A stretch of DNA of 64,000 nucleotides, from positions 4,216,001 through 4,280,000 of the forward strand of contig CAKKNE010000003.1 in assembly GCA_918797485.1 (NCBI GenBank). Direction: 5' to 3'. Within the stretch, counting starts at the first letter, position 1; each line of letters begins with the position of its first letter. The position numbers and the translations under genes are program-made. Positions 1 through 64,000 of the stretch are shown here, in pieces. The notes under the pieces are model-generated. The model did no database searches. It was not told where the DNA came from and saw nothing but the letters and a program-made list of their open reading frames with translations. The stretch comes from Pelagomonas calceolata (lineage: Eukaryota; Sar; Pelagophyceae; Pelagomonadales; Pelagomonadaceae).

Positions 1-296
1 GCGTTCACGGCGCCTTTTGGTCGCCCGCGCGCGAACGCCTCAGTGCCTCGCACGTCGACAAAACTGTGGCGACTCTCCCAGCCCACCTCGTGGCACAGGT
101 CGTGGGCCACGTCCGGCGGCACAATAGCCGTCTTCGGCGCTTCCGCCGTGCTCTGTGGTGGGGGCCGATTTGCGGCGACGGCGGCGGCCGTCTTCTTTTT
201 GATGAGGTCCTCCAGGGATTTATCGTTGCTGAGGCGGCGGACGGCACGCGTGCAACGCGGCGTGCGCCGCGGCAGCGCCCGGAGCAGGCGGCGCAT
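1..296 (-). CDS. Rhodanese-domain protein, organelle-targeted (partial)
   Basis: The reading frame opens with ATG at 296 on the minus strand and runs off the window edge, so only about 98 N-terminal residues are visible. The first ~22 residues (MRRLLRALPRRTPRC...) are Arg-rich with no acids, like a mitochondrial or plastid presequence. From about residue 60 the protein reads VAHDLCHEVGW, then FVDVRGTEAFARGRPKGAVN, which matches the start of a rhodanese fold (DVR-x-EF-x-x-GH-x-x-GA-x-N). The catalytic Cys loop lies outside the window, so activity as a sulfurtransferase cannot be judged. It is divergent from the small gene at 640 and shares its upstream region. Confidence 0.7.
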   Translation of the reverse strand, partial: MRRLLRALPRRTPRCTRAVRRLSNDKSLEDLIKKKTAAAVAANRPPPQSTAEAPKTAIVPPDVAHDLCHEVGWESRHSFVDVRGTEAFARGRPKGAVN

Positions 297-639
297 GATC
301 GAGCAGTCCCTCGCAGACTCACCGCGCTGCCTTTTAACGCTGTCGCGTAGTTCAACCGTTACAAATAGATGCGCCGACAACTTTTTAGGCCCTGGATCTG
401 CGCATTAGCCGAGTTATCGATGCAAAATTGGCTCGTAAAACCCGACACGCCAGCCGAGCAAAACGCGTCTGCGTCTCTGGCCCCAAGAGCGCGAGCAAAC
501 GCCTGGTCACACGATTGCGTCGGGTTTATTATTCTCACAGCGCACGCAGAGCAGTTGCTCGCCACAACTGGCCGGACAAGCCCAGGACAAGCCCAGTGAA
601 TTATTGCACCGAGCGCAGCTGCGCAGGGATCCGTAAATC
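297..639. other. Divergent intergenic region
   Basis: This lies between the rhodanese start and the small gene at 640. It must hold both promoters. I see no CTAG box, TATA box or repeat in it. Confidence 0.5.
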
Positions 640-1035
640 ATGGCCGCCGCCGCCGCCCCGCCCGCCAACGACGAGGAGCAGCTCGGCTTCTTCGGCCGGT
701 TGGGCCGCATCGTGGCCCCCGTCGAGGCGCCGCTGCCGCCGCCCGTGCCGCCCTCACAATCTTTATTGGGCTCGCTCGCCCAGTACGTCGCACCCGACCC
801 CACGGCGGCCGCGGCGGCGGATGGTGAAGCCCGGGCCGACGAGGGCGTCGAGGAGTCCAAGTCGACCGAGCCGCCCGTCGGTCTGAGACTCGACAACTGC
901 ACCGTGTCGCGCGCCGCCGAGCGGTTGCTGATCGAGCTCGCGACGGACCTCGCCGCCGCGCCGGACGCGGACCCCGCCGAGCGCTGCCGCGCGTACCTGA
1001 ACAAACACTACCCGCCCGCCCCGTCCGCGTCGTAA
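640..1035 (+). CDS. Small hypothetical acidic protein
   Basis: A 131-residue ATG-started frame. The N-terminus is Ala/Pro-rich with the segment EEQLGFFGRLGRIVAP. The C-terminal half (residues ~85-125) looks like a short helical domain (AAERLLIELATDLAAA ... CRAYLNKHYP). No signal peptide or membrane segment is visible and I do not recognise the family. Codon use is the same GC-rich style as the neighbours. It could be a chance open frame, as high GC inflates these, but the compositional shift from linker to helical domain argues for a real gene. Confidence 0.5.
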   Translation: MAAAAAPPANDEEQLGFFGRLGRIVAPVEAPLPPPVPPSQSLLGSLAQYVAPDPTAAAAADGEARADEGVEESKSTEPPVGLRLDNCTVSRAAERLLIELATDLAAAPDADPAERCRAYLNKHYPPAPSAS

Positions 1036-1381
1036 GCAAGATGACTGTGTAGCCCCGTGTTTATTGTTGCGGGGCTTGGACTCGTGGGCGGCCTCCGACG
1101 ATGAACGCAACCCACGTTCGCGCTAGCGCCTGTGAGACTCTAGCCCTGCCATGGCCCGCGGCCCACTCGCATTTTTTGCCGGGAGCCGCTGCGTACACAA
1201 GCTGGTTTGCACCAAGACTTGCCGGAAACCATCACTGCACAGCCCGGCGCTGCGCCGTACCTCAATCGCGCAGCGAGAGTAGCCACAGAGGCCAAACCCA
1301 GCAGGTGGCCTCCAGGAAAGAAACTGCAGCTAAGAGCAGTCACCGCACGCCGACGCAGCGGCAGAGGTGCACGAAAGAACC
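1036..1381. other. Intergenic, promoter region of the phosphofructokinase gene
   Basis: It holds one copy of the CTAG box (1123-1143), about 240 bp before the PFK start codon. Nothing else is evident. Confidence 0.5.
1123..1143 (-). promoter_or_regulatory. CTAG box 1 (upstream of PFK)
   Basis: Reads GCTAGCGCCTGTGAGACTCTAGC, split here as GCTAGCGCC and TGTGAGACTCTAGC. It has the same architecture as 14 other intergenic boxes in the window, with two changes in the GTAAGACACTAG half. It lies 239 bp upstream of the PFK ATG. Confidence 0.55.
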
Positions 1382-2900
1382 ATGCGCCGCGCCGCCCAAC
1401 TGCTACGGCGCACGGCGCCCTACGCTCTTACGGGCACGGCCGTCGCCGCCTGCGACGACGACAGATTCACAGTGGAGAAAGTGAATGTGATCAAAATTCC
1501 CCACCTGCGCGACCAGGGCTTTCCGGGAGCGAACAAGTCGAACGTGGCGGCCTTCGGGTACGCGAAATTTGTCTCCGATGAGGATTGCGTCCTCGGCGAC
1601 ATTGTGCTCAATGGACCCTCTCATACGACAAAGGCCTATACGAGAGCAGGACCGAGGGAGAAGCTCCACTTCGACCCGCAGGACACGAGGTGTGCTATCG
1701 TGACGTGCGGCGGGTTGTGTCCTGGGTTGAACACAGTAGTAAAAAATCTCGTGGAGATATTGGAGTCGAGATACGGCGTCGAGAAGATCTACGGCATCAA
1801 AGGTGGCTACCGCGGCTTCACGAGTGTCGGCTGGGACGCTCCCTTGGAACTCACGGCGGACTGCGTCAAGGATATACACAGGGAGGGCGGTACTCTGTTA
1901 GGTACTTCGAGGGGCGGCTTTGATGCGGAAAAAATTGTGGAGTGGCTGCGAGCGAAGCGCGTGAACCAGCTCTACGTCATCGGGGGCGACGGGACCCATA
2001 GAGGCGCCTACAAGCTCGCGGAGCTCTGCTGGGAGAAGGGCGTCGACGTCTCGGTGGCCGGTGTTCCAAAAACAATCGACAACGACATCGGTGCGTGACG
2101 CGGCGTCTGTCTTTCGCGTCGCGTCGACGGCGTCGCCGCGACCACGCGAACGCGCAGGCATCATCGACCGCTCCTTCGGCTTCATGACCGCGGTCTCCGA
2201 AGCTACAAGAGCGATCGAGGCCGCAAGGACCGAAGCCGAGAGCAACCGGCCGAACGGCATCGGAGTGGTCAAATTGATGGGGCGCAGTGCCGGCTTCCTG
2301 GCCGCCTTCGCGACGCTCGCGTCCCAAGACGTCGACCTATGCTTAGTTCCGGAAGTGCCTATAGTGTTGGAAGACGCCTTGCCTCACTTGGAGCGAGTGG
2401 TCGACAAGAAAGGTCACGCGGTTGTTGTGGTGGCGGAAGGGGCTGGGGAGGAACTACTGGGAGCGTCTGCGGAAGTCGACGCGGGCGGCAACAAAAAGTT
2501 ACCGCCCATCGGCGCCTGGCTCACGAAGCAGATCAAGAGCTACTTCAAAAGTACTAATAGGGAGGTTACGGTGAAGTACATCGATCCGAGCTACATGGTC
2601 CGGTCCGTTCCTGCCGATGCGGGTGATAGCTACTTATGCATGCTGCTGGCGCATGCCGCCGCCCACGGCGCGATGGCGGGCTACACGGGTTTTACGGTCG
2701 GGCTGGTCAAGAACAAGAGCGTGATGATCCCCATTCCCGAGCTGGCGCGGACGTCGCCGCGAAGCATGAACGCTAGAGGTAGGACCTGGGAAAGGGTGGT
2801 TGCGGTGACGAACCAGCCCTGTGCTGTTGCTCGCAAAGAGGTCTCTTGGGCTGAAAAACAGCACGCGCGCACGATGACGAACCAGGCGGCGGGGCCCTGA
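1382..2900 (+). CDS. PFK: 6-phosphofructokinase, plant-type
   Basis: Two exons (1382-2090, 2158-2900) give 483 residues. The enzyme phosphorylates fructose 6-phosphate, the committing step of glycolysis. Visible family motifs are TCGGLCPGLN (nucleotide-binding loop), GGYRGF, GTSRGG, IGGDGTHRGA, the catalytic PKTIDND, the post-intron IDRSFGFMTA, and MGRSAGFLA. The order and spacing match plant and stramenopile ATP-type PFKs. GGDGTH argues for ATP over PPi as donor, by family knowledge only. The first residues MRRAAQLLRRTAPYAL resemble a mitochondrial or plastid presequence. The start is the ATG at 1382; an in-frame GTG at 1367 is not needed. The intron splits the codon for Gly in DNDI-G-IID and restores the motif exactly. 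Confidence 0.93.
2091..2157 (+). other. PFK intron (67 bp)
   Basis: GTGCGTGACG to CGCGCAG, phase 1. Removing it joins DNDIG to IIDRSFGF. Its start and its GTCGACGGCGTC core resemble the family C introners described below, so it may be a shortened copy. Confidence 0.85.
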
Positions 2901-3005
2901 GCTCTCGCCTGCGTCGGAGGCGTCGGGCGGTCGCGGCGATGGCGTCTGGGGGGCTACGAGGCATGGGGCCCGGCTGCGGCCCCCCGTATACTAAGTATAT
3001 AACTG

Positions 3006-4070
3006 TTACAGGGGTGGTCGTCGTCGTCCCGCGTCGTCTTCATGGGATCGCGTCGCCTCGACGCCGTCGACGCGGCCGTCAGAGGGTCCACGCGTCGCGA
3101 CGGCGCGGGCGAGTCGCCGCAAGGCCAACGCCGCCTCGCCGAGGCCTTCACCACTCATTGTTGAAGCGACACTCACATTGTACTGGGAGAGAGCTCCCTC
3201 GAGCTCGGACAGTCTCTCAGGCGCCACGAGGTCGCTCTTCGACAGCAGGACGCGGAACGGCATGTCCAAGCCGAACCTCAAAAGTTCGCCCCGCACCGTC
3301 GCCAAATCGCCGACGGGATCGTCACATGACGCATCAACAACATGTAAGGCAGAAGCACACCTAGCCACGTGCCGCAAGAAGTCGTCGCCCAGCCCTTTCC
3401 CCGAAGCGGCGCCCTCCAACAATCCAGGCACGTCTAGCACGCGCACGACGTCAAGCTCCGATTCGTTCTCGAACTCCACCACACCTATCACGGGGTGCGT
3501 CGTCGTGAACGGGTAGGGCGCGACTTTTGGTTCTGCTCTCGATAAAGCTTTCAGTAGAGAACTCTTTCCGGCGTTTGGGCTGCCCACGAGCGCCACGTCG
3601 GCGGCGAGCGTCATCTCCAGGTCGACGACGACGTCTGAAGGTGCTGCGGACGCGGTCAGCCCGAAAGCGCCCTGTCCTCGGTAGACGCCGTTGCCCGGGC
3701 TTCCTCTCGTGCCGCGTGCTACAATAAGTTCTTCACCAGGACGGTGGAGGACCGTGCCGTTGACTGCTGTATGTGGAGGCACGTCCACGTACGTCGGAGG
3801 GCCGTCCCGGCCTCTTCTCATGGACGGCCCGCCGTTCGTGCCGTCCTCACCAACCGCGAAGCGTCTTGTGGAATCGAGCGCGTCTTTATGAGCTACCACG
3901 CGCACGATGACGTCGCCGCCCGTGCCGCCGGACCCGCCGGCCGGTTTGCGGCCTCTCGATCGGTTCGTCACGTCCCAGGCCACCGCGCCCCGGCCACCCC
4001 GTCCGCCCCTCGCTCTTAACCGTAAGCGGTCGCAGAAGGCCTTCGCGTCTATTGACAATCTACGGATCAT
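3006..4070 (-). CDS. Obg-family GTPase (organellar ribosome assembly)
   Basis: 354 residues. An Obg fold at ~10-150 is Gly-rich (RARGGRGGRG, GGSGGTGGD, GSPGNG). A GTPase domain follows from ~160 with G1 GSPNAGKSS, G3 DVPGL, G4 as SKSD (usually NKxD) and G5-like STMSGEG. Obg proteins assist large ribosomal subunit assembly in bacteria, mitochondria and plastids. The first residues (MIRRLSIDAKAFCDRLRL) enter the Obg fold almost at once with no presequence, so a 5' exon may be missing; see the overlapping ORF at 4067-4273. The last ~30 residues come from introner-like DNA, so the true C-terminus may also differ. Confidence 0.88.
   Translation of the reverse strand: MIRRLSIDAKAFCDRLRLRARGGRGGRGAVAWDVTNRSRGRKPAGGSGGTGGDVIVRVVAHKDALDSTRRFAVGEDGTNGGPSMRRGRDGPPTYVDVPPHTAVNGTVLHRPGEELIVARGTRGSPGNGVYRGQGAFGLTASAAPSDVVVDLEMTLAADVALVGSPNAGKSSLLKALSRAEPKVAPYPFTTTHPVIGVVEFENESELDVVRVLDVPGLLEGAASGKGLGDDFLRHVARCASALHVVDASCDDPVGDLATVRGELLRFGLDMPFRVLLSKSDLVAPERLSELEGALSQYNVSVASTMSGEGLGEAALALRRLARAVATRGPSDGRVDGVEATRSHEDDAGRRRPPL
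3041..3105 (+). repeat. Introner family C-like sequence inside the Obg 3' end
   Basis: The plus strand reads GACGCCGTCGACGCGGCCGT, then an AGAGGGTCCACGCG tract. This closely matches the middle of PRP8 introns 4 and 5 (GACGCCGTCGACGTGGCCGT ... AGAGTCTACGCG). Here it is antisense to Obg and lies inside its open frame, so it is either an unrecognised terminal intron or an exonised element. Confidence 0.5.
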
Positions 4071-4273
4071 CGGAAGCGCTGCCTCGGCGTGCCCGCAAAG
4101 TAGGCGCGCGGCGACTGCACGCCGCGCGGCGTGAACGAGAACTGGCGTATCACTCTTCTTGGCGTGTCCGCAAAGGCCGGCTGCAGGGAGACGCAGAGCG
4201 CAATCAGCACACCTACCAGCACTACGACCACAAGCACCAAGCCAGCGCTGTAGACCACGGGGACCTCAAACAT
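4067..4273 (-). CDS. Small membrane ORF overlapping the Obg start; possible targeting exon
   Basis: A 68-residue ATG-started frame (an upstream GTG would give 75). Residues ~9-32 are strongly hydrophobic (GLVLVVVVLVGVLIALCVSL), followed by QPAFADTP and then an acid-free, Arg/Ser-rich tail. Its TGA overlaps the Obg ATG as ATGA. It could be a tiny membrane protein, an upstream ORF regulating Obg, or a presequence exon that is really spliced to Obg: hydrophobic core, AFA-like site and basic transit tail is the plastid presequence layout of secondary algae. I could not find a splice pair that restores frame. Confidence 0.35.
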   Translation of the reverse strand: MFEVPVVYSAGLVLVVVVLVGVLIALCVSLQPAFADTPRRVIRQFSFTPRGVQSPRAYFAGTPRQRFR

Positions 4274-4346
4274 GAATCTCCATCGATCGTTCACTGGTCG
4301 ATTGCATTAATACAGGATGAAAAGCCACCGGCACCGGCACAGCCAG

Positions 4347-4367
4347 CTAGCGGTGGTAAGATACTAG
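4347..4367 (-). promoter_or_regulatory. CTAG box 2 (between the Obg-side ORF and ankyrin gene)
   Basis: GCTAGCGGTG then GTAAGATACTAGC. It lies 84 bp before the ankyrin ATG at 4451 and about 75 bp from the divergent small ORF start. Confidence 0.6.
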
Positions 4368-4450
4368 CATAGGCTTCGAGGCATGATACGGCGCCGGTAA
4401 TAGACGTAGGCGTCGGCGACTGGACGTATGAGATTCCGCATCAACAAAAA

Positions 4451-5221
4451 ATGAATAGCGACCTTCCAGAGGAGATTGCAGAGGCCGCGATGGATGGAGA
4501 GTTTCAATTAGTCAAAGCTTGGCTCGCGGGCGGCAGCGCGTCTGCACCGCGCTCGGTCAACTCTAGTGATGGTGCCGATTGGACGCTTCTTCATTGGACC
4601 GTGGTGGGCGACCTGACCCCGGAGCACGTCGAGTTTGCGCGCCACCTCATATCACAAGGCGCGCGGGTCAACGCTACGGCAGAAAGATTTGATGGATCGA
4701 CCGCGCTCCATTTTGCATGTGGTTTTATCAGGGGCGAAGCCACGGCAGCCATGGTTTCTATGCTCGTCGCCGCCGGTGCAACGGTAAGCACGCGGGATGA
4801 CGCGGGCCGCACACCACTCTTTTGTATTGATCGGATATCTGAGTCCACCATTGATGTAGTTACACCACTGCTCAGGGCGGGCGCGTCGCTGGATATTACG
4901 CACCGACATAGAGGGCCTCGGTCTTTCGAAGAGCACCTGAGATCTCACCTGAATAGCATTGACGGGGCCTATGCTGGAGACGTCAGAAATCTCGTCGCGA
5001 GCGTGCGCGCGGCCGGCAGCTGGAAAACCCATTGCAGATTGGCTCACAAAGAAGTCTTGCGGCTCCGCTCCCTCGTCGCGCGAGGTCGCGTCAAGCTTCC
5101 TCGCACGCGACGCCCGCGCGGCCGCGACGCACGGCAGGCGCGCGCCCTCGAGTTCGTCGTCCGCCAGGGGGACAACGGCATCGTCTGGAACATCCTTAGC
5201 TTCTGGCGCGAGACGGCCTAA
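4451..5221 (+). CDS. Ankyrin-repeat protein with basic C-terminal module
   Basis: 256 residues, intronless. Ankyrin-like repeats occupy residues ~1-150 (DWTLLHWTVVGD, GARVNATAERFDGSTALHFACG, GATVSTRDDAGRTPLF, GASLDITH). The C-terminal ~70 residues have an Arg-rich stretch (LVARGRVKLPRTRRPRG) and end FVVRQGDNGIVWNILSFWRETA. I recall similar endings in a large pelagophyte ankyrin family, but the module has no known role. Probably a cytosolic protein-binding protein. Confidence 0.8.
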   Translation: MNSDLPEEIAEAAMDGEFQLVKAWLAGGSASAPRSVNSSDGADWTLLHWTVVGDLTPEHVEFARHLISQGARVNATAERFDGSTALHFACGFIRGEATAAMVSMLVAAGATVSTRDDAGRTPLFCIDRISESTIDVVTPLLRAGASLDITHRHRGPRSFEEHLRSHLNSIDGAYAGDVRNLVASVRAAGSWKTHCRLAHKEVLRLRSLVARGRVKLPRTRRPRGRDARQARALEFVVRQGDNGIVWNILSFWRETA

Positions 5222-5388
5222 GACACATTGCCTAGCCACCACGCCGCCGCGGGGCCTGCTTGACACAACGCCCGTCCCGGCCCCCATACGCCGCCGCCCC
5301 GAGTGTTGCCTCGCAGGCGACGACGGCGAGGCGGCCCCGCGGGATAGCGACGGGAGAGGCCAAACAAAGGAAAACACAAGGAAGCTTA

Positions 5389-8300
5389 CTAGGAGTACTT
5401 GTCGACCATCTGCTGCAATTCATCTTTCGACTCCCCGGATTCTATGGTAATGTCGTCGCGCGCGTCGAGGATCTCTCTCAGTTTATTCCGTTGGGATGAC
5501 GGTAGCACGCCGTCGTCTAGGAGATGCGACGGGTCGTCGCGAGGGGTTCTACGTAGTGCTGTCTCGTAGTCTGGCAGGATAGCTTCCGCTCTTTCCAGCA
5601 TGCGATGCGCGAAGTTTCTACGTTCTTCGACTTTGGATCTAGCATATCTTCGGTGTAGATCACCGTATAGAGCAGCAGCCATCGCGTCCGAACCTAACAA
5701 TTGCAATAGCTCCGCCGTAGCAGCGAGTTGTTTATCCAAGTCTCGAGAGCGTTTTCCCTTGACTAAAGGTGGACCCAATACTCGCAGATGCGTCGCCAGC
5801 GACCTCTTGCGAAGGTACAGCGCGACGTGGGGCCTGCCCCTTTCGACCTCGACGTCCGCGAGAGCAACTAACGTTCTCGACACTTGGACTTCGAGGGCAT
5901 CTCGGGACCGTTTATGCCTAGGCTTGAAGAACTTTGCTCGCTGCTCCTCCGTCATGCGCAACTCCCTTTCGGACGGGCCCTCCAGGGCTCTTCTATTCTC
6001 CCTCCTGAAAACGCGTTTTTGTTTGGCCAGTAGTCGTCTTAACGTAACAGCCGCCTCGCCAAACTCCTTCCGTCGGCATTTATACTTCGCAAATTCCAGT
6101 TCCGGCGGGTCCGGCGGCAGGGCCTCGTCGCCCGCGAACTCGTTGTCGTCGTCCACAATACGACGTAATCGCTCCAAGTTCTCGCGCCACGCCTCCACAT
6201 CGATCCCGAAGTGCTCGTGGCCCCGCGCGTCCTCCCAGGGGTCGGCCAGGCCGTCCGGTGCTCTATACTTTGATTGATAGCCTCGCCTCCGTTGCTGTTG
6301 CATTTGTCTGCGAAACGCGTCGCGGTGGCGCCGCTCGCCCCGCCGTAACTCGACCTCCGTGTCTTCGCCGTACACGTCGTCCTCGTCGTCCGACGATAAG
6401 TCGTCGCGCGCGTCCCTCGCATCTCGGGCGTCGTCATCGCCGTCGAGGAAGCGCTGCAGGACGTCGTCCTCGAGCCGCGCCGCGTCGAACCACCGCTCCT
6501 TCGGTGTGGCTGGACTCGGACCCTCCGGCGTCTCCGGGCGTCGACGTCTGACAGGTGAGGGCAGGCGCGCGGGCGCCGGGGCTGCCGCAGGTGCCGGCGC
6601 GGGCGCGGGCGCCGGCGCTGGTGCGCACGCGGTGTCCTCATCACTCGACGAGTAGTCAGAAGACGAGGACTCCCTGATGACCAGGGACATGCCCTTGTAG
6701 CGCTGGGTGGAGTGCTCCCTGGCCTCCTTTAACTCGCCGCGGACCATGAAGCGCGTCGACGCGTCGCCGTACTTCGCGCGATAAGAGCCTTTGAGGTCGC
6801 CGAGCGGGTCGCGTAGCGACTGCAGGTACGCCATGGCCGCGTCGGCGGCGTCGCGCGCGTCGTCGCGGTCCTTCTGGCGCCGTTGCGCGGCCAGCTCCTG
6901 CTTCTCCACGAAATTGCTGCCCCGCCTCCGTCGCGACCGCGACACCGACCGTCGCGGTATCGTCTGCACCGGCTCCAATGATTCAAGAGACTGTCTTGTA
7001 GACTCAGAAACGTCGTCCATTTTATATACTCCTCTGTCAGGTAGATCCCCAGACCCAAGAAACGCTACTGGTATCTCTCTTGGTTTAAGCCTCCATCGCC
7101 AAGTAGTGTCGCCGTCGGCCCGCTCCGGGCTGTTCAACACATCATTGAGACTCATCTGACGGGGGTCCTTCGTATCAACGTCGACCTCGAGCAGGGCCTT
7201 CGTCACTTTTAGTGACTGTAGGTACTTCTTCGTGCGTCGGTAGGCGTCGAGGGCCTCGTAGGCGTCGATGGCGTTCGCCGGGCCCCGGTCGCGCGCCGCG
7301 AGCAATACGACGCCGATGTCGGTCGTAGGTCCACTGCCCCTTTTGAGGGCGAACCCTCCAGCGTTCGAACAGGCCACATCCCTTAAAGACGCGTCGGCGC
7401 CATGTCGTAACAACGCGAGGACGCAGTCGAGGTCCGTGACATCTGCCGCGGCCATCAGCGCCGTCCGCATGTTTTTATTTTGATAGTTCGGGTCGCAGCC
7501 GGCTAGGCATAGATTGTGGACCTGTGTGGAAATCAAAATTTTACGGCGCGTTCGTGCTGGATCGCCGCGTCGCCCTCCACGCCATCGACGCGACGCCTGC
7601 TCGATGGCGTGGCGATGCCGGTTCCTCGCCGCTCGACCGAGCCAGGACGGCCGCGTCATCGCCGAGAAATGACTTAGTGAAGAATCGTCGAGCACCCGAC
7701 GCACCGGTTGATTTCCACACAGTTGTGCACGAGCTTCGCGTCGCCCGCGTGGCAGGCCACAAATAAAGCTGTGGTCCCTGTTCGGGTTTCTTGGTCTGGC
7801 GCGCAATCTCCTCCTCGGATGACACTGAGAGATGTGTTTTTGTCCTCGATGACGCCCTGGCCCGTTTCTATGGCTCGCTCCAGTCGAGCGTACTGTAGTA
7901 GTGCTGCTCGTTCGAGGTCTTGGTCCTTTCTCGTCGAGACGACCTCGCGGCCCACTCGTCGCACTCGCCGCAGATAGTCTCCTAGTCTAGGCTGCTGCAT
8001 GTGGATCGCGAGTTCCGAAGGGGACACACCTCGCGCGTCGCCGACTTCGGTCCTTGCGCCTTTCTTCACGAGATGAACACAGGTCCGCAGGTCTCGCCGC
8101 GTCACCGCGAGATGAAGTGCCGTATAATTGTCCGGGCCGTAAGGTTGGTCGAGCAGTCGTTGCACCGTCTCGGGGCCGTGCTCCCGCTCCGTTTCTTCCA
8201 CCATTACATCTATACAGTGTAATTGTGCAGCAGAGGCAGCAGCCACCAGTGGTGGCAACACGACTCGTCGCGCCTCGTACTCCTCCTGCGTCTCGCGCTC

Positions 8301-10392
8301 GAAGAGCGGAACATAATCATCCTTCGTCTTCTGAAGACTCCCGCACTTCTTGTGGGCGAAGGGCATGAGCGCCGAAGCTCCCAAGTCGAGCAGGTGGTGC
8401 ACCATCACGGGATCTCCGCGCTTGCACGCCAACGCCAGCGCGGATAATCCAGTCGCGCGCGCCGGGTAATCCAAGTCAATGCCTTCCTTCTGCAGCGACG
8501 AACAGGCGTCTCGGTCCTGTTGCAAGACACAAGCTCCAAGCGCGGTGATCCCGCCAGCCGTCTCAGCGTTCGACGAAGGACCGCCTCCCCTACAGAGACA
8601 CACACAAGCTTCTAGGTCCCGGGCGATGATCGCGCGCTGCAACGACGCCGCCGCTTCTTTAAAAGCAGCTTTGGACACCAAATCGCGCCGCGACGCCTTC
8701 AACCTCGCTCGACGAGCGATCGAGTCCCGCGCCTCGTTCTTCTGGGAGTACTTCCGGTGCTCGACGGCGATCTGCTCGGACAGGACGTCGGCCCGCCGCG
8801 CTATCGCCAGGTTCGGTCCTTGTAATTGTTCGGAAAGAAACGGCGAGTCCTCGTCGACCTGCGTCGAACGACATTCACGAGGCGCGTAGACTCTCATACG
8901 GCCACCTCGATGGCGTCACGGTGGCATCGCGTCGCGTTGACGCCATCGACGCGAAGTTCAAGTTGAGAAATTGAAGGAAACGGACGCTGAGTCAGACGTA
9001 TTTCACGACGAGACCCGTCTCGACGGGCACGCCCATGCGCCGCGCGCCTCGTCTCGTTTCCGCGACACCTCTGTAAGTAGCTTCGTACTCTACCGATGCT
9101 CGACCAGGCAAGTCGTCGCCCGCGAGGAAGTGATAGTGATTGCGCCCGCCGTCGATTATATCTCGCCTTCTGTTACACTGGGGCACGTCGTACTTCTGGC
9201 AGGCTGCTCTCATCCTAAAAGCTCGTCCCGTCCAGCGCTTGTAGTGCTGGCGCAAATTAACAATGAGCTCCGCCTGCTCGTCGCGCGCGGCCCGGCACGC
9301 CTCGCGCTGCACACCTTGTAACTTCTCCAATTGATTCTCCAACCAAGTATGCGCGACGTGCTCCCGCACGAGGGCGCCATCATATGCGGCCGCCACGCCT
9401 TCGAAGGCGGCCGTTCTACCAGTTCTGTCATCAATGTCGCGATACGTCTGGAACCCGCCCAGCCCCGGCAGCCCGAAGTAGGACTGGAAGGCCGTGCCGC
9501 TGCCCACCTTCTCGTGGAAGCCATATTTACATCTAGGTGCAGCTAGCGCCGCGTCCAGCAGAGCGTGGGTCCGTTCTTCGTCTCGGAGCGTCCGGGGGTC
9601 GCTCAGCGCGTACTCCAGCGTGATGACTTCTCCGTCCGTCGTCGTGAAACAGAGCGACTCGTCGCAGCCTCTTCTGGAATTGCAGCGCGCGCAGATGGGA
9701 TGCCCTCCTATGGCCATGCGCGGGAACCCGGGCGGCGGCCGGCCCGGCAGCTTCGGGACCACGAGGTCCGGGTCGACCTTGTGGAGCTCCCGGATGAAGC
9801 GCACGCGCGCCTCGCTCCGGCCGAGACCCATTAACTCAAACCACGGCCGCCACAACAGTCGTCTCTTGAGGTCCGTCGGTTCCGGCTCGTCGCAGTCGCC
9901 GCGCGTGCCCTGGAGCCAGAGGGCCCGGATCCTGCCTACTTGATCTTCCGGTCTCTCGAGACACTCTCTCCAATTACGACCACAGGCTTCGAAGAGCGCG
10001 TCGCGCGTCTCCTGATCATTGAGCGCGGCGCCGATTTTGGGAGCGAGGCCGAACCGCAGCGTGCCGTCGAAGGCGGACCGCTGCATGTCTTTCTGCCGCT
10101 GGTCGGCGCACGTCCTTGCCGCTTCGGAGCGAGCGGTATACAACATCGCAAACACGGCCTCGGGCCCTCCATAACTTCGTGTAGCTTCCGTGCCGACCGC
10201 TATGGACTCGCCGTAGGGTACCAAAGCTGTTTCGTCCTCGTCTTCATTTACTGGAAAGGGCGGGCTCTTAGGTGTCCCGAACCGGCCGCCCGTTCCCGGC
10301 GTCTTCGCGCTCTTGAGCAGTAATTGCTCGTCGGGCTTCGACTTGGCGTCGGTGAAGGCGACGCCGGGCCGCGTCAAGACGACGGAGGGCAT
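5389..10392 (-). CDS. Large ankyrin-repeat protein, three exons
   Basis: Exons 10392-8998, 8858-7731 and 7521-5389 join in frame to 1,551 residues. Exon 1 (465 residues) is of unknown fold, with a Cys pair at CARCNSRRGC. Exon 2 opens VDEDSPFLSEQLQGPN, is helical, then has ankyrin repeats (GITALGACVLQ, GLSALALACKRG, NYTALHLAVTRRD, GTTALFVACHAGD). The first junction is phase 0 (KY/VDEDSPF). The second joins GDAKL to VHNLCLAGCDPNY, completing an ankyrin repeat that neither open frame completes alone. Exon 3 adds one more repeat, an acidic/serine and Ala-Pro linker, and a C-terminal TPR-like helical region (EFAKYKCRRKEFGEAAVTLRRLL). Both introns are introners. Confidence 0.8.
7522..7722. mobile_element. 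Introner family A, 201 bp (ankyrin gene intron 2)
   Basis: Ends are perfect inverted repeats CTGTGTGGAAATCAA / TTGATTTCCACACAG. It is flanked by 8-bp repeats TTGTGGAC (7514-7521) and TTGTGCAC (7723-7730). Intron removed on the minus strand is 7730-7522: the donor GTGCAC lies in the duplicated host target and the acceptor CACACAG is the element's end. The inside carries CCACGCCATCGACGCGAC and its near complement. Confidence 0.92.
8859..8997 (-). mobile_element. Introner family C (ankyrin gene intron 1)
   Basis: On the minus strand it starts GTCTGACTCAGCGTCCG and ends CGACGCAG, 139 bp, phase 0. The next exon begins GTCGACGA, so donor and exon start share GTC. It is closely similar to PRP8 introns 4, 5 and 7. 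Confidence 0.85.
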
Positions 10393-10750
10393 GGTGCGTG
10401 CGTCGCGGCGGCGGCGTTAGCGGATCGCGTCGGCGCTAGGCCATGATGTCTGATATATGGGGTGGCTGGTGGCGCGGGCGGCGCGGGGCAGCGCTGCGCC
10501 GCGGCGCACGACGAGTGGGCAGCGACCACAGCAGCTTCGCCGGGTGGCCAGCGGAGGGCTGGAGGCTGCCTCAAATCAGCTTGGCCGCTGCGCTTGCTAG
10601 TGTCTTACCCTCGCTAGGTATGAACTCTTCACGGTCTCTTTTTTTGTCGGGTGAATAGGTCTCGCCGCGCCGACGGCGTTCTGTTATTAACAACTTATTT
10701 CCAGCGACGTGACCAATACTTTTTTTCGGCGCTCAGGACCGATTTGCTGC
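10393..10750. other. Divergent intergenic region
   Basis: Upstream of the large ankyrin gene (minus) and of a small plus ORF. It contains one CTAG box (10597-10617) and no other recognisable signal. Confidence 0.5.
10597..10617 (+). promoter_or_regulatory. CTAG box 3
   Basis: Reads GCTAGTGTCTTAC then CCTCGCTAGG, the reverse orientation of boxes 1 and 2. It is 205 bp from the minus-strand ankyrin ATG and 134 bp from the ATG at 10751. Confidence 0.65.
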
Positions 10751-10942
10751 ATGGGTAGAGCCAACTCCCAAAACACAACCAAAAAGCGTATGGGTACGAA
10801 TCCCGACGCCTGGAAAAGAGAGCGCCCGACGCGCCGCCAGCCGCCGCCGACACTCCCCGTCGACGTCCACGGCGTCCTCTTCGTTATAATCGCGGCCGTC
10901 TTCGTCGTCTACCCGCTCGCGCGGTGGGCGCTCGGACAATGA
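10751..10942 (+). CDS. Small single-pass membrane ORF
   Basis: 63 residues: a basic hydrophilic head (MGRANSQNTTKKRMG...) and one membrane segment near the C-terminus (GVLFVIIAAVFVVYPLARWAL). Its stop overlaps the next ATG as ATGA. Alone it would be tail-anchored. Together with the sulfotransferase-like frame just downstream it has the layout of a type II Golgi enzyme (cytosolic tail, membrane anchor, luminal domain) broken across frames. MGRANS could be a myristoylation start, but this is weak. Confidence 0.4.
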   Translation: MGRANSQNTTKKRMGTNPDAWKRERPTRRQPPPTLPVDVHGVLFVIIAAVFVVYPLARWALGQ

Positions 10943-11551
10943 TGAGGTGGCTCCTCGCGACGCTCGCCCACGCCCAATTGGTAGTGGACTGGACGGCCAG
11001 GTCCACGTTCCAGAACGGCGCCGCCCTCAAAGCTAGATGCGCCCTCTACACGACCGTGACCTTCCACCGCACGTGAGACGTTTTGTGTGCTGCGCGAGCC
11101 GACGCAACACTTAGCGAGTGTCGCGGGCTACCACATGGGCCCCGACTCATCTAATCGATTGAGGCTGAACAACTGGATCCTCGACAAGTTTCAGAAGTAC
11201 GAAAGGGGCCAGTGGGACGGGCTCGGCGGGCACCTCTGGCCGCAGACGTATTTTACAAGGGACTGCGACGTCGTGCTGCGGTACGAGTCGCTCGCGTCGG
11301 ACTTGAATGCTCTCACGAGACGCGTCGGGTGCACGGTGCGGGCGCCTCGAGACTTCGTGAAGCCGCCCGGGTGGGGCTCGACGCGCGGCGATTTGGCGCC
11401 GTCGTTGAGCTACGAGGTCCTGGCCAAGGCCAAGGAACTCTACCGGGAGGACTACCTCCTCTACGAGCGGCTGCGGCGCATGGACGTCGGGGCCGGTGCG
11501 GGAATCATCGCGTCGACCCCCCACGCCGTCGCCGCGTTGTCTGGAACCTGA
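10939..11551 (+). pseudogene. Sulfotransferase-like remnant
   Basis: The frame from 11078 reads TFCVLREPTQHLASVAGYHM, resembling the 3'-phosphosulfate-binding segment of Golgi sulfotransferases (xxRxPxxRxxSxY). It continues HLWPQTYF, VVLRYESLASDL and a C-terminal YREDYLLYERL helix. Upstream, ATG 10939 opens a 45-codon frame (MMRWLLATLAHAQ...) that stops at 11074 in a different frame, one base out of register. No PAPS-binding P-loop is visible. It is either a decayed, N-truncated gene or a spliced gene whose introns I cannot place. Confidence 0.35.
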
Positions 11552-11618
11552 TGTACACACAGGTCGACACAATCGTGGGCGCGTCAGTCGTCGGCACGAT
11601 CTATAGTGATTAAATATT

Positions 11619-12419
11619 TTACAGCTTAAGGGTCGATTGCAAATCCTCGAACGCCTGCGTCTGCGCGGCCTGCGTCTCGCGTAATGACTTCATCAACCTC
11701 TCTTCATGCTCGGCCATTTCTCTGATCAACCGTTGCGCTTCCAGCGCGCGCGCCGTCTCCGCGTCCACCGCGTCCGCGTACTGCTGCTTGACCCGTCGCT
11801 CGCGCTCCGCCCGCCGCTCCTCCTTGACCTGGCGATGCCGTTCATGCGCCTCGCGTCCGATCAAGTTGAGCGTCCGGTGCTTGGCCTGGAGGTTCACCAT
11901 GTCGCGCTCGTGGCGCGCGTTCAGCTCGGCCAGCGTCTGCTTGACCTTGTTGGAGGTGTCGCGCCGTCTAGATTCGGCCAGAGCTCTACTAGCACGAATA
12001 TGCTCCCGTTGCGAGACCTTCGCCGTCGTCACGGCCTGCTGCAGGGCCGAGATCGTGATCTCGCGCTCGGCCTTGAGCCGTTTTTTTTGCTCCGCGAAGA
12101 GCAAATTGCGTTTTTTGAGGGCCATGATCTCCGACGTCCGCGACTTCGTCTCCGCGATTTTTTTGCGGGCGCGCTCCTCCGCGAGCTGGAGGTGCTGGAT
12201 GCGGTTCGCGAGGAGCTTCATGTCCGCCTCGGAGCGGATGCGCTGGTTCTTCGCGTCGCACATGACGCTCGTCGTCGAGGCCGCGGGCCAGATGTGCCGC
12301 GCGGACGCGCCGTGGCCCGGCTGCGTCTCCTCTAATACTTGACTCCGCTGCACTTCGACGGTCATGTCGGCGGCGGGCGTCGTCTCGGCGGCGGGCTCGG
12401 CGGCCGCTGCCTCGGCCAT
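11619..12419 (-). CDS. Coiled-coil protein
   Basis: 266 residues. The N-terminal ~50 residues are Ala/Glu-rich. From ~55 to the end it is almost continuous charged helix (RIRSEADMKLLANRIQHLQL, EERARKKIAETKSRTSEIMAL, RRAERERRVKQQYADAV), i.e. a long coiled coil. This composition is common in basal body, flagellar or cytoskeletal proteins, but no family motif is certain. Its upstream region carries four GGCAGCCT repeats. Confidence 0.75.
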   Translation of the reverse strand: MAEAAAAEPAAETTPAADMTVEVQRSQVLEETQPGHGASARHIWPAASTTSVMCDAKNQRIRSEADMKLLANRIQHLQLAEERARKKIAETKSRTSEIMALKKRNLLFAEQKKRLKAEREITISALQQAVTTAKVSQREHIRASRALAESRRRDTSNKVKQTLAELNARHERDMVNLQAKHRTLNLIGREAHERHRQVKEERRAERERRVKQQYADAVDAETARALEAQRLIREMAEHEERLMKSLRETQAAQTQAFEDLQSTLKL

Positions 12420-12710
12420 CGTCGCGTGTCTCCGCTAGTCGCGGTCACAAGGGCAGCCTCGGCGCTGCTTGGACTGTTCTGGGCAGCCTCCGCGCTTCGC
12501 GGCGCGTGAAGGCAGCCTCGCAAAGGGCCGGGTTTGGCCTCTACGTGTTTGTGCGGTGCCGGCAAAGGGCAGCCTTCGGCGGCGCTAGTTACGTGCGCGA
12601 CGTCGGTGGTGCTTAGCTCCTCGCGTGCGCAGCGTTCGGCGTCGCTCCCGCGTCTCACGGCAACGAGGCGGCGCTCCAGCGCGGCGCTCACTAGAAGTTA
12701 CTTAGGATAC
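12420..12710. other. Divergent upstream region with GGCAGCCTC repeats
   Basis: Between the coiled-coil gene start and a doubtful small plus ORF. It contains the repeats listed next and no CTAG box. Confidence 0.5.
12452..12576 (+). repeat. Four spaced copies of GGCAGCCT(C)
   Basis: Copies at 12452, 12482, 12511 and 12568; the first three are GGCAGCCTC followed by G or C, the last is GGCAGCCTT. Spacing is 30, 29 and 57 bp (about one and two units of 29). This regular phasing upstream of 12419 suggests a regulatory array or a decayed tandem repeat. Confidence 0.5.
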
Positions 12711-12956
12711 ATGGCGACTCGCGGCGCCGCAGCGGCCCCCGGCGTTCCCCGGGCCACGCAAGTCTCGGCGCGGAGACCTGCGGCCCCGGCGGACGCACCT
12801 TCGCCGGCCCGCGCGGCGCGGCCGCGGACCGGGATCAGGTACTCCTACTCGCAGCCCGGCCGCATGTCTCCGCGTCGAGCCCTACGCCGTCGACGCGACA
12901 TCCCCCGGCGGCAAGAGCCCTGCTCGACGACGAATAAAACACACCACACTTATTAA
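12711..12956 (+). CDS. Doubtful small basic ORF
   Basis: 81 residues, Ala/Arg/Pro-rich, with one less biased stretch (PRTGIRYSYSQPGR). Near its 3' end the DNA reads TACGCCGTCGACGCGACAT, an introner-like core, so the real gene (if any) may be spliced here and end differently. GC bias alone could produce this frame. Confidence 0.25.
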   Translation: MATRGAAAAPGVPRATQVSARRPAAPADAPSPARAARPRTGIRYSYSQPGRMSPRRALRRRRDIPRRQEPCSTTNKTHHTY

Positions 12957-12960
12957 ACAA

Positions 12961-14070
12961 CTACCGCGCCATGTAGAACTGGCGCCAGACCGCGCGCGCC
13001 GCGTGGAATATCGTAGCGTGGCGCCGCGCCAGGCGACGTCGATCCCGATCGTAGCCGCCGCCGATGACGGTCGCCACAGGTATTGAACGAGAAGCACATT
13101 CGCGTAGCACCGCCGTGTCGCGCGCCAGCATGCCCGCGTCAGTCAACTCCAGATGACCCAATCCATCGACTTCATGCGCGTCCGCGCCCGCATCATACAG
13201 GACTAACGTAGGTTCAAAGGAGTCCAGGATCGCCGGTAGATTGACAGAGATAGCGTCCAACATCTCCGCATCCCCACTCCCACGTTCCAGGGCCGTATCT
13301 AGCGACGACCGGTCCTTCCCCAAATGGGGCGCGTGCTTCTCGCTGAAGCCGAAGGGGAAATTCACAGAACAGTGCACCGACCACGTATAACAGCGGTCAT
13401 GACCCTGCAAAATCTGCGCCGTGCCGTCGCCCTGGTGGACGTCGAGGTCGACAATTAACACCCTCGCTGTCGCACTCCGTGCGCACTCGTCGAGTGCTGT
13501 GACGGCCAGGTCGTTGTAGATCGTGTAGCCGGAGCCGTACGTTTTGTGGGCGTGGTGCGTCCCGCCGCCCAGTTGGCACGCGAGGCCGTGCTTGAGAGCT
13601 AGATCCCTAGCTCGTAACGTGCCGGCTATTTCTAACCTTGTACGTCTCATCAGCAGCGCGTGGTCCGGCCGCGCCACGAAGCCAATCCGCCGCCAGAGCG
13701 AAACCTCGAGGGAATCGCCCTCGATGGCCTCCACATAACTCGCATCATGGGCCCTCCGGATGGCCGCATCTAGGACACTACTGTTGGCTTCATCCCGGGG
13801 AGCGAAGAGCTCGGTCTCGCTCGTTACCAGTCCCGCGTCAATAAGTTCTCGTCGCAAATCATCAAATTTCCACATGGCGAAGCGGTGCGTGACCGGCCAG
13901 GGGATGCTGAGCTCCGGATGCCACACGAACGGCGGCGCCTGCCGCGTCCAGGCGGCGCCCGCCGCGGCCGACGAGTAGCCCGGCGGCGCGGGCGCCGGTT
14001 GTATCATCTCGGCTTGCGTGGCGAAGAGGCGGCCGCATCGTATTGTAGCGACGGCGCGGCGGAAGAGCAT
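12961..14070 (-). CDS. Histone deacetylase-like protein, class IV-like
   Basis: 369 residues from ATG 14070; an in-frame ATG at 14199 would add 43 unconvincing residues. Zn-deacetylase motifs appear in order: GGGTHHAHKTYGSGYTIYND (active-site His pair), VLIVDLDVHQGDGTA (Zn ligands Asp and His), WSVHCSVNFPF, YDAGADAHEVDGLGHL (third Zn ligand and loop) and VIGGGYDRD (end Gly/Tyr). The single compact domain and D-x-H-Q-G-D-G resemble HDAC11/class IV and related bacterial deacetylases. The start MLFRRAVATIRCGRLFATQ looks like a mitochondrial presequence, so the substrate may be an organellar protein or acyl-amine and not histone. Confidence 0.88.
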   Translation of the reverse strand: MLFRRAVATIRCGRLFATQAEMIQPAPAPPGYSSAAAGAAWTRQAPPFVWHPELSIPWPVTHRFAMWKFDDLRRELIDAGLVTSETELFAPRDEANSSVLDAAIRRAHDASYVEAIEGDSLEVSLWRRIGFVARPDHALLMRRTRLEIAGTLRARDLALKHGLACQLGGGTHHAHKTYGSGYTIYNDLAVTALDECARSATARVLIVDLDVHQGDGTAQILQGHDRCYTWSVHCSVNFPFGFSEKHAPHLGKDRSSLDTALERGSGDAEMLDAISVNLPAILDSFEPTLVLYDAGADAHEVDGLGHLELTDAGMLARDTAVLRECASRSIPVATVIGGGYDRDRRRLARRHATIFHAARAVWRQFYMAR

Positions 14071-14407
14071 CTCTTTGCTGCACGCACCCTGCTCAGTGGT
14101 CGTGCTCCTCTCTCTGCAGCACAGCACGGCAGTCTGCGCTGCGCAGCCGTTATCGCCGCGAGAGCTGGATGTACGCGTTCGGTCGTGACCTCTGAGCACC
14201 AGTGCGGTGCTTCGGCACTCCTAGATTTGCCAGCGCGGCTCGCACACAAGCGCCAGCCTCGAGGCAAAACTTGAAAGCCACGCTGGCGTTGGCATAGAGC
14301 TGCGAGACGCGACTCGAACTTGCCGTCGCGGCGTCCACGCACTCGTCTGTGAGGTGCGACACGGCAGCATCGCTTGCGCGCATCCGTACGGCGGTGCACC
14401 CCCAGCG
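14071..14407. other. Divergent intergenic region
   Basis: Shared upstream region of the deacetylase and the DUF4336 gene. I see no CTAG box or repeat here. Confidence 0.5.
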
Positions 14408-15715
14408 ATGGCACCAAAAGCCACCCTGCTCCTTTGCGCTGCCGTCGCGGCCGTCGACGGCTGGAAGGCGCCTCCCCGAAAACTGCTCAAGCCCCTCGCC
14501 ACGAAGCTGCTCGAGGCGTCGTTAGCCGTAGGCACGATAAGTGCGCTGCCGGCCGACGCGGCGCCGCCGCAGCAACAACACGCGCCCTCGCGCAAGTACC
14601 TCTTCGTGACGGGCTTCCCGTTCCCGCTCGGGCCGATCACGGAGAGAAGGACTGTTAAATCAGAACTTGTGAAAGGCAAGGTCTACGGATTTGTGCAGGA
14701 GCTGCGCCTGAGCGGAATCACCGCGAATTCTCGATGTACGGTGTTTCGCACAAAAGACAACGACCTGATCGTCTACGACCCCGTGGCGCCGACGGACGAG
14801 TTCCTCCAACAACTAGCATCGTTAAACGGGCGCGTGACGCACATTCTGTTAGGGGCAACGACGTATGAACACAAGGCCTTCGTCGGGCCCTTTTCCCGGA
14901 AATTTCCTTCCGCAAAAGTGTGGGCCGTGCCCGACCAGTGGGCCTGGCCCTTGGATTTGGCGCCGAAGGCGCTGGGCATCTTCGCAGACGGCGACCTGAT
15001 TGACTCGGCATCGTCAGCCTCGACCTACCCAGATGATTTTAGGGAAGAGTTCGAGGTGAAACTACTCAGACCGTCTCAGAGGTTAGGTCTCGGGTATGCC
15101 GCGTCGGAAGCAGCCTTGTATCACAAACCGACTCATACGTTAGCTCTCACTGATGCTATCGTTAATGTACCGGCAAAACCTACTCAAGACTACGAGGCCG
15201 ACAATCTGAGAGGCGTCGGCGCCGACGCCAAGACGGATAAATCTCTGGGGCAGCTCGTGCTCGCGCTGCTACGACTGACGGATTTCGAGGGTGGACGGGA
15301 CATCGTCGACGCGTACTGGTCAAAACCATCATCATCCGACTCCTTACAACGCGGCTGGGAGCGCAACGTGTTACTGTCCCTCTTCTTCGGGCCGGCACCT
15401 CAATCCATCGTCGAGCCGCACGCGTCTTTCTCCAAGCTGCCGGGCGCGTGGCGCGTCGCGCCCGTGACCGAAACCTTAGTCTACAAGTCCGACCGCGTCC
15501 GGCCCGAATTACAGAGGTGGGTCGACGACGTTTCGAAGTGGGACTTTACGTACGTCGCGCCGGCGCACTTCGAAGCTGGGAAGGGGTCGCCCTCCGAGTG
15601 GAAGAAGGCCTTCGGGCCCGTGTTGAATGGTGAGCGGGACCCGGCCTACTCCGCGGGCGACCTGCGGCTGCTCGAGACGCTGTCGGCGGCGATTCAAAAA
15701 GCGGGCGTAATTTAG
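14408..15715 (+). CDS. DUF4336 family plastid protein
   Basis: 435 residues, intronless. The start MAPKATLLLCAAVAAVDGW is a signal peptide, and KAPPRKLLKPLATK a basic transit region, consistent with plastid import in a secondary alga. Family signatures include TVFRTKDNDLIVYDPVAPTD, THILLGATTYEHKAFVGPF, FPSAKVWAVPDQWAWPLDL and a C-terminal WDFTYVAPAHFEAGKGSP. This is DUF4336, present in plants, algae and cyanobacteria. The region around YEHKAFVGPF resembles a degraded metallo-beta-lactamase fold by family lore. Biochemical role unknown. Confidence 0.85.
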   Translation: MAPKATLLLCAAVAAVDGWKAPPRKLLKPLATKLLEASLAVGTISALPADAAPPQQQHAPSRKYLFVTGFPFPLGPITERRTVKSELVKGKVYGFVQELRLSGITANSRCTVFRTKDNDLIVYDPVAPTDEFLQQLASLNGRVTHILLGATTYEHKAFVGPFSRKFPSAKVWAVPDQWAWPLDLAPKALGIFADGDLIDSASSASTYPDDFREEFEVKLLRPSQRLGLGYAASEAALYHKPTHTLALTDAIVNVPAKPTQDYEADNLRGVGADAKTDKSLGQLVLALLRLTDFEGGRDIVDAYWSKPSSSDSLQRGWERNVLLSLFFGPAPQSIVEPHASFSKLPGAWRVAPVTETLVYKSDRVRPELQRWVDDVSKWDFTYVAPAHFEAGKGSPSEWKKAFGPVLNGERDPAYSAGDLRLLETLSAAIQKAGVI

Positions 15716-15750
15716 TTTATGTGGTATCTATACAGGACGGGGCGAAGGGC

Positions 15751-16146
15751 CTAGCGCGACGACAGCGGCTTGCGCCCGGCCGACGCTTGCACGCGCGGCT
15801 GCTTCTTCGGTACTTCGAGGGCAACGGGCTGCATGAACCCCGTCGCCAGCGCAGCGACGAAGGCGACGAGCACCGCCAGCAGCAGCGGCAGCCGCGACCG
15901 TTGCGGCGGCGGCGCCGGCGCCTCGTCCTCGAGGCCCAGGTACACGGCGGCTTCTTTCCGCGCTTTCTCGGTCTCCGGGAACCACTCGTCGCCGGGCGTC
16001 GCTTCTACTCCTCCGGGCGACGGCGGGCACGTTTTCGTCGCCGGAGCCGAGACCAGGGAGTCCTCGTCGTCGTCGACGGTCGAGACGCTGCAGCCGAGCG
16101 CCGCCGCGAGGTCGTCGAGGACCTGGCTGCCCGTGCCCGTCGCCAT
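15751..16146 (-). CDS. Small tail-region membrane protein, unknown
   Basis: 131 residues from ATG 16146. An acidic N-terminus (VDDDEDS, EATPGDEWFPETEKARKEAAVYLGLED) leads to one membrane segment at ~86-105 (LPLLLAVLVAFVAALATGFM) and a basic 26-residue tail. No family recognised. It converges on the DUF4336 gene with 35 bp between stops, so the two 3' UTRs probably overlap. Confidence 0.6.
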   Translation of the reverse strand: MATGTGSQVLDDLAAALGCSVSTVDDDEDSLVSAPATKTCPPSPGGVEATPGDEWFPETEKARKEAAVYLGLEDEAPAPPPQRSRLPLLLAVLVAFVAALATGFMQPVALEVPKKQPRVQASAGRKPLSSR

Positions 16147-16641
16147 TGTTCGGTCCTTATATGGGGGAGCTCCGCTGCCGGCGCGCTGTCGACGCGCGCG
16201 CTGCTTGGTTTGATCTCCCGGGCGCGTCGACGACGCCCGGGGTCGGCCGCGTCGTCGAGTTCGTTGAAATACGGGCGGCTCCCAGCGCCGAATCGCGCTG
16301 TTCCTTGGCAGCGCCTGATGGGAGAGCCGGACCGGAGAGCCCCGGCCGGGCTGCCCCAAGGAAGCATTGAGCCGTCGACGGGACGTGCCACTGGTCGGGA
16401 GGCATCGCAGGGAGGTCTGCGTAAACGCGATAAAACCCGCGCTCTGGCCCTCAAAAGCTGTTGTGAGGCTGCGGCCCAAAAGACCTCGTAGGAATCGCGC
16501 ACAAACGACCACGGATCATTACTGCTCGCCTGCGCACCGTGCTGGCACGCCTCGGTGATCTCCAACCGTCGCGACCTCGGCACAGCCTCTGCACACAATA
16601 CGCAGCACACCGTCGCGCACTGCTCACGCCGAGTGTCACCA
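16147..16641. other. Divergent intergenic region, 495 bp
   Basis: Upstream of the small membrane gene and the coiled-coil gene at 16642. No CTAG box, repeat or credible ORF seen. Confidence 0.5.
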
Positions 16642-17811
16642 ATGGAGGACACACCACCAAGCAGCACCACGCCGGCCCTCCGCGGCTTCGACATAGGAGC
16701 CGACCGCCGCAGCGTCGCGCGCGTCAAGGGAGGCACCTACGAGGGCGTCGTCCAGGAGAAGGACGACTTCTCCTGGGAGCCCAGAAGGTGGTCGATCAGA
16801 CCCGCGCGGCTCCTCTATGCCTACGCACCAAATAGCAACGAGCCGTCCGTGATCTACGACGTCGACGCGTTCCCGCGCACGGAATTGAATAAGGAGGTGG
16901 CGTGGGAGGGCGCGGTCCGGGCGCGGTTCCGCGACGGCGACGAGCTTTTGAGGTTCAAACGCGGACTGGAGGAGGCCGACTGTTCGAAATGGCGGCGCCG
17001 CGCCGATGCTTCTGAAGCTAAAGCAGCGGCCTATGAGGCGCTGGCGGCGCAGCATAGAAGGCGCTTCGTCGAGGCCGAGGCGGCGCGCGACGCGGCCGCT
17101 CAAAACGTGCGCTTGGAGAGCGAAAGGGCGGACGAGCTCGAGGCGGCGTTGCATGACGCGCGTGATGACGACGCGCCGCGGTCCTCCACAAGAGCTCGGC
17201 CGCGCGAGGCGTCAAAAGCGATCGCGCGCGCGCGCGACGATATTGTAGATGACGCGCGCGCGGCTTCCGCAGCGAATGACGCCCGTTTGGTTGAGGCCCT
17301 CGCCGACGTGCGCGCCGCGCATGAAGAACGGGACGCGACGCGGCGCCGGTGCGAGGCCGCGGAGGAATCGAGGAGGGACCTCGAGGCGCGCCTCGCGGAC
17401 TTCACTGTGAATGGGCGCGGCGGCGAGGAGCTCCAGCGGTGCAAGAAGGAGCGCAAGGTGCTGATCCGGGCCGTCCGGGAGCTGCGGCGGCGCGTGCGCA
17501 AGTTAAGAGAGGCCGACCGCAAGGCCGACGCCGTGTCGGCCTACTGGGGGTCCGGCCAGGAGCCCGTCGTCGCCTCCACGCAACGCGCCGACGACGACTG
17601 GATCGAGGTCTACCTAAAGGAGCTCCACGTCTCCGACGACGAGGACGAGGCGCCGCCTGCACCACCGCCTTCACTACCACGGGACGGGGACGCCTTCGAC
17701 GCCGCGGCGGCCGCGGCGCGGGACACGGCGGCGGCGGCGGCGCGCTTCGTGCGCGCGCGGCTGCCGGCGCCCTCGCCGACGACGCGGGAGCCGCGGGTCG
17801 AGGCCATTTGA
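16642..17811 (+). CDS. Coiled-coil protein with possible PH-like head
   Basis: 389 residues from ATG 16642. Residues ~28-100 (GTYEGVVQEKDDFSW, PRRWSIRPARLLYAYAP, VIYDVDAFPRTEL ... ELLRFKRGLEEA) have the strand pattern of a pleckstrin-homology-like domain, weakly. From ~105 to ~300 it is charged Ala/Arg/Glu coiled coil. The C-terminus is acidic then Ala-rich. Function unknown; a membrane- or cytoskeleton-linked scaffold is a guess. Confidence 0.7.
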   Translation: MEDTPPSSTTPALRGFDIGADRRSVARVKGGTYEGVVQEKDDFSWEPRRWSIRPARLLYAYAPNSNEPSVIYDVDAFPRTELNKEVAWEGAVRARFRDGDELLRFKRGLEEADCSKWRRRADASEAKAAAYEALAAQHRRRFVEAEAARDAAAQNVRLESERADELEAALHDARDDDAPRSSTRARPREASKAIARARDDIVDDARAASAANDARLVEALADVRAAHEERDATRRRCEAAEESRRDLEARLADFTVNGRGGEELQRCKKERKVLIRAVRELRRRVRKLREADRKADAVSAYWGSGQEPVVASTQRADDDWIEVYLKELHVSDDEDEAPPAPPPSLPRDGDAFDAAAAAARDTAAAAARFVRARLPAPSPTTREPRVEAI

Positions 17812-18075
17812 GTTAGGGTGTTGTTTGTTGTTTACTATAGTGCTAGTGGTGCTTCGATACGAGTCCGCGAGAGTGGTCTGTCTGGGGTCGAGCGCGGCGG
17901 CCTCGCTCGTCGCGCCGGCCTGCGAGTAGCGGGCCCGCGACCGCAGTAGGTCTCGAGGAAGGAAGAGATACGTCCGGGCGCGGTAGACGGCTCTGGTGAT
18001 TGCGTGCGGGTACAAGCCTTTTTCAGCGGCTCAAGCCGGCTTGCACGCGCCCGGACCGCTTCTGTTATATAGATC

Positions 18076-21000
18076 ATGGGAACGAAAATCGCTGCCTCGC
18101 CCGCGCTCCCACGCATAAGAACGAAAATCGCTGCCTCGCCCGCGCTCCCACGCTGGCGGTGCTCCCGAGTAATCTGTTTGCTGCTGGCCGTGGACCCTAC
18201 GGCGGCGGCGTCGGCGCGCGGACTGGTGGCGCCTCCTTTGAACGGGACGGATGTTGTGGTCTCGCTCATGCCGCCCGGCACGACGAGAGCGACGCCGCGC
18301 GCGCCGGCGGTCGCCCGGGACCGGCGGCTGACAGACTACGCGGAGACGGACAAGATGCTGGCGAGCGACGGCGCCGCGAGCGACTGGTTCGGCGTCTCCG
18401 CGGCCGCCGCCGGCGACCTCGTCGCGCTCGGAGCGCCGAGGCACAAGACCGACGCCGGCGCGGTCTACGTCTTCCGGACGAGCGACGGCGGCGCCACCTA
18501 CGGCCAGGTGGCCAAGGTGGCGCACCCCGCGATCGCCGACGGGGCCTGCGCGGCGTCCTGTTTCGAAAAATCGTGCGACACCTGGTTCAACGACGGCTAC
18601 GCCTGCGCGACGCTCGAGGGCACCTACGGCTGCGACTGCTCGGGCTGCTCATGCGGCGCCGGGTACCTCTTCGGCTGGTCCGTGGCGCTGGCCGGCGACC
18701 GCCTCGTCGTCGGCGCCGGGTGCCCGGCCTGGTGGACCCTGGGCTTGTGCGACTACGCCAACGCCGCGATCGTCTTCCGCACGGCGGACAACGGCGCGTC
18801 GTGGACGCACCTCGCGACGCTGACGGCGGCCGACGCGGGGCCGGACACGCGCTTCGGCTCCGCCGTGGCCGCCGCCGGCACCGTCGTCGCCGTCGGCGCG
18901 CCCCACGACGACGGCGGCGGCGGCCTCCAGTCCGGGGCCGTCTACCTCTTCGCGACGAGCGACAATGGCGCGACGTGGGCCCAGACCGCGAAGCTCAAGG
19001 CCGCCGACGCCGCCGCCTACGACATGTTCGGCATCTCCGTGGCGACGGACGGCGCCACCGTCGTGGCCGGGGCCTTCGGCGACGGAAACGCCGGGTCGGA
19101 CGGGCAAAACAATCCGGTCGGCGCCGTGGGTGCGGTCTACGTCTACCGCGCGAGCGACGGCGCCCAGCTGGCCAAGCTCACGGCCGCCGACGCCGCGGCG
19201 GAGGACTTGTTCGGCTTCTCCGTGGCCATCGACGGAAACACCGTCGTGGTCGGGGCCCGCGGCGACGGCAGCAACGCGGGCGCCGTCTACCTGTACGACA
19301 CGGCGACGTGGGCCGAAACAGCGAAGCTCGCGGCGGCCGACGCGGCCGCGGGCGACCTGTTCGGCTACTCTCTTTCCCTGTCCGGCGACGGCCTCGCCGT
19401 CGGGGCCATGGGCGACGACGGGTCCGCGGGCTCGGTCTACCTCTTCCGCACGGACGGCACGACGTGGACGCAGTACGACGAGGTCACCTCCGGCGACGCC
19501 GCGGCCGGGAACGTCCTCGGCTACTCGGTGGCGCTGTCCGGCGACCGCATTGTCGCCGGAGCACCCAACGATGACGAGCTCGCCGAGAACGCGGGCGCGG
19601 CCTACGCCTTCGTCCCGGCGCCTACGGCTATACCCCTGGTAGCGGACGACACCACGATTAGAACGGCAGTCGCGGCATGGACCTCGGACGCGGCGACCGC
19701 CGAGGCGATGTACGGCCACATCTCGACTTGGGAGACTTCCGGGGTGACGGACATGTCGTTTTTGTTTTGCGTGCGGCAGGATTGGATGGATCATAATTGG
19801 ATGGACGATGCGGAATATTATGATCCCTGCGTGCTTCCGGCATCTGCGGCGTCCTTCAACGAGGGCATCGGCGCGTGGGACACCTCCGGCGTAACGAGGA
19901 TGTACGGGATGTTCTACTATGCCTCGTCCTTTAACCGAGACATCGGTAATTGGGCGGTCGACAGCGTCACGAGCTTGAGCGGGATGTTCGAACACGCCTC
20001 GTCGTTTAACCAGGACATCGGTGGTTGGGCGGTCCAAAGCGTCACGGAGATGGGCTACATGTTCGAAAGCGCCTCGGCCTTCGACCAGGACCTCGGCTGG
20101 TGCGTGGATGACGACGTCTACATGGTCGACGCGTTCTCCGGCACCCCGTGCGAATCGACGTCGTGCGGCGTCGTGCAAATGGACAACTGCCCGATCACGG
20201 GCTACGTCATGGACGACACCACGATTAGAACCGCCGTTACCGCGTGGTTTGCCGACCAGTCCGCCGCCGAGGCGACGTACGGCCACATTTCGACTTGGGA
20301 GACTTCCGGGGTGACGGACATGTCGTTTTTGTTTTGCGTGCGGCGGGATTGGATGGACGATCCTGATGAGGCGGAATATTATGATCCCTGCGTGCTTCCG
20401 GCATCTGCGGCGTCCTTCAACGAGGGCATCGGCGCGTGGGACACCTCCGGCGTCACGACGATGCACCAGATGTTCAGCTTCGCCTCGGCCTTTAACCAGG
20501 ACATCGGCGCGTGGGACACCTCTGGCGTCACGACGATGCAAAGTATGTTCCGCAGTGCCTCGGCCTTTAACCAGGACATCGGCGCGTGGGACACGTCTGG
20601 TGTAACGGACATGATCGGGATGTTCGGAGGCACTTCGGCCTTTAACCAGGACATCAGTGATTGGGCGGTTCACAGCGTCACGATTATGAGCGACATGTTC
20701 CAAGGCGCCTCGGCCTTTAACCAGGACATCGGCGCGTGGGACCTATCTGGCGTAACGATGATGGAGGAGATGTTCGACGGCGCCACGTCCTTCGACCAGG
20801 ACCTCGGCTGGTGCTTTGACGACGGTGTGAGCCTGGAAGGCCCGGGCTCCAATGGCCTATTCTCCGGCACCCTGTGCGAGTCGACGTATTGCGGCGTCGT
20901 GCAAATGGACAACTGCCCTACGCCTCGTCCGTCCTCCACGCCGACGACCGGCGCACCGACGTACTGGACGCCGGCGCCGACAGGTGCGCCGACTGCGCCA

Positions 21001-22530
21001 ACACATGCACCGACGCATGCACCGACAGGTGCGCCGACGCTTGCGCCGACGTTGCAGCCGACGGGCATCCCGACGCCGGACCCGACCGCGTCGCCGACGC
21101 CCGAGCCGACCCCGGCACCCACCGCGACGCCGACAAAAAAGCCGACTCGCGAGCCGACCTCGATCCCGACGGCGCAGCCGCAAGCCTCGTTCAAACCGAC
21201 TCGCGTGCCCACCTCGATCCCGATCGGTGCGTGCGCCGCCGGTTACTACACCTGCGCCAGCTGCTGCGACCAGGACGCGGACTGCTCGTGCGACGGGCAC
21301 GGCGGCGACGCCTACGACCACGACTGGCGCACGCCCAAGTGCCCCGAAGGATATTACGAGTGCGGCGACTGCTGCGACCGCGACGCGGACTGCGGCTGCG
21401 ACGACCATTGCGACTGGGGCTCGAACGCGGACTGCTCCCTCGCGTACGACGGCGACGCCAAGCCCGCGGGATGGTGCCCCGTGGGCTACCACGACTGCGG
21501 CCATCACGACTGTTGCGATTGGAACAGCGACTGTGCGTGCGACGGCGCGTGGCGGACGGGCAACGACGACGAGCACTGCGGCGTCGGGCCGACGGGCCAC
21601 GACGGCGCGCTGCCGGACTTCGAGTGCAGCGTGCGCAAAGGCTCGACGTCTGCTGGCAGCGTGTCCCTCTACGAGGACAAGAGCCGCGGCTCGGAATGCG
21701 ACGCGCTCGACTCTAGCGGAAATGTCGTGGACGCGGACTCCGCGGACCACTGCTGCCAGGGTGAGGCTTATTGTTGCGATTACGGGTCATGTAGCTCGGA
21801 TTCGGACTATTGTGGCCACCGATTCCGCTGTGGCGGCTCTCTCGAACCCGGGGACGGCGCGTGCGCCAGCATTCACGTGCATTACGGCGAGGCCTGCAGC
21901 TCGGCGCACGGAGAGGCGCACGGCTGCCCGATCGTGAACGTCCCGCGAGAGACGTGGGATTACGATCTTTGGAGCTGCGACGACTTGTGCGGGCGAGTCG
22001 GCGGGTGGTGCGAGCGCGCGGCGTACATGAGCAACGATCACTGCGGGTCCGACGTGCACGAGGAGTACGAGCTCTCGTGCGATCAGGGCATTCGTGATTC
22101 GGGTTTGACGTATCCGTCCCACACTCTGTGCTGGTGCCGGGTCGACGACACGGACCACTGGTGGGACTATTACCACGAAGAAGACGACGACGACGACGAC
22201 GACGACGGCGGCTCGGAGCTCGTCATGTCCGGCGGCCTCGTCGCGATCGGCCTCACGTTTACCGGCATCAGCATCGCGGCGATCGCGAATGCGGTCCAGG
22301 AACAATGCGCCTTGGGACCGACGATCGTCTACGAAGCTGGCACGACTCACCCCTACTACATCTCACCAAATCTATGCTCCATCGGGACCAAGACCTACGC
22401 TTCGAAGACGACCGTGCGCGACGCCTCGCCGCGCAAGGTCTGCCGCAAGTTCTGCGAGGCCGCGTCCGCCGCCGGGAAGCTGGCGCTCAAGCACGTGCAG
22501 GGCCTGACGTGCTACTGCAAACGGAGGTAG
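18076..22530 (+). CDS. Mosaic surface protein: FG-GAP propeller, DUF285 repeats, Cys-rich region, TM
   Basis: 1,484 residues in one exon. After a hydrophobic leader ([16 protein letters not shown]) come FG-GAP-type repeats at ~95-500, each like FGxSVAxxGDxVVVGAxxDD-x-AGAVYLF. Then two DUF285/BspA-like blocks (~505-960) with units such as [14 protein letters not shown] and a closing DQDLGWC. A Pro-Thr linker (~970-1080, APTGAPT) leads to a Cys-rich block with repeats of GYYxCxxCCDxDxDCxCD. An Asp-run (22183-22206) precedes a membrane segment near residue 1385 ([19 protein letters not shown]) and a short Cys-rich tail. Probably an adhesion or cell-covering protein. Long frames on other strands here are GC shadows. 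Confidence 0.85.
18081..18153 (+). repeat. Tandem 39-bp duplication at the FG-GAP protein N-terminus
   Basis: A 34-bp segment starting AACGAAAATCGCTGCC at 18081 recurs at 18120, period 39 bp, giving the doubled peptide [11 protein letters not shown]. The reading frame is kept. It lies before the hydrophobic leader, so translation may begin later in vivo. Confidence 0.85.
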
Positions 22531-22978
22531 AGCCCTTCTGCCGCCGGCCCATCGCCGCCCCTCCCTCCCCAATAGACTCCATAGAATCCCGGCGCCTGGG
22601 AGAAGTAAGGCATGGTGTAGTTATGCTGCGTGGTTGTAATTTTCGTCGGCGTGGAATTGTTCCGAGGTCACGGCGGACGAGTCCGGCTCGGCGCGGCTCT
22701 CGAAGAACTTCCGCGACGAATGGGTCGCAGGCAAGTAAGCGGTCATCTGCGCTTCAGACGGAGTAACAGTAGCTCGGGGCGCGTACATGCTAAAAATGAG
22801 CTAGCGGCCTGTAAGACACTAGGCATCCCTAGGATGCCCAAAGCCTCTCGACGCGCGCGCCAGGAGACGCCGTACCGTTGCGAAGCGCTCGCCTGCGACG
22901 CGCACGCGTGCAGCGCGCCGTCGCCGCGACGCTCTCGACGCACCAGCAGAGTCACAGCGTGTCGTCGCCGCGCCAGCC
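22531..22978. other. Intergenic, upstream of NAA50
   Basis: 448 bp with one CTAG box (22801-22822), immediately followed by CATCCCTAGGATG. No ORF of note. Confidence 0.5.
22801..22822 (-). promoter_or_regulatory. CTAG box 4 (upstream of NAA50)
   Basis: GCTAGCGGCCT then GTAAGACACTAGG, a consensus copy 157 bp before the NAA50 ATG. Confidence 0.7.
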
Positions 22979-23527
22979 ATGGCCGCGATGGCGCCCCTCG
23001 AAGTGCAGATGGGCGACGTCAACGCCCAGAATTTGGGACAATTGCGTACCTTAAATGAGCACACCTTCCCCGTGCGCTACGCGGACAAGTTCTACGACGA
23101 GATTCCCACGCTGCCCGAAGGGCTGGCGAAGTTCGCGTACTGCGGCGGGTTTGCCGTCGGGAACTGCTGCGCGCGGCTCGAAGCCTTCCGTGATCCCGCC
23201 GAGAAGAGGAAGAAGCTCTATATCATGACCATTGGTGTGTTACACGCGTACCGGCGGCGCGGCATCGGGCGCAAATTACTGACGCAGCTCCTCGAGAGCG
23301 CCGCCGCGCGCAAAGACGTAAGGGTCATCTACCTGCACGTGCAGACGGGCAACGACGTCGCCAGAGATTTTTATGTGCAGTTCGGCTTTCGCGAGATCGG
23401 CGTCATCCGCGGCTACTACAAGCGCATCCAGCCGGACTCGTGCTACGTCCTCGCGAAGGCGCTTTCCGACGGAGACGACCCCGCTGCTTTGTTGGCCCAG
23501 GAGGTGCCGGGGCTCGAGGCGTCCTAA
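22979..23527 (+). CDS. NAA50: N-alpha-acetyltransferase 50 (NatE catalytic subunit)
   Basis: 182 residues, a whole single-domain GNAT enzyme. Family-diagnostic segments are NLGQLRTLNEHTFPVRYADKF, LYIMTIGVLHAYRRRGIGRK (acetyl-CoA loop R-x-x-G-I-G), VIYLHVQTGNDVARDFYVQF and GYYKRIQPDSCYVL. NAA50 acetylates N-terminal Met-hydrophobic starts and associates with NatA at the ribosome. The FPVRYADKFY and YYKRI features distinguish it from other NATs. Start chosen as the first ATG at 22979. Confidence 0.93.
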   Translation: MAAMAPLEVQMGDVNAQNLGQLRTLNEHTFPVRYADKFYDEIPTLPEGLAKFAYCGGFAVGNCCARLEAFRDPAEKRKKLYIMTIGVLHAYRRRGIGRKLLTQLLESAAARKDVRVIYLHVQTGNDVARDFYVQFGFREIGVIRGYYKRIQPDSCYVLAKALSDGDDPAALLAQEVPGLEAS

Positions 23528-23537
23528 CACAACATTG

Positions 23538-24217
23538 TTAACGGTAGGCGTGCGCCACGTACGAGAGGAGGCCGACGTACAGGGTCCCCGCGGCGCCGGA
23601 CCACACCGTTCGCAAATGCGGCGCGATGGAGAAGGTCACGACGTTGGCCGGGATCCAGAACGCCCAGGTCATCGGCAGCTGGACGACGGCCTCCGCCCGG
23701 TACCTCTCCGCGGCGCTCCTCATCTCGTTGCCTTCGCACACCGCCTCCCAGGCGTAGAAGCACGGGAAATAGAGGCACGGCGTGATTATAATATTGTCGG
23801 CGGCCGTCGCCTTCAGCACGTTGCGGAAGCAGTTCCGCGGCCACCTGCGTGGAAATCAACGAGTGTCGGATGCCCCGCGCTGGCTCCGTCGAGCGGTGAG
23901 GAACCGACACCGCCACGCTATCGAGCAGGCGTCGCGTCGATGGCGTGGAGGTCGACGCGGCGAACGTGCCGTAAATTTGATTTCCACACGGGCGGCCACC
24001 ACCGGGCGAAGAGGTGCGAATATACATAACGGTCGAGCGCGAACGCGACGCCCGTGCTCCAGGCCATGAACGTCGCGCAGCGGCGCGCGTCCCACGGCGC
24101 GTCCTCGGCGTGCTGCGCGCAGGCGTCGCCCGCGGCGCCGCGCGCCATCGCCGCGGCGACTGTCGTCGCGTTCGGCCGGCGCTCGATGAACGCCGACGCG
24201 GCGCGGGCGAGCGACAT
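23538..24217 (-). CDS. MPV17/PMP22-family membrane protein
   Basis: Exons 24217-24000 and 23844-23538 give 174 residues. The family pattern is clear: GDACAQ near residue 37, DARRCATFMAWSTGVAFALDRYVYSHL, a helix region with WAFWIPANVVTFSIAPHLR, and TLYVGLLSYVAHAY at the end, with four likely membrane helices. Members sit in the mitochondrial inner membrane or peroxisome. The single intron is an introner; removing it joins FARWWP to RNCFRNVLKATAAD. The ATG lies 2 bp after the stop of the NDUFAF8-like gene on the same strand. Confidence 0.85.
23845..23991. mobile_element. Introner family A, 147 bp (MPV17-like intron)
   Basis: Ends CTGCGTGGAAATCAA and TTGATTTCCACACGG. It is flanked by perfect 8-bp repeats GCGGCCAC at 23837-23844 and 23992-23999. 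Intron on the minus strand is 23999-23845 (155 bp): donor GTGGCCGC is one copy of the duplicated target, the acceptor CACGCAG is the element's end, and the exon resumes with the other copy, GTGGCCGC. Confidence 0.93.
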
Positions 24218-24219
24218 GC

Positions 24220-24414
24220 TTACCGCTTGACGCGCACCTCGCGGAAGCACTTCTTCAGCGCGCTGAACTCGCGCTCGCAGCAGCCTTGCTCAAGCGCGCC
24301 GGCGTCGATGGCGGCTTTTATGCACGCGCCGTAGGCGGTGATCGCTTGCGGGCAGTGCGCAAGCATTTTTGCGTAGTACTCGCCGAGCTTCGGGAACTGG
24401 CGCTTGCCGCTCAT
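24220..24414 (-). CDS. NDUFAF8: Twin CX9C protein, NDUFAF8-like complex I assembly factor
   Basis: 64 residues from ATG 24414. Two CX9C motifs are visible: CPQAITAYGAC and CEREFSALKKC, with FPKLGEYYAKM before and FREVRVKR after. The pattern C-x-x-x-x-AYG-x-C ... C-REF-x-AL-x-x-CF matches NDUFAF8 (C17orf89), which works with NDUFAF5 in complex I assembly in the intermembrane space/matrix. Other small CHCH proteins are possible. Upstream in-frame codons to 24669 lack protein character. Confidence 0.72.
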   Translation of the reverse strand: MSGKRQFPKLGEYYAKMLAHCPQAITAYGACIKAAIDAGALEQGCCEREFSALKKCFREVRVKR

Positions 24415-24835
24415 CTGGTTGTTCGTCGGTGGTGTCAGTGGCGTCAGCGAAGTGGTCCAGACGCGTCCGTCAGTGGTGTGTGTCAGCGAGGGGGGTAGGG
24501 GGGTTTGCTGCAAAAGCTGGCACGACAGGAACCGATGTCTTTTCTCAGCGCAGCGCGGTAGCACGGCAGGCCTATGACTGCTGGCTGCTACTTGGGCGCG
24601 CTGACGGCTTAGTTTGACGGCTTTTGGCGGCGGTGGCAACGCTGCTAGCGCCCTGTAAGGCACTAGCAATCACGCCGCCGCGCGGCAACAAAAGACGCGT
24701 TACGCAAGCGATTAACATCTCTTAACGCGCGGCGCGCTTGCTTTTTGCCAGCACGCAGCGCGCAGCCGTGCAGTGCGCACGAGTTTGCTCCGCCAAGCCG
24801 TAGGACACCCGCGCCGCCGCGGCGCGCAACAACCG
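24415..24835. other. Divergent intergenic region
   Basis: 421 bp upstream of the NDUFAF8-like and SAP30BP-like genes. It contains one CTAG box (24645-24666). Confidence 0.5.
24645..24666 (-). promoter_or_regulatory. CTAG box 5
   Basis: GCTAGCGCCCT then GTAAGGCACTAGC. It is 170 bp before the SAP30BP-like ATG and 231 bp from the divergent NDUFAF8-like ATG. Confidence 0.65.
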
Positions 24836-25297
24836 ATGTCCGGCCTCGTCGCCAACTACGAGTCCGGCGAGGAGCCCTCGCCGACGGCGCCCCCTCAAAA
24901 TGACGAAGAGTACGACCCGCTCGCCGCCGCGGCGGAGGCCGCCGGCGACGACGAGTACCGGGGCTATCCGCCCGACAGCGGCGACGGCGAGCCGCCCGTG
25001 AAGCAGGCGCGCGAGGAAGAACAAAACGACGACGCCGAGGCGCACGCGGCCTTGGTAGCGAGACTGAAGGACTACGTCGCGCGCGGCTTGGATCCTACTG
25101 AAGAAATTCGGAGGAACCGCGACTTCCACAACCCGATGTTACTGGAGAAGATCGTGAGATATTTTGACATCGACGACATCGCGTCGCAGTTTCCCAAGCA
25201 TTTGTTCGATCCGGAGGCGATCGCGAATCGAAGGTCGAAGGACAAGAAGAAATCGCAAAGTTCGCCGCGCGCGGCCGAGGCGGCGCCGCCCGCATAA
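24836..25297 (+). CDS. SAP30BP/HCNGP-like protein
   Basis: 153 residues. An acidic N-terminus begins MSGLVANYESGEEPSP, similar to the start LxxYGxDEED of this family. The conserved HCNGP domain at ~72-125 reads LKDYVARGLDPTEEIRRNRDF, HNPMLLEKIVRYFDID, then SQFPKHLFDPEAI. The basic tail has a likely nuclear signal (RRSKDKKKSQ). In animals SAP30BP is a transcription and splicing cofactor that helps remove short introns, notable beside so many short introns here. The functional link is inference. Confidence 0.85.
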   Translation: MSGLVANYESGEEPSPTAPPQNDEEYDPLAAAAEAAGDDEYRGYPPDSGDGEPPVKQAREEEQNDDAEAHAALVARLKDYVARGLDPTEEIRRNRDFHNPMLLEKIVRYFDIDDIASQFPKHLFDPEAIANRRSKDKKKSQSSPRAAEAAPPA

Positions 25298-25378
25298 CTA
25301 TGCTTCCTTAGAGGTCGCCGTAAGGCTGAGGCTGAGGCTAGTTACGTCGCAGGGTTCCCCGTACCCCTCCCGCTCCTT

Positions 25379-25575
25379 GTCGATGTTACGGTGCTAGGAC
25401 TAGTGGGCGGAGCCCCTGGGGGGGAGACACCGCGCGTCGCCGATTCATCGGCGGCGGGCGCGGGCCGCTTCTTTCATAACAGCGTACCTCCTTCTAAGCA
25501 GAACCGCCTCGGCAAACCCCCCCGAACAATGTGCAACGTTCGCCCGTTCAATCAACTTGTCCCGCGACTTCCCGC
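25379..25575 (+). repeat. 197-bp dispersed repeat, copy 1
   Basis: Identical by eye over all 197 bp to 47724-47920, including two 7-base homopolymers, and flanked by different sequence. It starts GTCGATGTTACGGTGCTAGG and ends CGCGACTTCCCGC. The minus strand has a short open frame (KLIERANVAHCSGGFAEAVL ... ARARRR stop) in both copies, so it may be a duplicated gene 3' end or a non-coding RNA gene. A shorter relative lies at 55771-55813. Confidence 0.9.
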
Positions 25576-25590
25576 TCCCCCCGGGCCGGG

Positions 25591-25612
25591 CTAGTGTCTC
25601 ACAGGACGCTAG
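25591..25612 (+). promoter_or_regulatory. CTAG box 6
   Basis: GCTAGTGTCTCAC then AGGACGCTAGC, 16 bp after the 197-bp repeat and 158 bp before the ATG at 25770. Confidence 0.6.
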
Positions 25613-25769
25613 CTAATTATTGGCAAGCACGTGTGCGAGAGCATCCGGCGCGGTGCAAAATCGCTATTGCAACGGGCCCAAAAATTCCCGCTCAGGAACA
25701 CCATCGGCCGGCGTGCAAGCGGGCGCCGCAGCACTCGCAGTCCTTATTCGCCTCAACTGCACCAGCACC

Positions 25770-26973
25770 ATGCTCTCCCGGTCAGCCCTCGTGCTCGCGA
25801 CGGTAGCAGCGCTGCAGCGACCCGCGCACAGAACCCGAAGCACGCGGCTCCGCGCGACGACTGCATCTAGTAAAGACGCCGACGTCGTCGTCGTCACCCA
25901 CGCCGCAGGAAGGATGGGCGCGTCGTTGTGTGCTCAATTGCACGAGGCGCTGACGCAGCGTGAAAAATGAGCTTCAACATGACGTGATCTCGTCTTCATG
26001 ATCGCACGAGATCCGTGCCACACAGGCCTGGACGCGCGAGGGGTCGCCCGCCTGGGCCCAGCACGACAACCTTGTGATACGAGCCGTCGTGCGCGACGAG
26101 AACGAGGCCACCCGTTTAAAAATTGACCTTGGTGGTTGTGTCATCAAAGATAAGAAAGCGCAGCCGCTCGTCGACACGTCGGCCTGGTTGGATGTGACGG
26201 TGGTGGAGGAGGGTCCCAACGAAGCAAAAGGGCTCGGAGACGCTTTAAAAGGCGCGTCGACGTGCGTCTTGTGCGCCGCGGCTCACGCGGGATTTGAGTC
26301 CGTCTCTGGCAGCGACGTGCCGGCCGTCGTGCCCGGGTCGCTGGCGCGCGCGCGCGCGGAGTCGTCGTTCAGTCATGTGGCGGGCATTAATGTCAGGGTG
26401 CCTAGGAACGAGGCCGAAAGCGCGGCGCGGCGGTTGTTAGCGGAGATCGATGCTGTTAGTATCGAGTCCAAGGATGCTTCTACGAATTTGAGGCATGTGA
26501 TCCTCCGGTCGTCGATGGGCGTCTCGACCCTAGAGAGCGTGAAAGGTGCTACTTCCGTCAAAGATGCAGATGTCTTGGCCCTCGCACGCATGGGCGGCGA
26601 GGAAAGTATAAGAGCCATCTCCAGGGCGGAGGATGCTCTACAAGAAGCCTGCGGCGACAGCGTGGGGACGACGATTGTGCGGTTGGGTGCCCTGACGGAC
26701 GATGCGGGCGGCGTGCCCCTCGCGTTCGGCACTCGCGACTCGTTGTTGCGGGAGTTGGTCAACGAGAGCGCCGAGCCGCCACTCGTCTCAAGGAACGACG
26801 CCGCCCGCTTATTAGGCGAGGTCGTGCGAAGGGGGCTCCCCGCGCTCGACCATCAGATCTTCGACGCCGCGTGGAGCCCGAAGTTTGGGGTCGTGAGCGC
26901 GGGCACGCCGGAGACGGCGGCGACGGCGGCGCGCCAGGACGTCGTACAGGAGGCGGCGAAGGTGCTGGCGTAA
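25770..26973 (+). CDS. NAD(P)-binding Rossmann protein, plastid-targeted (NmrA/Ycf39-like)
   Basis: About 379 residues if the 64-bp segment 25947-26010 is removed. The leader MLSRSALVLATVAALQRPAHRTRSTRL has a hydrophobic core, an ALQxP site and a basic transit stretch. Then DADVVVVTHAAGRMGASLCAQLHE is a beta-alpha dinucleotide-binding start. Later segments (VIRAVVRDENEATRLKIDLGG, GASTCVLCAAAHAG, LRHVILRSSMGVSTLES, GTTIVRLGALTDDAGGVPL) follow the atypical SDR/NmrA order. I cannot name the substrate. The intron position is certain in general, but its exact ends are not. Confidence 0.72.
25947..26010 (+). other. Probable intron bounded by direct repeats GCACGAG
   Basis: The frame breaks at 25968. 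The plain GT-AG pair (25960/26025) does not keep phase. Removing 25947-26010 (GCGCTGAC ... GCACGAG) does, joining LCAQLHE to IRATQAWTREG. The 7-bp repeat GCACGAG abuts both ends (25940-25946, 26004-26010), as a target duplication would. This would be another GC-AG intron. Confidence 0.45.
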
Positions 26974-27431
26974 GTAAGGTATCGTAGTGCGCCCGGCGGT
27001 CGCGTCCGCGTCAGCTCCGCGCGCGGTGGGTCGCGCGGTTTCGTACGTCTCCTCTTTACCTTCCAACTCCTGGGAGGAGTGGAAGGTAGCGTGGAAGGCG
27101 CGCGATAGAGTACAGCCCAATGTACTCAATGCATCAGCCACCAAAGCAAAATTGGCACAGCTCACGGCGCGCGTGTCTGGGGCTCTCCAGCGGTTGAGCG
27201 ATCACGCGGAAGACCTCGACTCGACGAATAGCCGTGACACGCGAGGCTTGCGTTGGTGAAACTGCAACGCTTGTGCGCCAGCAACGCCAGGCCATCTTTC
27301 CTAAATCGCCGTAGCCGCGGCGGCCAGGGTTCTCAGGCTCGCGTACCCGCCGCGACGGACCGGACGAGCGCGCCCGTCACCGCTCTTTGCGCGCATCGCT
27401 CGCCGCGGCGGCGCGGAAGACGCCGCTCGCC
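26974..27431. other. Intergenic, no clear gene
   Basis: Holds a 90-codon frame (26987-27259) without an ATG whose middle looks protein-like (SYVSSLPSNSWEEWKVAWKA). It could be an exon or a relic. I would not call a gene. No CTAG box. Confidence 0.4.
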
Positions 27432-30400
27432 ATGGCGCGCCTCGTCCTATACGCGCTCGCTGCGCTCGCGACACGGGCCTACGACTGGACGACCCCGGGC
27501 GACGCGCTGACGCCGTTCGACTGCGACGCGTACCCGAACCCGATCCAAGTTTTTAAAGCGGACAATCAAAACCCGCCGTACAACGTGTCGGAGCTCGACC
27601 TCGCCACGGGCAAGTACAACAAGATCTGCGACTTCCCGCAGAAGAACGCCGGCGTCAACGGCTTCGCGCTCATGCAGTACCCCGACGGCGGGCCGCAGCC
27701 CGCGCTCAAGGACAACGTCTACTCGTTCGTCTGCCGCGGCAAGAAGCTCGAGCGCTTCGACTGCGCGAGCGTCTCCGAGCTCGACGGCACGCTCATCGCG
27801 CAGAAGGAGGGCACGACCTCCTTCTGCAACGCGGCGACGTTCGTGGGGACGACGTACTACTACACGAACGGCCTGCGGGGCAAGGACAACCAGATCTACC
27901 GCGTCACGGCCATGGAGACGGACGCCCCCGACTTCAAGCCGCGCGGCGACGCCCAGTTCAACGTCTCCGACTCAGTGTTGCGGGGCGCCGAGAACGACAT
28001 CACGTCGCTCGAGGAGGCGACCACGGGCGCGTTCGCCGAACTCATCAACGACGGCCTGCCCGGCCGCAAGTACGTCGTCGGCCTCGCCGCGAACCCGAAC
28101 TTCAAGGGCGGCAACGTGGAGCTCTTCGTCGCGCGCCTCGAGGAGGAAAAAGACGCAGCGGGAAACATTATTAATCCGTACGGCGCGCCGGAGGCCTACG
28201 CCGTCCCCTACTGTGTAGAATTCAACCAGTGCGTCGTAGAGTCTCGTGACATTTGATTTCTACACAGGTCCTCTACACGAAGTGCGTGAATGTGGACTGG
28301 TCCGGCCGGCCCGGGGGCGTCCCTTCGGCGAACGGCTGCATCCAGAGCACCTTCGGCGCGGCCTACACGTACGACGAAGGGACGTCGTCGTCTTCGTCAA
28401 TCACGCAGCCGCCGCGCCTCTTCTTCAGCAACAACGCCGGGTTGGGCCTCTTCGAGGTCATCATCCCGGCCGGTGGTGTCCTGTGTGGAAATCAACCGTG
28501 AGTTACGTGGGGCGCCTGGAAATGGATTCCACACAGGTGGCATCCCCCTGCCCGAGGGCCGCGACGGCTGCTGGAACAGCGGCGACCCTAGCGTCCCGGG
28601 CAACACCCACGTCTCGTGCGGGGAGGGCGGCACCGCCCAGACAGGCCTCTCCTTCTCCCTTAAATGGGTCGCGCAGTCGGCGGAGACGAGCAACAACGAC
28701 GGCAGCGCGTGCCCGGGCATCGCGGCGCCGGTCTTCCCCTCGATGGCGCCGACGATGACGCCCGCGCCGACGCAACAGCCGACGATCGGGTTCTGGAGCG
28801 ACCCCGAGAAGCCCTTCGACTGCGCCGCGCACCCGAACCCGATCCAGGTCTATGGAGCGCAGGCGCCGCCGCCGGCGTTCAACACCGAAGAATTGGACCT
28901 CGGGACCGGCGATTACGTGGTTATTGATGATTTCTCGCCCGTCCCGCCGACGGCGCTCTCCCCACCGGAAAACGTGAACGGCTTCGCCCTGATGCTCAAC
29001 CCCGACAACGGTAAGACGTACGCCTTCATCTGCGTCTTCGACGAGCTCAAATTAGTAAGATTTGACGGCACGCGGTCCACGGACGTGCCGCCGGGCGCCG
29101 GCTCGCTCACGGGCCAGCGGATCAACCCGGCGGATTCGGGGCAGAAGGTCAACGCCGCGGCCTTCATCAAGACGACGTACTACTACACGTCGCGCCTTCA
29201 AAGGAATGGCAAAGGCGACACGTACAACGCCATCTTTTACGTGTCAGACGTGCACACGGACACACCGTCGTATTTCGGCCCTTCCACCAGAAGGTTTTCG
29301 GTCAAGGAGGGGCTCCTTTCCGGAAGCGTGTCCGACATCACGAACCTCGAGGAGGAGCCGGGCCAGGTGATTATTAATGACGGCTGCGACGGGTGCTCGT
29401 ACCTCGTGGGGCTGGCCGCGGGGACGGCCACGACGCCGCCCGAGGTCTTCCTCGCGCGCATCGAGCAGGGCGGCCTCGTCCCCGAGTACTACGCCGTCCT
29501 CGAGGCCGCGTCCTGTGATGTCTACGTCGACAACCCTTCCGGACCGGGCTGCATCGCCGGCGACTACGGCGCCGCGTACACGTACGGCGGCGGCGGCGTG
29601 CCGCAGCAGGTGTTCTTCACGAACAACCTCGGCGAGGGCCTCTTCGAAGTCACGGCGCCGCCCGGGGGCATCGACGTGCCCGCCACGTGCTGGAACATTG
29701 GGATTAACGGCGTGGGCACCGAGGCCGACCCGGCCGCGCCCCACACGCGGTGCGCCACCGTCTCATTTTCATTGACGTGGAAGGCCGCGTCCGCGGCGAC
29801 GAATCAGAACGACGGCTCGGCGTGTCCGGGCCTCCCCGCGCCCGTCTTCCCGACGCCCGCGCCTTCATCAAGTCCCACGGCCGCGCCTTCATCAAAGCCG
29901 ACGGCCGCGCCCTCGCCTGGACCCACGGCGCGCCCGACGCCGGCGCCGACGGTCACACCCACCGCGAAACCGTCCCCGGCGCCGACGGCCGCTCCTTCGC
30001 CCGGACCCACGGCGCGCCCGACGCCGGCGCCGACGGCCGCTCCTTCGCCCGGACCCACGGCGCGCCCGACGCCGGCGCCGACGGTCGCACCCACCGCGAA
30101 ACCGTCCCCGGCGCCGACGGCCGCTCCTTCGCCCGGACCCACGGCGCGCCCGACGCCGGCGCCGACGGTCGCACCCACCGCGAAACCGTCCCCGGCGCCG
30201 ACGGTCGGGCCTACGACGCCCGGGCCGACGCCTGGACCCACAGTTCGCCCGACGCCCAGCCCTTCGACGCCGACGGCCACGGCAGACCCGACGGCCACGC
30301 CGACGACGCCGGCGCCCACGACGCCGATGCCGTCGCCAGGCCCGACGCCGGCGCCCACGACGCCGATGCCCTCCCCGGGCCCGACGGCCGCGCCGACGAC

Positions 30401-31777
30401 GCCGCAGCCGTCGCCGGGGCCGACGGCAACGCCGACGGCGGCTCCGACGGCCGCTCCCTCGGCCGGGCCGACGGCGGCGCCGACGGCAACGCCGACAGGA
30501 GTGCCGTCGTCCGCACCGACGGCAACGCCGACGGCCGCTCCGACGGCCGCGCCCACGGCAGTGCCGACGGCAGCGCCGACGATCGCGCCCACGGGAGTGC
30601 CGACGGCCGCTCCCTCGGCCGGGCCGACGGCGGCGCCGACGGCAACGCCGACAGGAGTGCCGTCGTCCGCGCCCACGGCAACGCCGACGGCCGCTCCGAC
30701 GGCCGCGCCCACGGCAGTGCCGACGGCAGCGCCGACGATCGCGCCCACGGGAGTGCCGACGGCCGCTCCCTCGGCCGGGCCTTCATCAATCCCGACGCTC
30801 GCGCCCACGGGCGTGCCGACGGTGCCCCCCACGGCCGGGCCGTCTGCTGTCCCTACTCTGGAGCCCACGGCGACGCACGCACCGACCCGCACGGAGACTT
30901 ACGCGCCGACGAGGATAACGGAAGCGCCATCCTACGCGCCGACGTCGGACACGTACGCGCCGTCGACGTCGCCGACGGTCACAGCCTGTGTGGAAATCAA
31001 AATTTTACGGCGCGTTCGGTGCTGCATCATCGCGTCGTCCTCTACGCCATCGACGCGACGCCTGCTCGATGGCGTGGCGATGCCGGTTCCTCGCCGCTCG
31101 ACCAAGCCAGGACGGCCGCGTCATCGCCGAGCACCCGACGCACTGGTTGATTTCCACAGGTCACAGCGTCGCCGACGAACCGCATTTTCCGCGCGACCGA
31201 CGCCACGATCTGCACGGCCCGCGACGTCTGGCTCGCGAACCGAGATCTGGCCCTACAGGCGTACGGCCCCATCGCGACCTGGGACACGTCCCGCGTCACG
31301 ACGATGAGCTGCCTCTTCACGCCGTACACCCAGTGCAAGAACGGGGCCGACACGTCCAAGTGCAGCATCAACCGCAGCGCGGGCCAGTTCAACGACGATA
31401 TTGGAGCGTGGGACACGTCGTCTGTCACAAACATGTTCGGCATGTTTGGCGATAATTCCCAGTTCAACCAGGACATCAGCGGCTGGGACACGGCGCGCGT
31501 CACGACGATGGCGGGCATGTTCTACTCCGCGCGCAAGTTCAACCAGCCGCTGCAGAGCTGGGACGTGTCGGGCCTGACAGGGTTCATCCAAGGACAGGCG
31601 CCGGGCCCCGGGCTCTACGAGATGTTCACGAGGGCCACGGCCTTCGACCAGAATCTGGGCTGGTGCGTCTCGGAAGCCGTCAACCCGCAGCAGCCGTCCC
31701 TGACGTTCTCCGGCACGGTCTGCGGGTCGTACGACTGCGGCGTCCGGACTGTGGCGAACCCGGCCACGGACTGCTAG
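27432..31777 (+). CDS. Secreted mosaic protein: duplicated PNPIQV module, Pro-Thr linker, DUF285 repeats
   Basis: Four exons (27432-28202, 28268-28472, 28537-30977, 31160-31777), 1,344 residues. A signal peptide (MARLVLYALAALATRAYDW) is followed by two copies of a ~390-residue module. Each begins FDC-x-A-x-PNPIQV and has ELDL-x-TG-x-Y, NGFALM, a KL-x-RFD segment, TYYYT, NDITSLEE/SDITNLEE, GLFEV and NNDGSACPG-type ends. A long Pro-Thr/Ala linker (residues ~830-1140) with DNA-level repeats follows, then one DUF285 block ([16 protein letters not shown] ... FDQNLGWCV). Probably cell-surface or extracellular. All three introns are family A introners and each removal keeps frame. Confidence 0.85.
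28211..28267. mobile_element. Introner family A, 57 bp (minimal)
   Basis: CTGTGTAGAATTCAA ... TTGATTTCTACACAG, almost all terminal repeat. Flanks are GTCCCCTA (28203-28210) and GTCCTCTA (28268-28275), 7 of 8 matching. Intron 28203-28267 joins EAYA to VLYTKCVNVDW, phase 0, with the donor GTCCCC in the left target copy. Confidence 0.9.
28481..28536. mobile_element. Introner family A, 56 bp (minimal)
   Basis: CTGTGTGGAAATCAA ... GGATTCCACACAG. Flanks are GTGGTGTC and GTGGCATC, 6 of 8. Intron 28473-28536 (64 bp, phase 1) restores IIPAGG-IPLPEGRDGCWN. With the preceding element it shows that ~40 bp between inverted ends is enough. Confidence 0.9.
29950..30200 (+). repeat. Linker repeats, period roughly 80-85 bp
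   Basis: CCGCGAAACCGTCCCCGGCG-type units recur about three times, coding PTxAPTAKPSPAPTAAPSPG-like peptide. They lie within the Pro-Thr linker of the secreted mosaic protein and make long frames open on the other strand. Confidence 0.7.
30453..30764 (+). repeat. Two tandem 156-bp units in the Pro-Thr linker
   Basis: GCTCCCTCGGCCGGGCC begins at 30453, 30609 and 30765, giving two near-identical 52-codon units and the start of a third. It indicates recent length change by unequal exchange or slippage. Confidence 0.85.
30986..31159. mobile_element. Introner family A, 174 bp
   Basis: CTGTGTGGAAATCAA ... TTGATTTCCACAG with perfect 8-bp target repeats GTCACAGC (30978-30985, 31160-31167). It is nearly identical inside to the element at 7522-7722 apart from a ~27-bp gap, but lies in the opposite orientation relative to its host gene. 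Intron 30978-31159 is phase 0. Confidence 0.95.
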
Positions 31778-31960
31778 GTCCTCCGCGCGCGCGCGCGCTT
31801 TATCTATCCCTCCCCATCCCTCTCCCTCTCCCCGTCCCCGTCCCGCCCGCCCTTCCCTCCTTCCCTTAGATAAACCTCGTCGGGTATCGAAAGCGTCTTG
31901 GTTGGTCCCGTGAATACTTTGCGGCAAAGCCAAGGCTCTGTTCTCACATCCCTCCCGTTT

Positions 31961-32100
31961 GCTAGTGTCTTATTACAGGCCGCTAGCCCACGCGGGATTA
32001 AAAGCCGACGTTTCATCGTCGACGCGGCGCTCGCGGCCAGACGTGTCTGCGCGTGGCGTAATATAGGCCGAGTTGTTCGCCGCGCACCGCCGCGCGCGCG
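31961..32100 (+). repeat. ~140-bp repeat, copy 1 (includes CTAG box)
   Basis: Aligns with 36393-36530: both have the box, then CCCACGC, a GCCGACG and TTTCATCGTC segment, GGCGCTCGCGGCCAGACGTG and GGCCGAGTTGTTCGCCG. Differences are scattered substitutions and small gaps. Confidence 0.85.
31962..31986 (+). promoter_or_regulatory. CTAG box 7
   Basis: GCTAGTGTCTTATTAC then AGGCCGCTAGC; a 3-bp longer variant (TTA duplicated). Not near an annotated start: 185 bp after one stop and ~200 bp from another. Confidence 0.55.
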
Positions 32101-32184
32101 GAGAAGGCGGCCGCCGCCCGCATTGAATGGTTTAACTTACTTAGTCACAAGTCGAGCGGACACGACGAACGAAGGCGCCACTCT

Positions 32185-33957
32185 TCACGCGAAATCAAAT
32201 CCCCAGCGCTCCAGCTCGTCGTCCATCTCGTCCTCGCGCGCCCTCCGATCACCGAAGTCGCCGAGAGAAATACACATTCGGAATCCACAACCCTCCTTCT
32301 TGCAAGCGAGACTTTTTTGACTGTTGCGCATGACGACGTCGTGGATCTCTTTGAACGGGAACCAGTAGCGCGCCCGGCAATTCCCCCGCGGGCACTGCAG
32401 TGCCAGGACACCACGTGGCGGCGTGCCGCGATGTGGCGCCACGTCCCACAGCACCGAACCGTTCCGCGGATTTATTGATTTCCCGAGCTGCTTCGCGGCA
32501 TCACTCTCGGCGTTCGCGAGCTGCACGGACACGCGTCGCCGCAGCGCCTCCTGCTCCGCCTCCTCCTCTCGCAGAGGATCGACGTCGTTTCTGATCAAAT
32601 CTGCTAAAGCGGGGCAGAACGTAAGCATCGCGGCGATTCGCGCGCGCGACGCCTCCGCGAACGCGGCCTTCAGTTGCGGGCCCTTGGCCGCCTCCGCCGC
32701 GTAGGCTTCCCGCGCGTCCTTGACGTGCGCCTCCTGTTGATCTAAGTCTGTTCGCGATATCATCTTGGCCTCGGCCTCCTTTTGATCGAGGTCCGCTTTG
32801 AGCGCCTCGAGCTTCGACAGGTGCTCCCCTAACGCGCGTTGGGCTTCGTCCGCGGCCCGATCTAGTATTTCGTTTGCATCCGTAACTCTAATCAACCCCT
32901 GCGGCACAACTAACGTCGGCGCGGCGCGCGGCGCCACGACCTCCGGCGGCGCGGCGAAGCCAAGCGCGTGCTCCGCGGGCCTACCCAGCACCCGCGCGAC
33001 CTTCAGAGCGAAAGCGGCCCCCGCGCCAGAGCCCGCCGCGCTGGGGGCCGTCGTGCCGGAGCCCGCCGCGCCAGTCGTCGACGGCGCCTCGTAACCGGCG
33101 TCGCCCGGCGCTAGACGAGTGAGCTGGGCTTTGGGGATGGCCACCTCGCTCTTGTAGACGCCGGCCAGGGGCAAAAACGGCACGTCGAGCCGCACGCGGG
33201 GGCAGCCGTTACCCGCGAGGCCTCCGAGGACGACGCCGGCGCCGTGAGTCAGCGTGCGGACGCGCGCGCCCGGGACGATGCCGTCTTCGTCGTCACTACT
33301 GCTCGAGGCGGGCTCGGCGGCTTCGAGGGCCTTTTTCAGCTTTGGCGCGTCCTTCTTGCCCCTGATGGTGAGGCCGTGTCGCTCAGCAGCTTTCCGGAGG
33401 CGTGCGAGCGACAGGCGGTGGCCCGTGCTGCTGCCCGCACTTCTAAGCGCCTTCAGCACGATTCTATCGTCGTCACACCAGGCACTCGCCGCGGCCGGGG
33501 CCGCGGCTGGGGCGGCGTCCGCCGCCGGCGCCTCCTCGATGGAGTGATCGCCGTCGTGGTCTCGCGCTTCAGCGTCCTCGGCGCGCAGCCGCCCTTCGCT
33601 CGTCGTCGCGCGGCTCTCCTGGTCTACTAGCATCTGCGACAGCTGGTCGGCGGCCTGGCCCAAGGCACCGGTGAGGCCGCCCTCCGACGAAGTCGTCTCC
33701 GCCGCTCCCGGCGCTTGCGCACCCGGCGCTTGAGCATCTCCTGTTCGGCGCCGCCCGTGTGGCCCCGCGTTCGGAGTTTGGCGTGAAGGCTTTTGAGGGC
33801 TCGTCCGCGGCGTGCGTTGTTGCACATGGCGCGGCGCGTCGCGCAGATCTTCTTCGCCTTGCGTTTGGGCCGCCGCCTGGGCAAGCTGCTTTTTGAGATC
33901 CGCCCGGTCTCGTGCGGCGGCCTCTTGCGAGCCTCCAAGGCCGCCGGGTCTTTCCAT
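32185..33957 (-). CDS. Coiled-coil protein with C-terminal Zn-ribbon-like Cys cluster
   Basis: 590 residues, intronless. N-terminal ~150 residues are low-complexity Ala/Gln/Arg. Residues ~165-235 hold a helical segment and an acidic patch (SSSSDDEDGIVPG), followed by GARVRTLTHGAGVVLGGL, a small-barrel-like (SH3/KOW) stretch. A coiled coil covers ~365-470 (DEAQRALGEHLSKLEALKADLDQKEAEAKM). The C-terminus has LQCPRGNCRARYWFPF and SLACKKEGCGFRMCI, so CPRGNC plus CKKEGC could bind zinc. Family unknown; RNA or ubiquitin pathways are guesses. Confidence 0.65.
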   Translation of the reverse strand: MERPGGLGGSQEAAARDRADLKKQLAQAAAQTQGEEDLRDAPRHVQQRTPRTSPQKPSRQTPNAGPHGRRRTGDAQAPGAQAPGAAETTSSEGGLTGALGQAADQLSQMLVDQESRATTSEGRLRAEDAEARDHDGDHSIEEAPAADAAPAAAPAAASAWCDDDRIVLKALRSAGSSTGHRLSLARLRKAAERHGLTIRGKKDAPKLKKALEAAEPASSSSDDEDGIVPGARVRTLTHGAGVVLGGLAGNGCPRVRLDVPFLPLAGVYKSEVAIPKAQLTRLAPGDAGYEAPSTTGAAGSGTTAPSAAGSGAGAAFALKVARVLGRPAEHALGFAAPPEVVAPRAAPTLVVPQGLIRVTDANEILDRAADEAQRALGEHLSKLEALKADLDQKEAEAKMISRTDLDQQEAHVKDAREAYAAEAAKGPQLKAAFAEASRARIAAMLTFCPALADLIRNDVDPLREEEAEQEALRRRVSVQLANAESDAAKQLGKSINPRNGSVLWDVAPHRGTPPRGVLALQCPRGNCRARYWFPFKEIHDVVMRNSQKSLACKKEGCGFRMCISLGDFGDRRAREDEMDDELERWGFDFA

Positions 33958-34042
33958 CGCTATCTGTCAGGCGTCGCCAAGTCCTTCTTCCAGCGTACGT
34001 GCCCTAGCGGGGGCGTTTTTGCGAGAGAGCAGCTCTCTGGAG

Positions 34043-34064
34043 CTAGCGCCCTGTAAGACACTAG
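34043..34064 (-). promoter_or_regulatory. CTAG box 8
   Basis: GCTAGCGCCCT then GTAAGACACTAGC, a consensus copy. It is 86 bp from the minus-strand ATG at 33957 and 158 bp before the ATG at 34222. Confidence 0.7.
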
Positions 34065-34221
34065 CAATCTGCCGCGCTGCCCCGCCGGACGCAGCAATAC
34101 CAGCCCTGAAAGCGTAGCAGAGGCCAGAGAACTCCTCATCTATCAGAAATAAATCACTCGAGACGACAGCGGTGCAAGTTTCGCGCGCCGCACCCTCTAC
34201 GGCCTAGGCATCCGGTGCACC

Positions 34222-36283
34222 ATGGTGAGGGGCTTCAACCTCATCACGACATACGATGGCAGCGAATCCATATGCCAAAAGCTGCGGCGCCAATTCCGCG
34301 GCCCGGCGTTTGCCCTTCTCTGCGTCCTCGTCGCCGAGCGCACGCTCGGCCTCGACATGTGTGCGCACATGGACTCGCTCGGCGCCAAAACCTTGGCGCG
34401 GCTCTTTAGCGCGGGCGTCGCGTTCAACGTGACCTACTACACGAAGATCCTGCTACGGCGGATCAAGCTGCCGTCGACGGCCCTCACGAAGATCGAGACC
34501 ACGAACTTTGGTTTGCTAGAGCGATTCGGCGTGCTCGCGCCCGACGGCAAGGTCGGGCCGCTCGTGAAGGTCATGCACCCCCAAGTCTGGTCGACGTACG
34601 ACGTTGCGGACGCCGCCGCCGAATTTACGGTAGCATGCACCACTTATGCGTTATGTCTTGATTATGCGGGAACAATATCGTTGCCCTGGGAGGACTTCTA
34701 CTCGCCGTTCTGCATCTTCGGCGTCATCGTCGTCATGTGTTGCTGTGTCTTTGGCTTTGTTCGACTCAAAAATGGTGATGATACGGAGCCCCACCGGAAC
34801 CACCTCGGCTGCCTCGTCGCGAGGATTTGCATCCTCGGAAATTTAACGGTCTTCACCATGAAGGCGACCTGCATTTTCATGATCATGATGTGGCAGTACG
34901 TCGGCGGTCCCTTATTAATCGACGAGTACTACAAGACGTTCCGGAAGATCGACAATGGGCGGAACGTCAAAACGCCTTTTCCGAACACTCTTTTCGAGCC
35001 GTACGAGAAGGGCACGACCGACGAAGAAGTGGAGACGGCCGGCTTTGACCAGGAGGCGCCAGATTTAGATCCGAGCAAGATAGGTGGTGACGATGGCGAT
35101 TCATCAAAATTAGTCTTCGAGTTCGACAACAAGAGGGATCTGGGTGGTTACTCGTCGTTTCTTACCACGTTCCGAGACGCATTCAACAATAATCTAGATA
35201 AGACCATTAGGCGCCTGAAGCACTACTTCGATCGCGACGACGAAAGGGCAAGTGGCAGCGTTGATTTACCTTCAAATGAACGCCGTCGACGCGATATTGT
35301 ACGCCGCATGACTGCTTGATGGCGTGGAGTTGATTGCGCGACTCACTGGTCCACATCGACACAGGCCGATGCCGAAGCGCAGGGCGTCGGCTCCTACTTC
35401 GACATGCGGTGCTTTAAATTCGAGGGGATGAGGGCCTGGTTGCGGGAGCGCTGTGGACTGTGCTCGTCGTTGTTAGATAGGGCGCGGGCGATGATCGCGA
35501 GACCCAAACCGGCCGCTGGCGAGAAATACTGGATGGTTGTGCAGACGTTTCTGCCATGCTTCGACCCCTTCAAACCTTTGCCGCTGCTCTTATTTACGGA
35601 GGTAGTACCTCCGTACAAGATGATCTGGTGGTCGTCTCTCGCCAAGACGCTCGCGGTCCTGAAGGCTACGCGAGCGACTGGCATGTATTTATTGTTGACG
35701 TTACTAGACACGCTACGGTATGATTGGAAGTTGAAGGTGCCGCAGAATTACCTGTCGACCGACGGGAAGCGGTGGGATTTAAATAGATTGAAAATCCGCG
35801 AGGCGGCGCCCAAATTCCTCATCTTATTTATTTGGTCGCTCTGGTGGATTCTGAGGCTCTTTTGGTTAAGTCTCTTCCGGGGCTTTGGATTTAGGGTGCT
35901 GACACGGCGTCCTCGAAGCACCTTGGAATTGAGTGACGCCATCGACGCGACGTTGACTTCTGCTCGATGGCGTGGAGGTTGACGCCGGTCGAGGACGTCC
36001 GCCGAGGCACGCACGCGTCATGATGTCCACACAGGTCTGCCTGGTGCGCCAGGACGGCACCGTCGTCAAGGAGTGGGTCGCGCAGCGCCGCGCCGCGACG
36101 CGCCACCCGATGCCGCCGTTCCCCGACAAAATCAACCTGCACCTCTCGAAAGAATCTTACCACAATGTCGGCGCCTCGGCGGCCGGCGAGGCGCACGCCG
36201 TCGACGTCAAGCTGCTGGCCGACTGCCTGGAGCACCTGGCCGACGACGAGCTCTTCGAGAAGGTCGCGGCGCTGGGGAAGTAG
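34222..36283 (+). CDS. Multipass membrane protein, unknown family
   Basis: Exons 34222-35259, 35365-35895 and 36035-36283 give 605 residues. Likely membrane segments: PAFALLCVLVAERTLGL, FTVACTTYALCLDYA, FCIFGVIVVMCCCVFGFV, ICILGNLTVFTMKATCIFMI (MMWQYVG follows) and, in exon 2, FLILFIWSLWWILRLFWLSL. A hydrophilic acidic loop (~265-345) separates the groups. Exon 3 is soluble (VCLVRQDGTVVKEWVAQRR ... LADCLEHLADDELFEKVAAL). I do not recognise a transporter family. Splice sites were chosen to keep frame: ERASGS/ADAEAQG and GFGFR/VCLVRQ. Confidence 0.7.
35260..35364 (+). other. Intron 1 of the multipass protein gene (introner-like)
   Basis: GTTGATTTACC to CATCGACACAG, 105 bp, phase 0. It contains GAACGCCGTCGACGCGAT and TTGATGGCGTGGAG, the introner core and its complement. 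The target copies are not clear here. Confidence 0.65.
35896..36034 (+). mobile_element. Introner, family A-like (139 bp)
   Basis: GTGCTGACACGG to TGATGTCCACACAG, phase 0. It contains GACGCCATCGACGCGACG and CTCGATGGCGTGGAGG. The 3' end is the family A terminus; the matching 5' terminus is degraded. Confidence 0.75.
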
Positions 36284-36392
36284 ACGGGCTCCTCGTCTCT
36301 ATCTAGCAAGTAACTACGTGATACTGTGCAAACTTACCTGCCCATAGCCACCGCGTCGGCCATAGTAATAGTAGGTTGGCCTGCGGGCTTGT

Positions 36393-36530
36393 GCTAGTGT
36401 CTTACAGGCCGCTAGCCCACGCTGGATCGATTAAGCCGACGGTTTTCATCGTCCTCCGTGGCGCTCGCGGCCAGACGTGTCTGCGCGCGGCGTAATAGAG
36501 GCCGAGTTGTTCGCCGGACCGCCGCGCTCC
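36393..36530 (+). repeat. ~140-bp repeat, copy 2 (includes CTAG box)
   Basis: Partner of 31961-32100. It lies just upstream of the UIM-protein start, so it may be the functional promoter copy. Confidence 0.85.
36394..36415 (+). promoter_or_regulatory. CTAG box 9
   Basis: GCTAGTGTCTTAC then AGGCCGCTAGC, perfect consensus. 229 bp before the ATG at 36644. Confidence 0.7.
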
Positions 36531-36643
36531 GCTCCAGCACGCCGGGCGCGAGAACCGGGCGCCGGTCCGGGAGACTCCGAGTGAACTTTCCCAGCGTGAA
36601 ACCCTCGCGACGCGGGGAGGAGCCGGCCGCGGGTCCGAGACCA

Positions 36644-37012
36644 ATGTGGCAAGCCCTCTTCGGCCGCGGCGGCCGGAACAACGACGACACGGCCAGCGAC
36701 GAGGCCGTCGCGCGCGCCCTCCAGGCGTCCCTCGACGACGCCGCCGCCCGGCGCCGGCGACGCGACTCCAGTTACGCGGCGGAGCTCTCGCGCAAGCTCA
36801 ACGGCGGCGCCGACGCGTTCATCGACCTCACGGGCCATGAAAACGACCGCCGCCGCTCCGTCGTGGACCTCCGCTCGCCACGCCTTCTGTTCGCGCGGCC
36901 GGCGCCTCGGCCGGCGCTTCGCGATGTACACCGGGGGCCTCGTCGACGCCGACGACGACGCCTTCGCGGACTTCGACGACTACTGAGGAGGGGTCGTTCC
37001 GAGGGCGCCTAA
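36644..37012 (+). CDS. Small ubiquitin-interacting-motif protein
   Basis: 122 residues in the ATG frame. Residues ~15-32 (TASDEAVARALQASLDDAAA) fit a UIM: acidic start, hydrophobic, then A-L-x-x-S and acids. After ~residue 68 the frame turns into an Arg run that looks non-native, while a second frame in the same DNA encodes MYTGGLVDADDDAFADFDDY and a stop at 36983-36985. The natural protein probably shifts to that acidic end, but no GT-AG pair is present between them. It lies next to a HECT ubiquitin ligase, facing it. Confidence 0.5.
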   Translation: MWQALFGRGGRNNDDTASDEAVARALQASLDDAAARRRRRDSSYAAELSRKLNGGADAFIDLTGHENDRRRSVVDLRSPRLLFARPAPRPALRDVHRGPRRRRRRRLRGLRRLLRRGRSEGA

Positions 37013-37089
37013 GACCACAAGATCTACCACAAGACAAGGGCCATCGCCGCGACGGCCTAAGAAGACAAGAATGTACATTACACACCACA

Positions 37090-38988
37090 TCAGTCGTCGG
37101 AGAACCCGAGCACGTCCCCCGCCAAGAGCGCGTCGAACACTGCCCCCACCTTCGCCAGAGACGAGTAGGCCGGCAGGTCCAGGCGGTTGAAGCACGTGTG
37201 CGCGCAGGGCAGTTCCGCATCGCCTCCTGCACGTAACCTTAACTCAAACGCCTTGGCGTCCCCATCTCGACCTTGCAAGCGCGAGAACCCCCCTGCTGGG
37301 ACCCTTGACGTTCCAGTGACATATTGTAAAAGTTTCGCCCGTCGCTCCAATTGTAATGAATCGACGTAGGCCCAGAAGTGCTTTATGGACGCATGCGTCG
37401 CCGAGTAGCCTTCGGAGTAAGTAGTGTGACTCTTCCAGTCATCCACATCGACGTGATCCAACCCAGCAATAGCTAATTCGAGATCCGACGCATCGAGAGC
37501 CGCTGCACTCAAGCAAGCCAAGGGCACGACGTCGTAGAACCCGCGCAGGAACGCGGCCAATGGCCTTGCAATTTGCTCGAGCACCGCGTGTCTAAATAAC
37601 CGTGCGATGTACTCGTCCTTGTTGGCGTCGGTCACGTCTCTCTCAGAACCATTGGGACCTAGCTCCACGGTCTCGCCGCCGTCCCGGTCCCGGAACGTGA
37701 ACGTGAGGCAGAGTCGCTCCGCGTTCGGTTCATCCACCACAGCTCTGCACGATCGATATAATGCCGCATCGACGAGCTCGAGGTCGTCGAAGGTCACGGG
37801 TAGTGCTAGAATGTGTTTGAGGAGCGGTCTTGCTAGTCGGCACTGGGGCAGGACCTGCCCATCAAACAACGCCTTCGCGACTAATCTTCCACAAGAGCGG
37901 TAGTAGCGCTTCGTCTCGGCCGCGTCGGTCTGCGGTCTGATCTGGAGCGCGACGTCGTCCGTCGCCGCGAGGCGCCACCGCGACTCGTCGGCGAAGACCC
38001 CCTCCGCGACATGGGCCCAGCACTCGCGCGCCACGCCGCCGGCGTCCATGCCCCTCTCACCAGTTAATTCAAACCTCCACGTCTTCCGAAAGTCGCGAGC
38101 GGGCCTGGATGACGCTATGGCCAGAGCCGTCTCGGCAACCGCAGAACGTTTACACTTGACGTCGACGTGGCCCCTACTCCAAGGAATGGCGAGGGAAGCA
38201 CACGCCTCCCGTAGCGTCGCCAGCTTCTGCGAAAGGTCCGCACTACTCCTCTCAGGTCTATCGGGCACCGACGCGCGCGGCGCGATCAAGATCCGTAGAC
38301 GATCGTCCTCCATGCGTTGCCGCGGCGCCAAGCCTTCTCTCCCGTCCGGCAACCGGATGCGCAGCAAATCGCCCTGACAATCCTCCACTAAACCTGGCAC
38401 GACGTCTCCCGCTTGCAGTCTCGGCGAATTTTGTAGGGGCGTCACGCCGTCGTCCTGCAAGACACCTAAACCAAATTGGCCGCAGGCCACGACCTTGCAC
38501 TCGACCCAGCCTGCTTCCGTGTTATCAAATCGGGCGGAGCCTCGTGTCAGCCTCCGCAGGAACGACAACCTTCTCACATCTCGCGTCCGTCCGATCGTGT
38601 CCTCCTCGTCACTGTCAGAGGAGGAGTCCTCCCTCGATTCGACGGAGGCCGTGTCCTCGCTCGACATGTCGTCATGTGCCGAAGCGACGAGCGAGCGACT
38701 CCTCACCCTGTTTCTCAACGAGCGCGCCCCTCGAGCTCGCCAGGCCCGCTCCCGCGCGTCGGCGGCGGCGTGGTCCGCGGCGTCCAGGCCCAGGATCTCG
38801 CGCCAGGTCGTTGTTACTTCAGTTACGTGGACTTCTCCCGTTTCAACTCGTCGTCTCGTCTCGGCGGCGGAGCGGCGGTCGAGCAGGCCCGCCCGGACGG
38901 CTTCCGCGAGCAACGCTTCGAGCTCTAGTTGGGGCTCCAGTTGGACGGGCGGCACATCTGTCGTGTTTTTTGACGGGCAGCAGCCCAT
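37090..38988 (-). CDS. HECT-domain E3 ubiquitin ligase, N-terminally lipid-anchored
   Basis: 632 residues, intronless. The C-terminal ~370 residues are a HECT domain: FELTGERGMDAGGVARECW, LGRLVAKALFDGQVLPQCRLARPL (N-lobe), YVTGTSRVPAGGF and the catalytic LPCAHTCFNRLDLPAYSS with Cys in HTCFN. The start MGCCPSKN has Gly2 and two Cys, the classic dual myristoylation/palmitoylation signal. A middle region (GWVECKVVACGQFGLGVLQDDG ... LRIRLPDGREGLAPRQRMEDD) looks like small beta repeats. Acidic Ser stretch at ~115-135. Likely a membrane-bound ligase; substrate unknown. Confidence 0.9.
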   Translation of the reverse strand: MGCCPSKNTTDVPPVQLEPQLELEALLAEAVRAGLLDRRSAAETRRRVETGEVHVTEVTTTWREILGLDAADHAAADARERAWRARGARSLRNRVRSRSLVASAHDDMSSEDTASVESREDSSSDSDEEDTIGRTRDVRRLSFLRRLTRGSARFDNTEAGWVECKVVACGQFGLGVLQDDGVTPLQNSPRLQAGDVVPGLVEDCQGDLLRIRLPDGREGLAPRQRMEDDRLRILIAPRASVPDRPERSSADLSQKLATLREACASLAIPWSRGHVDVKCKRSAVAETALAIASSRPARDFRKTWRFELTGERGMDAGGVARECWAHVAEGVFADESRWRLAATDDVALQIRPQTDAAETKRYYRSCGRLVAKALFDGQVLPQCRLARPLLKHILALPVTFDDLELVDAALYRSCRAVVDEPNAERLCLTFTFRDRDGGETVELGPNGSERDVTDANKDEYIARLFRHAVLEQIARPLAAFLRGFYDVVPLACLSAAALDASDLELAIAGLDHVDVDDWKSHTTYSEGYSATHASIKHFWAYVDSLQLERRAKLLQYVTGTSRVPAGGFSRLQGRDGDAKAFELRLRAGGDAELPCAHTCFNRLDLPAYSSLAKVGAVFDALLAGDVLGFSDD

Positions 38989-39601
38989 GTCGCGCTGTGG
39001 TTTTTTTATCGATTCTCTGCTTGGCTCGCGCGGCGCTGGCGCGTCTTGTTCTACGCCGCGAAGCGCGTGAGTGTCCGCGCGCGCCGGCGGCTGGGAATGC
39101 CTTCCTGGGCCTCTCTGGGCCTTGCTGGGTATTCGCCGGTGCGCGTACGCGGCGCGAACAAGCGCTCACGGTCTTGCGCGACTGAGATCGCACGACTGGG
39201 ACCCTGCGCTTGAACTGAGAAGCGCTACCGAATATCTGCGCTCAGTTTTGCTTGTCCTTATGCCGGCAGGCAGTGAGAGCTGCGGGTTTTCGCGTTCAAA
39301 CGCCACGCCGTCCTGCCACCGCCTCCCGGCCGAACACGCGCCTCCGGGACGGCTCGGTAGCGGACCCGAAAACGCGCCTTTCTCATGAGGGAGAGGCTGA
39401 TGAGCATCGGGCTGCCCTCTCTCTCCGGCGCGCATCGATCGCAGCCGCGGCGGGAACGCGGCGCAGCGTTCGCCTCGCAAAAGGGCGCCGCGGTTCGTTG
39501 CCCCACGACTCCGGCAGTACTGTGTCTCAAGCGCAATAAGCCGTGTGGCGGTCTGCAGCTCGCACGGCACGGCGTCGCCGCGACCACTTCTATCATCACT
39601 C
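38989..39601. other. Divergent intergenic region, 613 bp
   Basis: Upstream of the HECT and acyl-AMP ligase genes. No CTAG box, repeat or credible ORF found despite the length. Confidence 0.5.
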
Positions 39602-42523
39602 ATGGCAGACAGCCCGGACCTCCTCACCGTCTTCGACCGCTGGCGCGCCACCAAGCCGCAACACGTCGTCCACACCTGGCTCCGGAGCGACGGGACTGTT
39701 AAAGACGAGTACACGCTGCGAGCCTTGTATGACGCTGCCGGTGCTGTAGCGTCGCAACTGCAAGGCGTCGACGTCGCCATCCTCTGCTACCCTCCGGGCC
39801 TCGATTTCCTCGTGGCCTTCTACGGGTGCCTGTTTGCTGGAATGGCGGCGGCGCCGTGCTACCCGCCGGACCCGCGTAATAGGGAAGCTAGGACCGCGCG
39901 CCACTTCGAGAGCATCGTGAGCGCGTCCGGCGCTTCAATAGTCCTCACGACAGCTGCCTATCTGAGAGGACGAACGTTGCTGAGGGAAGACACGCTCGGC
40001 GTGCGGTGGCTGGCCACCGATTCCATCAATTCAGCACCGCTACCACCTGTGAGACCACCGCCAGCACTCGCCTTCCTCCAGTACACGTCCGGTTCGACAT
40101 CAACACCCAAGGGCGTCATGATAGGCCGTACTAACTTAGCGCACAACCTCCGGGTCATCACAACAGCACTCGCCTCCGACGAAAACACTGTATGTGTAAG
40201 CTGGCTGCCGCAGTACCACGACATGGGCCTCGTCGGGTCTTTGCTGGGGACCTTGTATTGTGGCGGAAGAGGCTACCACTCGTCGCCCTTGGACTTTGTC
40301 CGGGACCCTACAAGTTGGCTCCGCAACTTATCAGATAGAGGAGCAACACATACGCAAGCGCCTAGCTTCGCCTTCGGCCTCGCCGCGCGCAAGTTCCTGT
40401 CGTCTCCCTTACGAATGCGGGTGGATTTGTCCTGTTTGCGGCATGCGACGAACGGCGCGGAACCGATCCGAGCGGCCGACGTGGACGCTTTTTGTAGTGC
40501 TTTCGCCGGTCATGGCTTGCGCGAGGACGCGGTGGTGGCGACCTACGGCCTCGCCGAGCACACGGTGTTCGTGTGTCGCGCGACGGCGCCGAAACGAAGA
40601 GAATTTGATGCATCAGCTCTTGCCAGTGATCAAATTGTTCCGGGACAAGGGACTGTGCTCTTCGGGTGCGGTAAATGCGACGACGTCGAGCTGGCCATCG
40701 TGCGAGATAAGAAGCGTTGCACGGGCGTGGGCGAGATCTGGGTCCGAAGTCCGTCGCGGGCCCGAGGCTACTGGCGCGCCGTCGAGAGCAGCGCGGCGAC
40801 CTTCGGGGGCTTTTTGGAGGGAGAAGGCCCCGTCGCTGTGGATGCGGACGGCGCCGTGGCGCGGGAAGGTTGGTTGAGAACTGGAGACTTAGGGTTTATT
40901 GATAAACAAGGCGACCTCTTCGTCTGCGGCCGGTCCAAAGATCTACTGATCATCAGGGGCAAGAACCACTACCCCCAGGACCTCGAGGCGACGTGGGAGC
41001 GCGCCGCGCGGGCGACGTTCCGGCCGGGCTGTTCGGCCGTCGTTCCCTTAGGGAAAGACCGCGTCCAGATTATCTGCGAAGCTCGCAAAAATTGTCCGGA
41101 CCTCGCGGACGCTTGTGCTGTTGCTAGATCAGCTGTGCAGAGGGCGCACGGTATAGCAATCGGTAAGGCGACGGTCGTGTCGCAGCGGGAGCTCATAAAG
41201 ACGTCGTCGGGCAAAGTGGCCCGAAGGGCGCGCTCGCGGCGTCCCTTCACGCCATCGAGGCGACTCGTGTCCATCAGACGAGGCGTAGTCGAGCGACCGC
41301 GACGCTCCGCGCAGGCCTGCCGCGACGCGCTCGAACAGGGCGTTTTTACGGTGCTGTACGCGTCCGAAGTGTCCGAGAAGAACACGTGCGAGAAGGCTTT
41401 ATCTACAGAAGAAAGGGCTCGATTGCGAGCCACGCTCGACGCGGCATCCGATGAAGACGTGCTCCGGACGTGTCAGAATATCGCCGCCAAGGTCGCCAAG
41501 GTCGACCGCGTCGAGGGGTCACTGACACAACTCGGACTGGGCAGCATGGAGGGTTTACATCTCTGCACGGAGATTGAGAACGCGTATGGTGTGGCCCTGG
41601 ACCCCGAGCTCCTGACTGATGATGAATTAACTCTGGAGGCTCTGGTCCGTGTCTTGCGAAGGGGCGGCCGGGCGGGCCCTCGATGTGAAGTGGTCGACGG
41701 CGCGCGCTTAGCTTTGTCGCGACGCGACGCGCTCCGACAAACGACGGATCTGCGGCGCGTCGCGTCCAGGAAACGGGACCGCGTCGACGGTTCCGTGATC
41801 GCGCGCGCTTCCTTGGTGGATGGTTCCTTACAAGTGCCGAAACGAGCACAGTGTACTTCGCTGAAGGCGGAGGCGCCCCTCTCCCTCTCATTGCCTTTAG
41901 TGTCGGTACTGGTCCTTTTCGTGAAGCCCCTGCTCGCTTTGCTCGTATGCCTCTTCATTAGCATCGGCGTGTATCTCAAAAGGGATATCATAAAACGAAA
42001 ACTGAGAGATGTGTGGTGGAGCCACGTCGCAAAAACACACGAAGAGTCTTGTACGAGAATCATCATCGAGGACCCCGCTAGTTTGAGACAGCAGGAGCCG
42101 TGCCTCGTGCTCATACGCGACTCCATTGGTAACTCTTGGAGTCATTTAGCCCTATGCTCTCTACATGAGGATCTTTTCGATGTGGTCCCGGACGGCGTCG
42201 TCGTGCCGGCGCCCCACGGCATTACGGAGTACCAGACCCTGTTGTTCTTCGGGGCGGCCTTTGCTAGAAGGAGAGGGACACTGGACGCGGTGGCCGCAGA
42301 TTTATTTGCCGGTCGCGCCGCGTCGCTCATCGTCGAAGCGTCTCAACTATCATCGCTGTCGGCCATCGCTTCGTCGACGGGCTGCCGCGTCGTGTGCGCC
42401 TGTACGTTAGCGACGCCGTCTGGTCTGGTCCACGCGCTGGGCGCGCCTTGTCCTGGACGGACGCCGAAGGCTCTGAAGGAGGCCCTCGACGCCGCCGAGG
42501 CGCTCGCGCGGCGCGTAAATTAG
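39602..42523 (+). CDS. Fatty acyl-AMP ligase fused to ACP and a membrane/acyltransferase-like tail
   Basis: Exons 39602-41227 and 41315-42523, 944 residues. Adenylation motifs in order: YTSGSTSTPKGVM, SWLPQYHDMGLVGS, ATNGAEPIRA, TYGLAEHTVF, LRTGDLGFI, GRSKDLLIIRGKNHYPQDLE and KTSSGKVARRACR. HDMGL and GAEPI are typical of fatty acyl-AMP ligases. An acyl-carrier domain follows with LTQLGLGSMEGLHL, Ser being the phosphopantetheine site. Then a hydrophobic segment (LVSVLVLFVKPLLALLVCLF) and ~180 residues with PAPHGITEYQTLLFFGAAFAR, which could be a degenerate acyltransferase. It probably activates a fatty acid, loads it on its own ACP and hands it over at a membrane. Confidence 0.85.
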   Translation: MADSPDLLTVFDRWRATKPQHVVHTWLRSDGTVKDEYTLRALYDAAGAVASQLQGVDVAILCYPPGLDFLVAFYGCLFAGMAAAPCYPPDPRNREARTARHFESIVSASGASIVLTTAAYLRGRTLLREDTLGVRWLATDSINSAPLPPVRPPPALAFLQYTSGSTSTPKGVMIGRTNLAHNLRVITTALASDENTVCVSWLPQYHDMGLVGSLLGTLYCGGRGYHSSPLDFVRDPTSWLRNLSDRGATHTQAPSFAFGLAARKFLSSPLRMRVDLSCLRHATNGAEPIRAADVDAFCSAFAGHGLREDAVVATYGLAEHTVFVCRATAPKRREFDASALASDQIVPGQGTVLFGCGKCDDVELAIVRDKKRCTGVGEIWVRSPSRARGYWRAVESSAATFGGFLEGEGPVAVDADGAVAREGWLRTGDLGFIDKQGDLFVCGRSKDLLIIRGKNHYPQDLEATWERAARATFRPGCSAVVPLGKDRVQIICEARKNCPDLADACAVARSAVQRAHGIAIGKATVVSQRELIKTSSGKVARRARSRRPFTPSRRLVSIRRGVVERPRRSAQACRDALEQGVFTVLYASEVSEKNTCEKALSTEERARLRATLDAASDEDVLRTCQNIAAKVAKVDRVEGSLTQLGLGSMEGLHLCTEIENAYGVALDPELLTDDELTLEALVRVLRRGGRAGPRCEVVDGARLALSRRDALRQTTDLRRVASRKRDRVDGSVIARASLVDGSLQVPKRAQCTSLKAEAPLSLSLPLVSVLVLFVKPLLALLVCLFISIGVYLKRDIIKRKLRDVWWSHVAKTHEESCTRIIIEDPASLRQQEPCLVLIRDSIGNSWSHLALCSLHEDLFDVVPDGVVVPAPHGITEYQTLLFFGAAFARRRGTLDAVAADLFAGRAASLIVEASQLSSLSAIASSTGCRVVCACTLATPSGLVHALGAPCPGRTPKALKEALDAAEALARRVN
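41228..41314 (+). mobile_element. Introner family B, 87 bp, GC-AG, in-frame
   Basis: GCGCGCTCGCGG, then CTTCACGCCATCGAGGCGAC, TCGTGTCCATCAGACGAGGC and ... GCGCAG. Removal restores the conserved KTSSGKVARRACRDAL. Both the donor and the next exon start with GC. It has no stop and is 29 codons long, so retention would insert 29 residues just after the catalytic Lys loop. Confidence 0.8.
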
Positions 42524-42606
42524 TGTTAAGCTTAGGTCTTCTTCTTCTTCGAATTGTGTGCCGCGGCGGCGCTACGTAGAGCCCCACGGTGCCGCGGCCG
42601 CGCGGC

Positions 42607-42852
42607 CTACGTCGCCTCGTCGCCGGCGGCGGCTTCGATCGCGGCGGCTACCGCGGCGGCTCCTGAATCGGGCTCCTCCACCACCACGGCGTTCTGGCGC
42701 CGCAGCGGCCGCCGCAGCGTCGACACGACCGGCGCGCGCGCGCGGCGCCTCTCGGGGGTGCCGTCGAACGCCACCCTCAACCGCTTGGCGTCGCGCGGCG
42801 TCATGTCGTGACCCGTCGGCGTCGCGCTGGGTGGAGACGCCGCGCTGGCCAT
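42607..42852 (-). CDS. Small hypothetical basic protein
   Basis: 81 residues from ATG 42852. Contains DMTPRDAKRLRVAFDGTPERRR and ends in an Ala-rich helix. No family recognised. It converges on the acyl-AMP ligase gene (83 bp between stops). Moderate support only, as the composition is biased. Confidence 0.4.
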   Translation of the reverse strand: MASAASPPSATPTGHDMTPRDAKRLRVAFDGTPERRRARAPVVSTLRRPLRRQNAVVVEEPDSGAAAVAAAIEAAAGDEAT

Positions 42853-43524
42853 GCTCCGGCCGGTCTATGGGCCAGTTTCCAGTCAGGCCAAAAGTTTGGT
42901 TGCCGCGCAGCCGGTCGAAACGCTTCCAGAAGCCGGCGCGGGGACCGGAGGACGCGGCGGGCCGTTTGGGCTGCCTCGCTTTATTGATTCGCGTCACTGC
43001 GGGCTGCCTCGGGCTCAAATATTCGAACTCGCACTGCGTCTCAGCTGTTGCCGGAGATGGGGACTTCCATAAAGCACGCGGCGCCGCGCCCCGGCGTCGC
43101 CGGTGTTGTAGAGACGTGTGGGGGGTGGTTTCGCGACATTTCTCGCGTCTGTTGCTTCACATATACCCCGCACGGTATTGCCCACGTCCTCGATCATGTC
43201 GCAAAAAGTGTGGATTTTGGCGCACCCCCGCGTCCACACTGGTGCCGAGAGCTACGGCACGCATCGGTAGCACCACGGAGACGACTTACGCACGAAACGC
43301 GATTGCAATCGCCGCACAACGGGCTGAGAGGCTGCAAAATCGCCTAGCGGCACATTGGCCGACCCACGCGCCGAGGCTGCAGCCGAGCGCGACGCCGCAG
43401 TCGTTGGCCCACGTCGCAAGCGGCGGCCTCGCGAGCGCGAAAACGATGGATAGACCCCCGAGAGCTAGCGCATCGATCCACGAACACAACGCGCCAACGC
43501 CCACGCCCCCTCGCAGCACCAAAC
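42853..43524. other. Intergenic region, 672 bp
   Basis: Upstream of the small plastid protein. Single GCTAGCG at ~43466 without a partner. Otherwise nothing recognised. Confidence 0.45.
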
Positions 43525-43842
43525 ATGAAGCTCTCCATCGCGTTGCTCGCCGCCCCGGCCCTCGCCTTCACGGCGCCGAGGCACGCCGTGTCAAATGTCG
43601 CCCGGTCCGCCATGGACAGCGCTCAGGTAGACGCGAAGATCGACGCCCTCGCGGCCGAGGCCAAGGGCATCTTCGACGCCAAGGTCGACTCGGCGGCCGC
43701 GCCCGTCGCCGGTGCGAGCGACTTCACGCCGGCCACCTCCGGCGGGACGGCGTCGAACGCGGGCGTCGACGACCTCGTCAAGGAGCTCCAGGACGCCGGC
43801 GCGCGGCTCGCGGCGGAAGTCAAGGCCGAGACGCAGAAGTAG
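43525..43842 (+). CDS. Small plastid-targeted protein
   Basis: 105 residues. MKLSIALLAAPALAFTAPRHA is a textbook bipartite plastid leader of secondary red algae: signal peptide with Phe after the cleavage site (ALAFTAPR). The mature ~85 residues are acidic, Ala-rich helices (VDAKIDALAAEAKGIFDAK, VDDLVKELQDAGARLAAEVK). Function unknown; possibly a stromal or thylakoid-associated small protein. Confidence 0.75.
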   Translation: MKLSIALLAAPALAFTAPRHAVSNVARSAMDSAQVDAKIDALAAEAKGIFDAKVDSAAAPVAGASDFTPATSGGTASNAGVDDLVKELQDAGARLAAEVKAETQK

Positions 43843-44422
43843 GCGGTTATTCTAAGACTTGCTTGTAAAACCCGCCCTCTCCTCTTCAAGACGCGCGGAG
43901 GAATAGTAGTAGAAGCTTACTCGGTTTTGGGGACGCTAGCCTAGTCCCGGGGGGATGGACGCACTAGAACCAAGCCTCTAAAGGCCCGGGTCCGGCGTCA
44001 CGTCGTCACCGTCAGGTCTGGGAGCAGGGCCTGCCTGGGGGGGCACTGGAGGATTGTAATCGTTTGCCACATGCCCAGGCCGAATCGTGTCACCGTCACC
44101 TGTATGAGTAAAGAGAGGACCACGAGCGAGCCCTGGCTGACCGGCCTGCGCGCCGCACGGTAATCCAGTCGGTCCGAAATAAGACGCGGCCGACCGCCGC
44201 GCGGAGGAATCACGAGGTCAAAACCCGTTCCGTAAATCCGACACGCGCTCGCGCTCTCGCGGCTCCTGCGCCTCATAAATCACTTGCTGGACCGCGCGCG
44301 CGTGTGGAGCTTCGCGTGACACGCGGTACGCGGCCAGCCAACGCTTGGAGCGATACCATTGCCTGCAGACATCACAGGAGGTCGGAGAGCAAACTCGGCT
44401 CTCCGTACAAAACGTCCGTCCA
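43843..44422. other. Intergenic region; one doubtful minus-strand ORF
   Basis: 580 bp. Contains a 92-residue minus frame (44276-43998) with one hydrophobic stretch (GSLVVLSLLIQVTVTRFGLG), too weak to call. A GCTAGCCTAG motif followed by a G-run lies at ~43937. Confidence 0.4.
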
Positions 44423-45052
44423 ATGAAGGCCGGGCTGCTCGTCCTCGCGGCGGCGAGCGCGCTGCAGCCGCCGCGCACGGCTCGGCGATTATTGAAGTTG
44501 CACGCCGCCCCGGCGCCCGCGTACGTCGCGGGCGCGTGCCTCACGGGCATCGCGTGGAAGCCAATTGTAACAAAAGCGATGGACGACTGGTACGATAACG
44601 GAGATACGAACTTCCGGCGGCCGGCCTGGGCGCCGCCGCGCAAGTGGTTCCCGCCGATATGGCGCGTGAACTACTTTCTGATCGGTCTGGCCGCATCCAG
44701 AAGAGCGGCGGCGGGAGGGCTGCCGCCGGTCGCGTGGGTCCACTACGCCCTCAACATGTGCTGGGCGCCGCTCTTCTTCAAGTTTCGGCAGTTAAAAGCG
44801 GCCGTCGTCCTGAACGTGGGCCTCGTCATTACGCTCGTGGCGGCTCTGCCAAGCTTCGCCGAGGCCGGCGCCGCCCTTCTCCTCGCGCCGTACCTCGGCT
44901 GGCTCGCCTTCGCGACGGCCCTGAGCCTCCAGATCGCGCGGCTGAACCCGGCCGGCGTTTCTGCTCAAACGGCGAACGGCGCGTGGCGGGCGACCTGCGA
45001 CGCCTCGGGCGTCGTCTCGTGGTACGACTTCGGCGTCCGCCTCGGCGGTTGA
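44423..45052 (+). CDS. TSPO: TspO/MBR (translocator protein) family, plastid-targeted
   Basis: 209 residues. The leader MKAGLLVLAAASALQPPRTARR has a signal core and ALQPP site. TspO signatures: RPAWAPPRKWFPPIWRVNYFLIGLAA, WVHYALNMCWAPLFFKFRQLKAA and LAPYLGWLAFATALSLQIARLNP. Five membrane helices fit. TspO proteins bind tetrapyrroles and sterols; in algae and cyanobacteria they respond to light and stress. The conserved W-x-P-P and N-x-x-W-x-P-L-F positions are present. Confidence 0.9.
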   Translation: MKAGLLVLAAASALQPPRTARRLLKLHAAPAPAYVAGACLTGIAWKPIVTKAMDDWYDNGDTNFRRPAWAPPRKWFPPIWRVNYFLIGLAASRRAAAGGLPPVAWVHYALNMCWAPLFFKFRQLKAAVVLNVGLVITLVAALPSFAEAGAALLLAPYLGWLAFATALSLQIARLNPAGVSAQTANGAWRATCDASGVVSWYDFGVRLGG

Positions 45053-45266
45053 GACTCGCTGCTGCTCCCCGCACCGGGCTGAGTAGTATAAAGAATCGGA
45101 TGGATATGCCAGTGCTGTCGCGTTTAGACCACGCCTCCGAGTCCCGAGCCGCTAACACGTTTGCGACGTAAATTCGGGTTAACCCTAATTTCTCGGCGCG
45201 GGGGAGTCGTGCGTGTATACTCGACAGATGCCAGTGAAGGTCAAAGCCCAATTTACGTCACTAGAA

Positions 45267-46010
45267 CTAGGCCTCCTCAGACGCCTCGAGGCGCTCGACG
45301 AGCTCCGCTTTCTTGCCCGACACCTTGAGGCCGCGGCCCCTCAACAAATCCTTGAGCTCGGCGACCTTGAGCTTGACGTAGTCGCGCTTGCGCGGCTTTT
45401 CTGCGGGCGCGGGCGCGGCCGGCGCCGGCGCCGTAGCGGGCGCGGGTGCCGGTGCCGGGGCGGGCGCCGGTGCCGGTGCCGGCGCGGCCGCGGTCACCGG
45501 GGCGGCCGCCACCGGAGCGGGCGCGGGCGCCGGCTCAGGCTCCGGCTCCGGCTCCGGCTCTGGTGCCGGCTCCGGTGCGCCGTCGCCGAGCGCCGCCGCC
45601 AAAAAACCGCCCGCCGCCGCGTCGACGTCATCCCCAAGAGCCACGGCGCGCGCCACGTCCGGGCCCAATTGATCCCGGACGACGCTCGCCGCGTCGCTGC
45701 CCGCCAATGAGCACCATCGCACCAGATCCGCGCCGCAGCACTCCAGGAATAAGGGCGACACGTCCGCCGCGGACCGTGAGCCGCCGTCGCAGACGTGCGT
45801 CACCGGCGGCTTGCCCTCGAGGACGTCCCGCACCGCTTGCCTCGAGGACGCGTCGACGACGATCGAGAATCTGGCGCCGGCCTCGACGCACTTCGCGCCG
45901 ACGGCCTTGGCGAGCGGCGCCGGGCCGGTGATCGCTATGTGCGCATTTTGAGGTGCTTGTAATGCCTCTGCGGCGAGCAAGGCAGCGAGGCAGGGTAGCC
46001 GCAGGATCAT
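45267..46010 (-). CDS. SAP-domain protein with plastid-type leader
   Basis: 247 residues. The start MILRLPCLAALLAAEALQAPQ is a signal core with an ALQxP site. Residues ~24-140 (IAITGPAPLAKAVGAKCVEAG, FSIVVDASSRQAVRDVL) resemble a Rossmann-like beta-alpha fold. A long Ala-Pro/Glu-Pro linker follows. The C-terminal ~37 residues are a SAP motif (YVKLKVAELKDLLRGRGLKV, GKKAELVERL), normally DNA/RNA binding. A SAP domain behind a plastid leader suggests a nucleoid or plastid RNA role (inference). Tandem GCCGGC-type repeats encode the linker. Confidence 0.75.
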   Translation of the reverse strand: MILRLPCLAALLAAEALQAPQNAHIAITGPAPLAKAVGAKCVEAGARFSIVVDASSRQAVRDVLEGKPPVTHVCDGGSRSAADVSPLFLECCGADLVRWCSLAGSDAASVVRDQLGPDVARAVALGDDVDAAAGGFLAAALGDGAPEPAPEPEPEPEPEPAPAPAPVAAAPVTAAAPAPAPAPAPAPAPAPATAPAPAAPAPAEKPRKRDYVKLKVAELKDLLRGRGLKVSGKKAELVERLEASEEA

Positions 46011-46339
46011 GGCTGCTGTGGCTGCACACCGATGGAGGTATGGCCTGGAGGAGTGCTGTGAGCGGTCTAATTGCCTAGCAGAGGCAGCACGGGCGCCAAA
46101 TCCAATTCGATCTCGCAGCCCAGCCAGTCTAGTATGTATAGAGCTAGCGATTTAGCCCAAAAAAACGAAATACCCGTCCCGAGGGCCCACCAAGGCTCAC
46201 GGAAGGCCGACGGCGGTACCGAGGGGTGGCAAAAAAGCAAGTCGTCTCACAACAAGCAAAGGCAAGAGCACTCCGCACAGCCGACAGCGCATCACCAACA
46301 AATTACAGCCGCCAGCCCAGCGCCGCAGCGCCCGAAGGC
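46011..46339. other. Divergent intergenic region
   Basis: Upstream of the SAP-domain and RING-Tubby genes. A CTAG...GCTAGCG pair at ~46131-46149 is a poor relative of the CTAG box and not counted. Confidence 0.45.
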
Positions 46340-47659
46340 ATGTCCGCGCTGGTCGAAACCCAGCGCGCGGCGGGCGACGACGCCGTCGCCGCCAGTGTTG
46401 GTAACCTTAACCTTGAGGACAACAATTTTCCCGACGCGCCGCTGTCCCCCGCCACGGACTACGATGATGAGAATGAAGAGCCCCTGAGCCCCTGCGGCTC
46501 CGACAACGGTTTATTGGCGTCCTCGGAGGGCGAGATAAGAATCGGTCCGAGTATCACCCGCCCGACGGCGGTAGAACCGACCTCCACGCCGCCGCCGCCT
46601 CCCGTGTTGACCGACCTCGACGCGCCGACGTGTGTCATCTGTTTGGAAGCTCTAGACGATTCTTCGGACAATCCAGGCGTCGCGGTGCCCTGCGCGTGCC
46701 AAAGGAACTTGGACCAACCGACGAGAGTTCATGAATCTTGCTTGCGGACCTGGGTCGGGGCCTGCGCTCAAAGGGCGGCTCGGAGAGGTTCTGACGATCA
46801 ACCGGCGAACGCCTTTGCCGCAAGGCGGGCCGCTGCGAGAAGAGCCCGGTCGCTCGAAAATCAAGCTGATGTTCAACAGAACAACGTCACGGCGGAGCCG
46901 TCGAGCCCGCCGAGTCCGCCGTCTTCTACCACCTGTCCTTTGTGTCGCGCGCCGCTCAGCGAAGCGTCCGTGTTAGGACTACTCCTGCCGGTGCGAGCGA
47001 GAACAGCTCTAGAGACGGATCCTGCACTCTTCTGCGCCACACCATTGGCGGAAGATGCTCCTCCATTAAGATGTGTCGTCAGTGTTCTAGACCGGAAGAG
47101 CGGCCGCGCGCGAGGTGCTCCGTTGCTAGCTCTGCGCGTCCAGGGCCACGGTGGGAGGGACGCTTTACTCGTCGCGCGAGCCTCGTCGCGAGCGTCTTCG
47201 GGCCGCATGGCCTCGAAGTACGAGGTGTTACAAGGCGACACGGTGCTAGCCACATTAACGAGGAACGTCCTGGGCACGCGCTGGACGGTCAAGAGCGGAG
47301 ATATTCGTACTCATGTGGACTACGCCGTCAATCGATTGGCCAACCGACCTAGAGCGATGCGCGTCAGACGCAATTCAATAAATCTGCGGAGCCGGGCGCC
47401 GGAGTACAACCCGCGCCTGCAGGGCTTCTGCCTCGATTTCTTCGGAAGGGCTCGATTAGCAAGTGTGCGCAACTTCCAACTGGTCGACGCGGACGAGCCC
47501 ACTGTTCCCAACGACCCGCACGCCGAGCAGAAGTGCAAGCTGCTCTTTGGCCGGTGGTCGGCGGACAGCTTCCACTTGGACGTGAAGCACCCGTTTAGTC
47601 CGGCCGAGGCCTTCGCGGTGGCCGTCAGCTCGTTCGCGACGAAGCTGGCTACTATCTAG
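46340..47659 (+). CDS. RING finger plus Tubby C-terminal domain fusion
   Basis: 439 residues from ATG 46340. RING-type Cys/His: CVICLEALDD, CAC, VHESCLRTWV, and CPLC after a ~60-residue insertion; the CxC and H-x-x-C-L-x-x-W spacing resembles RING-CH. From ~residue 285 it matches the tubby barrel: YEVLQGDTVLATLTRNVLG, RAPEYNPRLQGFCLDFFGRA, RLASVRNFQLVDADE, KCKLLFGRWSADSFHLDVKH, PFSPAEAFAVAVSSFATKLA. Tubby domains bind phosphoinositides. I know plant Tubby proteins with F-boxes, but not with RING, so a direct RING ligase tethered by a tubby domain seems unusual. Confidence 0.85.
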   Translation: MSALVETQRAAGDDAVAASVGNLNLEDNNFPDAPLSPATDYDDENEEPLSPCGSDNGLLASSEGEIRIGPSITRPTAVEPTSTPPPPPVLTDLDAPTCVICLEALDDSSDNPGVAVPCACQRNLDQPTRVHESCLRTWVGACAQRAARRGSDDQPANAFAARRAAARRARSLENQADVQQNNVTAEPSSPPSPPSSTTCPLCRAPLSEASVLGLLLPVRARTALETDPALFCATPLAEDAPPLRCVVSVLDRKSGRARGAPLLALRVQGHGGRDALLVARASSRASSGRMASKYEVLQGDTVLATLTRNVLGTRWTVKSGDIRTHVDYAVNRLANRPRAMRVRRNSINLRSRAPEYNPRLQGFCLDFFGRARLASVRNFQLVDADEPTVPNDPHAEQKCKLLFGRWSADSFHLDVKHPFSPAEAFAVAVSSFATKLATI

Positions 47660-47723
47660 TCGACCTCCCCCCCCTGTGTAAGCGTGATACCGTAATTATC
47701 GCGGCGACGGCGTGCTGGTTGAA

Positions 47724-47920
47724 GTCGATGTTACGGTGCTAGGACTAGTGGGCGGAGCCCCTGGGGGGGAGACACCGCGCGTCGCCGATTCATCGGCGGC
47801 GGGCGCGGGCCGCTTCTTTCATAACAGCGTACCTCCTTCTAAGCAGAACCGCCTCGGCAAACCCCCCCGAACAATGTGCAACGTTCGCCCGTTCAATCAA
47901 CTTGTCCCGCGACTTCCCGC
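47724..47920 (+). repeat. 197-bp dispersed repeat, copy 2
   Basis: Identical by eye to 25379-25575 over the full length, in the same orientation. It begins 64 bp after the RING-Tubby stop. Confidence 0.9.
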
Positions 47921-48047
47921 AGGCGACCTTGGACCGCGGCGACGCGTTCGGCACCGTACACTCCAACAAAGCCAGTAGACACTCGGCCCGACCCTTGACA
48001 ATCGCCACGCTTCACTCCCGGTAGATCCGTGCTGGTGGAGTACATCC

Positions 48048-48069
48048 CTAGCGGCCGGTAAGACACTAG
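48048..48069 (-). promoter_or_regulatory. CTAG box 10
   Basis: CCTAGCGGCCG then GTAAGACACTAGG. The nearest annotated start is far (49484), so it may serve an unseen transcript in this stretch, such as the hairpin RNA starting ~25 bp later. Confidence 0.6.
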
Positions 48070-48091
48070 GGATGCTGCAAGCAAGCGGGCT

Positions 48092-48210
48092 GCACATGAG
48101 GCCATGTGCTGCACACGCAAAAACACGGTTGGCGAGCGAAGCGGAGCAGCGAAGCTGCGCAGCGGAGCCGCCAGCCGTGTTTTTGCGTGTGCAGCACAGG
48201 CCTCATGTGC
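48092..48210. repeat. Long inverted repeat (hairpin), 36-bp arms
   Basis: Arms 48092-48128 and 48175-48210 are complementary except for one bulged A. The arm starts GCACATGAGGCC and continues TGTGCTGCACACGCAAAAAC. The 46-nt loop (GCGAAGC/GCGGAGC-like repeats) can pair partly as well, beginning TGGCG/CGCCA. Transcribed, it would form a stable ~119-nt hairpin. Confidence 0.9.
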
Positions 48211-48214
48211 AGCC

Positions 48215-48240
48215 GCACAGGCCACGGCGCTAGCGATTTG
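48215..48240 (+). repeat. 26-bp inverted repeat, left copy
   Basis: GCACAGGCCACGG then CGCTAGCGATTTG; its exact reverse complement is at 49353-49378. Confidence 0.85.
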
Positions 48241-49340
48241 GACGGATTTTGGAACGACTGCCTTCGAGGCCTTTCGACGGCCGCGAACTCTACGTTCGCG
48301 CGCCGCAACCGCGCGCAGCAGCTGCCAGACATCCGAGGGCACCGCGACGCCAAAAATTCTAGCTCTAAATGGCTTTAGACGCGCGCGGCGCGCGAAAGAC
48401 GCGTTCGCCGAGAATCGCCGAGATGCAATTTTTCACGCCCTTCCGTTTTTGCGAACTTTGAGGCCCACGGCATCGTTTCGCGTGAGTTCTGGGACGCAGC
48501 GAAACCTCTGACGCGACTTCAAAGGATTTTGTGAGCCGTGCCGGCCCGGCGCATCGAGTCGAGAACGAACGCGCGCAATCGCAAAAGTGCCGAACAGATG
48601 GATGCGCGCTACGCGCGCGGTCGCACAGCACTCGTGGAGCGTCGCGAGCGCTTCTATCGGCTCGGAAACCGCCTGTCGGGGCATTTAGCGCCTTTGTTTC
48701 CTAAAATTCAATTTCTTAAATATACTAAACGGGTTTCTCAGGGACTCTTTCTATGGGACCTACTGGCCACTCCCGGCCCCAGAAAGGAACAAACGCCGCC
48801 CTACAGCCCAACCCGACGCGCCCATAGGGGCCTCCCTAGCGGCCTAGAGCGGACGGGAGCCGGGTCGCGCATTCGCGGACGGCCACCCGACGACCGCACG
48901 AGCCGCGACGATCGATTCCGCCAGTTTGGCGGAGCACCACAGTTGCCATGATCACGTATAGCGAGCGATGCGACTCCATAGCGCGTCATAGCGATCAGTG
49001 GCTGGTTTTCATCCGCGCACTGCACTTGTGCGAAAACGCGTCTCGGCGCATGGGTGTGTGCGAGTCCTAAAGAGTGTTATAAGTCATGCTGGCGCAACGG
49101 ACGTGTTGTATGTATGGTCGGCAACTGTCCCGTGGCGCGAAATGAGTCCGCGCGGCGTTTACGGGCGGCCGTGACCGATCGTAGGCATCGCAGCGCTTTT
49201 GGCTAAAATCATGCGCGCGCGCGTTTTTTTCCGTGTGTGAAGCCTGCGCGCAGTCGTTCGAGGTCCAAGGACACCCCTCGTAGCCCCACGTGTGAAACGG
49301 AGCGATTTTTATTTCGCGCGCACACGGCGCACACGGAGGG

Positions 49341-49363
49341 CTAGTGTGTGCACAAATCGCTAG
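49341..49363 (+). promoter_or_regulatory. CTAG box 11 (divergent copy)
   Basis: GCTAGTGTGTGC then ACAAATCGCTAGC: ends and GTGT are kept, the middle is replaced. It overlaps the right 26-bp inverted repeat and lies 121 bp before the ABC transporter ATG. Confidence 0.4.
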
Positions 49364-49378
49364 CGCCGTGGCCTGTGC
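49353..49378 (-). repeat. 26-bp inverted repeat, right copy
   Basis: Reverse complement of 48215-48240. Together they bracket ~1.16 kb, which could be a non-autonomous DNA element, though no target duplication is evident. Confidence 0.8.
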
Positions 49379-49483
49379 GTGCGCAGAGCTGGCAACACCG
49401 TGCGCTCTTGCATTGCATGAAGCGATCGCTGGCAACGCAAACTCATCGCGAAAGCACCACTGCGGCCAACAAGCAGCGCAACG

Positions 49484-51412
49484 ATGCATGCATGCCTGGT
49501 TGCTCTCCTGACAGTGAGAGTGGCAGCAGCCTTGCAGCTGCCAGCGCTGCACAGACGGCATAGGTCACTGAAACATGCGTCGCAGCAACCTCCTTTGAGA
49601 CGCCAGCGGCACGTGCGCTATGCCGACGAGGCCGTCGCCCCCGCGCCGCGCGCCTCGAAGGCGCAATGGGCGCAACTGAGAGAGCTCGTAAGGAAGGACT
49701 GGCCGCTCCTCGGCGCCGCTTCTGTGGCACTCACAGGAGCAGCACTCGCAGACGTCGCCGTTCCCCACTACTCGTCGGGAGCGCTCACGGCCGTCGTCGC
49801 CAAGGACGCTGCTCGTGTGCGCGCGCAGCTCTGGGGGTTGTCGATAGCGAGCCTCGCGTCTGCCACTTTCACAGGTGTCAGAGGAGGCCTCTTCTGGCTC
49901 GCGGGCACGCGCGTCGTCACCCGTTTAAGGTTGGCGCTCTTCGGCGCCATGCTGCGCCAGGATATTGCCTTCTTCGACTCTACAAGTACGGGCGAGCTCG
50001 CGTCGCGGTTGTCTGGCGACGCGGCCAAGGTTTCGGATGTCGTGTCGTTCAATCTGAACATCATCGCGCGCCAGACGCTGCAAGCAATTGGGGGATGCGT
50101 CTACCTGGTGGCGCTCGATCCGCCGCTCGCCGCGCTTAGCTTGTGTGGCATGGCGCTCGCATCCTTCCTCACGGACGCCTACGGCCGACTCTCCCGGAAG
50201 TACTCCAGAGAGACGTCCGACCGCCTCGCGGCGACGGCGTCGACGGCGGACGAGGCCATGCGCAACGTGCGCGTCGCGCGGGCCTGCGGCGCGGAGCCGG
50301 CGCTGTACGGTGCATACGAGCGCCAAATTGCGCGGCTTGAGCAAGTTCAGGACCGCGCGGGCCTCGTCTACGGCCTCTCGCGCGTCGCGCTCGGCGGCTG
50401 CAAGGGGCTGGCGGCGGTGGCGACGATGGCACTCGGCGCGAAGCGGGTCGCCAGCGGCGCGCTCGCGCCGGACGCCATGGTGCGGTTCGCGTTCTACGCC
50501 GCGTTCGTCAACGGGGCCGCTTTTGATGTTGGCGACCAGCTCGCCCGGGTCGAGGACGCGCTCGGCGCCGGCGCGGCGGCCTTCGAGCTCGCGCGCCGCG
50601 AGCCCGTGTGGGACGGAAAAGCTCCGCCCTCGGCGCTCGACGCTCATGACGCGCCCGCGTCGCCGTCGGAAGGGCGCGTCGAGTTTGATGATATACGCTT
50701 TGCCTACCCGGCGCGCAACGAGTCCCAGGTGCTCCGCGGCGTCAGCGTGCGCGTGGACCCGGGCGAACGCGTCGCGCTCGTGGGCGCCTCGGGCTCCGGC
50801 AAGAGCACGCTCACGAAACTTCTGTTGCGGCAGTACGGCGCGACCTCCGGCCGCGTGCGCCTCGACGGCGTCGACGTGCGCGACATTCCCCAGGCGGACC
50901 TCGCCAGGAGGGTAGCGTCCGTCGAGCAGGACCCGGCGCTGTTCTCCGGCAGTATCAGAGACAACGTCCGCTTCGGTCTTACGAAAGACGATCCCCGCGC
51001 GGCCGACGAGAAGGTCGAACGCGCCTGCGCCGCGGCCGGCCTCGACGAGGTCGCCGCGCGCCTTCCCCAAGGTCTCGAGACGGCCGCGGGCGCCGCGGGT
51101 ACCTTGCTCAGCGGCGGCCAGCGGCAGCGTATTGCTATAGCGCGGGCCTTGTTGCGGGACCCATCAATAATTGTGCTCGACGAGCCGTCGTCAGCGCTCG
51201 ACGCGCGGAGCGAGGCGCTCGTCCAGCGGACGCTCGACCGCCTGGACTGTTCTTTACTGATCGTCGCGCACCGCCTCGCGACGATCAAGGCCTGCGACCG
51301 CATCTACGTGCTCGAGCGCGGTACTGTCGTCGAGGCGGGTACTCATTCTGAACTTGTCGAGAGCGGCGGCGTCTACGCGGGCATGGTGGCGCGCCAGAGC
51401 TTCGGGGACTAA
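49484..51412 (+). CDS. ABCB half-transporter, plastid-type leader
   Basis: 642 residues, intronless. The leader MHACLVALLTVRVAAALQLPALHRRHR has an ALQxP site then basic residues. An ABC type I exporter membrane domain covers ~70-370 (VALTGAALADVAVPHYSSGAL, RQDIAFFDSTSTGELASRLSGD, the coupling region). The nucleotide-binding domain has Walker A GASGSGKST, Q-loop VEQDP, signature LSGGQRQ, Walker B SIIVLDEPSSALD and H-loop IVAHR. All catalytic residues are intact. It is closest in style to TAP-like/ABCB26-type half transporters and probably a homodimer in a plastid membrane (inference). Confidence 0.92.
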   Translation: MHACLVALLTVRVAAALQLPALHRRHRSLKHASQQPPLRRQRHVRYADEAVAPAPRASKAQWAQLRELVRKDWPLLGAASVALTGAALADVAVPHYSSGALTAVVAKDAARVRAQLWGLSIASLASATFTGVRGGLFWLAGTRVVTRLRLALFGAMLRQDIAFFDSTSTGELASRLSGDAAKVSDVVSFNLNIIARQTLQAIGGCVYLVALDPPLAALSLCGMALASFLTDAYGRLSRKYSRETSDRLAATASTADEAMRNVRVARACGAEPALYGAYERQIARLEQVQDRAGLVYGLSRVALGGCKGLAAVATMALGAKRVASGALAPDAMVRFAFYAAFVNGAAFDVGDQLARVEDALGAGAAAFELARREPVWDGKAPPSALDAHDAPASPSEGRVEFDDIRFAYPARNESQVLRGVSVRVDPGERVALVGASGSGKSTLTKLLLRQYGATSGRVRLDGVDVRDIPQADLARRVASVEQDPALFSGSIRDNVRFGLTKDDPRAADEKVERACAAAGLDEVAARLPQGLETAAGAAGTLLSGGQRQRIAIARALLRDPSIIVLDEPSSALDARSEALVQRTLDRLDCSLLIVAHRLATIKACDRIYVLERGTVVEAGTHSELVESGGVYAGMVARQSFGD

Positions 51413-51425
51413 CTAGTGTGTGTTA

Positions 51426-53191
51426 TTAGTACCTACTGAACGTCGTTTTGAGATCTAAGTGGATCGCGTCGACGGAGACGGCCTCGCCGAACTCCCTTCG
51501 CAAGACTGACGCGACCTCCTCGACGCAGGCCACGGCCCGCAACTGGCCCAATAAGTCGCCATAAGCTAACGTGACGACGCGCCCACGATACGCCTGGATC
51601 TCGCGCCTCGACTCGTCGATGATCGCTCGCAGCTTCCAATCTTTGCGGATCAACGCTCTAACTTCCTCGTCGCGGCCGTCCAGGTCCCGCCCACCAGATT
51701 GACTCCGATTCTGTTGTAAAAACTCGTCGCACCGCTGCTTCTTGCGCAACGTCTTCCTCTCATTAATGTCGTCCACTCTTGAACGGGGAGCCTTCCGGAC
51801 CACTTCGCGGTTCCGCAGCTGCACCGGCTCCGGCTCCGCCACGAGAGAAGGCGTCGACGACCGCGCCCGCGCCACGTCCTCGTGGGACCAGCCCGCCGCG
51901 TACCTGCGAACGGCCCCTGATGGACACGAGTCGCGTCGATGGCGTGAAGGCGCCGCGATCGTACCGGCGAGAAGGCAGTATACCCATCATCATGGCCGCC
52001 CGATTCTCCGGCGTCGCCGAGAACGCCGGATGATCTAAGCTAGTGGCGTCGAAGATGCGCCGCGCCCAGGGCGCGTTGGCCCGGCCTCGCCGTTTCGTGG
52101 AATATGACACCAACCTCACCCGCGGCGGCGCTCCTTTTTCAACGGATTGCGAGTGGGCCCTCAGTTGACTCTTGCGCGCCTCCAGGTAGCACCGAGCCGC
52201 CCCTCTTCTATCCCCAGCTCGCAACCGCCGCTGCTGCAGTTTCAAGTAGTCCTCCGCGTCCAACAGAAGCTCGGCGTCCGGTTCCCGCCGCGGAACCTCC
52301 AATTCCCGCTCCTCGTCCTCTTCTTGGCACCTGCGTGTGACCGATTCGGTCGCGAGGCGACTCGCGCGCGGCGAGGAGCGAGGAACGTCGTCATGACGAT
52401 GGTGTGGCGGTCCCGACGGCGCGCGCAGACGCCGTCGACGCGAATCGACAGACGCTGAGTCCGCACGACGCGCAGAGCCAGTCGCCCTCGGGAACCTTCT
52501 CCAGTTCCACACACGACAAGTGGAAGGTCCGGCCACAACCGAGAGCCCGCATGGAAGCTCGCTCCTCCCCACACACCACATGATCTTCTTTGCGGATCGG
52601 CCCCTCCAAACAGCACCCGCACCGATCCTTCTCACACGTGCGACAGAAGAAGGGCTCGTCTTCCTCGGGCATCTTCGCCAGTCCCGCACACGCCGGGTGA
52701 ATCACCGCGGGGCAGCCGTCGCAGCAGGCCACGTCGCCGCCGTCGCCGCACACCAAGCAGAGCGCGTCCCACCCATCAACCTTCCAGGGCTCGAGATCTA
52801 AATCTGGGGTGAGGCCCTCCTTCGGCGGCGTGGGGAGCGGGACGACGGGTCGCTTCGGCGGGCTCGCGATGAGTTTCTCGGAGGTCTCGCCGTTCAGCTT
52901 GAGTCTCACTCCAAAACTTTCTCGTCGCGTCACTTCGCTTCGACGTGGCGTCGGCGGCTTCCGCGCGAGGCCCGTGTCCTCCTCGGACCGCCTTCTCTTC
53001 TTCGAGCGGCGGCGGCCTCGAGCTTCGTCGTCGTATTGGCGCTGCAGGCGTCGCGCGAGCGCCTCGTCGTCGTCCTCGTCGTCGCTCCCTTGCTGTCGGC
53101 GGCGGCGCCGCGCCGCGCGCTCGTCGCGCCGTTGCCGCCGCTGCTGGGCCTTGTCCTCGGCGACCTTCGTGCGGCGCGGGCGCGTGCGCAT
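51426..53191 (-). CDS. Double PHD-finger nuclear protein
   Basis: Exons 53191-52467, 52330-51965 and 51903-51426, 522 residues. The N-terminus is basic and coiled (RRTKVAEDKAQQRRQRRDER) with an acidic DDEDDDEALARRL segment. PHD 1 at ~150-200: CLVCGDGGDVACCDGC ... HPACAGL ... FFCRTC. PHD 2: CGCCLEGPI ... CGRTFHLSCVELEKVPEGDWLCASC. Both keep C4HC3 ligands. Exon 2 is helical (LKLQQRRLRAGDRRGAARCYLEARKS). Exon 3 has coiled and TPR-like helices, ending HLDLKTTFSRY. PHD fingers read histone H3 tails; probably a chromatin regulator. ATG 53191 preferred over 53311. Confidence 0.82.
51904..51964 (-). mobile_element. Introner family B, 61 bp (PHD gene intron 2)
   Basis: On the minus strand GTACGATCGCGG, then CTTCACGCCATCGACGCGAC, TCGTGTCCATCAGG ... 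TTCGCAG. The next exon starts GTACGCGG, so donor and exon share GTACG, a probable 5-8 bp target duplication. Phase 2. Confidence 0.85.
52331..52466 (-). mobile_element. Introner family C, 136 bp (PHD gene intron 1)
   Basis: On the minus strand GTGCGGACTCAGCGTCTG ... ACACGCAG. The next exon starts GTGCCAAG; GTGC is shared. Removal completes the last PHD Cys pair (LCASC) and leads into QEEDEERELE. Phase 2. Confidence 0.85.
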
Positions 53192-53535
53192 GTTTTGGCT
53201 CTTTGAATGTGCAGGCTGCGCGCCGCGCGCGGCGCGCAGGCGTCGAGAGCGGTTCGGGCAGGCGTCGAAACGAGCGCTGGCAAATTGCCAGGCGTGTTCC
53301 AAAGCGTCCACAAAAGCTAAAAAGCCAAAGGGTGCCGTGCTTTCTAGTGTCTTACTCGCCGCTAGCGACGCCGCGCTCGAGCGCTCTGGGAATCAAAGCT
53401 CTCGCATCCTGCCGCAGTTCTCGAGATAGAGAGGGCGCTGCAGCACAGGAGATTCCTTGGCACGTTTCTGCAGCCCCTGGAAGTGGTCGGTGCAGCGCTG
53501 ATTACGGACAAGGCGAGGCAGAGATCGGCTCACCT
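53192..53535. other. Divergent intergenic region
   Basis: Upstream of the PHD and FN3 genes; contains CTAG box 12 about midway. Nothing else noted. Confidence 0.5.
53344..53365 (+). promoter_or_regulatory. CTAG box 12
   Basis: TCTAGTGTCTTAC then TCGCCGCTAGC, 153 bp from the PHD ATG and 171 bp from the FN3 ATG, i.e. central in a divergent promoter. Confidence 0.65.
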
Positions 53536-54687
53536 ATGGCGCAGCAGCCCGCGGCGCCGACGCTGAGTGCCACAGACAAGCCCCAGGAGGTGCGCATCGA
53601 CTTCGCCGTGCCGACCAACGGTGAAACGCACGCGGCCATCCACCTGCACGAGGCTGGCGGCGCAACGCGCATGTACGATGCGGCGTCGAAGACAGTCCTC
53701 CCCGCCGGTGAAAAAGGACGGGCGGTCACTTTGAAAGAGCCGGAGGAAAGCGGGACGCCGGCGCGCAAGAGCCTCATCGCCACGGGCCTGGGAGGTGGGA
53801 CCTTCGAGGCGACGGTGGCCTTTCGCCGAGCCGACGATTTCGACTGGGGCCCAACGTCGCCCCGCAGCGCGCCGCTCGTGCGCGCGGTGCCTGTGGCTTG
53901 TGGCGCGCCGCTGCTCGAGCCAGTCTCCAGCACAGAAATGAGGGTCCATTTTGCGGTTCCGCAGGGCTGCGCTTCTGGCGACGTTTGCTTTTACGAAGAT
54001 CGAGCGTCCGTGGGGCGACGTGTCGCTTGTGATACGTGTACTCTGATGAGAAAGGGTGACGTTACTGGAAATACGTTCGCCATGACGGGCGGCAAAACTA
54101 TTGTCGTCAAACGCCTGTCAAGTCAGATATCTTACACGGTGAAGGTAAATGGGCACAATGGCATCGGCTGGGGTCCATGGTCGCCACCGAGCAAGCCGAT
54201 GAAGCTCCGAGACTTCTTGCCGCCGGTGCCGTCTGCGCCGGTCGTGGACCAAATCTCCTCTGACTCGGCGCGCGTGTTCTGCGCGGTGCTGCCAACCTGT
54301 ACTCATGCAACCGTCACTTTCGTAGCGGTGGACACTGGAATTGAGCTGGCAGTCGACCACGGAAGCGGCAACAAACTCGTTCCTTTAGGAACTGCTGGTG
54401 CGACGGCGTCACCACGTGCTGCTTGCTATAAAGGCTTCGTCGTGTCCGGCCTGTCGGCCGACACGGAGTACGCGGTGGCTTACAGTCAATATGGTGGCTT
54501 CGGCTGGTCTCCCTCCTACTCGCCACGCACCAAGATCCGCACGCTCTCCTCCGACGTCATTATCACGGGCACGAAGACGCGGGAGGAGCGCGACGAGGAA
54601 CTCAAGCGCCACGCCGTCGACGTCGACGCGGACGACGACGCGTCGCCCGAGAAGCCAGCCAAGCGCGGCAAGCTCGAGAAGAACTAG
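53536..54687 (+). CDS. Three fibronectin type III-like domains, intracellular
   Basis: 383 residues from ATG 53536. Three ~110-residue beta repeats start APTLSATDKPQEVRIDFAVP, GAPLLEPVSSTEMRVHFAVP and APVVDQISSDSARVFCAVLP, and end with (I/F)GWGPWSPPSKP or FGWSPSYSPRTK, the W-x-P strand of FN3. No signal peptide. The tail is charged (RDEELKRHAVDVDADDDA then KPAKRGKLEKN), which may be a nuclear signal. Function unknown; domain count and repeats are clear. Confidence 0.75.
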   Translation: MAQQPAAPTLSATDKPQEVRIDFAVPTNGETHAAIHLHEAGGATRMYDAASKTVLPAGEKGRAVTLKEPEESGTPARKSLIATGLGGGTFEATVAFRRADDFDWGPTSPRSAPLVRAVPVACGAPLLEPVSSTEMRVHFAVPQGCASGDVCFYEDRASVGRRVACDTCTLMRKGDVTGNTFAMTGGKTIVVKRLSSQISYTVKVNGHNGIGWGPWSPPSKPMKLRDFLPPVPSAPVVDQISSDSARVFCAVLPTCTHATVTFVAVDTGIELAVDHGSGNKLVPLGTAGATASPRAACYKGFVVSGLSADTEYAVAYSQYGGFGWSPSYSPRTKIRTLSSDVIITGTKTREERDEELKRHAVDVDADDDASPEKPAKRGKLEKN

Positions 54688-54719
54688 ATGTGTATAAGTG
54701 AACTACAAGTAAAAAGTTG

Positions 54720-54741
54720 CTAGCGGCATGTAACACACTAG
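54720..54741 (-). promoter_or_regulatory. CTAG box 13
   Basis: GCTAGCGGCAT then GTAACACACTAGC, one change (G to C) in the conserved half. 200 bp before the ATG at 54941 and 33 bp after the FN3 gene stop. Confidence 0.65.
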
Positions 54742-54940
54742 CAAGCTTGGCAAACCCGGCGGGCAGCGCTGTGCCAGCGCCCGACCTCTTCGGGCCCGCC
54801 ACGCGACGAAGCGACGCCTGCGACCGCCGACCGCCTCGCGACGCGCGGGCTGCCCGCCCCACAAACTGCCCACCTTGTGAATTGTGAAGGGCTGCCGGCC
54901 CGCGAACCCACGGCCCGCGGACAACGGAGCGCACGCGACC

Positions 54941-55726
54941 ATGGCCTCCGTCACGACGAAGTCGGCCCGGAGCCTCACGGCCAAGAGCCCCAAACGAACA
55001 AAAGCCCAGGTCACGCTGACCACGCAAGCGACCGTAGGAGATTTGATCGACATCCCCGGCATGGACCTCGATGCCTTGGTGCAGGAGACGGCCGACCTCG
55101 CCGCCGACGACATCATGGAGGACATGGAGACGCAGAACGCGGGGTTAGCCCCGCCGAAAAGGAAAGTAGTATCTCCGCGCGCCGCGGACTTCGGGAAACG
55201 TTTTTTTGATGGGAGACCGCCTCGCGAATTAACGAGGATGGAGCTCCTCATGCGCGACACGCGCGCTCTCAGGGATGAACGGAGGATAGACCGGGAGATG
55301 GCGCGCAAGTTCTGGTGCGCGACGGCGACCGGCTACTTCCTGGGATTCCTGTCTTTATTAGTGATGGTGCCCGTGGCGCTGTGCTGGAACCTTGGCATGT
55401 TTTTATACGAGGCCCTGCGGCGGGAGAAGCCTCCTCCTGTCAAAAAGAGAGGTAAGGTCGCGCCGGCCCAAGACTGGCGCTACGAGCTCAAGGACGGCTT
55501 CCCGCAGCGCAAGAACGCGGCGTTATTTGATCTGACCCATAAAGCGAAGGACGACCCGCGGGCCAACTACAAGACGTACTCGGCGGGCGACCTGATCCGG
55601 GCGCGGCCGGCCGCTTCCCAGCCGTCCTATAGTGTCCCCGTGCGCCGCACGGAGCAGGACGACCTCTTGGAGTCGTTCGCGGCGGACCGCGCGAAGCAGC
55701 GGCGCGCGGGGCCGCCGCCCGGGTAA
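54941..55726 (+). CDS. Single-pass membrane protein, unknown
   Basis: 261 residues. The N-terminal ~120 residues are hydrophilic (TTQATVGDLIDIPGMDLDAL, RKVVSPRAADFGKRFFDGR). One long hydrophobic segment lies at ~128-155 (GYFLGFLSLLVMVPVALCWNLGMFL as two runs), possibly a hairpin. The basic C-terminal part has KAKDDPRANYKTYSAGDLIR. No family recognised. Confidence 0.65.
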   Translation: MASVTTKSARSLTAKSPKRTKAQVTLTTQATVGDLIDIPGMDLDALVQETADLAADDIMEDMETQNAGLAPPKRKVVSPRAADFGKRFFDGRPPRELTRMELLMRDTRALRDERRIDREMARKFWCATATGYFLGFLSLLVMVPVALCWNLGMFLYEALRREKPPPVKKRGKVAPAQDWRYELKDGFPQRKNAALFDLTHKAKDDPRANYKTYSAGDLIRARPAASQPSYSVPVRRTEQDDLLESFAADRAKQRRAGPPPG

Positions 55727-55770
55727 GCGGTTGTGTTGGTTTCGTCGCGGTGATCGCGGTGCGGTAGCGT

Positions 55771-55813
55771 CGATATGATTGTCACGGTGCTAGGATAGGA
55801 CTAGTGGGCGGAG
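55771..55813 (+). repeat. Fragment related to the 197-bp repeat
   Basis: CACGGTGCTAGGATAGG then ACTAGTGGGCGGAG matches the first ~35 bp of the 197-bp repeat with a 5-bp insertion (TAGGA). It lies 20 bp before CTAG box 14. Confidence 0.65.
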
Positions 55814-55832
55814 TTTGCGCTGCCATAAAACG

Positions 55833-55853
55833 CTAGCGGCCGTAAGACACTAG
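55833..55853 (-). promoter_or_regulatory. CTAG box 14
   Basis: GCTAGCGGCC then GTAAGACACTAGG, one base shorter. 127 bp before the DUF285 gene ATG. Confidence 0.65.
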
Positions 55854-55979
55854 GGCTCCGCAGCTTCTGTGGCGCTATTACGCAACGCCAGCCCGCGAGG
55901 CGCGCAGGGCAGCCCGCCCGCATCCGCCAGAGAGAAGCCACGGCGCTTTCGCAGCCCCGCAAGCTATTTCCGTCGTTTC

Positions 55980-57653
55980 ATGGCGCGCTCTGCCACCCGG
56001 TGCTTGGCCCGGCGCGCGCGCGTCGTCGGCGCGCTGCTGGCCTCCACGGCGAGCCTCGCCGCGGCCGGGCCGGCCAAGGCCTCTCGGCGCAAGCTCACGC
56101 GCTACGTCATGGACGACAGCACCATCAGAACGGCCGTCGCGGCTTGGTTTGCCGACCGCAGCGGCGCCGAGACGACATACGGCCACATTTCTACCTGGGC
56201 GACGGGCGGGGTGACGGACATGTCGTGGTTGTTTTGCGGGCGGCAGGATTGGATGGAAGGCGATTCGTGGTGGGACGACTGCGTCTCGGCGGCGTCCTTC
56301 AACGAGGACATCGGCGCGTGGGACACCTCTGGCGTCACGACGATGGAGTACATGTTCTACTACGCCTCGGCCTTTAACCAGGACATCGGTGGTTGGGCGG
56401 TCCACAGCGTCGAGAGCATGACCTTCATGTTCCTCTACGCCACGGCCTTCGACCAGGACCTCGGTGGTTGGGCGGTCGACAGCGTCACGGATATGAGCTC
56501 GATGTTCTATGGCGCTTCGTCCTTCGATCAGGACCTCGGCTGGTGCGTGAACGACGGCGTGGACCTGAACTGGGCGTTCTCCGAGACCCAGTGCGAGTCG
56601 ACGTCGTGCGGTGTCCTTCACACTGCTGCTCTAAGCTGTGGCGGCAAACCGATGGGCGACGCCACCATCCGGACGGCCGTCGACCTCTGGCTCTCGGACA
56701 GCGCCGCTGCCGAGGCGACGTACGGCCACATCTCGACGTGGGAGACATCGGGGGTGACGGACATGTCGTATTTGTTTTGCGGGGTGTCACCTGGTCTTGG
56801 ATGGAGTAATTGCAACACGGCCGCTGAGTCCTTCAACGAGGACATCGGCGCGTGGGACATCTCTGGCGTCACAACGATGGTCGCGATGTTCGGACACGCC
56901 TCGGCCTTCAACCAGGACATCAGTGGTTGGGCAGTCGACAGCGTCACGGATGTGAGCTCGATGTTCTTTAGCGCCCATGCCTTCGACCAGGACCTCGGCT
57001 GGTGCGTGGACGACGACGTGAGCCTGGGACTCCCAGGCGCGTTCTTCGAGACCCAGTGCGAGTCGACGTATTGTGGCGTGAAGTGGGAGACCAATACTGG
57101 CGACTGCGACGTCTCGCGCACGGGCAACGTCATGGTCAACTGGAAAATCAGATGGGCAGTCTCTGCGTGGCTTGCGGACGCGACGGCCGCCGAGGCGACG
57201 TACGGCCACATCTCGACGTGGGAGACATCAGGGGTGACGGACATGTCGTATTTGTTCGATGTTTATTACAACTCGGGCGCGGCGTCCTTTAATGAGGACA
57301 TCGGCGCGTGGGGCACCTCTAGCGTCACGACGATGCAGTACACGTTCTACGGCGCCGAAACCTTCAACCAGGACCTCGGTGGTTGGGCGGTCGACAGCGT
57401 CACGGATATGAGCGGGATGTTCTACGGCGCCTCGTCATTTAATCAGGACCTCGGCTGGTGCGTGGACGACGACGTCTACATCAACTTATTCACAACGTTC
57501 TCTGGCACCCAGTGCGAGTCGACGTCGTGCGGCGTCAAGCAAGTAGCCGGTGGCTGCGCGCCCTCGCCAGCGCCGACGAGCCCCGACCCCGTCGTCGACG
57601 CCGCCCGCCTCGCCGGCGCCAGCGCCGCGCTCCTCGCCCTCGCCCTAATATAA
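55980..57653 (+). CDS. Secreted DUF285 (BspA-like) repeat protein, possible GPI anchor
   Basis: 557 residues, intronless. Leader with RRARVVGALLASTASLAAAG. Three modules, each starting [15 protein letters not shown]-like, then [20 protein letters not shown], several [14 protein letters not shown]-type units, and closing FDQDLGWCV ... QCESTSCGV. It ends with SPAPTSPDP and a terminal hydrophobic tail (ARLAGASAALLALALI), the layout of a GPI signal. Closely related to blocks in 18076-22530 and 31160-31777. Role: cell surface, otherwise unknown. Confidence 0.85.
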   Translation: MARSATRCLARRARVVGALLASTASLAAAGPAKASRRKLTRYVMDDSTIRTAVAAWFADRSGAETTYGHISTWATGGVTDMSWLFCGRQDWMEGDSWWDDCVSAASFNEDIGAWDTSGVTTMEYMFYYASAFNQDIGGWAVHSVESMTFMFLYATAFDQDLGGWAVDSVTDMSSMFYGASSFDQDLGWCVNDGVDLNWAFSETQCESTSCGVLHTAALSCGGKPMGDATIRTAVDLWLSDSAAAEATYGHISTWETSGVTDMSYLFCGVSPGLGWSNCNTAAESFNEDIGAWDISGVTTMVAMFGHASAFNQDISGWAVDSVTDVSSMFFSAHAFDQDLGWCVDDDVSLGLPGAFFETQCESTYCGVKWETNTGDCDVSRTGNVMVNWKIRWAVSAWLADATAAEATYGHISTWETSGVTDMSYLFDVYYNSGAASFNEDIGAWGTSSVTTMQYTFYGAETFNQDLGGWAVDSVTDMSGMFYGASSFNQDLGWCVDDDVYINLFTTFSGTQCESTSCGVKQVAGGCAPSPAPTSPDPVVDAARLAGASAALLALALI

Positions 57654-57659
57654 CAAACA

Positions 57660-59581
57660 TCAGCTTACGCCCTCCCGCTCGTTCTCGGCCCAGTCGATCA
57701 CGAGGTGCCGCCCGTACAGGTGCGCCGCGCCCAAAGCGCGCCTAGCACTCGCCGCGTCTTGAGGCCTCTCAAACTCCACAAAGGCAAACCCGCGCGCCCG
57801 CCCGTCGTAGCGCTTCGGGACCCGCACGTTCTTGAGGGACCCGAAGGTGCCGAAGAGGTCGCGCACGTCGCCGGCCGACGCCGCAAAGGCGAGGTTGCGA
57901 ATAACGAGCTTCGACTGTTTCTTGGAAGACGAAGCCGCCTTCTTGGACACGCGGCTCGCCTCGATGACCAGCGTGCGGCCATTCAGATCCGTGAGACTCA
58001 GGGCCTTGGCCGCGTCCGTCGCACTACTAAATTCGACGAATCCAAACCCGCGGTTCGCGAAGCCCTCGTCCGCGGACCCGGGGAAGACCACCGATCTCAC
58101 CTTGCCTGCTGACGCAAAGTGCCGCTCCAGGTCCTGCGTGGACGTGGCGAACGACAAGCTTTTGACGAAAATAGTTCCCGTTTGCACTTCGTCGTCCGAA
58201 TCCTCATTCCGCGCAGGGGCCCAGCCCACGTAGAGCGGCGTGCCGTCGAAGGCCCTGTAGGCGAGCTTCTTGAGGGCCGTTCGCGCTTCGGTCGGCTGCT
58301 CGAACTCGACAATAGCACTGGTATGAGACGGCGCCAGCAACACATCTGTCACGACGCCAGACTGCGCGAATAGAGTACGGACATCCTGTACGGACGTCGA
58401 CGCGGGCAGGTTCTTCACCAATAAAGCGGTCCTTGATCGTGTGGCCGCGTCGAGGGCGTAGCCTTTTTGTGCGAAGTAGGTTCGGGCTTCGTTCTGCGCC
58501 GCGCTCTCGGCCAGCGTCGACGCGACGGCCGCATCACTACGAGTAGGGTCGAACAGTTGAGCCTTCGACGCGCCGGCGCGCTCTGCGGCCGCGTCCTTTG
58601 CCGATGAAGCTGATATAAATTCGCGCGATTGATCTTCGGTCGACGCTTTTTGCTTCCGCTCCTCAGCCCGCTTGTCGGCGAAGGTCCGTCTGATGGGCGC
58701 GTGGTCCGCCGGCCTCGCCTCCGCTCTCTGAGCCGTCAGAACCCGTCCCTCGAAGGCCGAACCGTGCAGACCCTCTACACATCTATCGGCATCAGACGGG
58801 AGGACGTAGGTCACGAACCCGAAGCCCTTCCGCTTTCTCGACTTCGCATCGATGGGCAGGTGGACTTCACTGACGGCGCCGTACCTCTCGCAGAGACTCT
58901 CGACGTTTTCTTCCGACGCGCCGTACGGGATGTTCGACAGGAAGACGCGCGCGTTGCCGTCGTCGTCGCCGTCCGACGCCTCTTCGGCCGGTGCCTCGTC
59001 GGCCTGCGTGGTGATAGCGTGAGCCGTTGACTCGCGGTCGTCGGGGCGCTCTCGGCCGAGCCACCGACACGACGCGGCGCGCGTACGAGGACACCGCCGC
59101 GTACCCCGTCCCGCTTCGACCGCAGGTACGCGAGGTCGTCCAAACCAGCATCAAAGGCCTCCTCGGACCGCTCTACCGGCTCGGGCTCCGCGGGCGCCTC
59201 TTGCTTGACCCCGGCCAGCTCGAGGAAGCGCTCGCGCTTCGTGGGGGCGAGGCGCTCCTTTGGAGGCGGAACTACTTTTTTGGCCTTTTTCTTTTTCGGC
59301 GGCTCGGTCGGTACGGGCGCCTTGCGCTTCGCCGCCGGCGCCACTCGCAATTTCGACGTCCGCCAGTAGGCGCCGTTCAGGGCCTTGGCCGCGCGCTGGG
59401 CGCTGTCCGCGTCCTTCAATCCCACGAACGCGAAGCCTCGCGACTTCTTTTTATCGGTCTTGCGCCGCGGGATCTGGACGTCCGTGACGCCGTATTCAGC
59501 AAAGTGCTTCCGCAGCGCCTGCTCGTCGCAGTGCGGCGGCAGGTCCTGGACGAAGAGGCGCGACGTGCCTTCAGTGGCCAT
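57660..59581 (-). CDS. MRD1: Five-RRM RNA-binding protein, RBM19/Mrd1-like
   Basis: Exons 59581-59105 and 59003-57660, 606 residues. RRM1 ~8-78 (RLFVQDLPPHC ... SRGFAFVGL). A Lys-rich linker follows (PPKKKKAKKV). RRM2 ~176-250 (ARVFLSNIPYGAS ... KGFGFVTYV). RRM3 ~325-395 (ALLVKNLPASTS, atypical RNP1). RRM4 ~405-480 (GTIFVKSLSFATS ... RGFGFVEFS). RRM5 ~500-580 (KLVIRNLAFAASAGDVRDLF ... ARGFAFVEFERPQDA). Order and the strong last RRM match Mrd1/RBM19, which organises the early pre-rRNA complex for 18S processing in the nucleolus. The intron joins RSKRDG to ADEAPAEEASDGDDDG. Confidence 0.87.
59004..59104 (-). other. Intron of the RBM19-like gene (101 bp)
   Basis: On the minus strand GTACGCGGCGG to CACCACGCAG, phase 0. 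It contains GCGAGTCAACGGCTCACGC, distantly like family C, but donor (GT) and exon start (GC) differ. Confidence 0.75.
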
Positions 59582-60099
59582 TTTGTCGATAGTCGAGTGC
59601 AGCGCCTTGGGGCGGACAGCGGTGGCCGCGCTTGGTCGGGAGCGCTGTGAAGTCGCCGGGAGCGCTGTGCTACGGGTCTCAGTGTTCTAAGCGAGCGTGG
59701 GCGGCACTGCGGAGGCTGCTGCGGATTGACGTTGCTAGCGTGCAGTAAGACACTAGTCGGGTATTTCAGACACGGACCGCGATTCGTCCGTGCACGCTCG
59801 CTGCGGGCCGTTCACACCTGTAAAGCACAGCGAAGACTGCCCACGGCACCTCCGAAGAGCGTGAGCACCGCGCGGCGAGGCTAGCGCAGCTCCCGCGGGG
59901 CCAGCGAAGTCAAAGGCCGTCAGGCGACGCCGTGCGCCGCGCGCCGCGCAAGCAGCCGGCAGCGCAGCGCTCTAGCCGCCGCGGCGTCCGCGCGCAGCCG
60001 CCGACGCAGCGAAGGGCCGCCGCGCCCGCGAAGGAACCAGCCGCGCGCGAGACGCGCCGGGCATAAGCGAAGGAGCCCGGCCGCACACGAAACGTAACG
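59582..60099. other. Divergent intergenic region, RBM19-like / PRP8
   Basis: 518 bp between two RNA-processing genes. Contains CTAG box 15. The 200 bp before PRP8 is very GC-rich with GCCGCGCGC runs. Confidence 0.5.
59736..59757 (-). promoter_or_regulatory. CTAG box 15
   Basis: GCTAGCGTGCA then GTAAGACACTAGT. 155 bp from the RBM19-like ATG and 343 bp from the PRP8 ATG. Confidence 0.65.

Positions 60100-64000
<3,901 letters not shown>

What the first reader, a model, noticed from the sequence alone, without database searches (positions are those of the whole stretch)
1123..59757. A near-palindromic CTAG box recurs 15 times between genes
Seen: GCTAGCG, a 4-6 bp spacer (one longer), then GTAAGACACTAGC, 21-25 bp in all, at 1123, 4347, 10597, 22801, 24645, 25591, 31962, 34043, 36394, 48048, 49341 (divergent), 53344, 54720, 55833 and 59736. 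All are intergenic; 13 lie about 80-260 bp upstream of a start codon, several midway in divergent promoters, in both orientations. The GTAAGACACTAG half is the most conserved. None lies in a coding region. Inference: a lineage-specific core promoter or architectural protein site, used by perhaps a third of genes here. I know of no described motif like it.
Basis: partly seen in the sequence, partly recalled or inferred. Interest (0 to 1): 0.86.

Follow-up and report, generated by a model that had tools for sequence, protein, structure and literature searches.

The report
Directional CTAG promoter box in alga
In a compact algal genome, a 24-letter DNA signal sits about 150 letters in front of many genes, usually pointing at the gene, and appears to mark where the gene's RNA copy begins; no described promoter signal that we found looks like it.

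Summary
In detail: all 15 sites exist, far above chance. Consensus: GCTAGCG-NNN-TGTAAGACACTAGC-AANC.

Bacterial MAGs with mis-binned, apparently algal contigs gave 15 more boxes as a second test set; five of these were not what brought the contigs in.

Three features suggest a directional promoter element at the 5' end of transcription units:
- It points at its gene in 17 of 19 one-sided cases (window 7 of 9, contigs 10 of 10).
- Median distance to the first ATG is 156.5 bp; 18 of 26 boxes lie 120-210 bp away, 5.9 expected.
- Strand asymmetry starts near it: downstream 7 ATG to 37 CAT, upstream 37 to 27; change point -46, range -70 to +34.

Best reading: a start-site-associated core or proximal promoter element bound by an unidentified factor. 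Some bidirectional use is possible: the side facing away also shows uATG depletion (8 boxes, p 0.03). No box holds an oomycete INR, FPR or DPEP motif. There is no transcript or protein evidence, and the species (probably Pelagomonas) is inferred.

The parts
1122..1144 (+). CTAG box; 238 bp before the first ATG of the phosphofructokinase gene (ATG 1382)
4346..4368 (+). CTAG box in a divergent promoter; 83 bp to an ankyrin gene (+, 4451), 276 bp to an Obg-type GTPase gene (-, 4070)
10596..10618 (-). CTAG box; 204 bp before a gene (-, 10392) with a sub-cutoff ACBP match
22800..22823 (+). CTAG box; 156 bp before a GNAT acetyltransferase gene (22979)
24644..24667 (+). CTAG box; 169 bp before an HCNGP-like gene (24836)
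25590..25613 (-). CTAG box pointing away from its only neighbouring gene start (+, 25770, 157 bp; an ORF without Pfam support): one of two orientation exceptions
31961..31987 (-). 27-bp box with a 3-bp insertion, between convergent genes; part of a 136-bp duplicate of the 36393 segment; probably a non-functional copy (inference)
34042..34065 (+). Full-consensus CTAG box in a divergent promoter; 157 bp to a + ORF (34222), 85 bp to a - ORF (33957), neither with a Pfam match
36393..36416 (-). Full-consensus CTAG box; 30 bp before an ATG (36363) followed by a GTAAGT donor-like site; weakly supported gene
48047..48070 (+). CTAG box with no assigned gene downstream within 1.4 kb
49340..49364 (-). 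Degenerate-centre box (arms kept, centre TGTGCAC); 120 bp before an ABC transporter gene (+, 49484), pointing away: second orientation exception
53343..53366 (-). CTAG box in a divergent promoter; 152 bp to a PHD-finger gene (-, 53191), 170 bp to a + ORF (53536, sub-cutoff fn3 match)
54719..54742 (+). CTAG box; 199 bp before an ORF at 54941 (no Pfam match); identical 24-mer in contig G002:C182:585-608
55832..55854 (+). CTAG box; 126 bp before a DUF285 repeat gene (55980)
59734..59757 (+). CTAG box in a divergent promoter; 343 bp to PRP8 (+, 60100), 153 bp to an RRM gene (-, 59581)

Best explanation
The box is a directional promoter element of a compact, GC-rich algal nuclear genome, most likely a pelagophyte such as Pelagomonas. 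It lies at or within a few tens of bases of the transcription start of roughly a third of genes. A sequence-specific factor, probably binding the two inverted GCTAGYG arms as a dimer with the asymmetric TGTAAGA centre giving direction, would fix the start site or open chromatin there and recruit the initiation machinery. Shown: sequence, recurrence, position, orientation bias, and the composition and uATG boundary. Inferred: that this boundary is the start site, that a dimeric factor binds, and that the element drives transcription.
For: 1. 15 window sites far above chance. 2. Nine contigs from other assemblies hold 15 more boxes; ten brought the contigs in and five were found inside them afterwards. 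3. Orientation matches the gene in 17 of 19 one-sided cases; contigs alone 10 of 10, p 0.001. 4. Median distance to the ATG in its own direction 156.5 bp (24 boxes); 18 of 26 boxes lie 120-210 bp from their gene against 5.9 by random intergenic placement (p 5e-5); holds in window alone (9 of 13, p 4e-4) and contigs alone (9 of 13, p 3e-4). 5. Out-of-frame ATG against CAT: downstream 7 to 37, upstream 37 to 27, Fisher p 1e-5 (24 boxes); 17 non-divergent boxes only: 5 to 25 and 25 to 20, p 8e-4. GC and AT skew -0.13 and +0.17 downstream, 0.04 and -0.01 upstream; change point -46, bootstrap -70 to +34. 6. Not in coding-scored segments; 4 window boxes lie in divergent promoters, so it is not simply a 3'-end signal.
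Against: Two of 19 boxes point away, and the window alone gives 7 of 9 (p 0.09). Nine opposite-facing gene starts lie 85-347 bp away, seven of them in divergent pairs, and on that side uATGs are also depleted (8 boxes: 3 ATG to 7 CAT towards the gene, 17 to 6 beyond the box, p 0.03), so bidirectional use is possible. The window-only uATG test is marginal (4 to 11 and 16 to 10, p 0.05). The change point is broad and AT asymmetry begins before the box. Arm spacing varies by several bases. Boxes 31961 and 48047 have no gene; 15 of 32 listed gene starts lack a box. Gene starts were chosen by hand as first ATGs, several without Pfam support, and the 120-210 bp interval was chosen after seeing the distances (the SD test was not). 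No RNA 5' ends, no binding data.
Confidence: 0.72

Rival explanations
1. An orientation-indifferent general regulatory or insulator/architectural factor site (as Reb1, Abf1 or CTCF are used; recalled) that clears nucleosomes in intergenic regions and only lies near genes because the genome is compact.
For: Long high-information motif; 6 of 15 window boxes have a gene start on the side they point away from; 25590 and 49340 have only that one; uATG depletion also on that side; broad change point partly upstream of the box.
Against: 17 of 19 orientation bias and a tight distance to the ATG after allowing for intergenic length; transcript-like skew is clear on the side the box points to and weak on the other (GC skew -0.13 against -0.03).
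Confidence: 0.18
2. A 5' UTR RNA element (hairpin, spliced-leader-like or 5' splice site, since GTAAGA resembles a donor).
For: GTAAG/GTGAG/GCAAG variants look like splice donors; the arms could form a short stem.
Against: Upstream of the box ATGs are not depleted, so an upstream exon is unlikely, while downstream they are, so it is not intron. The C-A mismatch next to the five-base stem recurs in nearly all sites and the outermost pair is not kept in several. Two boxes are inverted relative to their gene.
Confidence: 0.05
3. Terminal repeat or footprint of a transposable element that prefers promoters.
For: Inverted arms; the 31961 and 36393 boxes share 136 bp of homology that stops at the box edge; a dispersed repeat lies beside several boxes.
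Against: No conserved flank beyond AANC over the boxes as a set and no other pair of window boxes with shared flanks in the self-comparison; consistent orientation and distance to genes.
Confidence: 0.05

Closest known systems
Oomycete INR+FPR and DPEP core promoter elements (Phytophthora; PMC3599244)
   Same: Long stramenopile start-site elements in a minority of promoters (INR+FPR about 13%), with forward orientation bias (ratio 5.9) near the start codon, judged by similar criteria (abstract and passages read).
   Different: None of INR (YCAYTYY), FPR (MWTTTNC) or DPEP (SAASMMS) lies in any of 30 boxes, and none is clearly enriched within 60 bp. The CTAG box is longer, GC-rich, bipartite and further from the ATG.
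Long single-factor promoter motifs such as THAP11/ZNF143 (SBS) in mammals or M1BP Motif 1 in flies (recalled, no call)
   Same: High-information element of about 20 bp, at many housekeeping promoters, near the start, often directional.
   Different: Sequence unrelated by recall; factor unknown here.
Yeast general regulatory factor sites (Reb1, Abf1, Rap1) (recalled, no call)
   Same: Common promoter-proximal sites that keep promoters open.
   Different: Shorter, mostly without the orientation bias seen here.

Membership tests
Oomycete INR/FPR/DPEP core promoter | Contains YCAYTYY, MWTTTNC or SAASMMS at the start site | tested here: not met
   0 of 30 boxes contain any of the three; within 60 bp sense counts 3, 2, 9 against 2.1, 2.3, 11.7 expected. 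The start site itself is not known.
TATA-box promoter | TATAWA near the start | tested here: not met
   One sense hit over 30 boxes with 60-bp flanks, 0.5 expected; 1 of 30 boxes contains one
Core promoter element (general class) | Preferred orientation relative to the gene | tested here: met
   17 of 19 one-sided boxes; contigs 10 of 10, window 7 of 9 (p 0.09 alone)
Core promoter element (general class) | Preferred distance to the gene start | tested here: met
   18 of 26 within 120-210 bp of the ATG against 5.9 expected; distance to RNA 5' ends not testable
Core promoter element (general class) | Lies at the mapped transcription start | tested here: inconclusive
   Only a proxy: uATG and skew boundary near the box, change point -46 (bootstrap -70 to +34)
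Core promoter element (general class) | Mutation alters transcription | not testable with these tools
   Needs a reporter assay
MITE / transposon terminal repeat | Shared interior sequence between copies, bounded by paired ends | tested here: not met
   Only one pair of window boxes shares flanks (31961/36393), with no second box at the far end; no conserved flank beyond AANC overall
MITE / transposon terminal repeat | Target-site duplications | not tested
   No element boundaries to test

The most novel reading that the evidence does not exclude
A pelagophyte lineage starts transcription of a third to a half of its genes at one directional, bipartite element of over 30 bits (GCTAGCG-NNN-TGTAAGACACTAGC-AANC). 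An unknown lineage-specific initiation factor would read it in place of TATA or INR, so core promoter recognition was rebuilt in this group of ocean algae.
Probability: 0.35. Interest if true: 0.75.

Novelty: new variant of a known kind. Interest (0 to 1): 0.62.

Why it matters
Core promoters outside animals, fungi and plants are poorly mapped. A single strong directional element near gene starts in an ocean alga would let start sites be predicted from sequence, help annotate and engineer pelagophytes, and give a defined bait for finding a new transcription-initiation factor.

Tried and rejected
No whole genome is held for the window, so a genome-wide count was impossible. Two viral-contig scans found no box. 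Scanning 97 relatives of the MAG G002 found the pattern only in G002. By my own rough estimate (no call) the pattern would turn up a handful of times by chance in 257 billion bases, so its six hits alone prove little; what counts is several boxes per contig, gene context and shared repeats. The loose pattern CTAGCG-N(8-13)-CACTAG is not above its reversed control: G001 1 against 42, G002 9 against 8, G003 2 against 7, G004 1 against 10. That control contains GATC, which may be common in bacteria, but one search is no evidence by itself. The stricter patterns had controls of 0 in all five genomes, and 0 except one hit in G003. Left out of all counts: the hit in the insect symbiont (G005, 43% GC; 32.9 bits; genes around it not examined) and G003:C39:22502, in bacterial-looking sequence at a contig end. 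Rfam found nothing at its gathering scores. Splice-donor, RNA-hairpin, 3'-end-signal and transposon readings were considered and set aside (see rivals). A search for the box's letters found two papers, unrelated by title and abstract (listing only); Pelagophyceae plus core promoter found one unrelated paper (listing only). A giant virus of a pelagophyte is said to carry a conserved motif upstream of its DUF285 genes (passage of PMC5917014, citing a 2014 paper I did not see); I could not compare it with the box.
Full report
Check of the observation. All 15 sites are in the window. They read GCTAGCG, 2-4 free bases, then TGTAAGACACTAGC; lengths are 23-25 bp, with one of 27 bp at 31961. 14 of 15 have 2 mismatches or fewer and 49340 has 4; ten simulations gave nothing at 3 or fewer. 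A matrix from the same 15 (so partly circular) finds only these at 12 bits or more: fourteen at 29.5-37.2, and 49340 at 20.1, whose arms are kept and centre changed. Fifty simulations averaged 0.68 hits at 12 bits or more, with a maximum of 21.0, so 49340 is not significant alone. The arms CTAGCG and CACTAG lie within 60 bp of each other 15 times against 0.13 in simulations; 13 of these are boxes, nine with a gap of exactly 10, while boxes 1122 and 4346 have changed right arms. No box position lies in a coding-scored ORF segment.

Whose DNA. Pfam hits include PRP8, HDAC, HECT, PHD, HCNGP and RRM proteins, so the window is eukaryotic. GC content is 64%. Pelagomonas calceolata has 63% GC and 0.45 introns per gene (passages of PMC9481584; motif and promoter do not occur in its main text). 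The identification as Pelagomonas or a close relative is inference.

A second set of sites. A scan of the species genome collection for GCTAGCG-N(2-5)-GTAAGACACTAG found 6 stretches: five in four MAGs (whose run names I recall as ocean samples) and one in an insect symbiont, left out. By a rough estimate of my own a handful is expected by chance, so the gene context matters. Reading the contigs and searching with mismatches gave more. Nine contigs hold 15 boxes: ten brought the contigs in, and five (C141:461, C141:4290, C182:2685, C146:5363, C146:8486) were found inside them afterwards. Signs of algal origin: C146 encodes a PTPA protein, C182 a PAP-fibrillin (plastid) protein, C536 a sirtuin, and the end of G004:C32 a HAD-ankyrin protein; C141, C146 and C18 share dispersed repeats with the window. 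For C169, C634 and G001:C13 the evidence is only the box, composition and reading of ORFs. G001:C13 and G004:C32 look like chimeras in which only the stretch by the box is algal (inference). The loose-pattern scan is not above its reversed control and is not used as evidence. Whether the contigs belong to the same species as the window is unknown.

Position and direction. I assigned gene starts by hand, as the first ATG of a coding-scored or Pfam-supported ORF or one read by eye. Of 30 boxes, 24 have a gene start in the direction they point, 9 in the other direction (7 have both), and 4 have none: window 31961 and 48047, C169 and C634. Of 19 with a gene on one side only, 17 point at it (window 7 of 9, one-sided p 0.09; contigs 10 of 10, p 0.001; all p 0.0004). 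The median distance to the ATG in the box's direction is 156.5 bp. Of 26 boxes with a gene, 18 lie 120-210 bp from it (the other-side gene used where it is the only one), against 5.9 at random in the same intergenic spaces (p 5e-5); window and contigs each pass alone (9 of 13 each, p 4e-4 and 3e-4). The interval was chosen after seeing the data, but the standard deviation is also smaller than in permutations (p 5e-5). In contig C141 four consecutive genes each have a box 133-222 bp ahead.

The box marks a boundary. A 5' UTR should lack upstream ATGs on the sense strand. Counting only out-of-frame triplets between box and start codon, there are 7 ATG against 37 of the reverse complement CAT; in up to 200 bp of intergenic DNA upstream there are 37 ATG and 27 CAT (24 boxes, Fisher p 1e-5). 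Divergent promoters could inflate the upstream count; with the 17 non-divergent boxes it is 5 to 25 and 25 to 20 (p 8e-4). Contigs alone give p 0.002, the window alone p 0.05. On the side facing away, for 8 boxes, depletion is also seen (3 to 7 and 17 to 6, p 0.03). Downstream, C exceeds G and A exceeds T (GC skew -0.13, AT skew +0.17); upstream both are near zero. A step model puts the change at -46 relative to the box, bootstrap -70 to +34, above all 200 shifted controls. So transcription probably starts within some tens of bases of the box. It cannot be said on which side.

Mechanism. The arms GCTAGCG and CACTAGC form an imperfect inverted repeat, while the centre TGTAAGA is asymmetric. The arms are the most constant part; weak sites keep the arms and vary in the centre. 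I infer a dimeric or multi-finger factor that binds the arms, with the centre giving direction, and that helps place the initiation complex. 11 of 32 listed gene starts in the window have a box pointing at them within 400 bp, 6 more have one pointing away, and 15 have none (some listed starts are GTG or TTG starts from the mechanical ORF list).

Comparison. The nearest described elements in the same supergroup are the oomycete INR+FPR and DPEP elements (PMC3599244, abstract and passages). None occurs in any box, and none, nor TATA or CCAAT, is clearly enriched within 60 bp. The box works like a core or proximal promoter element but is not a member of those families. A search for its letters in the held papers gave two papers, unrelated by title and abstract.

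Weak points. There are no transcript ends, no binding data, hand-chosen start codons, two inverted boxes, two orphan boxes in the window, signs of bidirectional use, and no second species with certainty.

Noticed in passing
window 25379-25575 and 47724-47920; partial relatives at 55780 and 1065, L022:299 and 2050, L035:5285: A dispersed element of up to about 200 bp (start TGTTACGGTGCTAGGACTAGTGGGCGGAG), two copies 100% identical over 197 bp; most copies lie shortly after the stop of an upstream gene and before a CTAG box. Possible mobile element or 3'-end signal.
   Followed up: partly
window 31960-32095 and 36392-36527: A 136-bp segment duplicated at 87% identity whose homology ends at the edge of the CTAG box; the 31961 copy has a 3-bp insertion in the box.
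   Followed up: partly
window 7521-7666, 30985-31131, 23880-23963; L035 about 6250-6890: Another short dispersed repeat family, shared with contig G002:C146; perhaps introner elements.
   Followed up: no
window 18076-22530 and 55980-57653: Two DUF285 repeat genes (the first also with FG-GAP repeats) with extensive internal and mutual repeats; only the second has a CTAG box.
   Followed up: no
window 48088-48214: A near-palindromic segment of about 127 bp (85% identical to its own reverse complement) just after the orphan box at 48047.
   Followed up: no
L022 (G002:C141) 7635, - strand: A right-half-only match (12.3 bits, left arm missing) 239 bp upstream of the minus-strand gene starting at 7396 and pointing at it; not counted as a box.
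   Followed up: no
L001-L005 (MAGs behind G001-G004): Bacterial MAGs in the species genome collection appear to hold mis-binned or chimeric algal DNA; the CTAG box may be a marker for such contamination.
   Followed up: partly
window 25814-25908: ARAGORN reports a tRNA-Val here on the - strand; it overlaps an ORF that I read as the start of a + strand gene, so it is probably false.
   Followed up: partly
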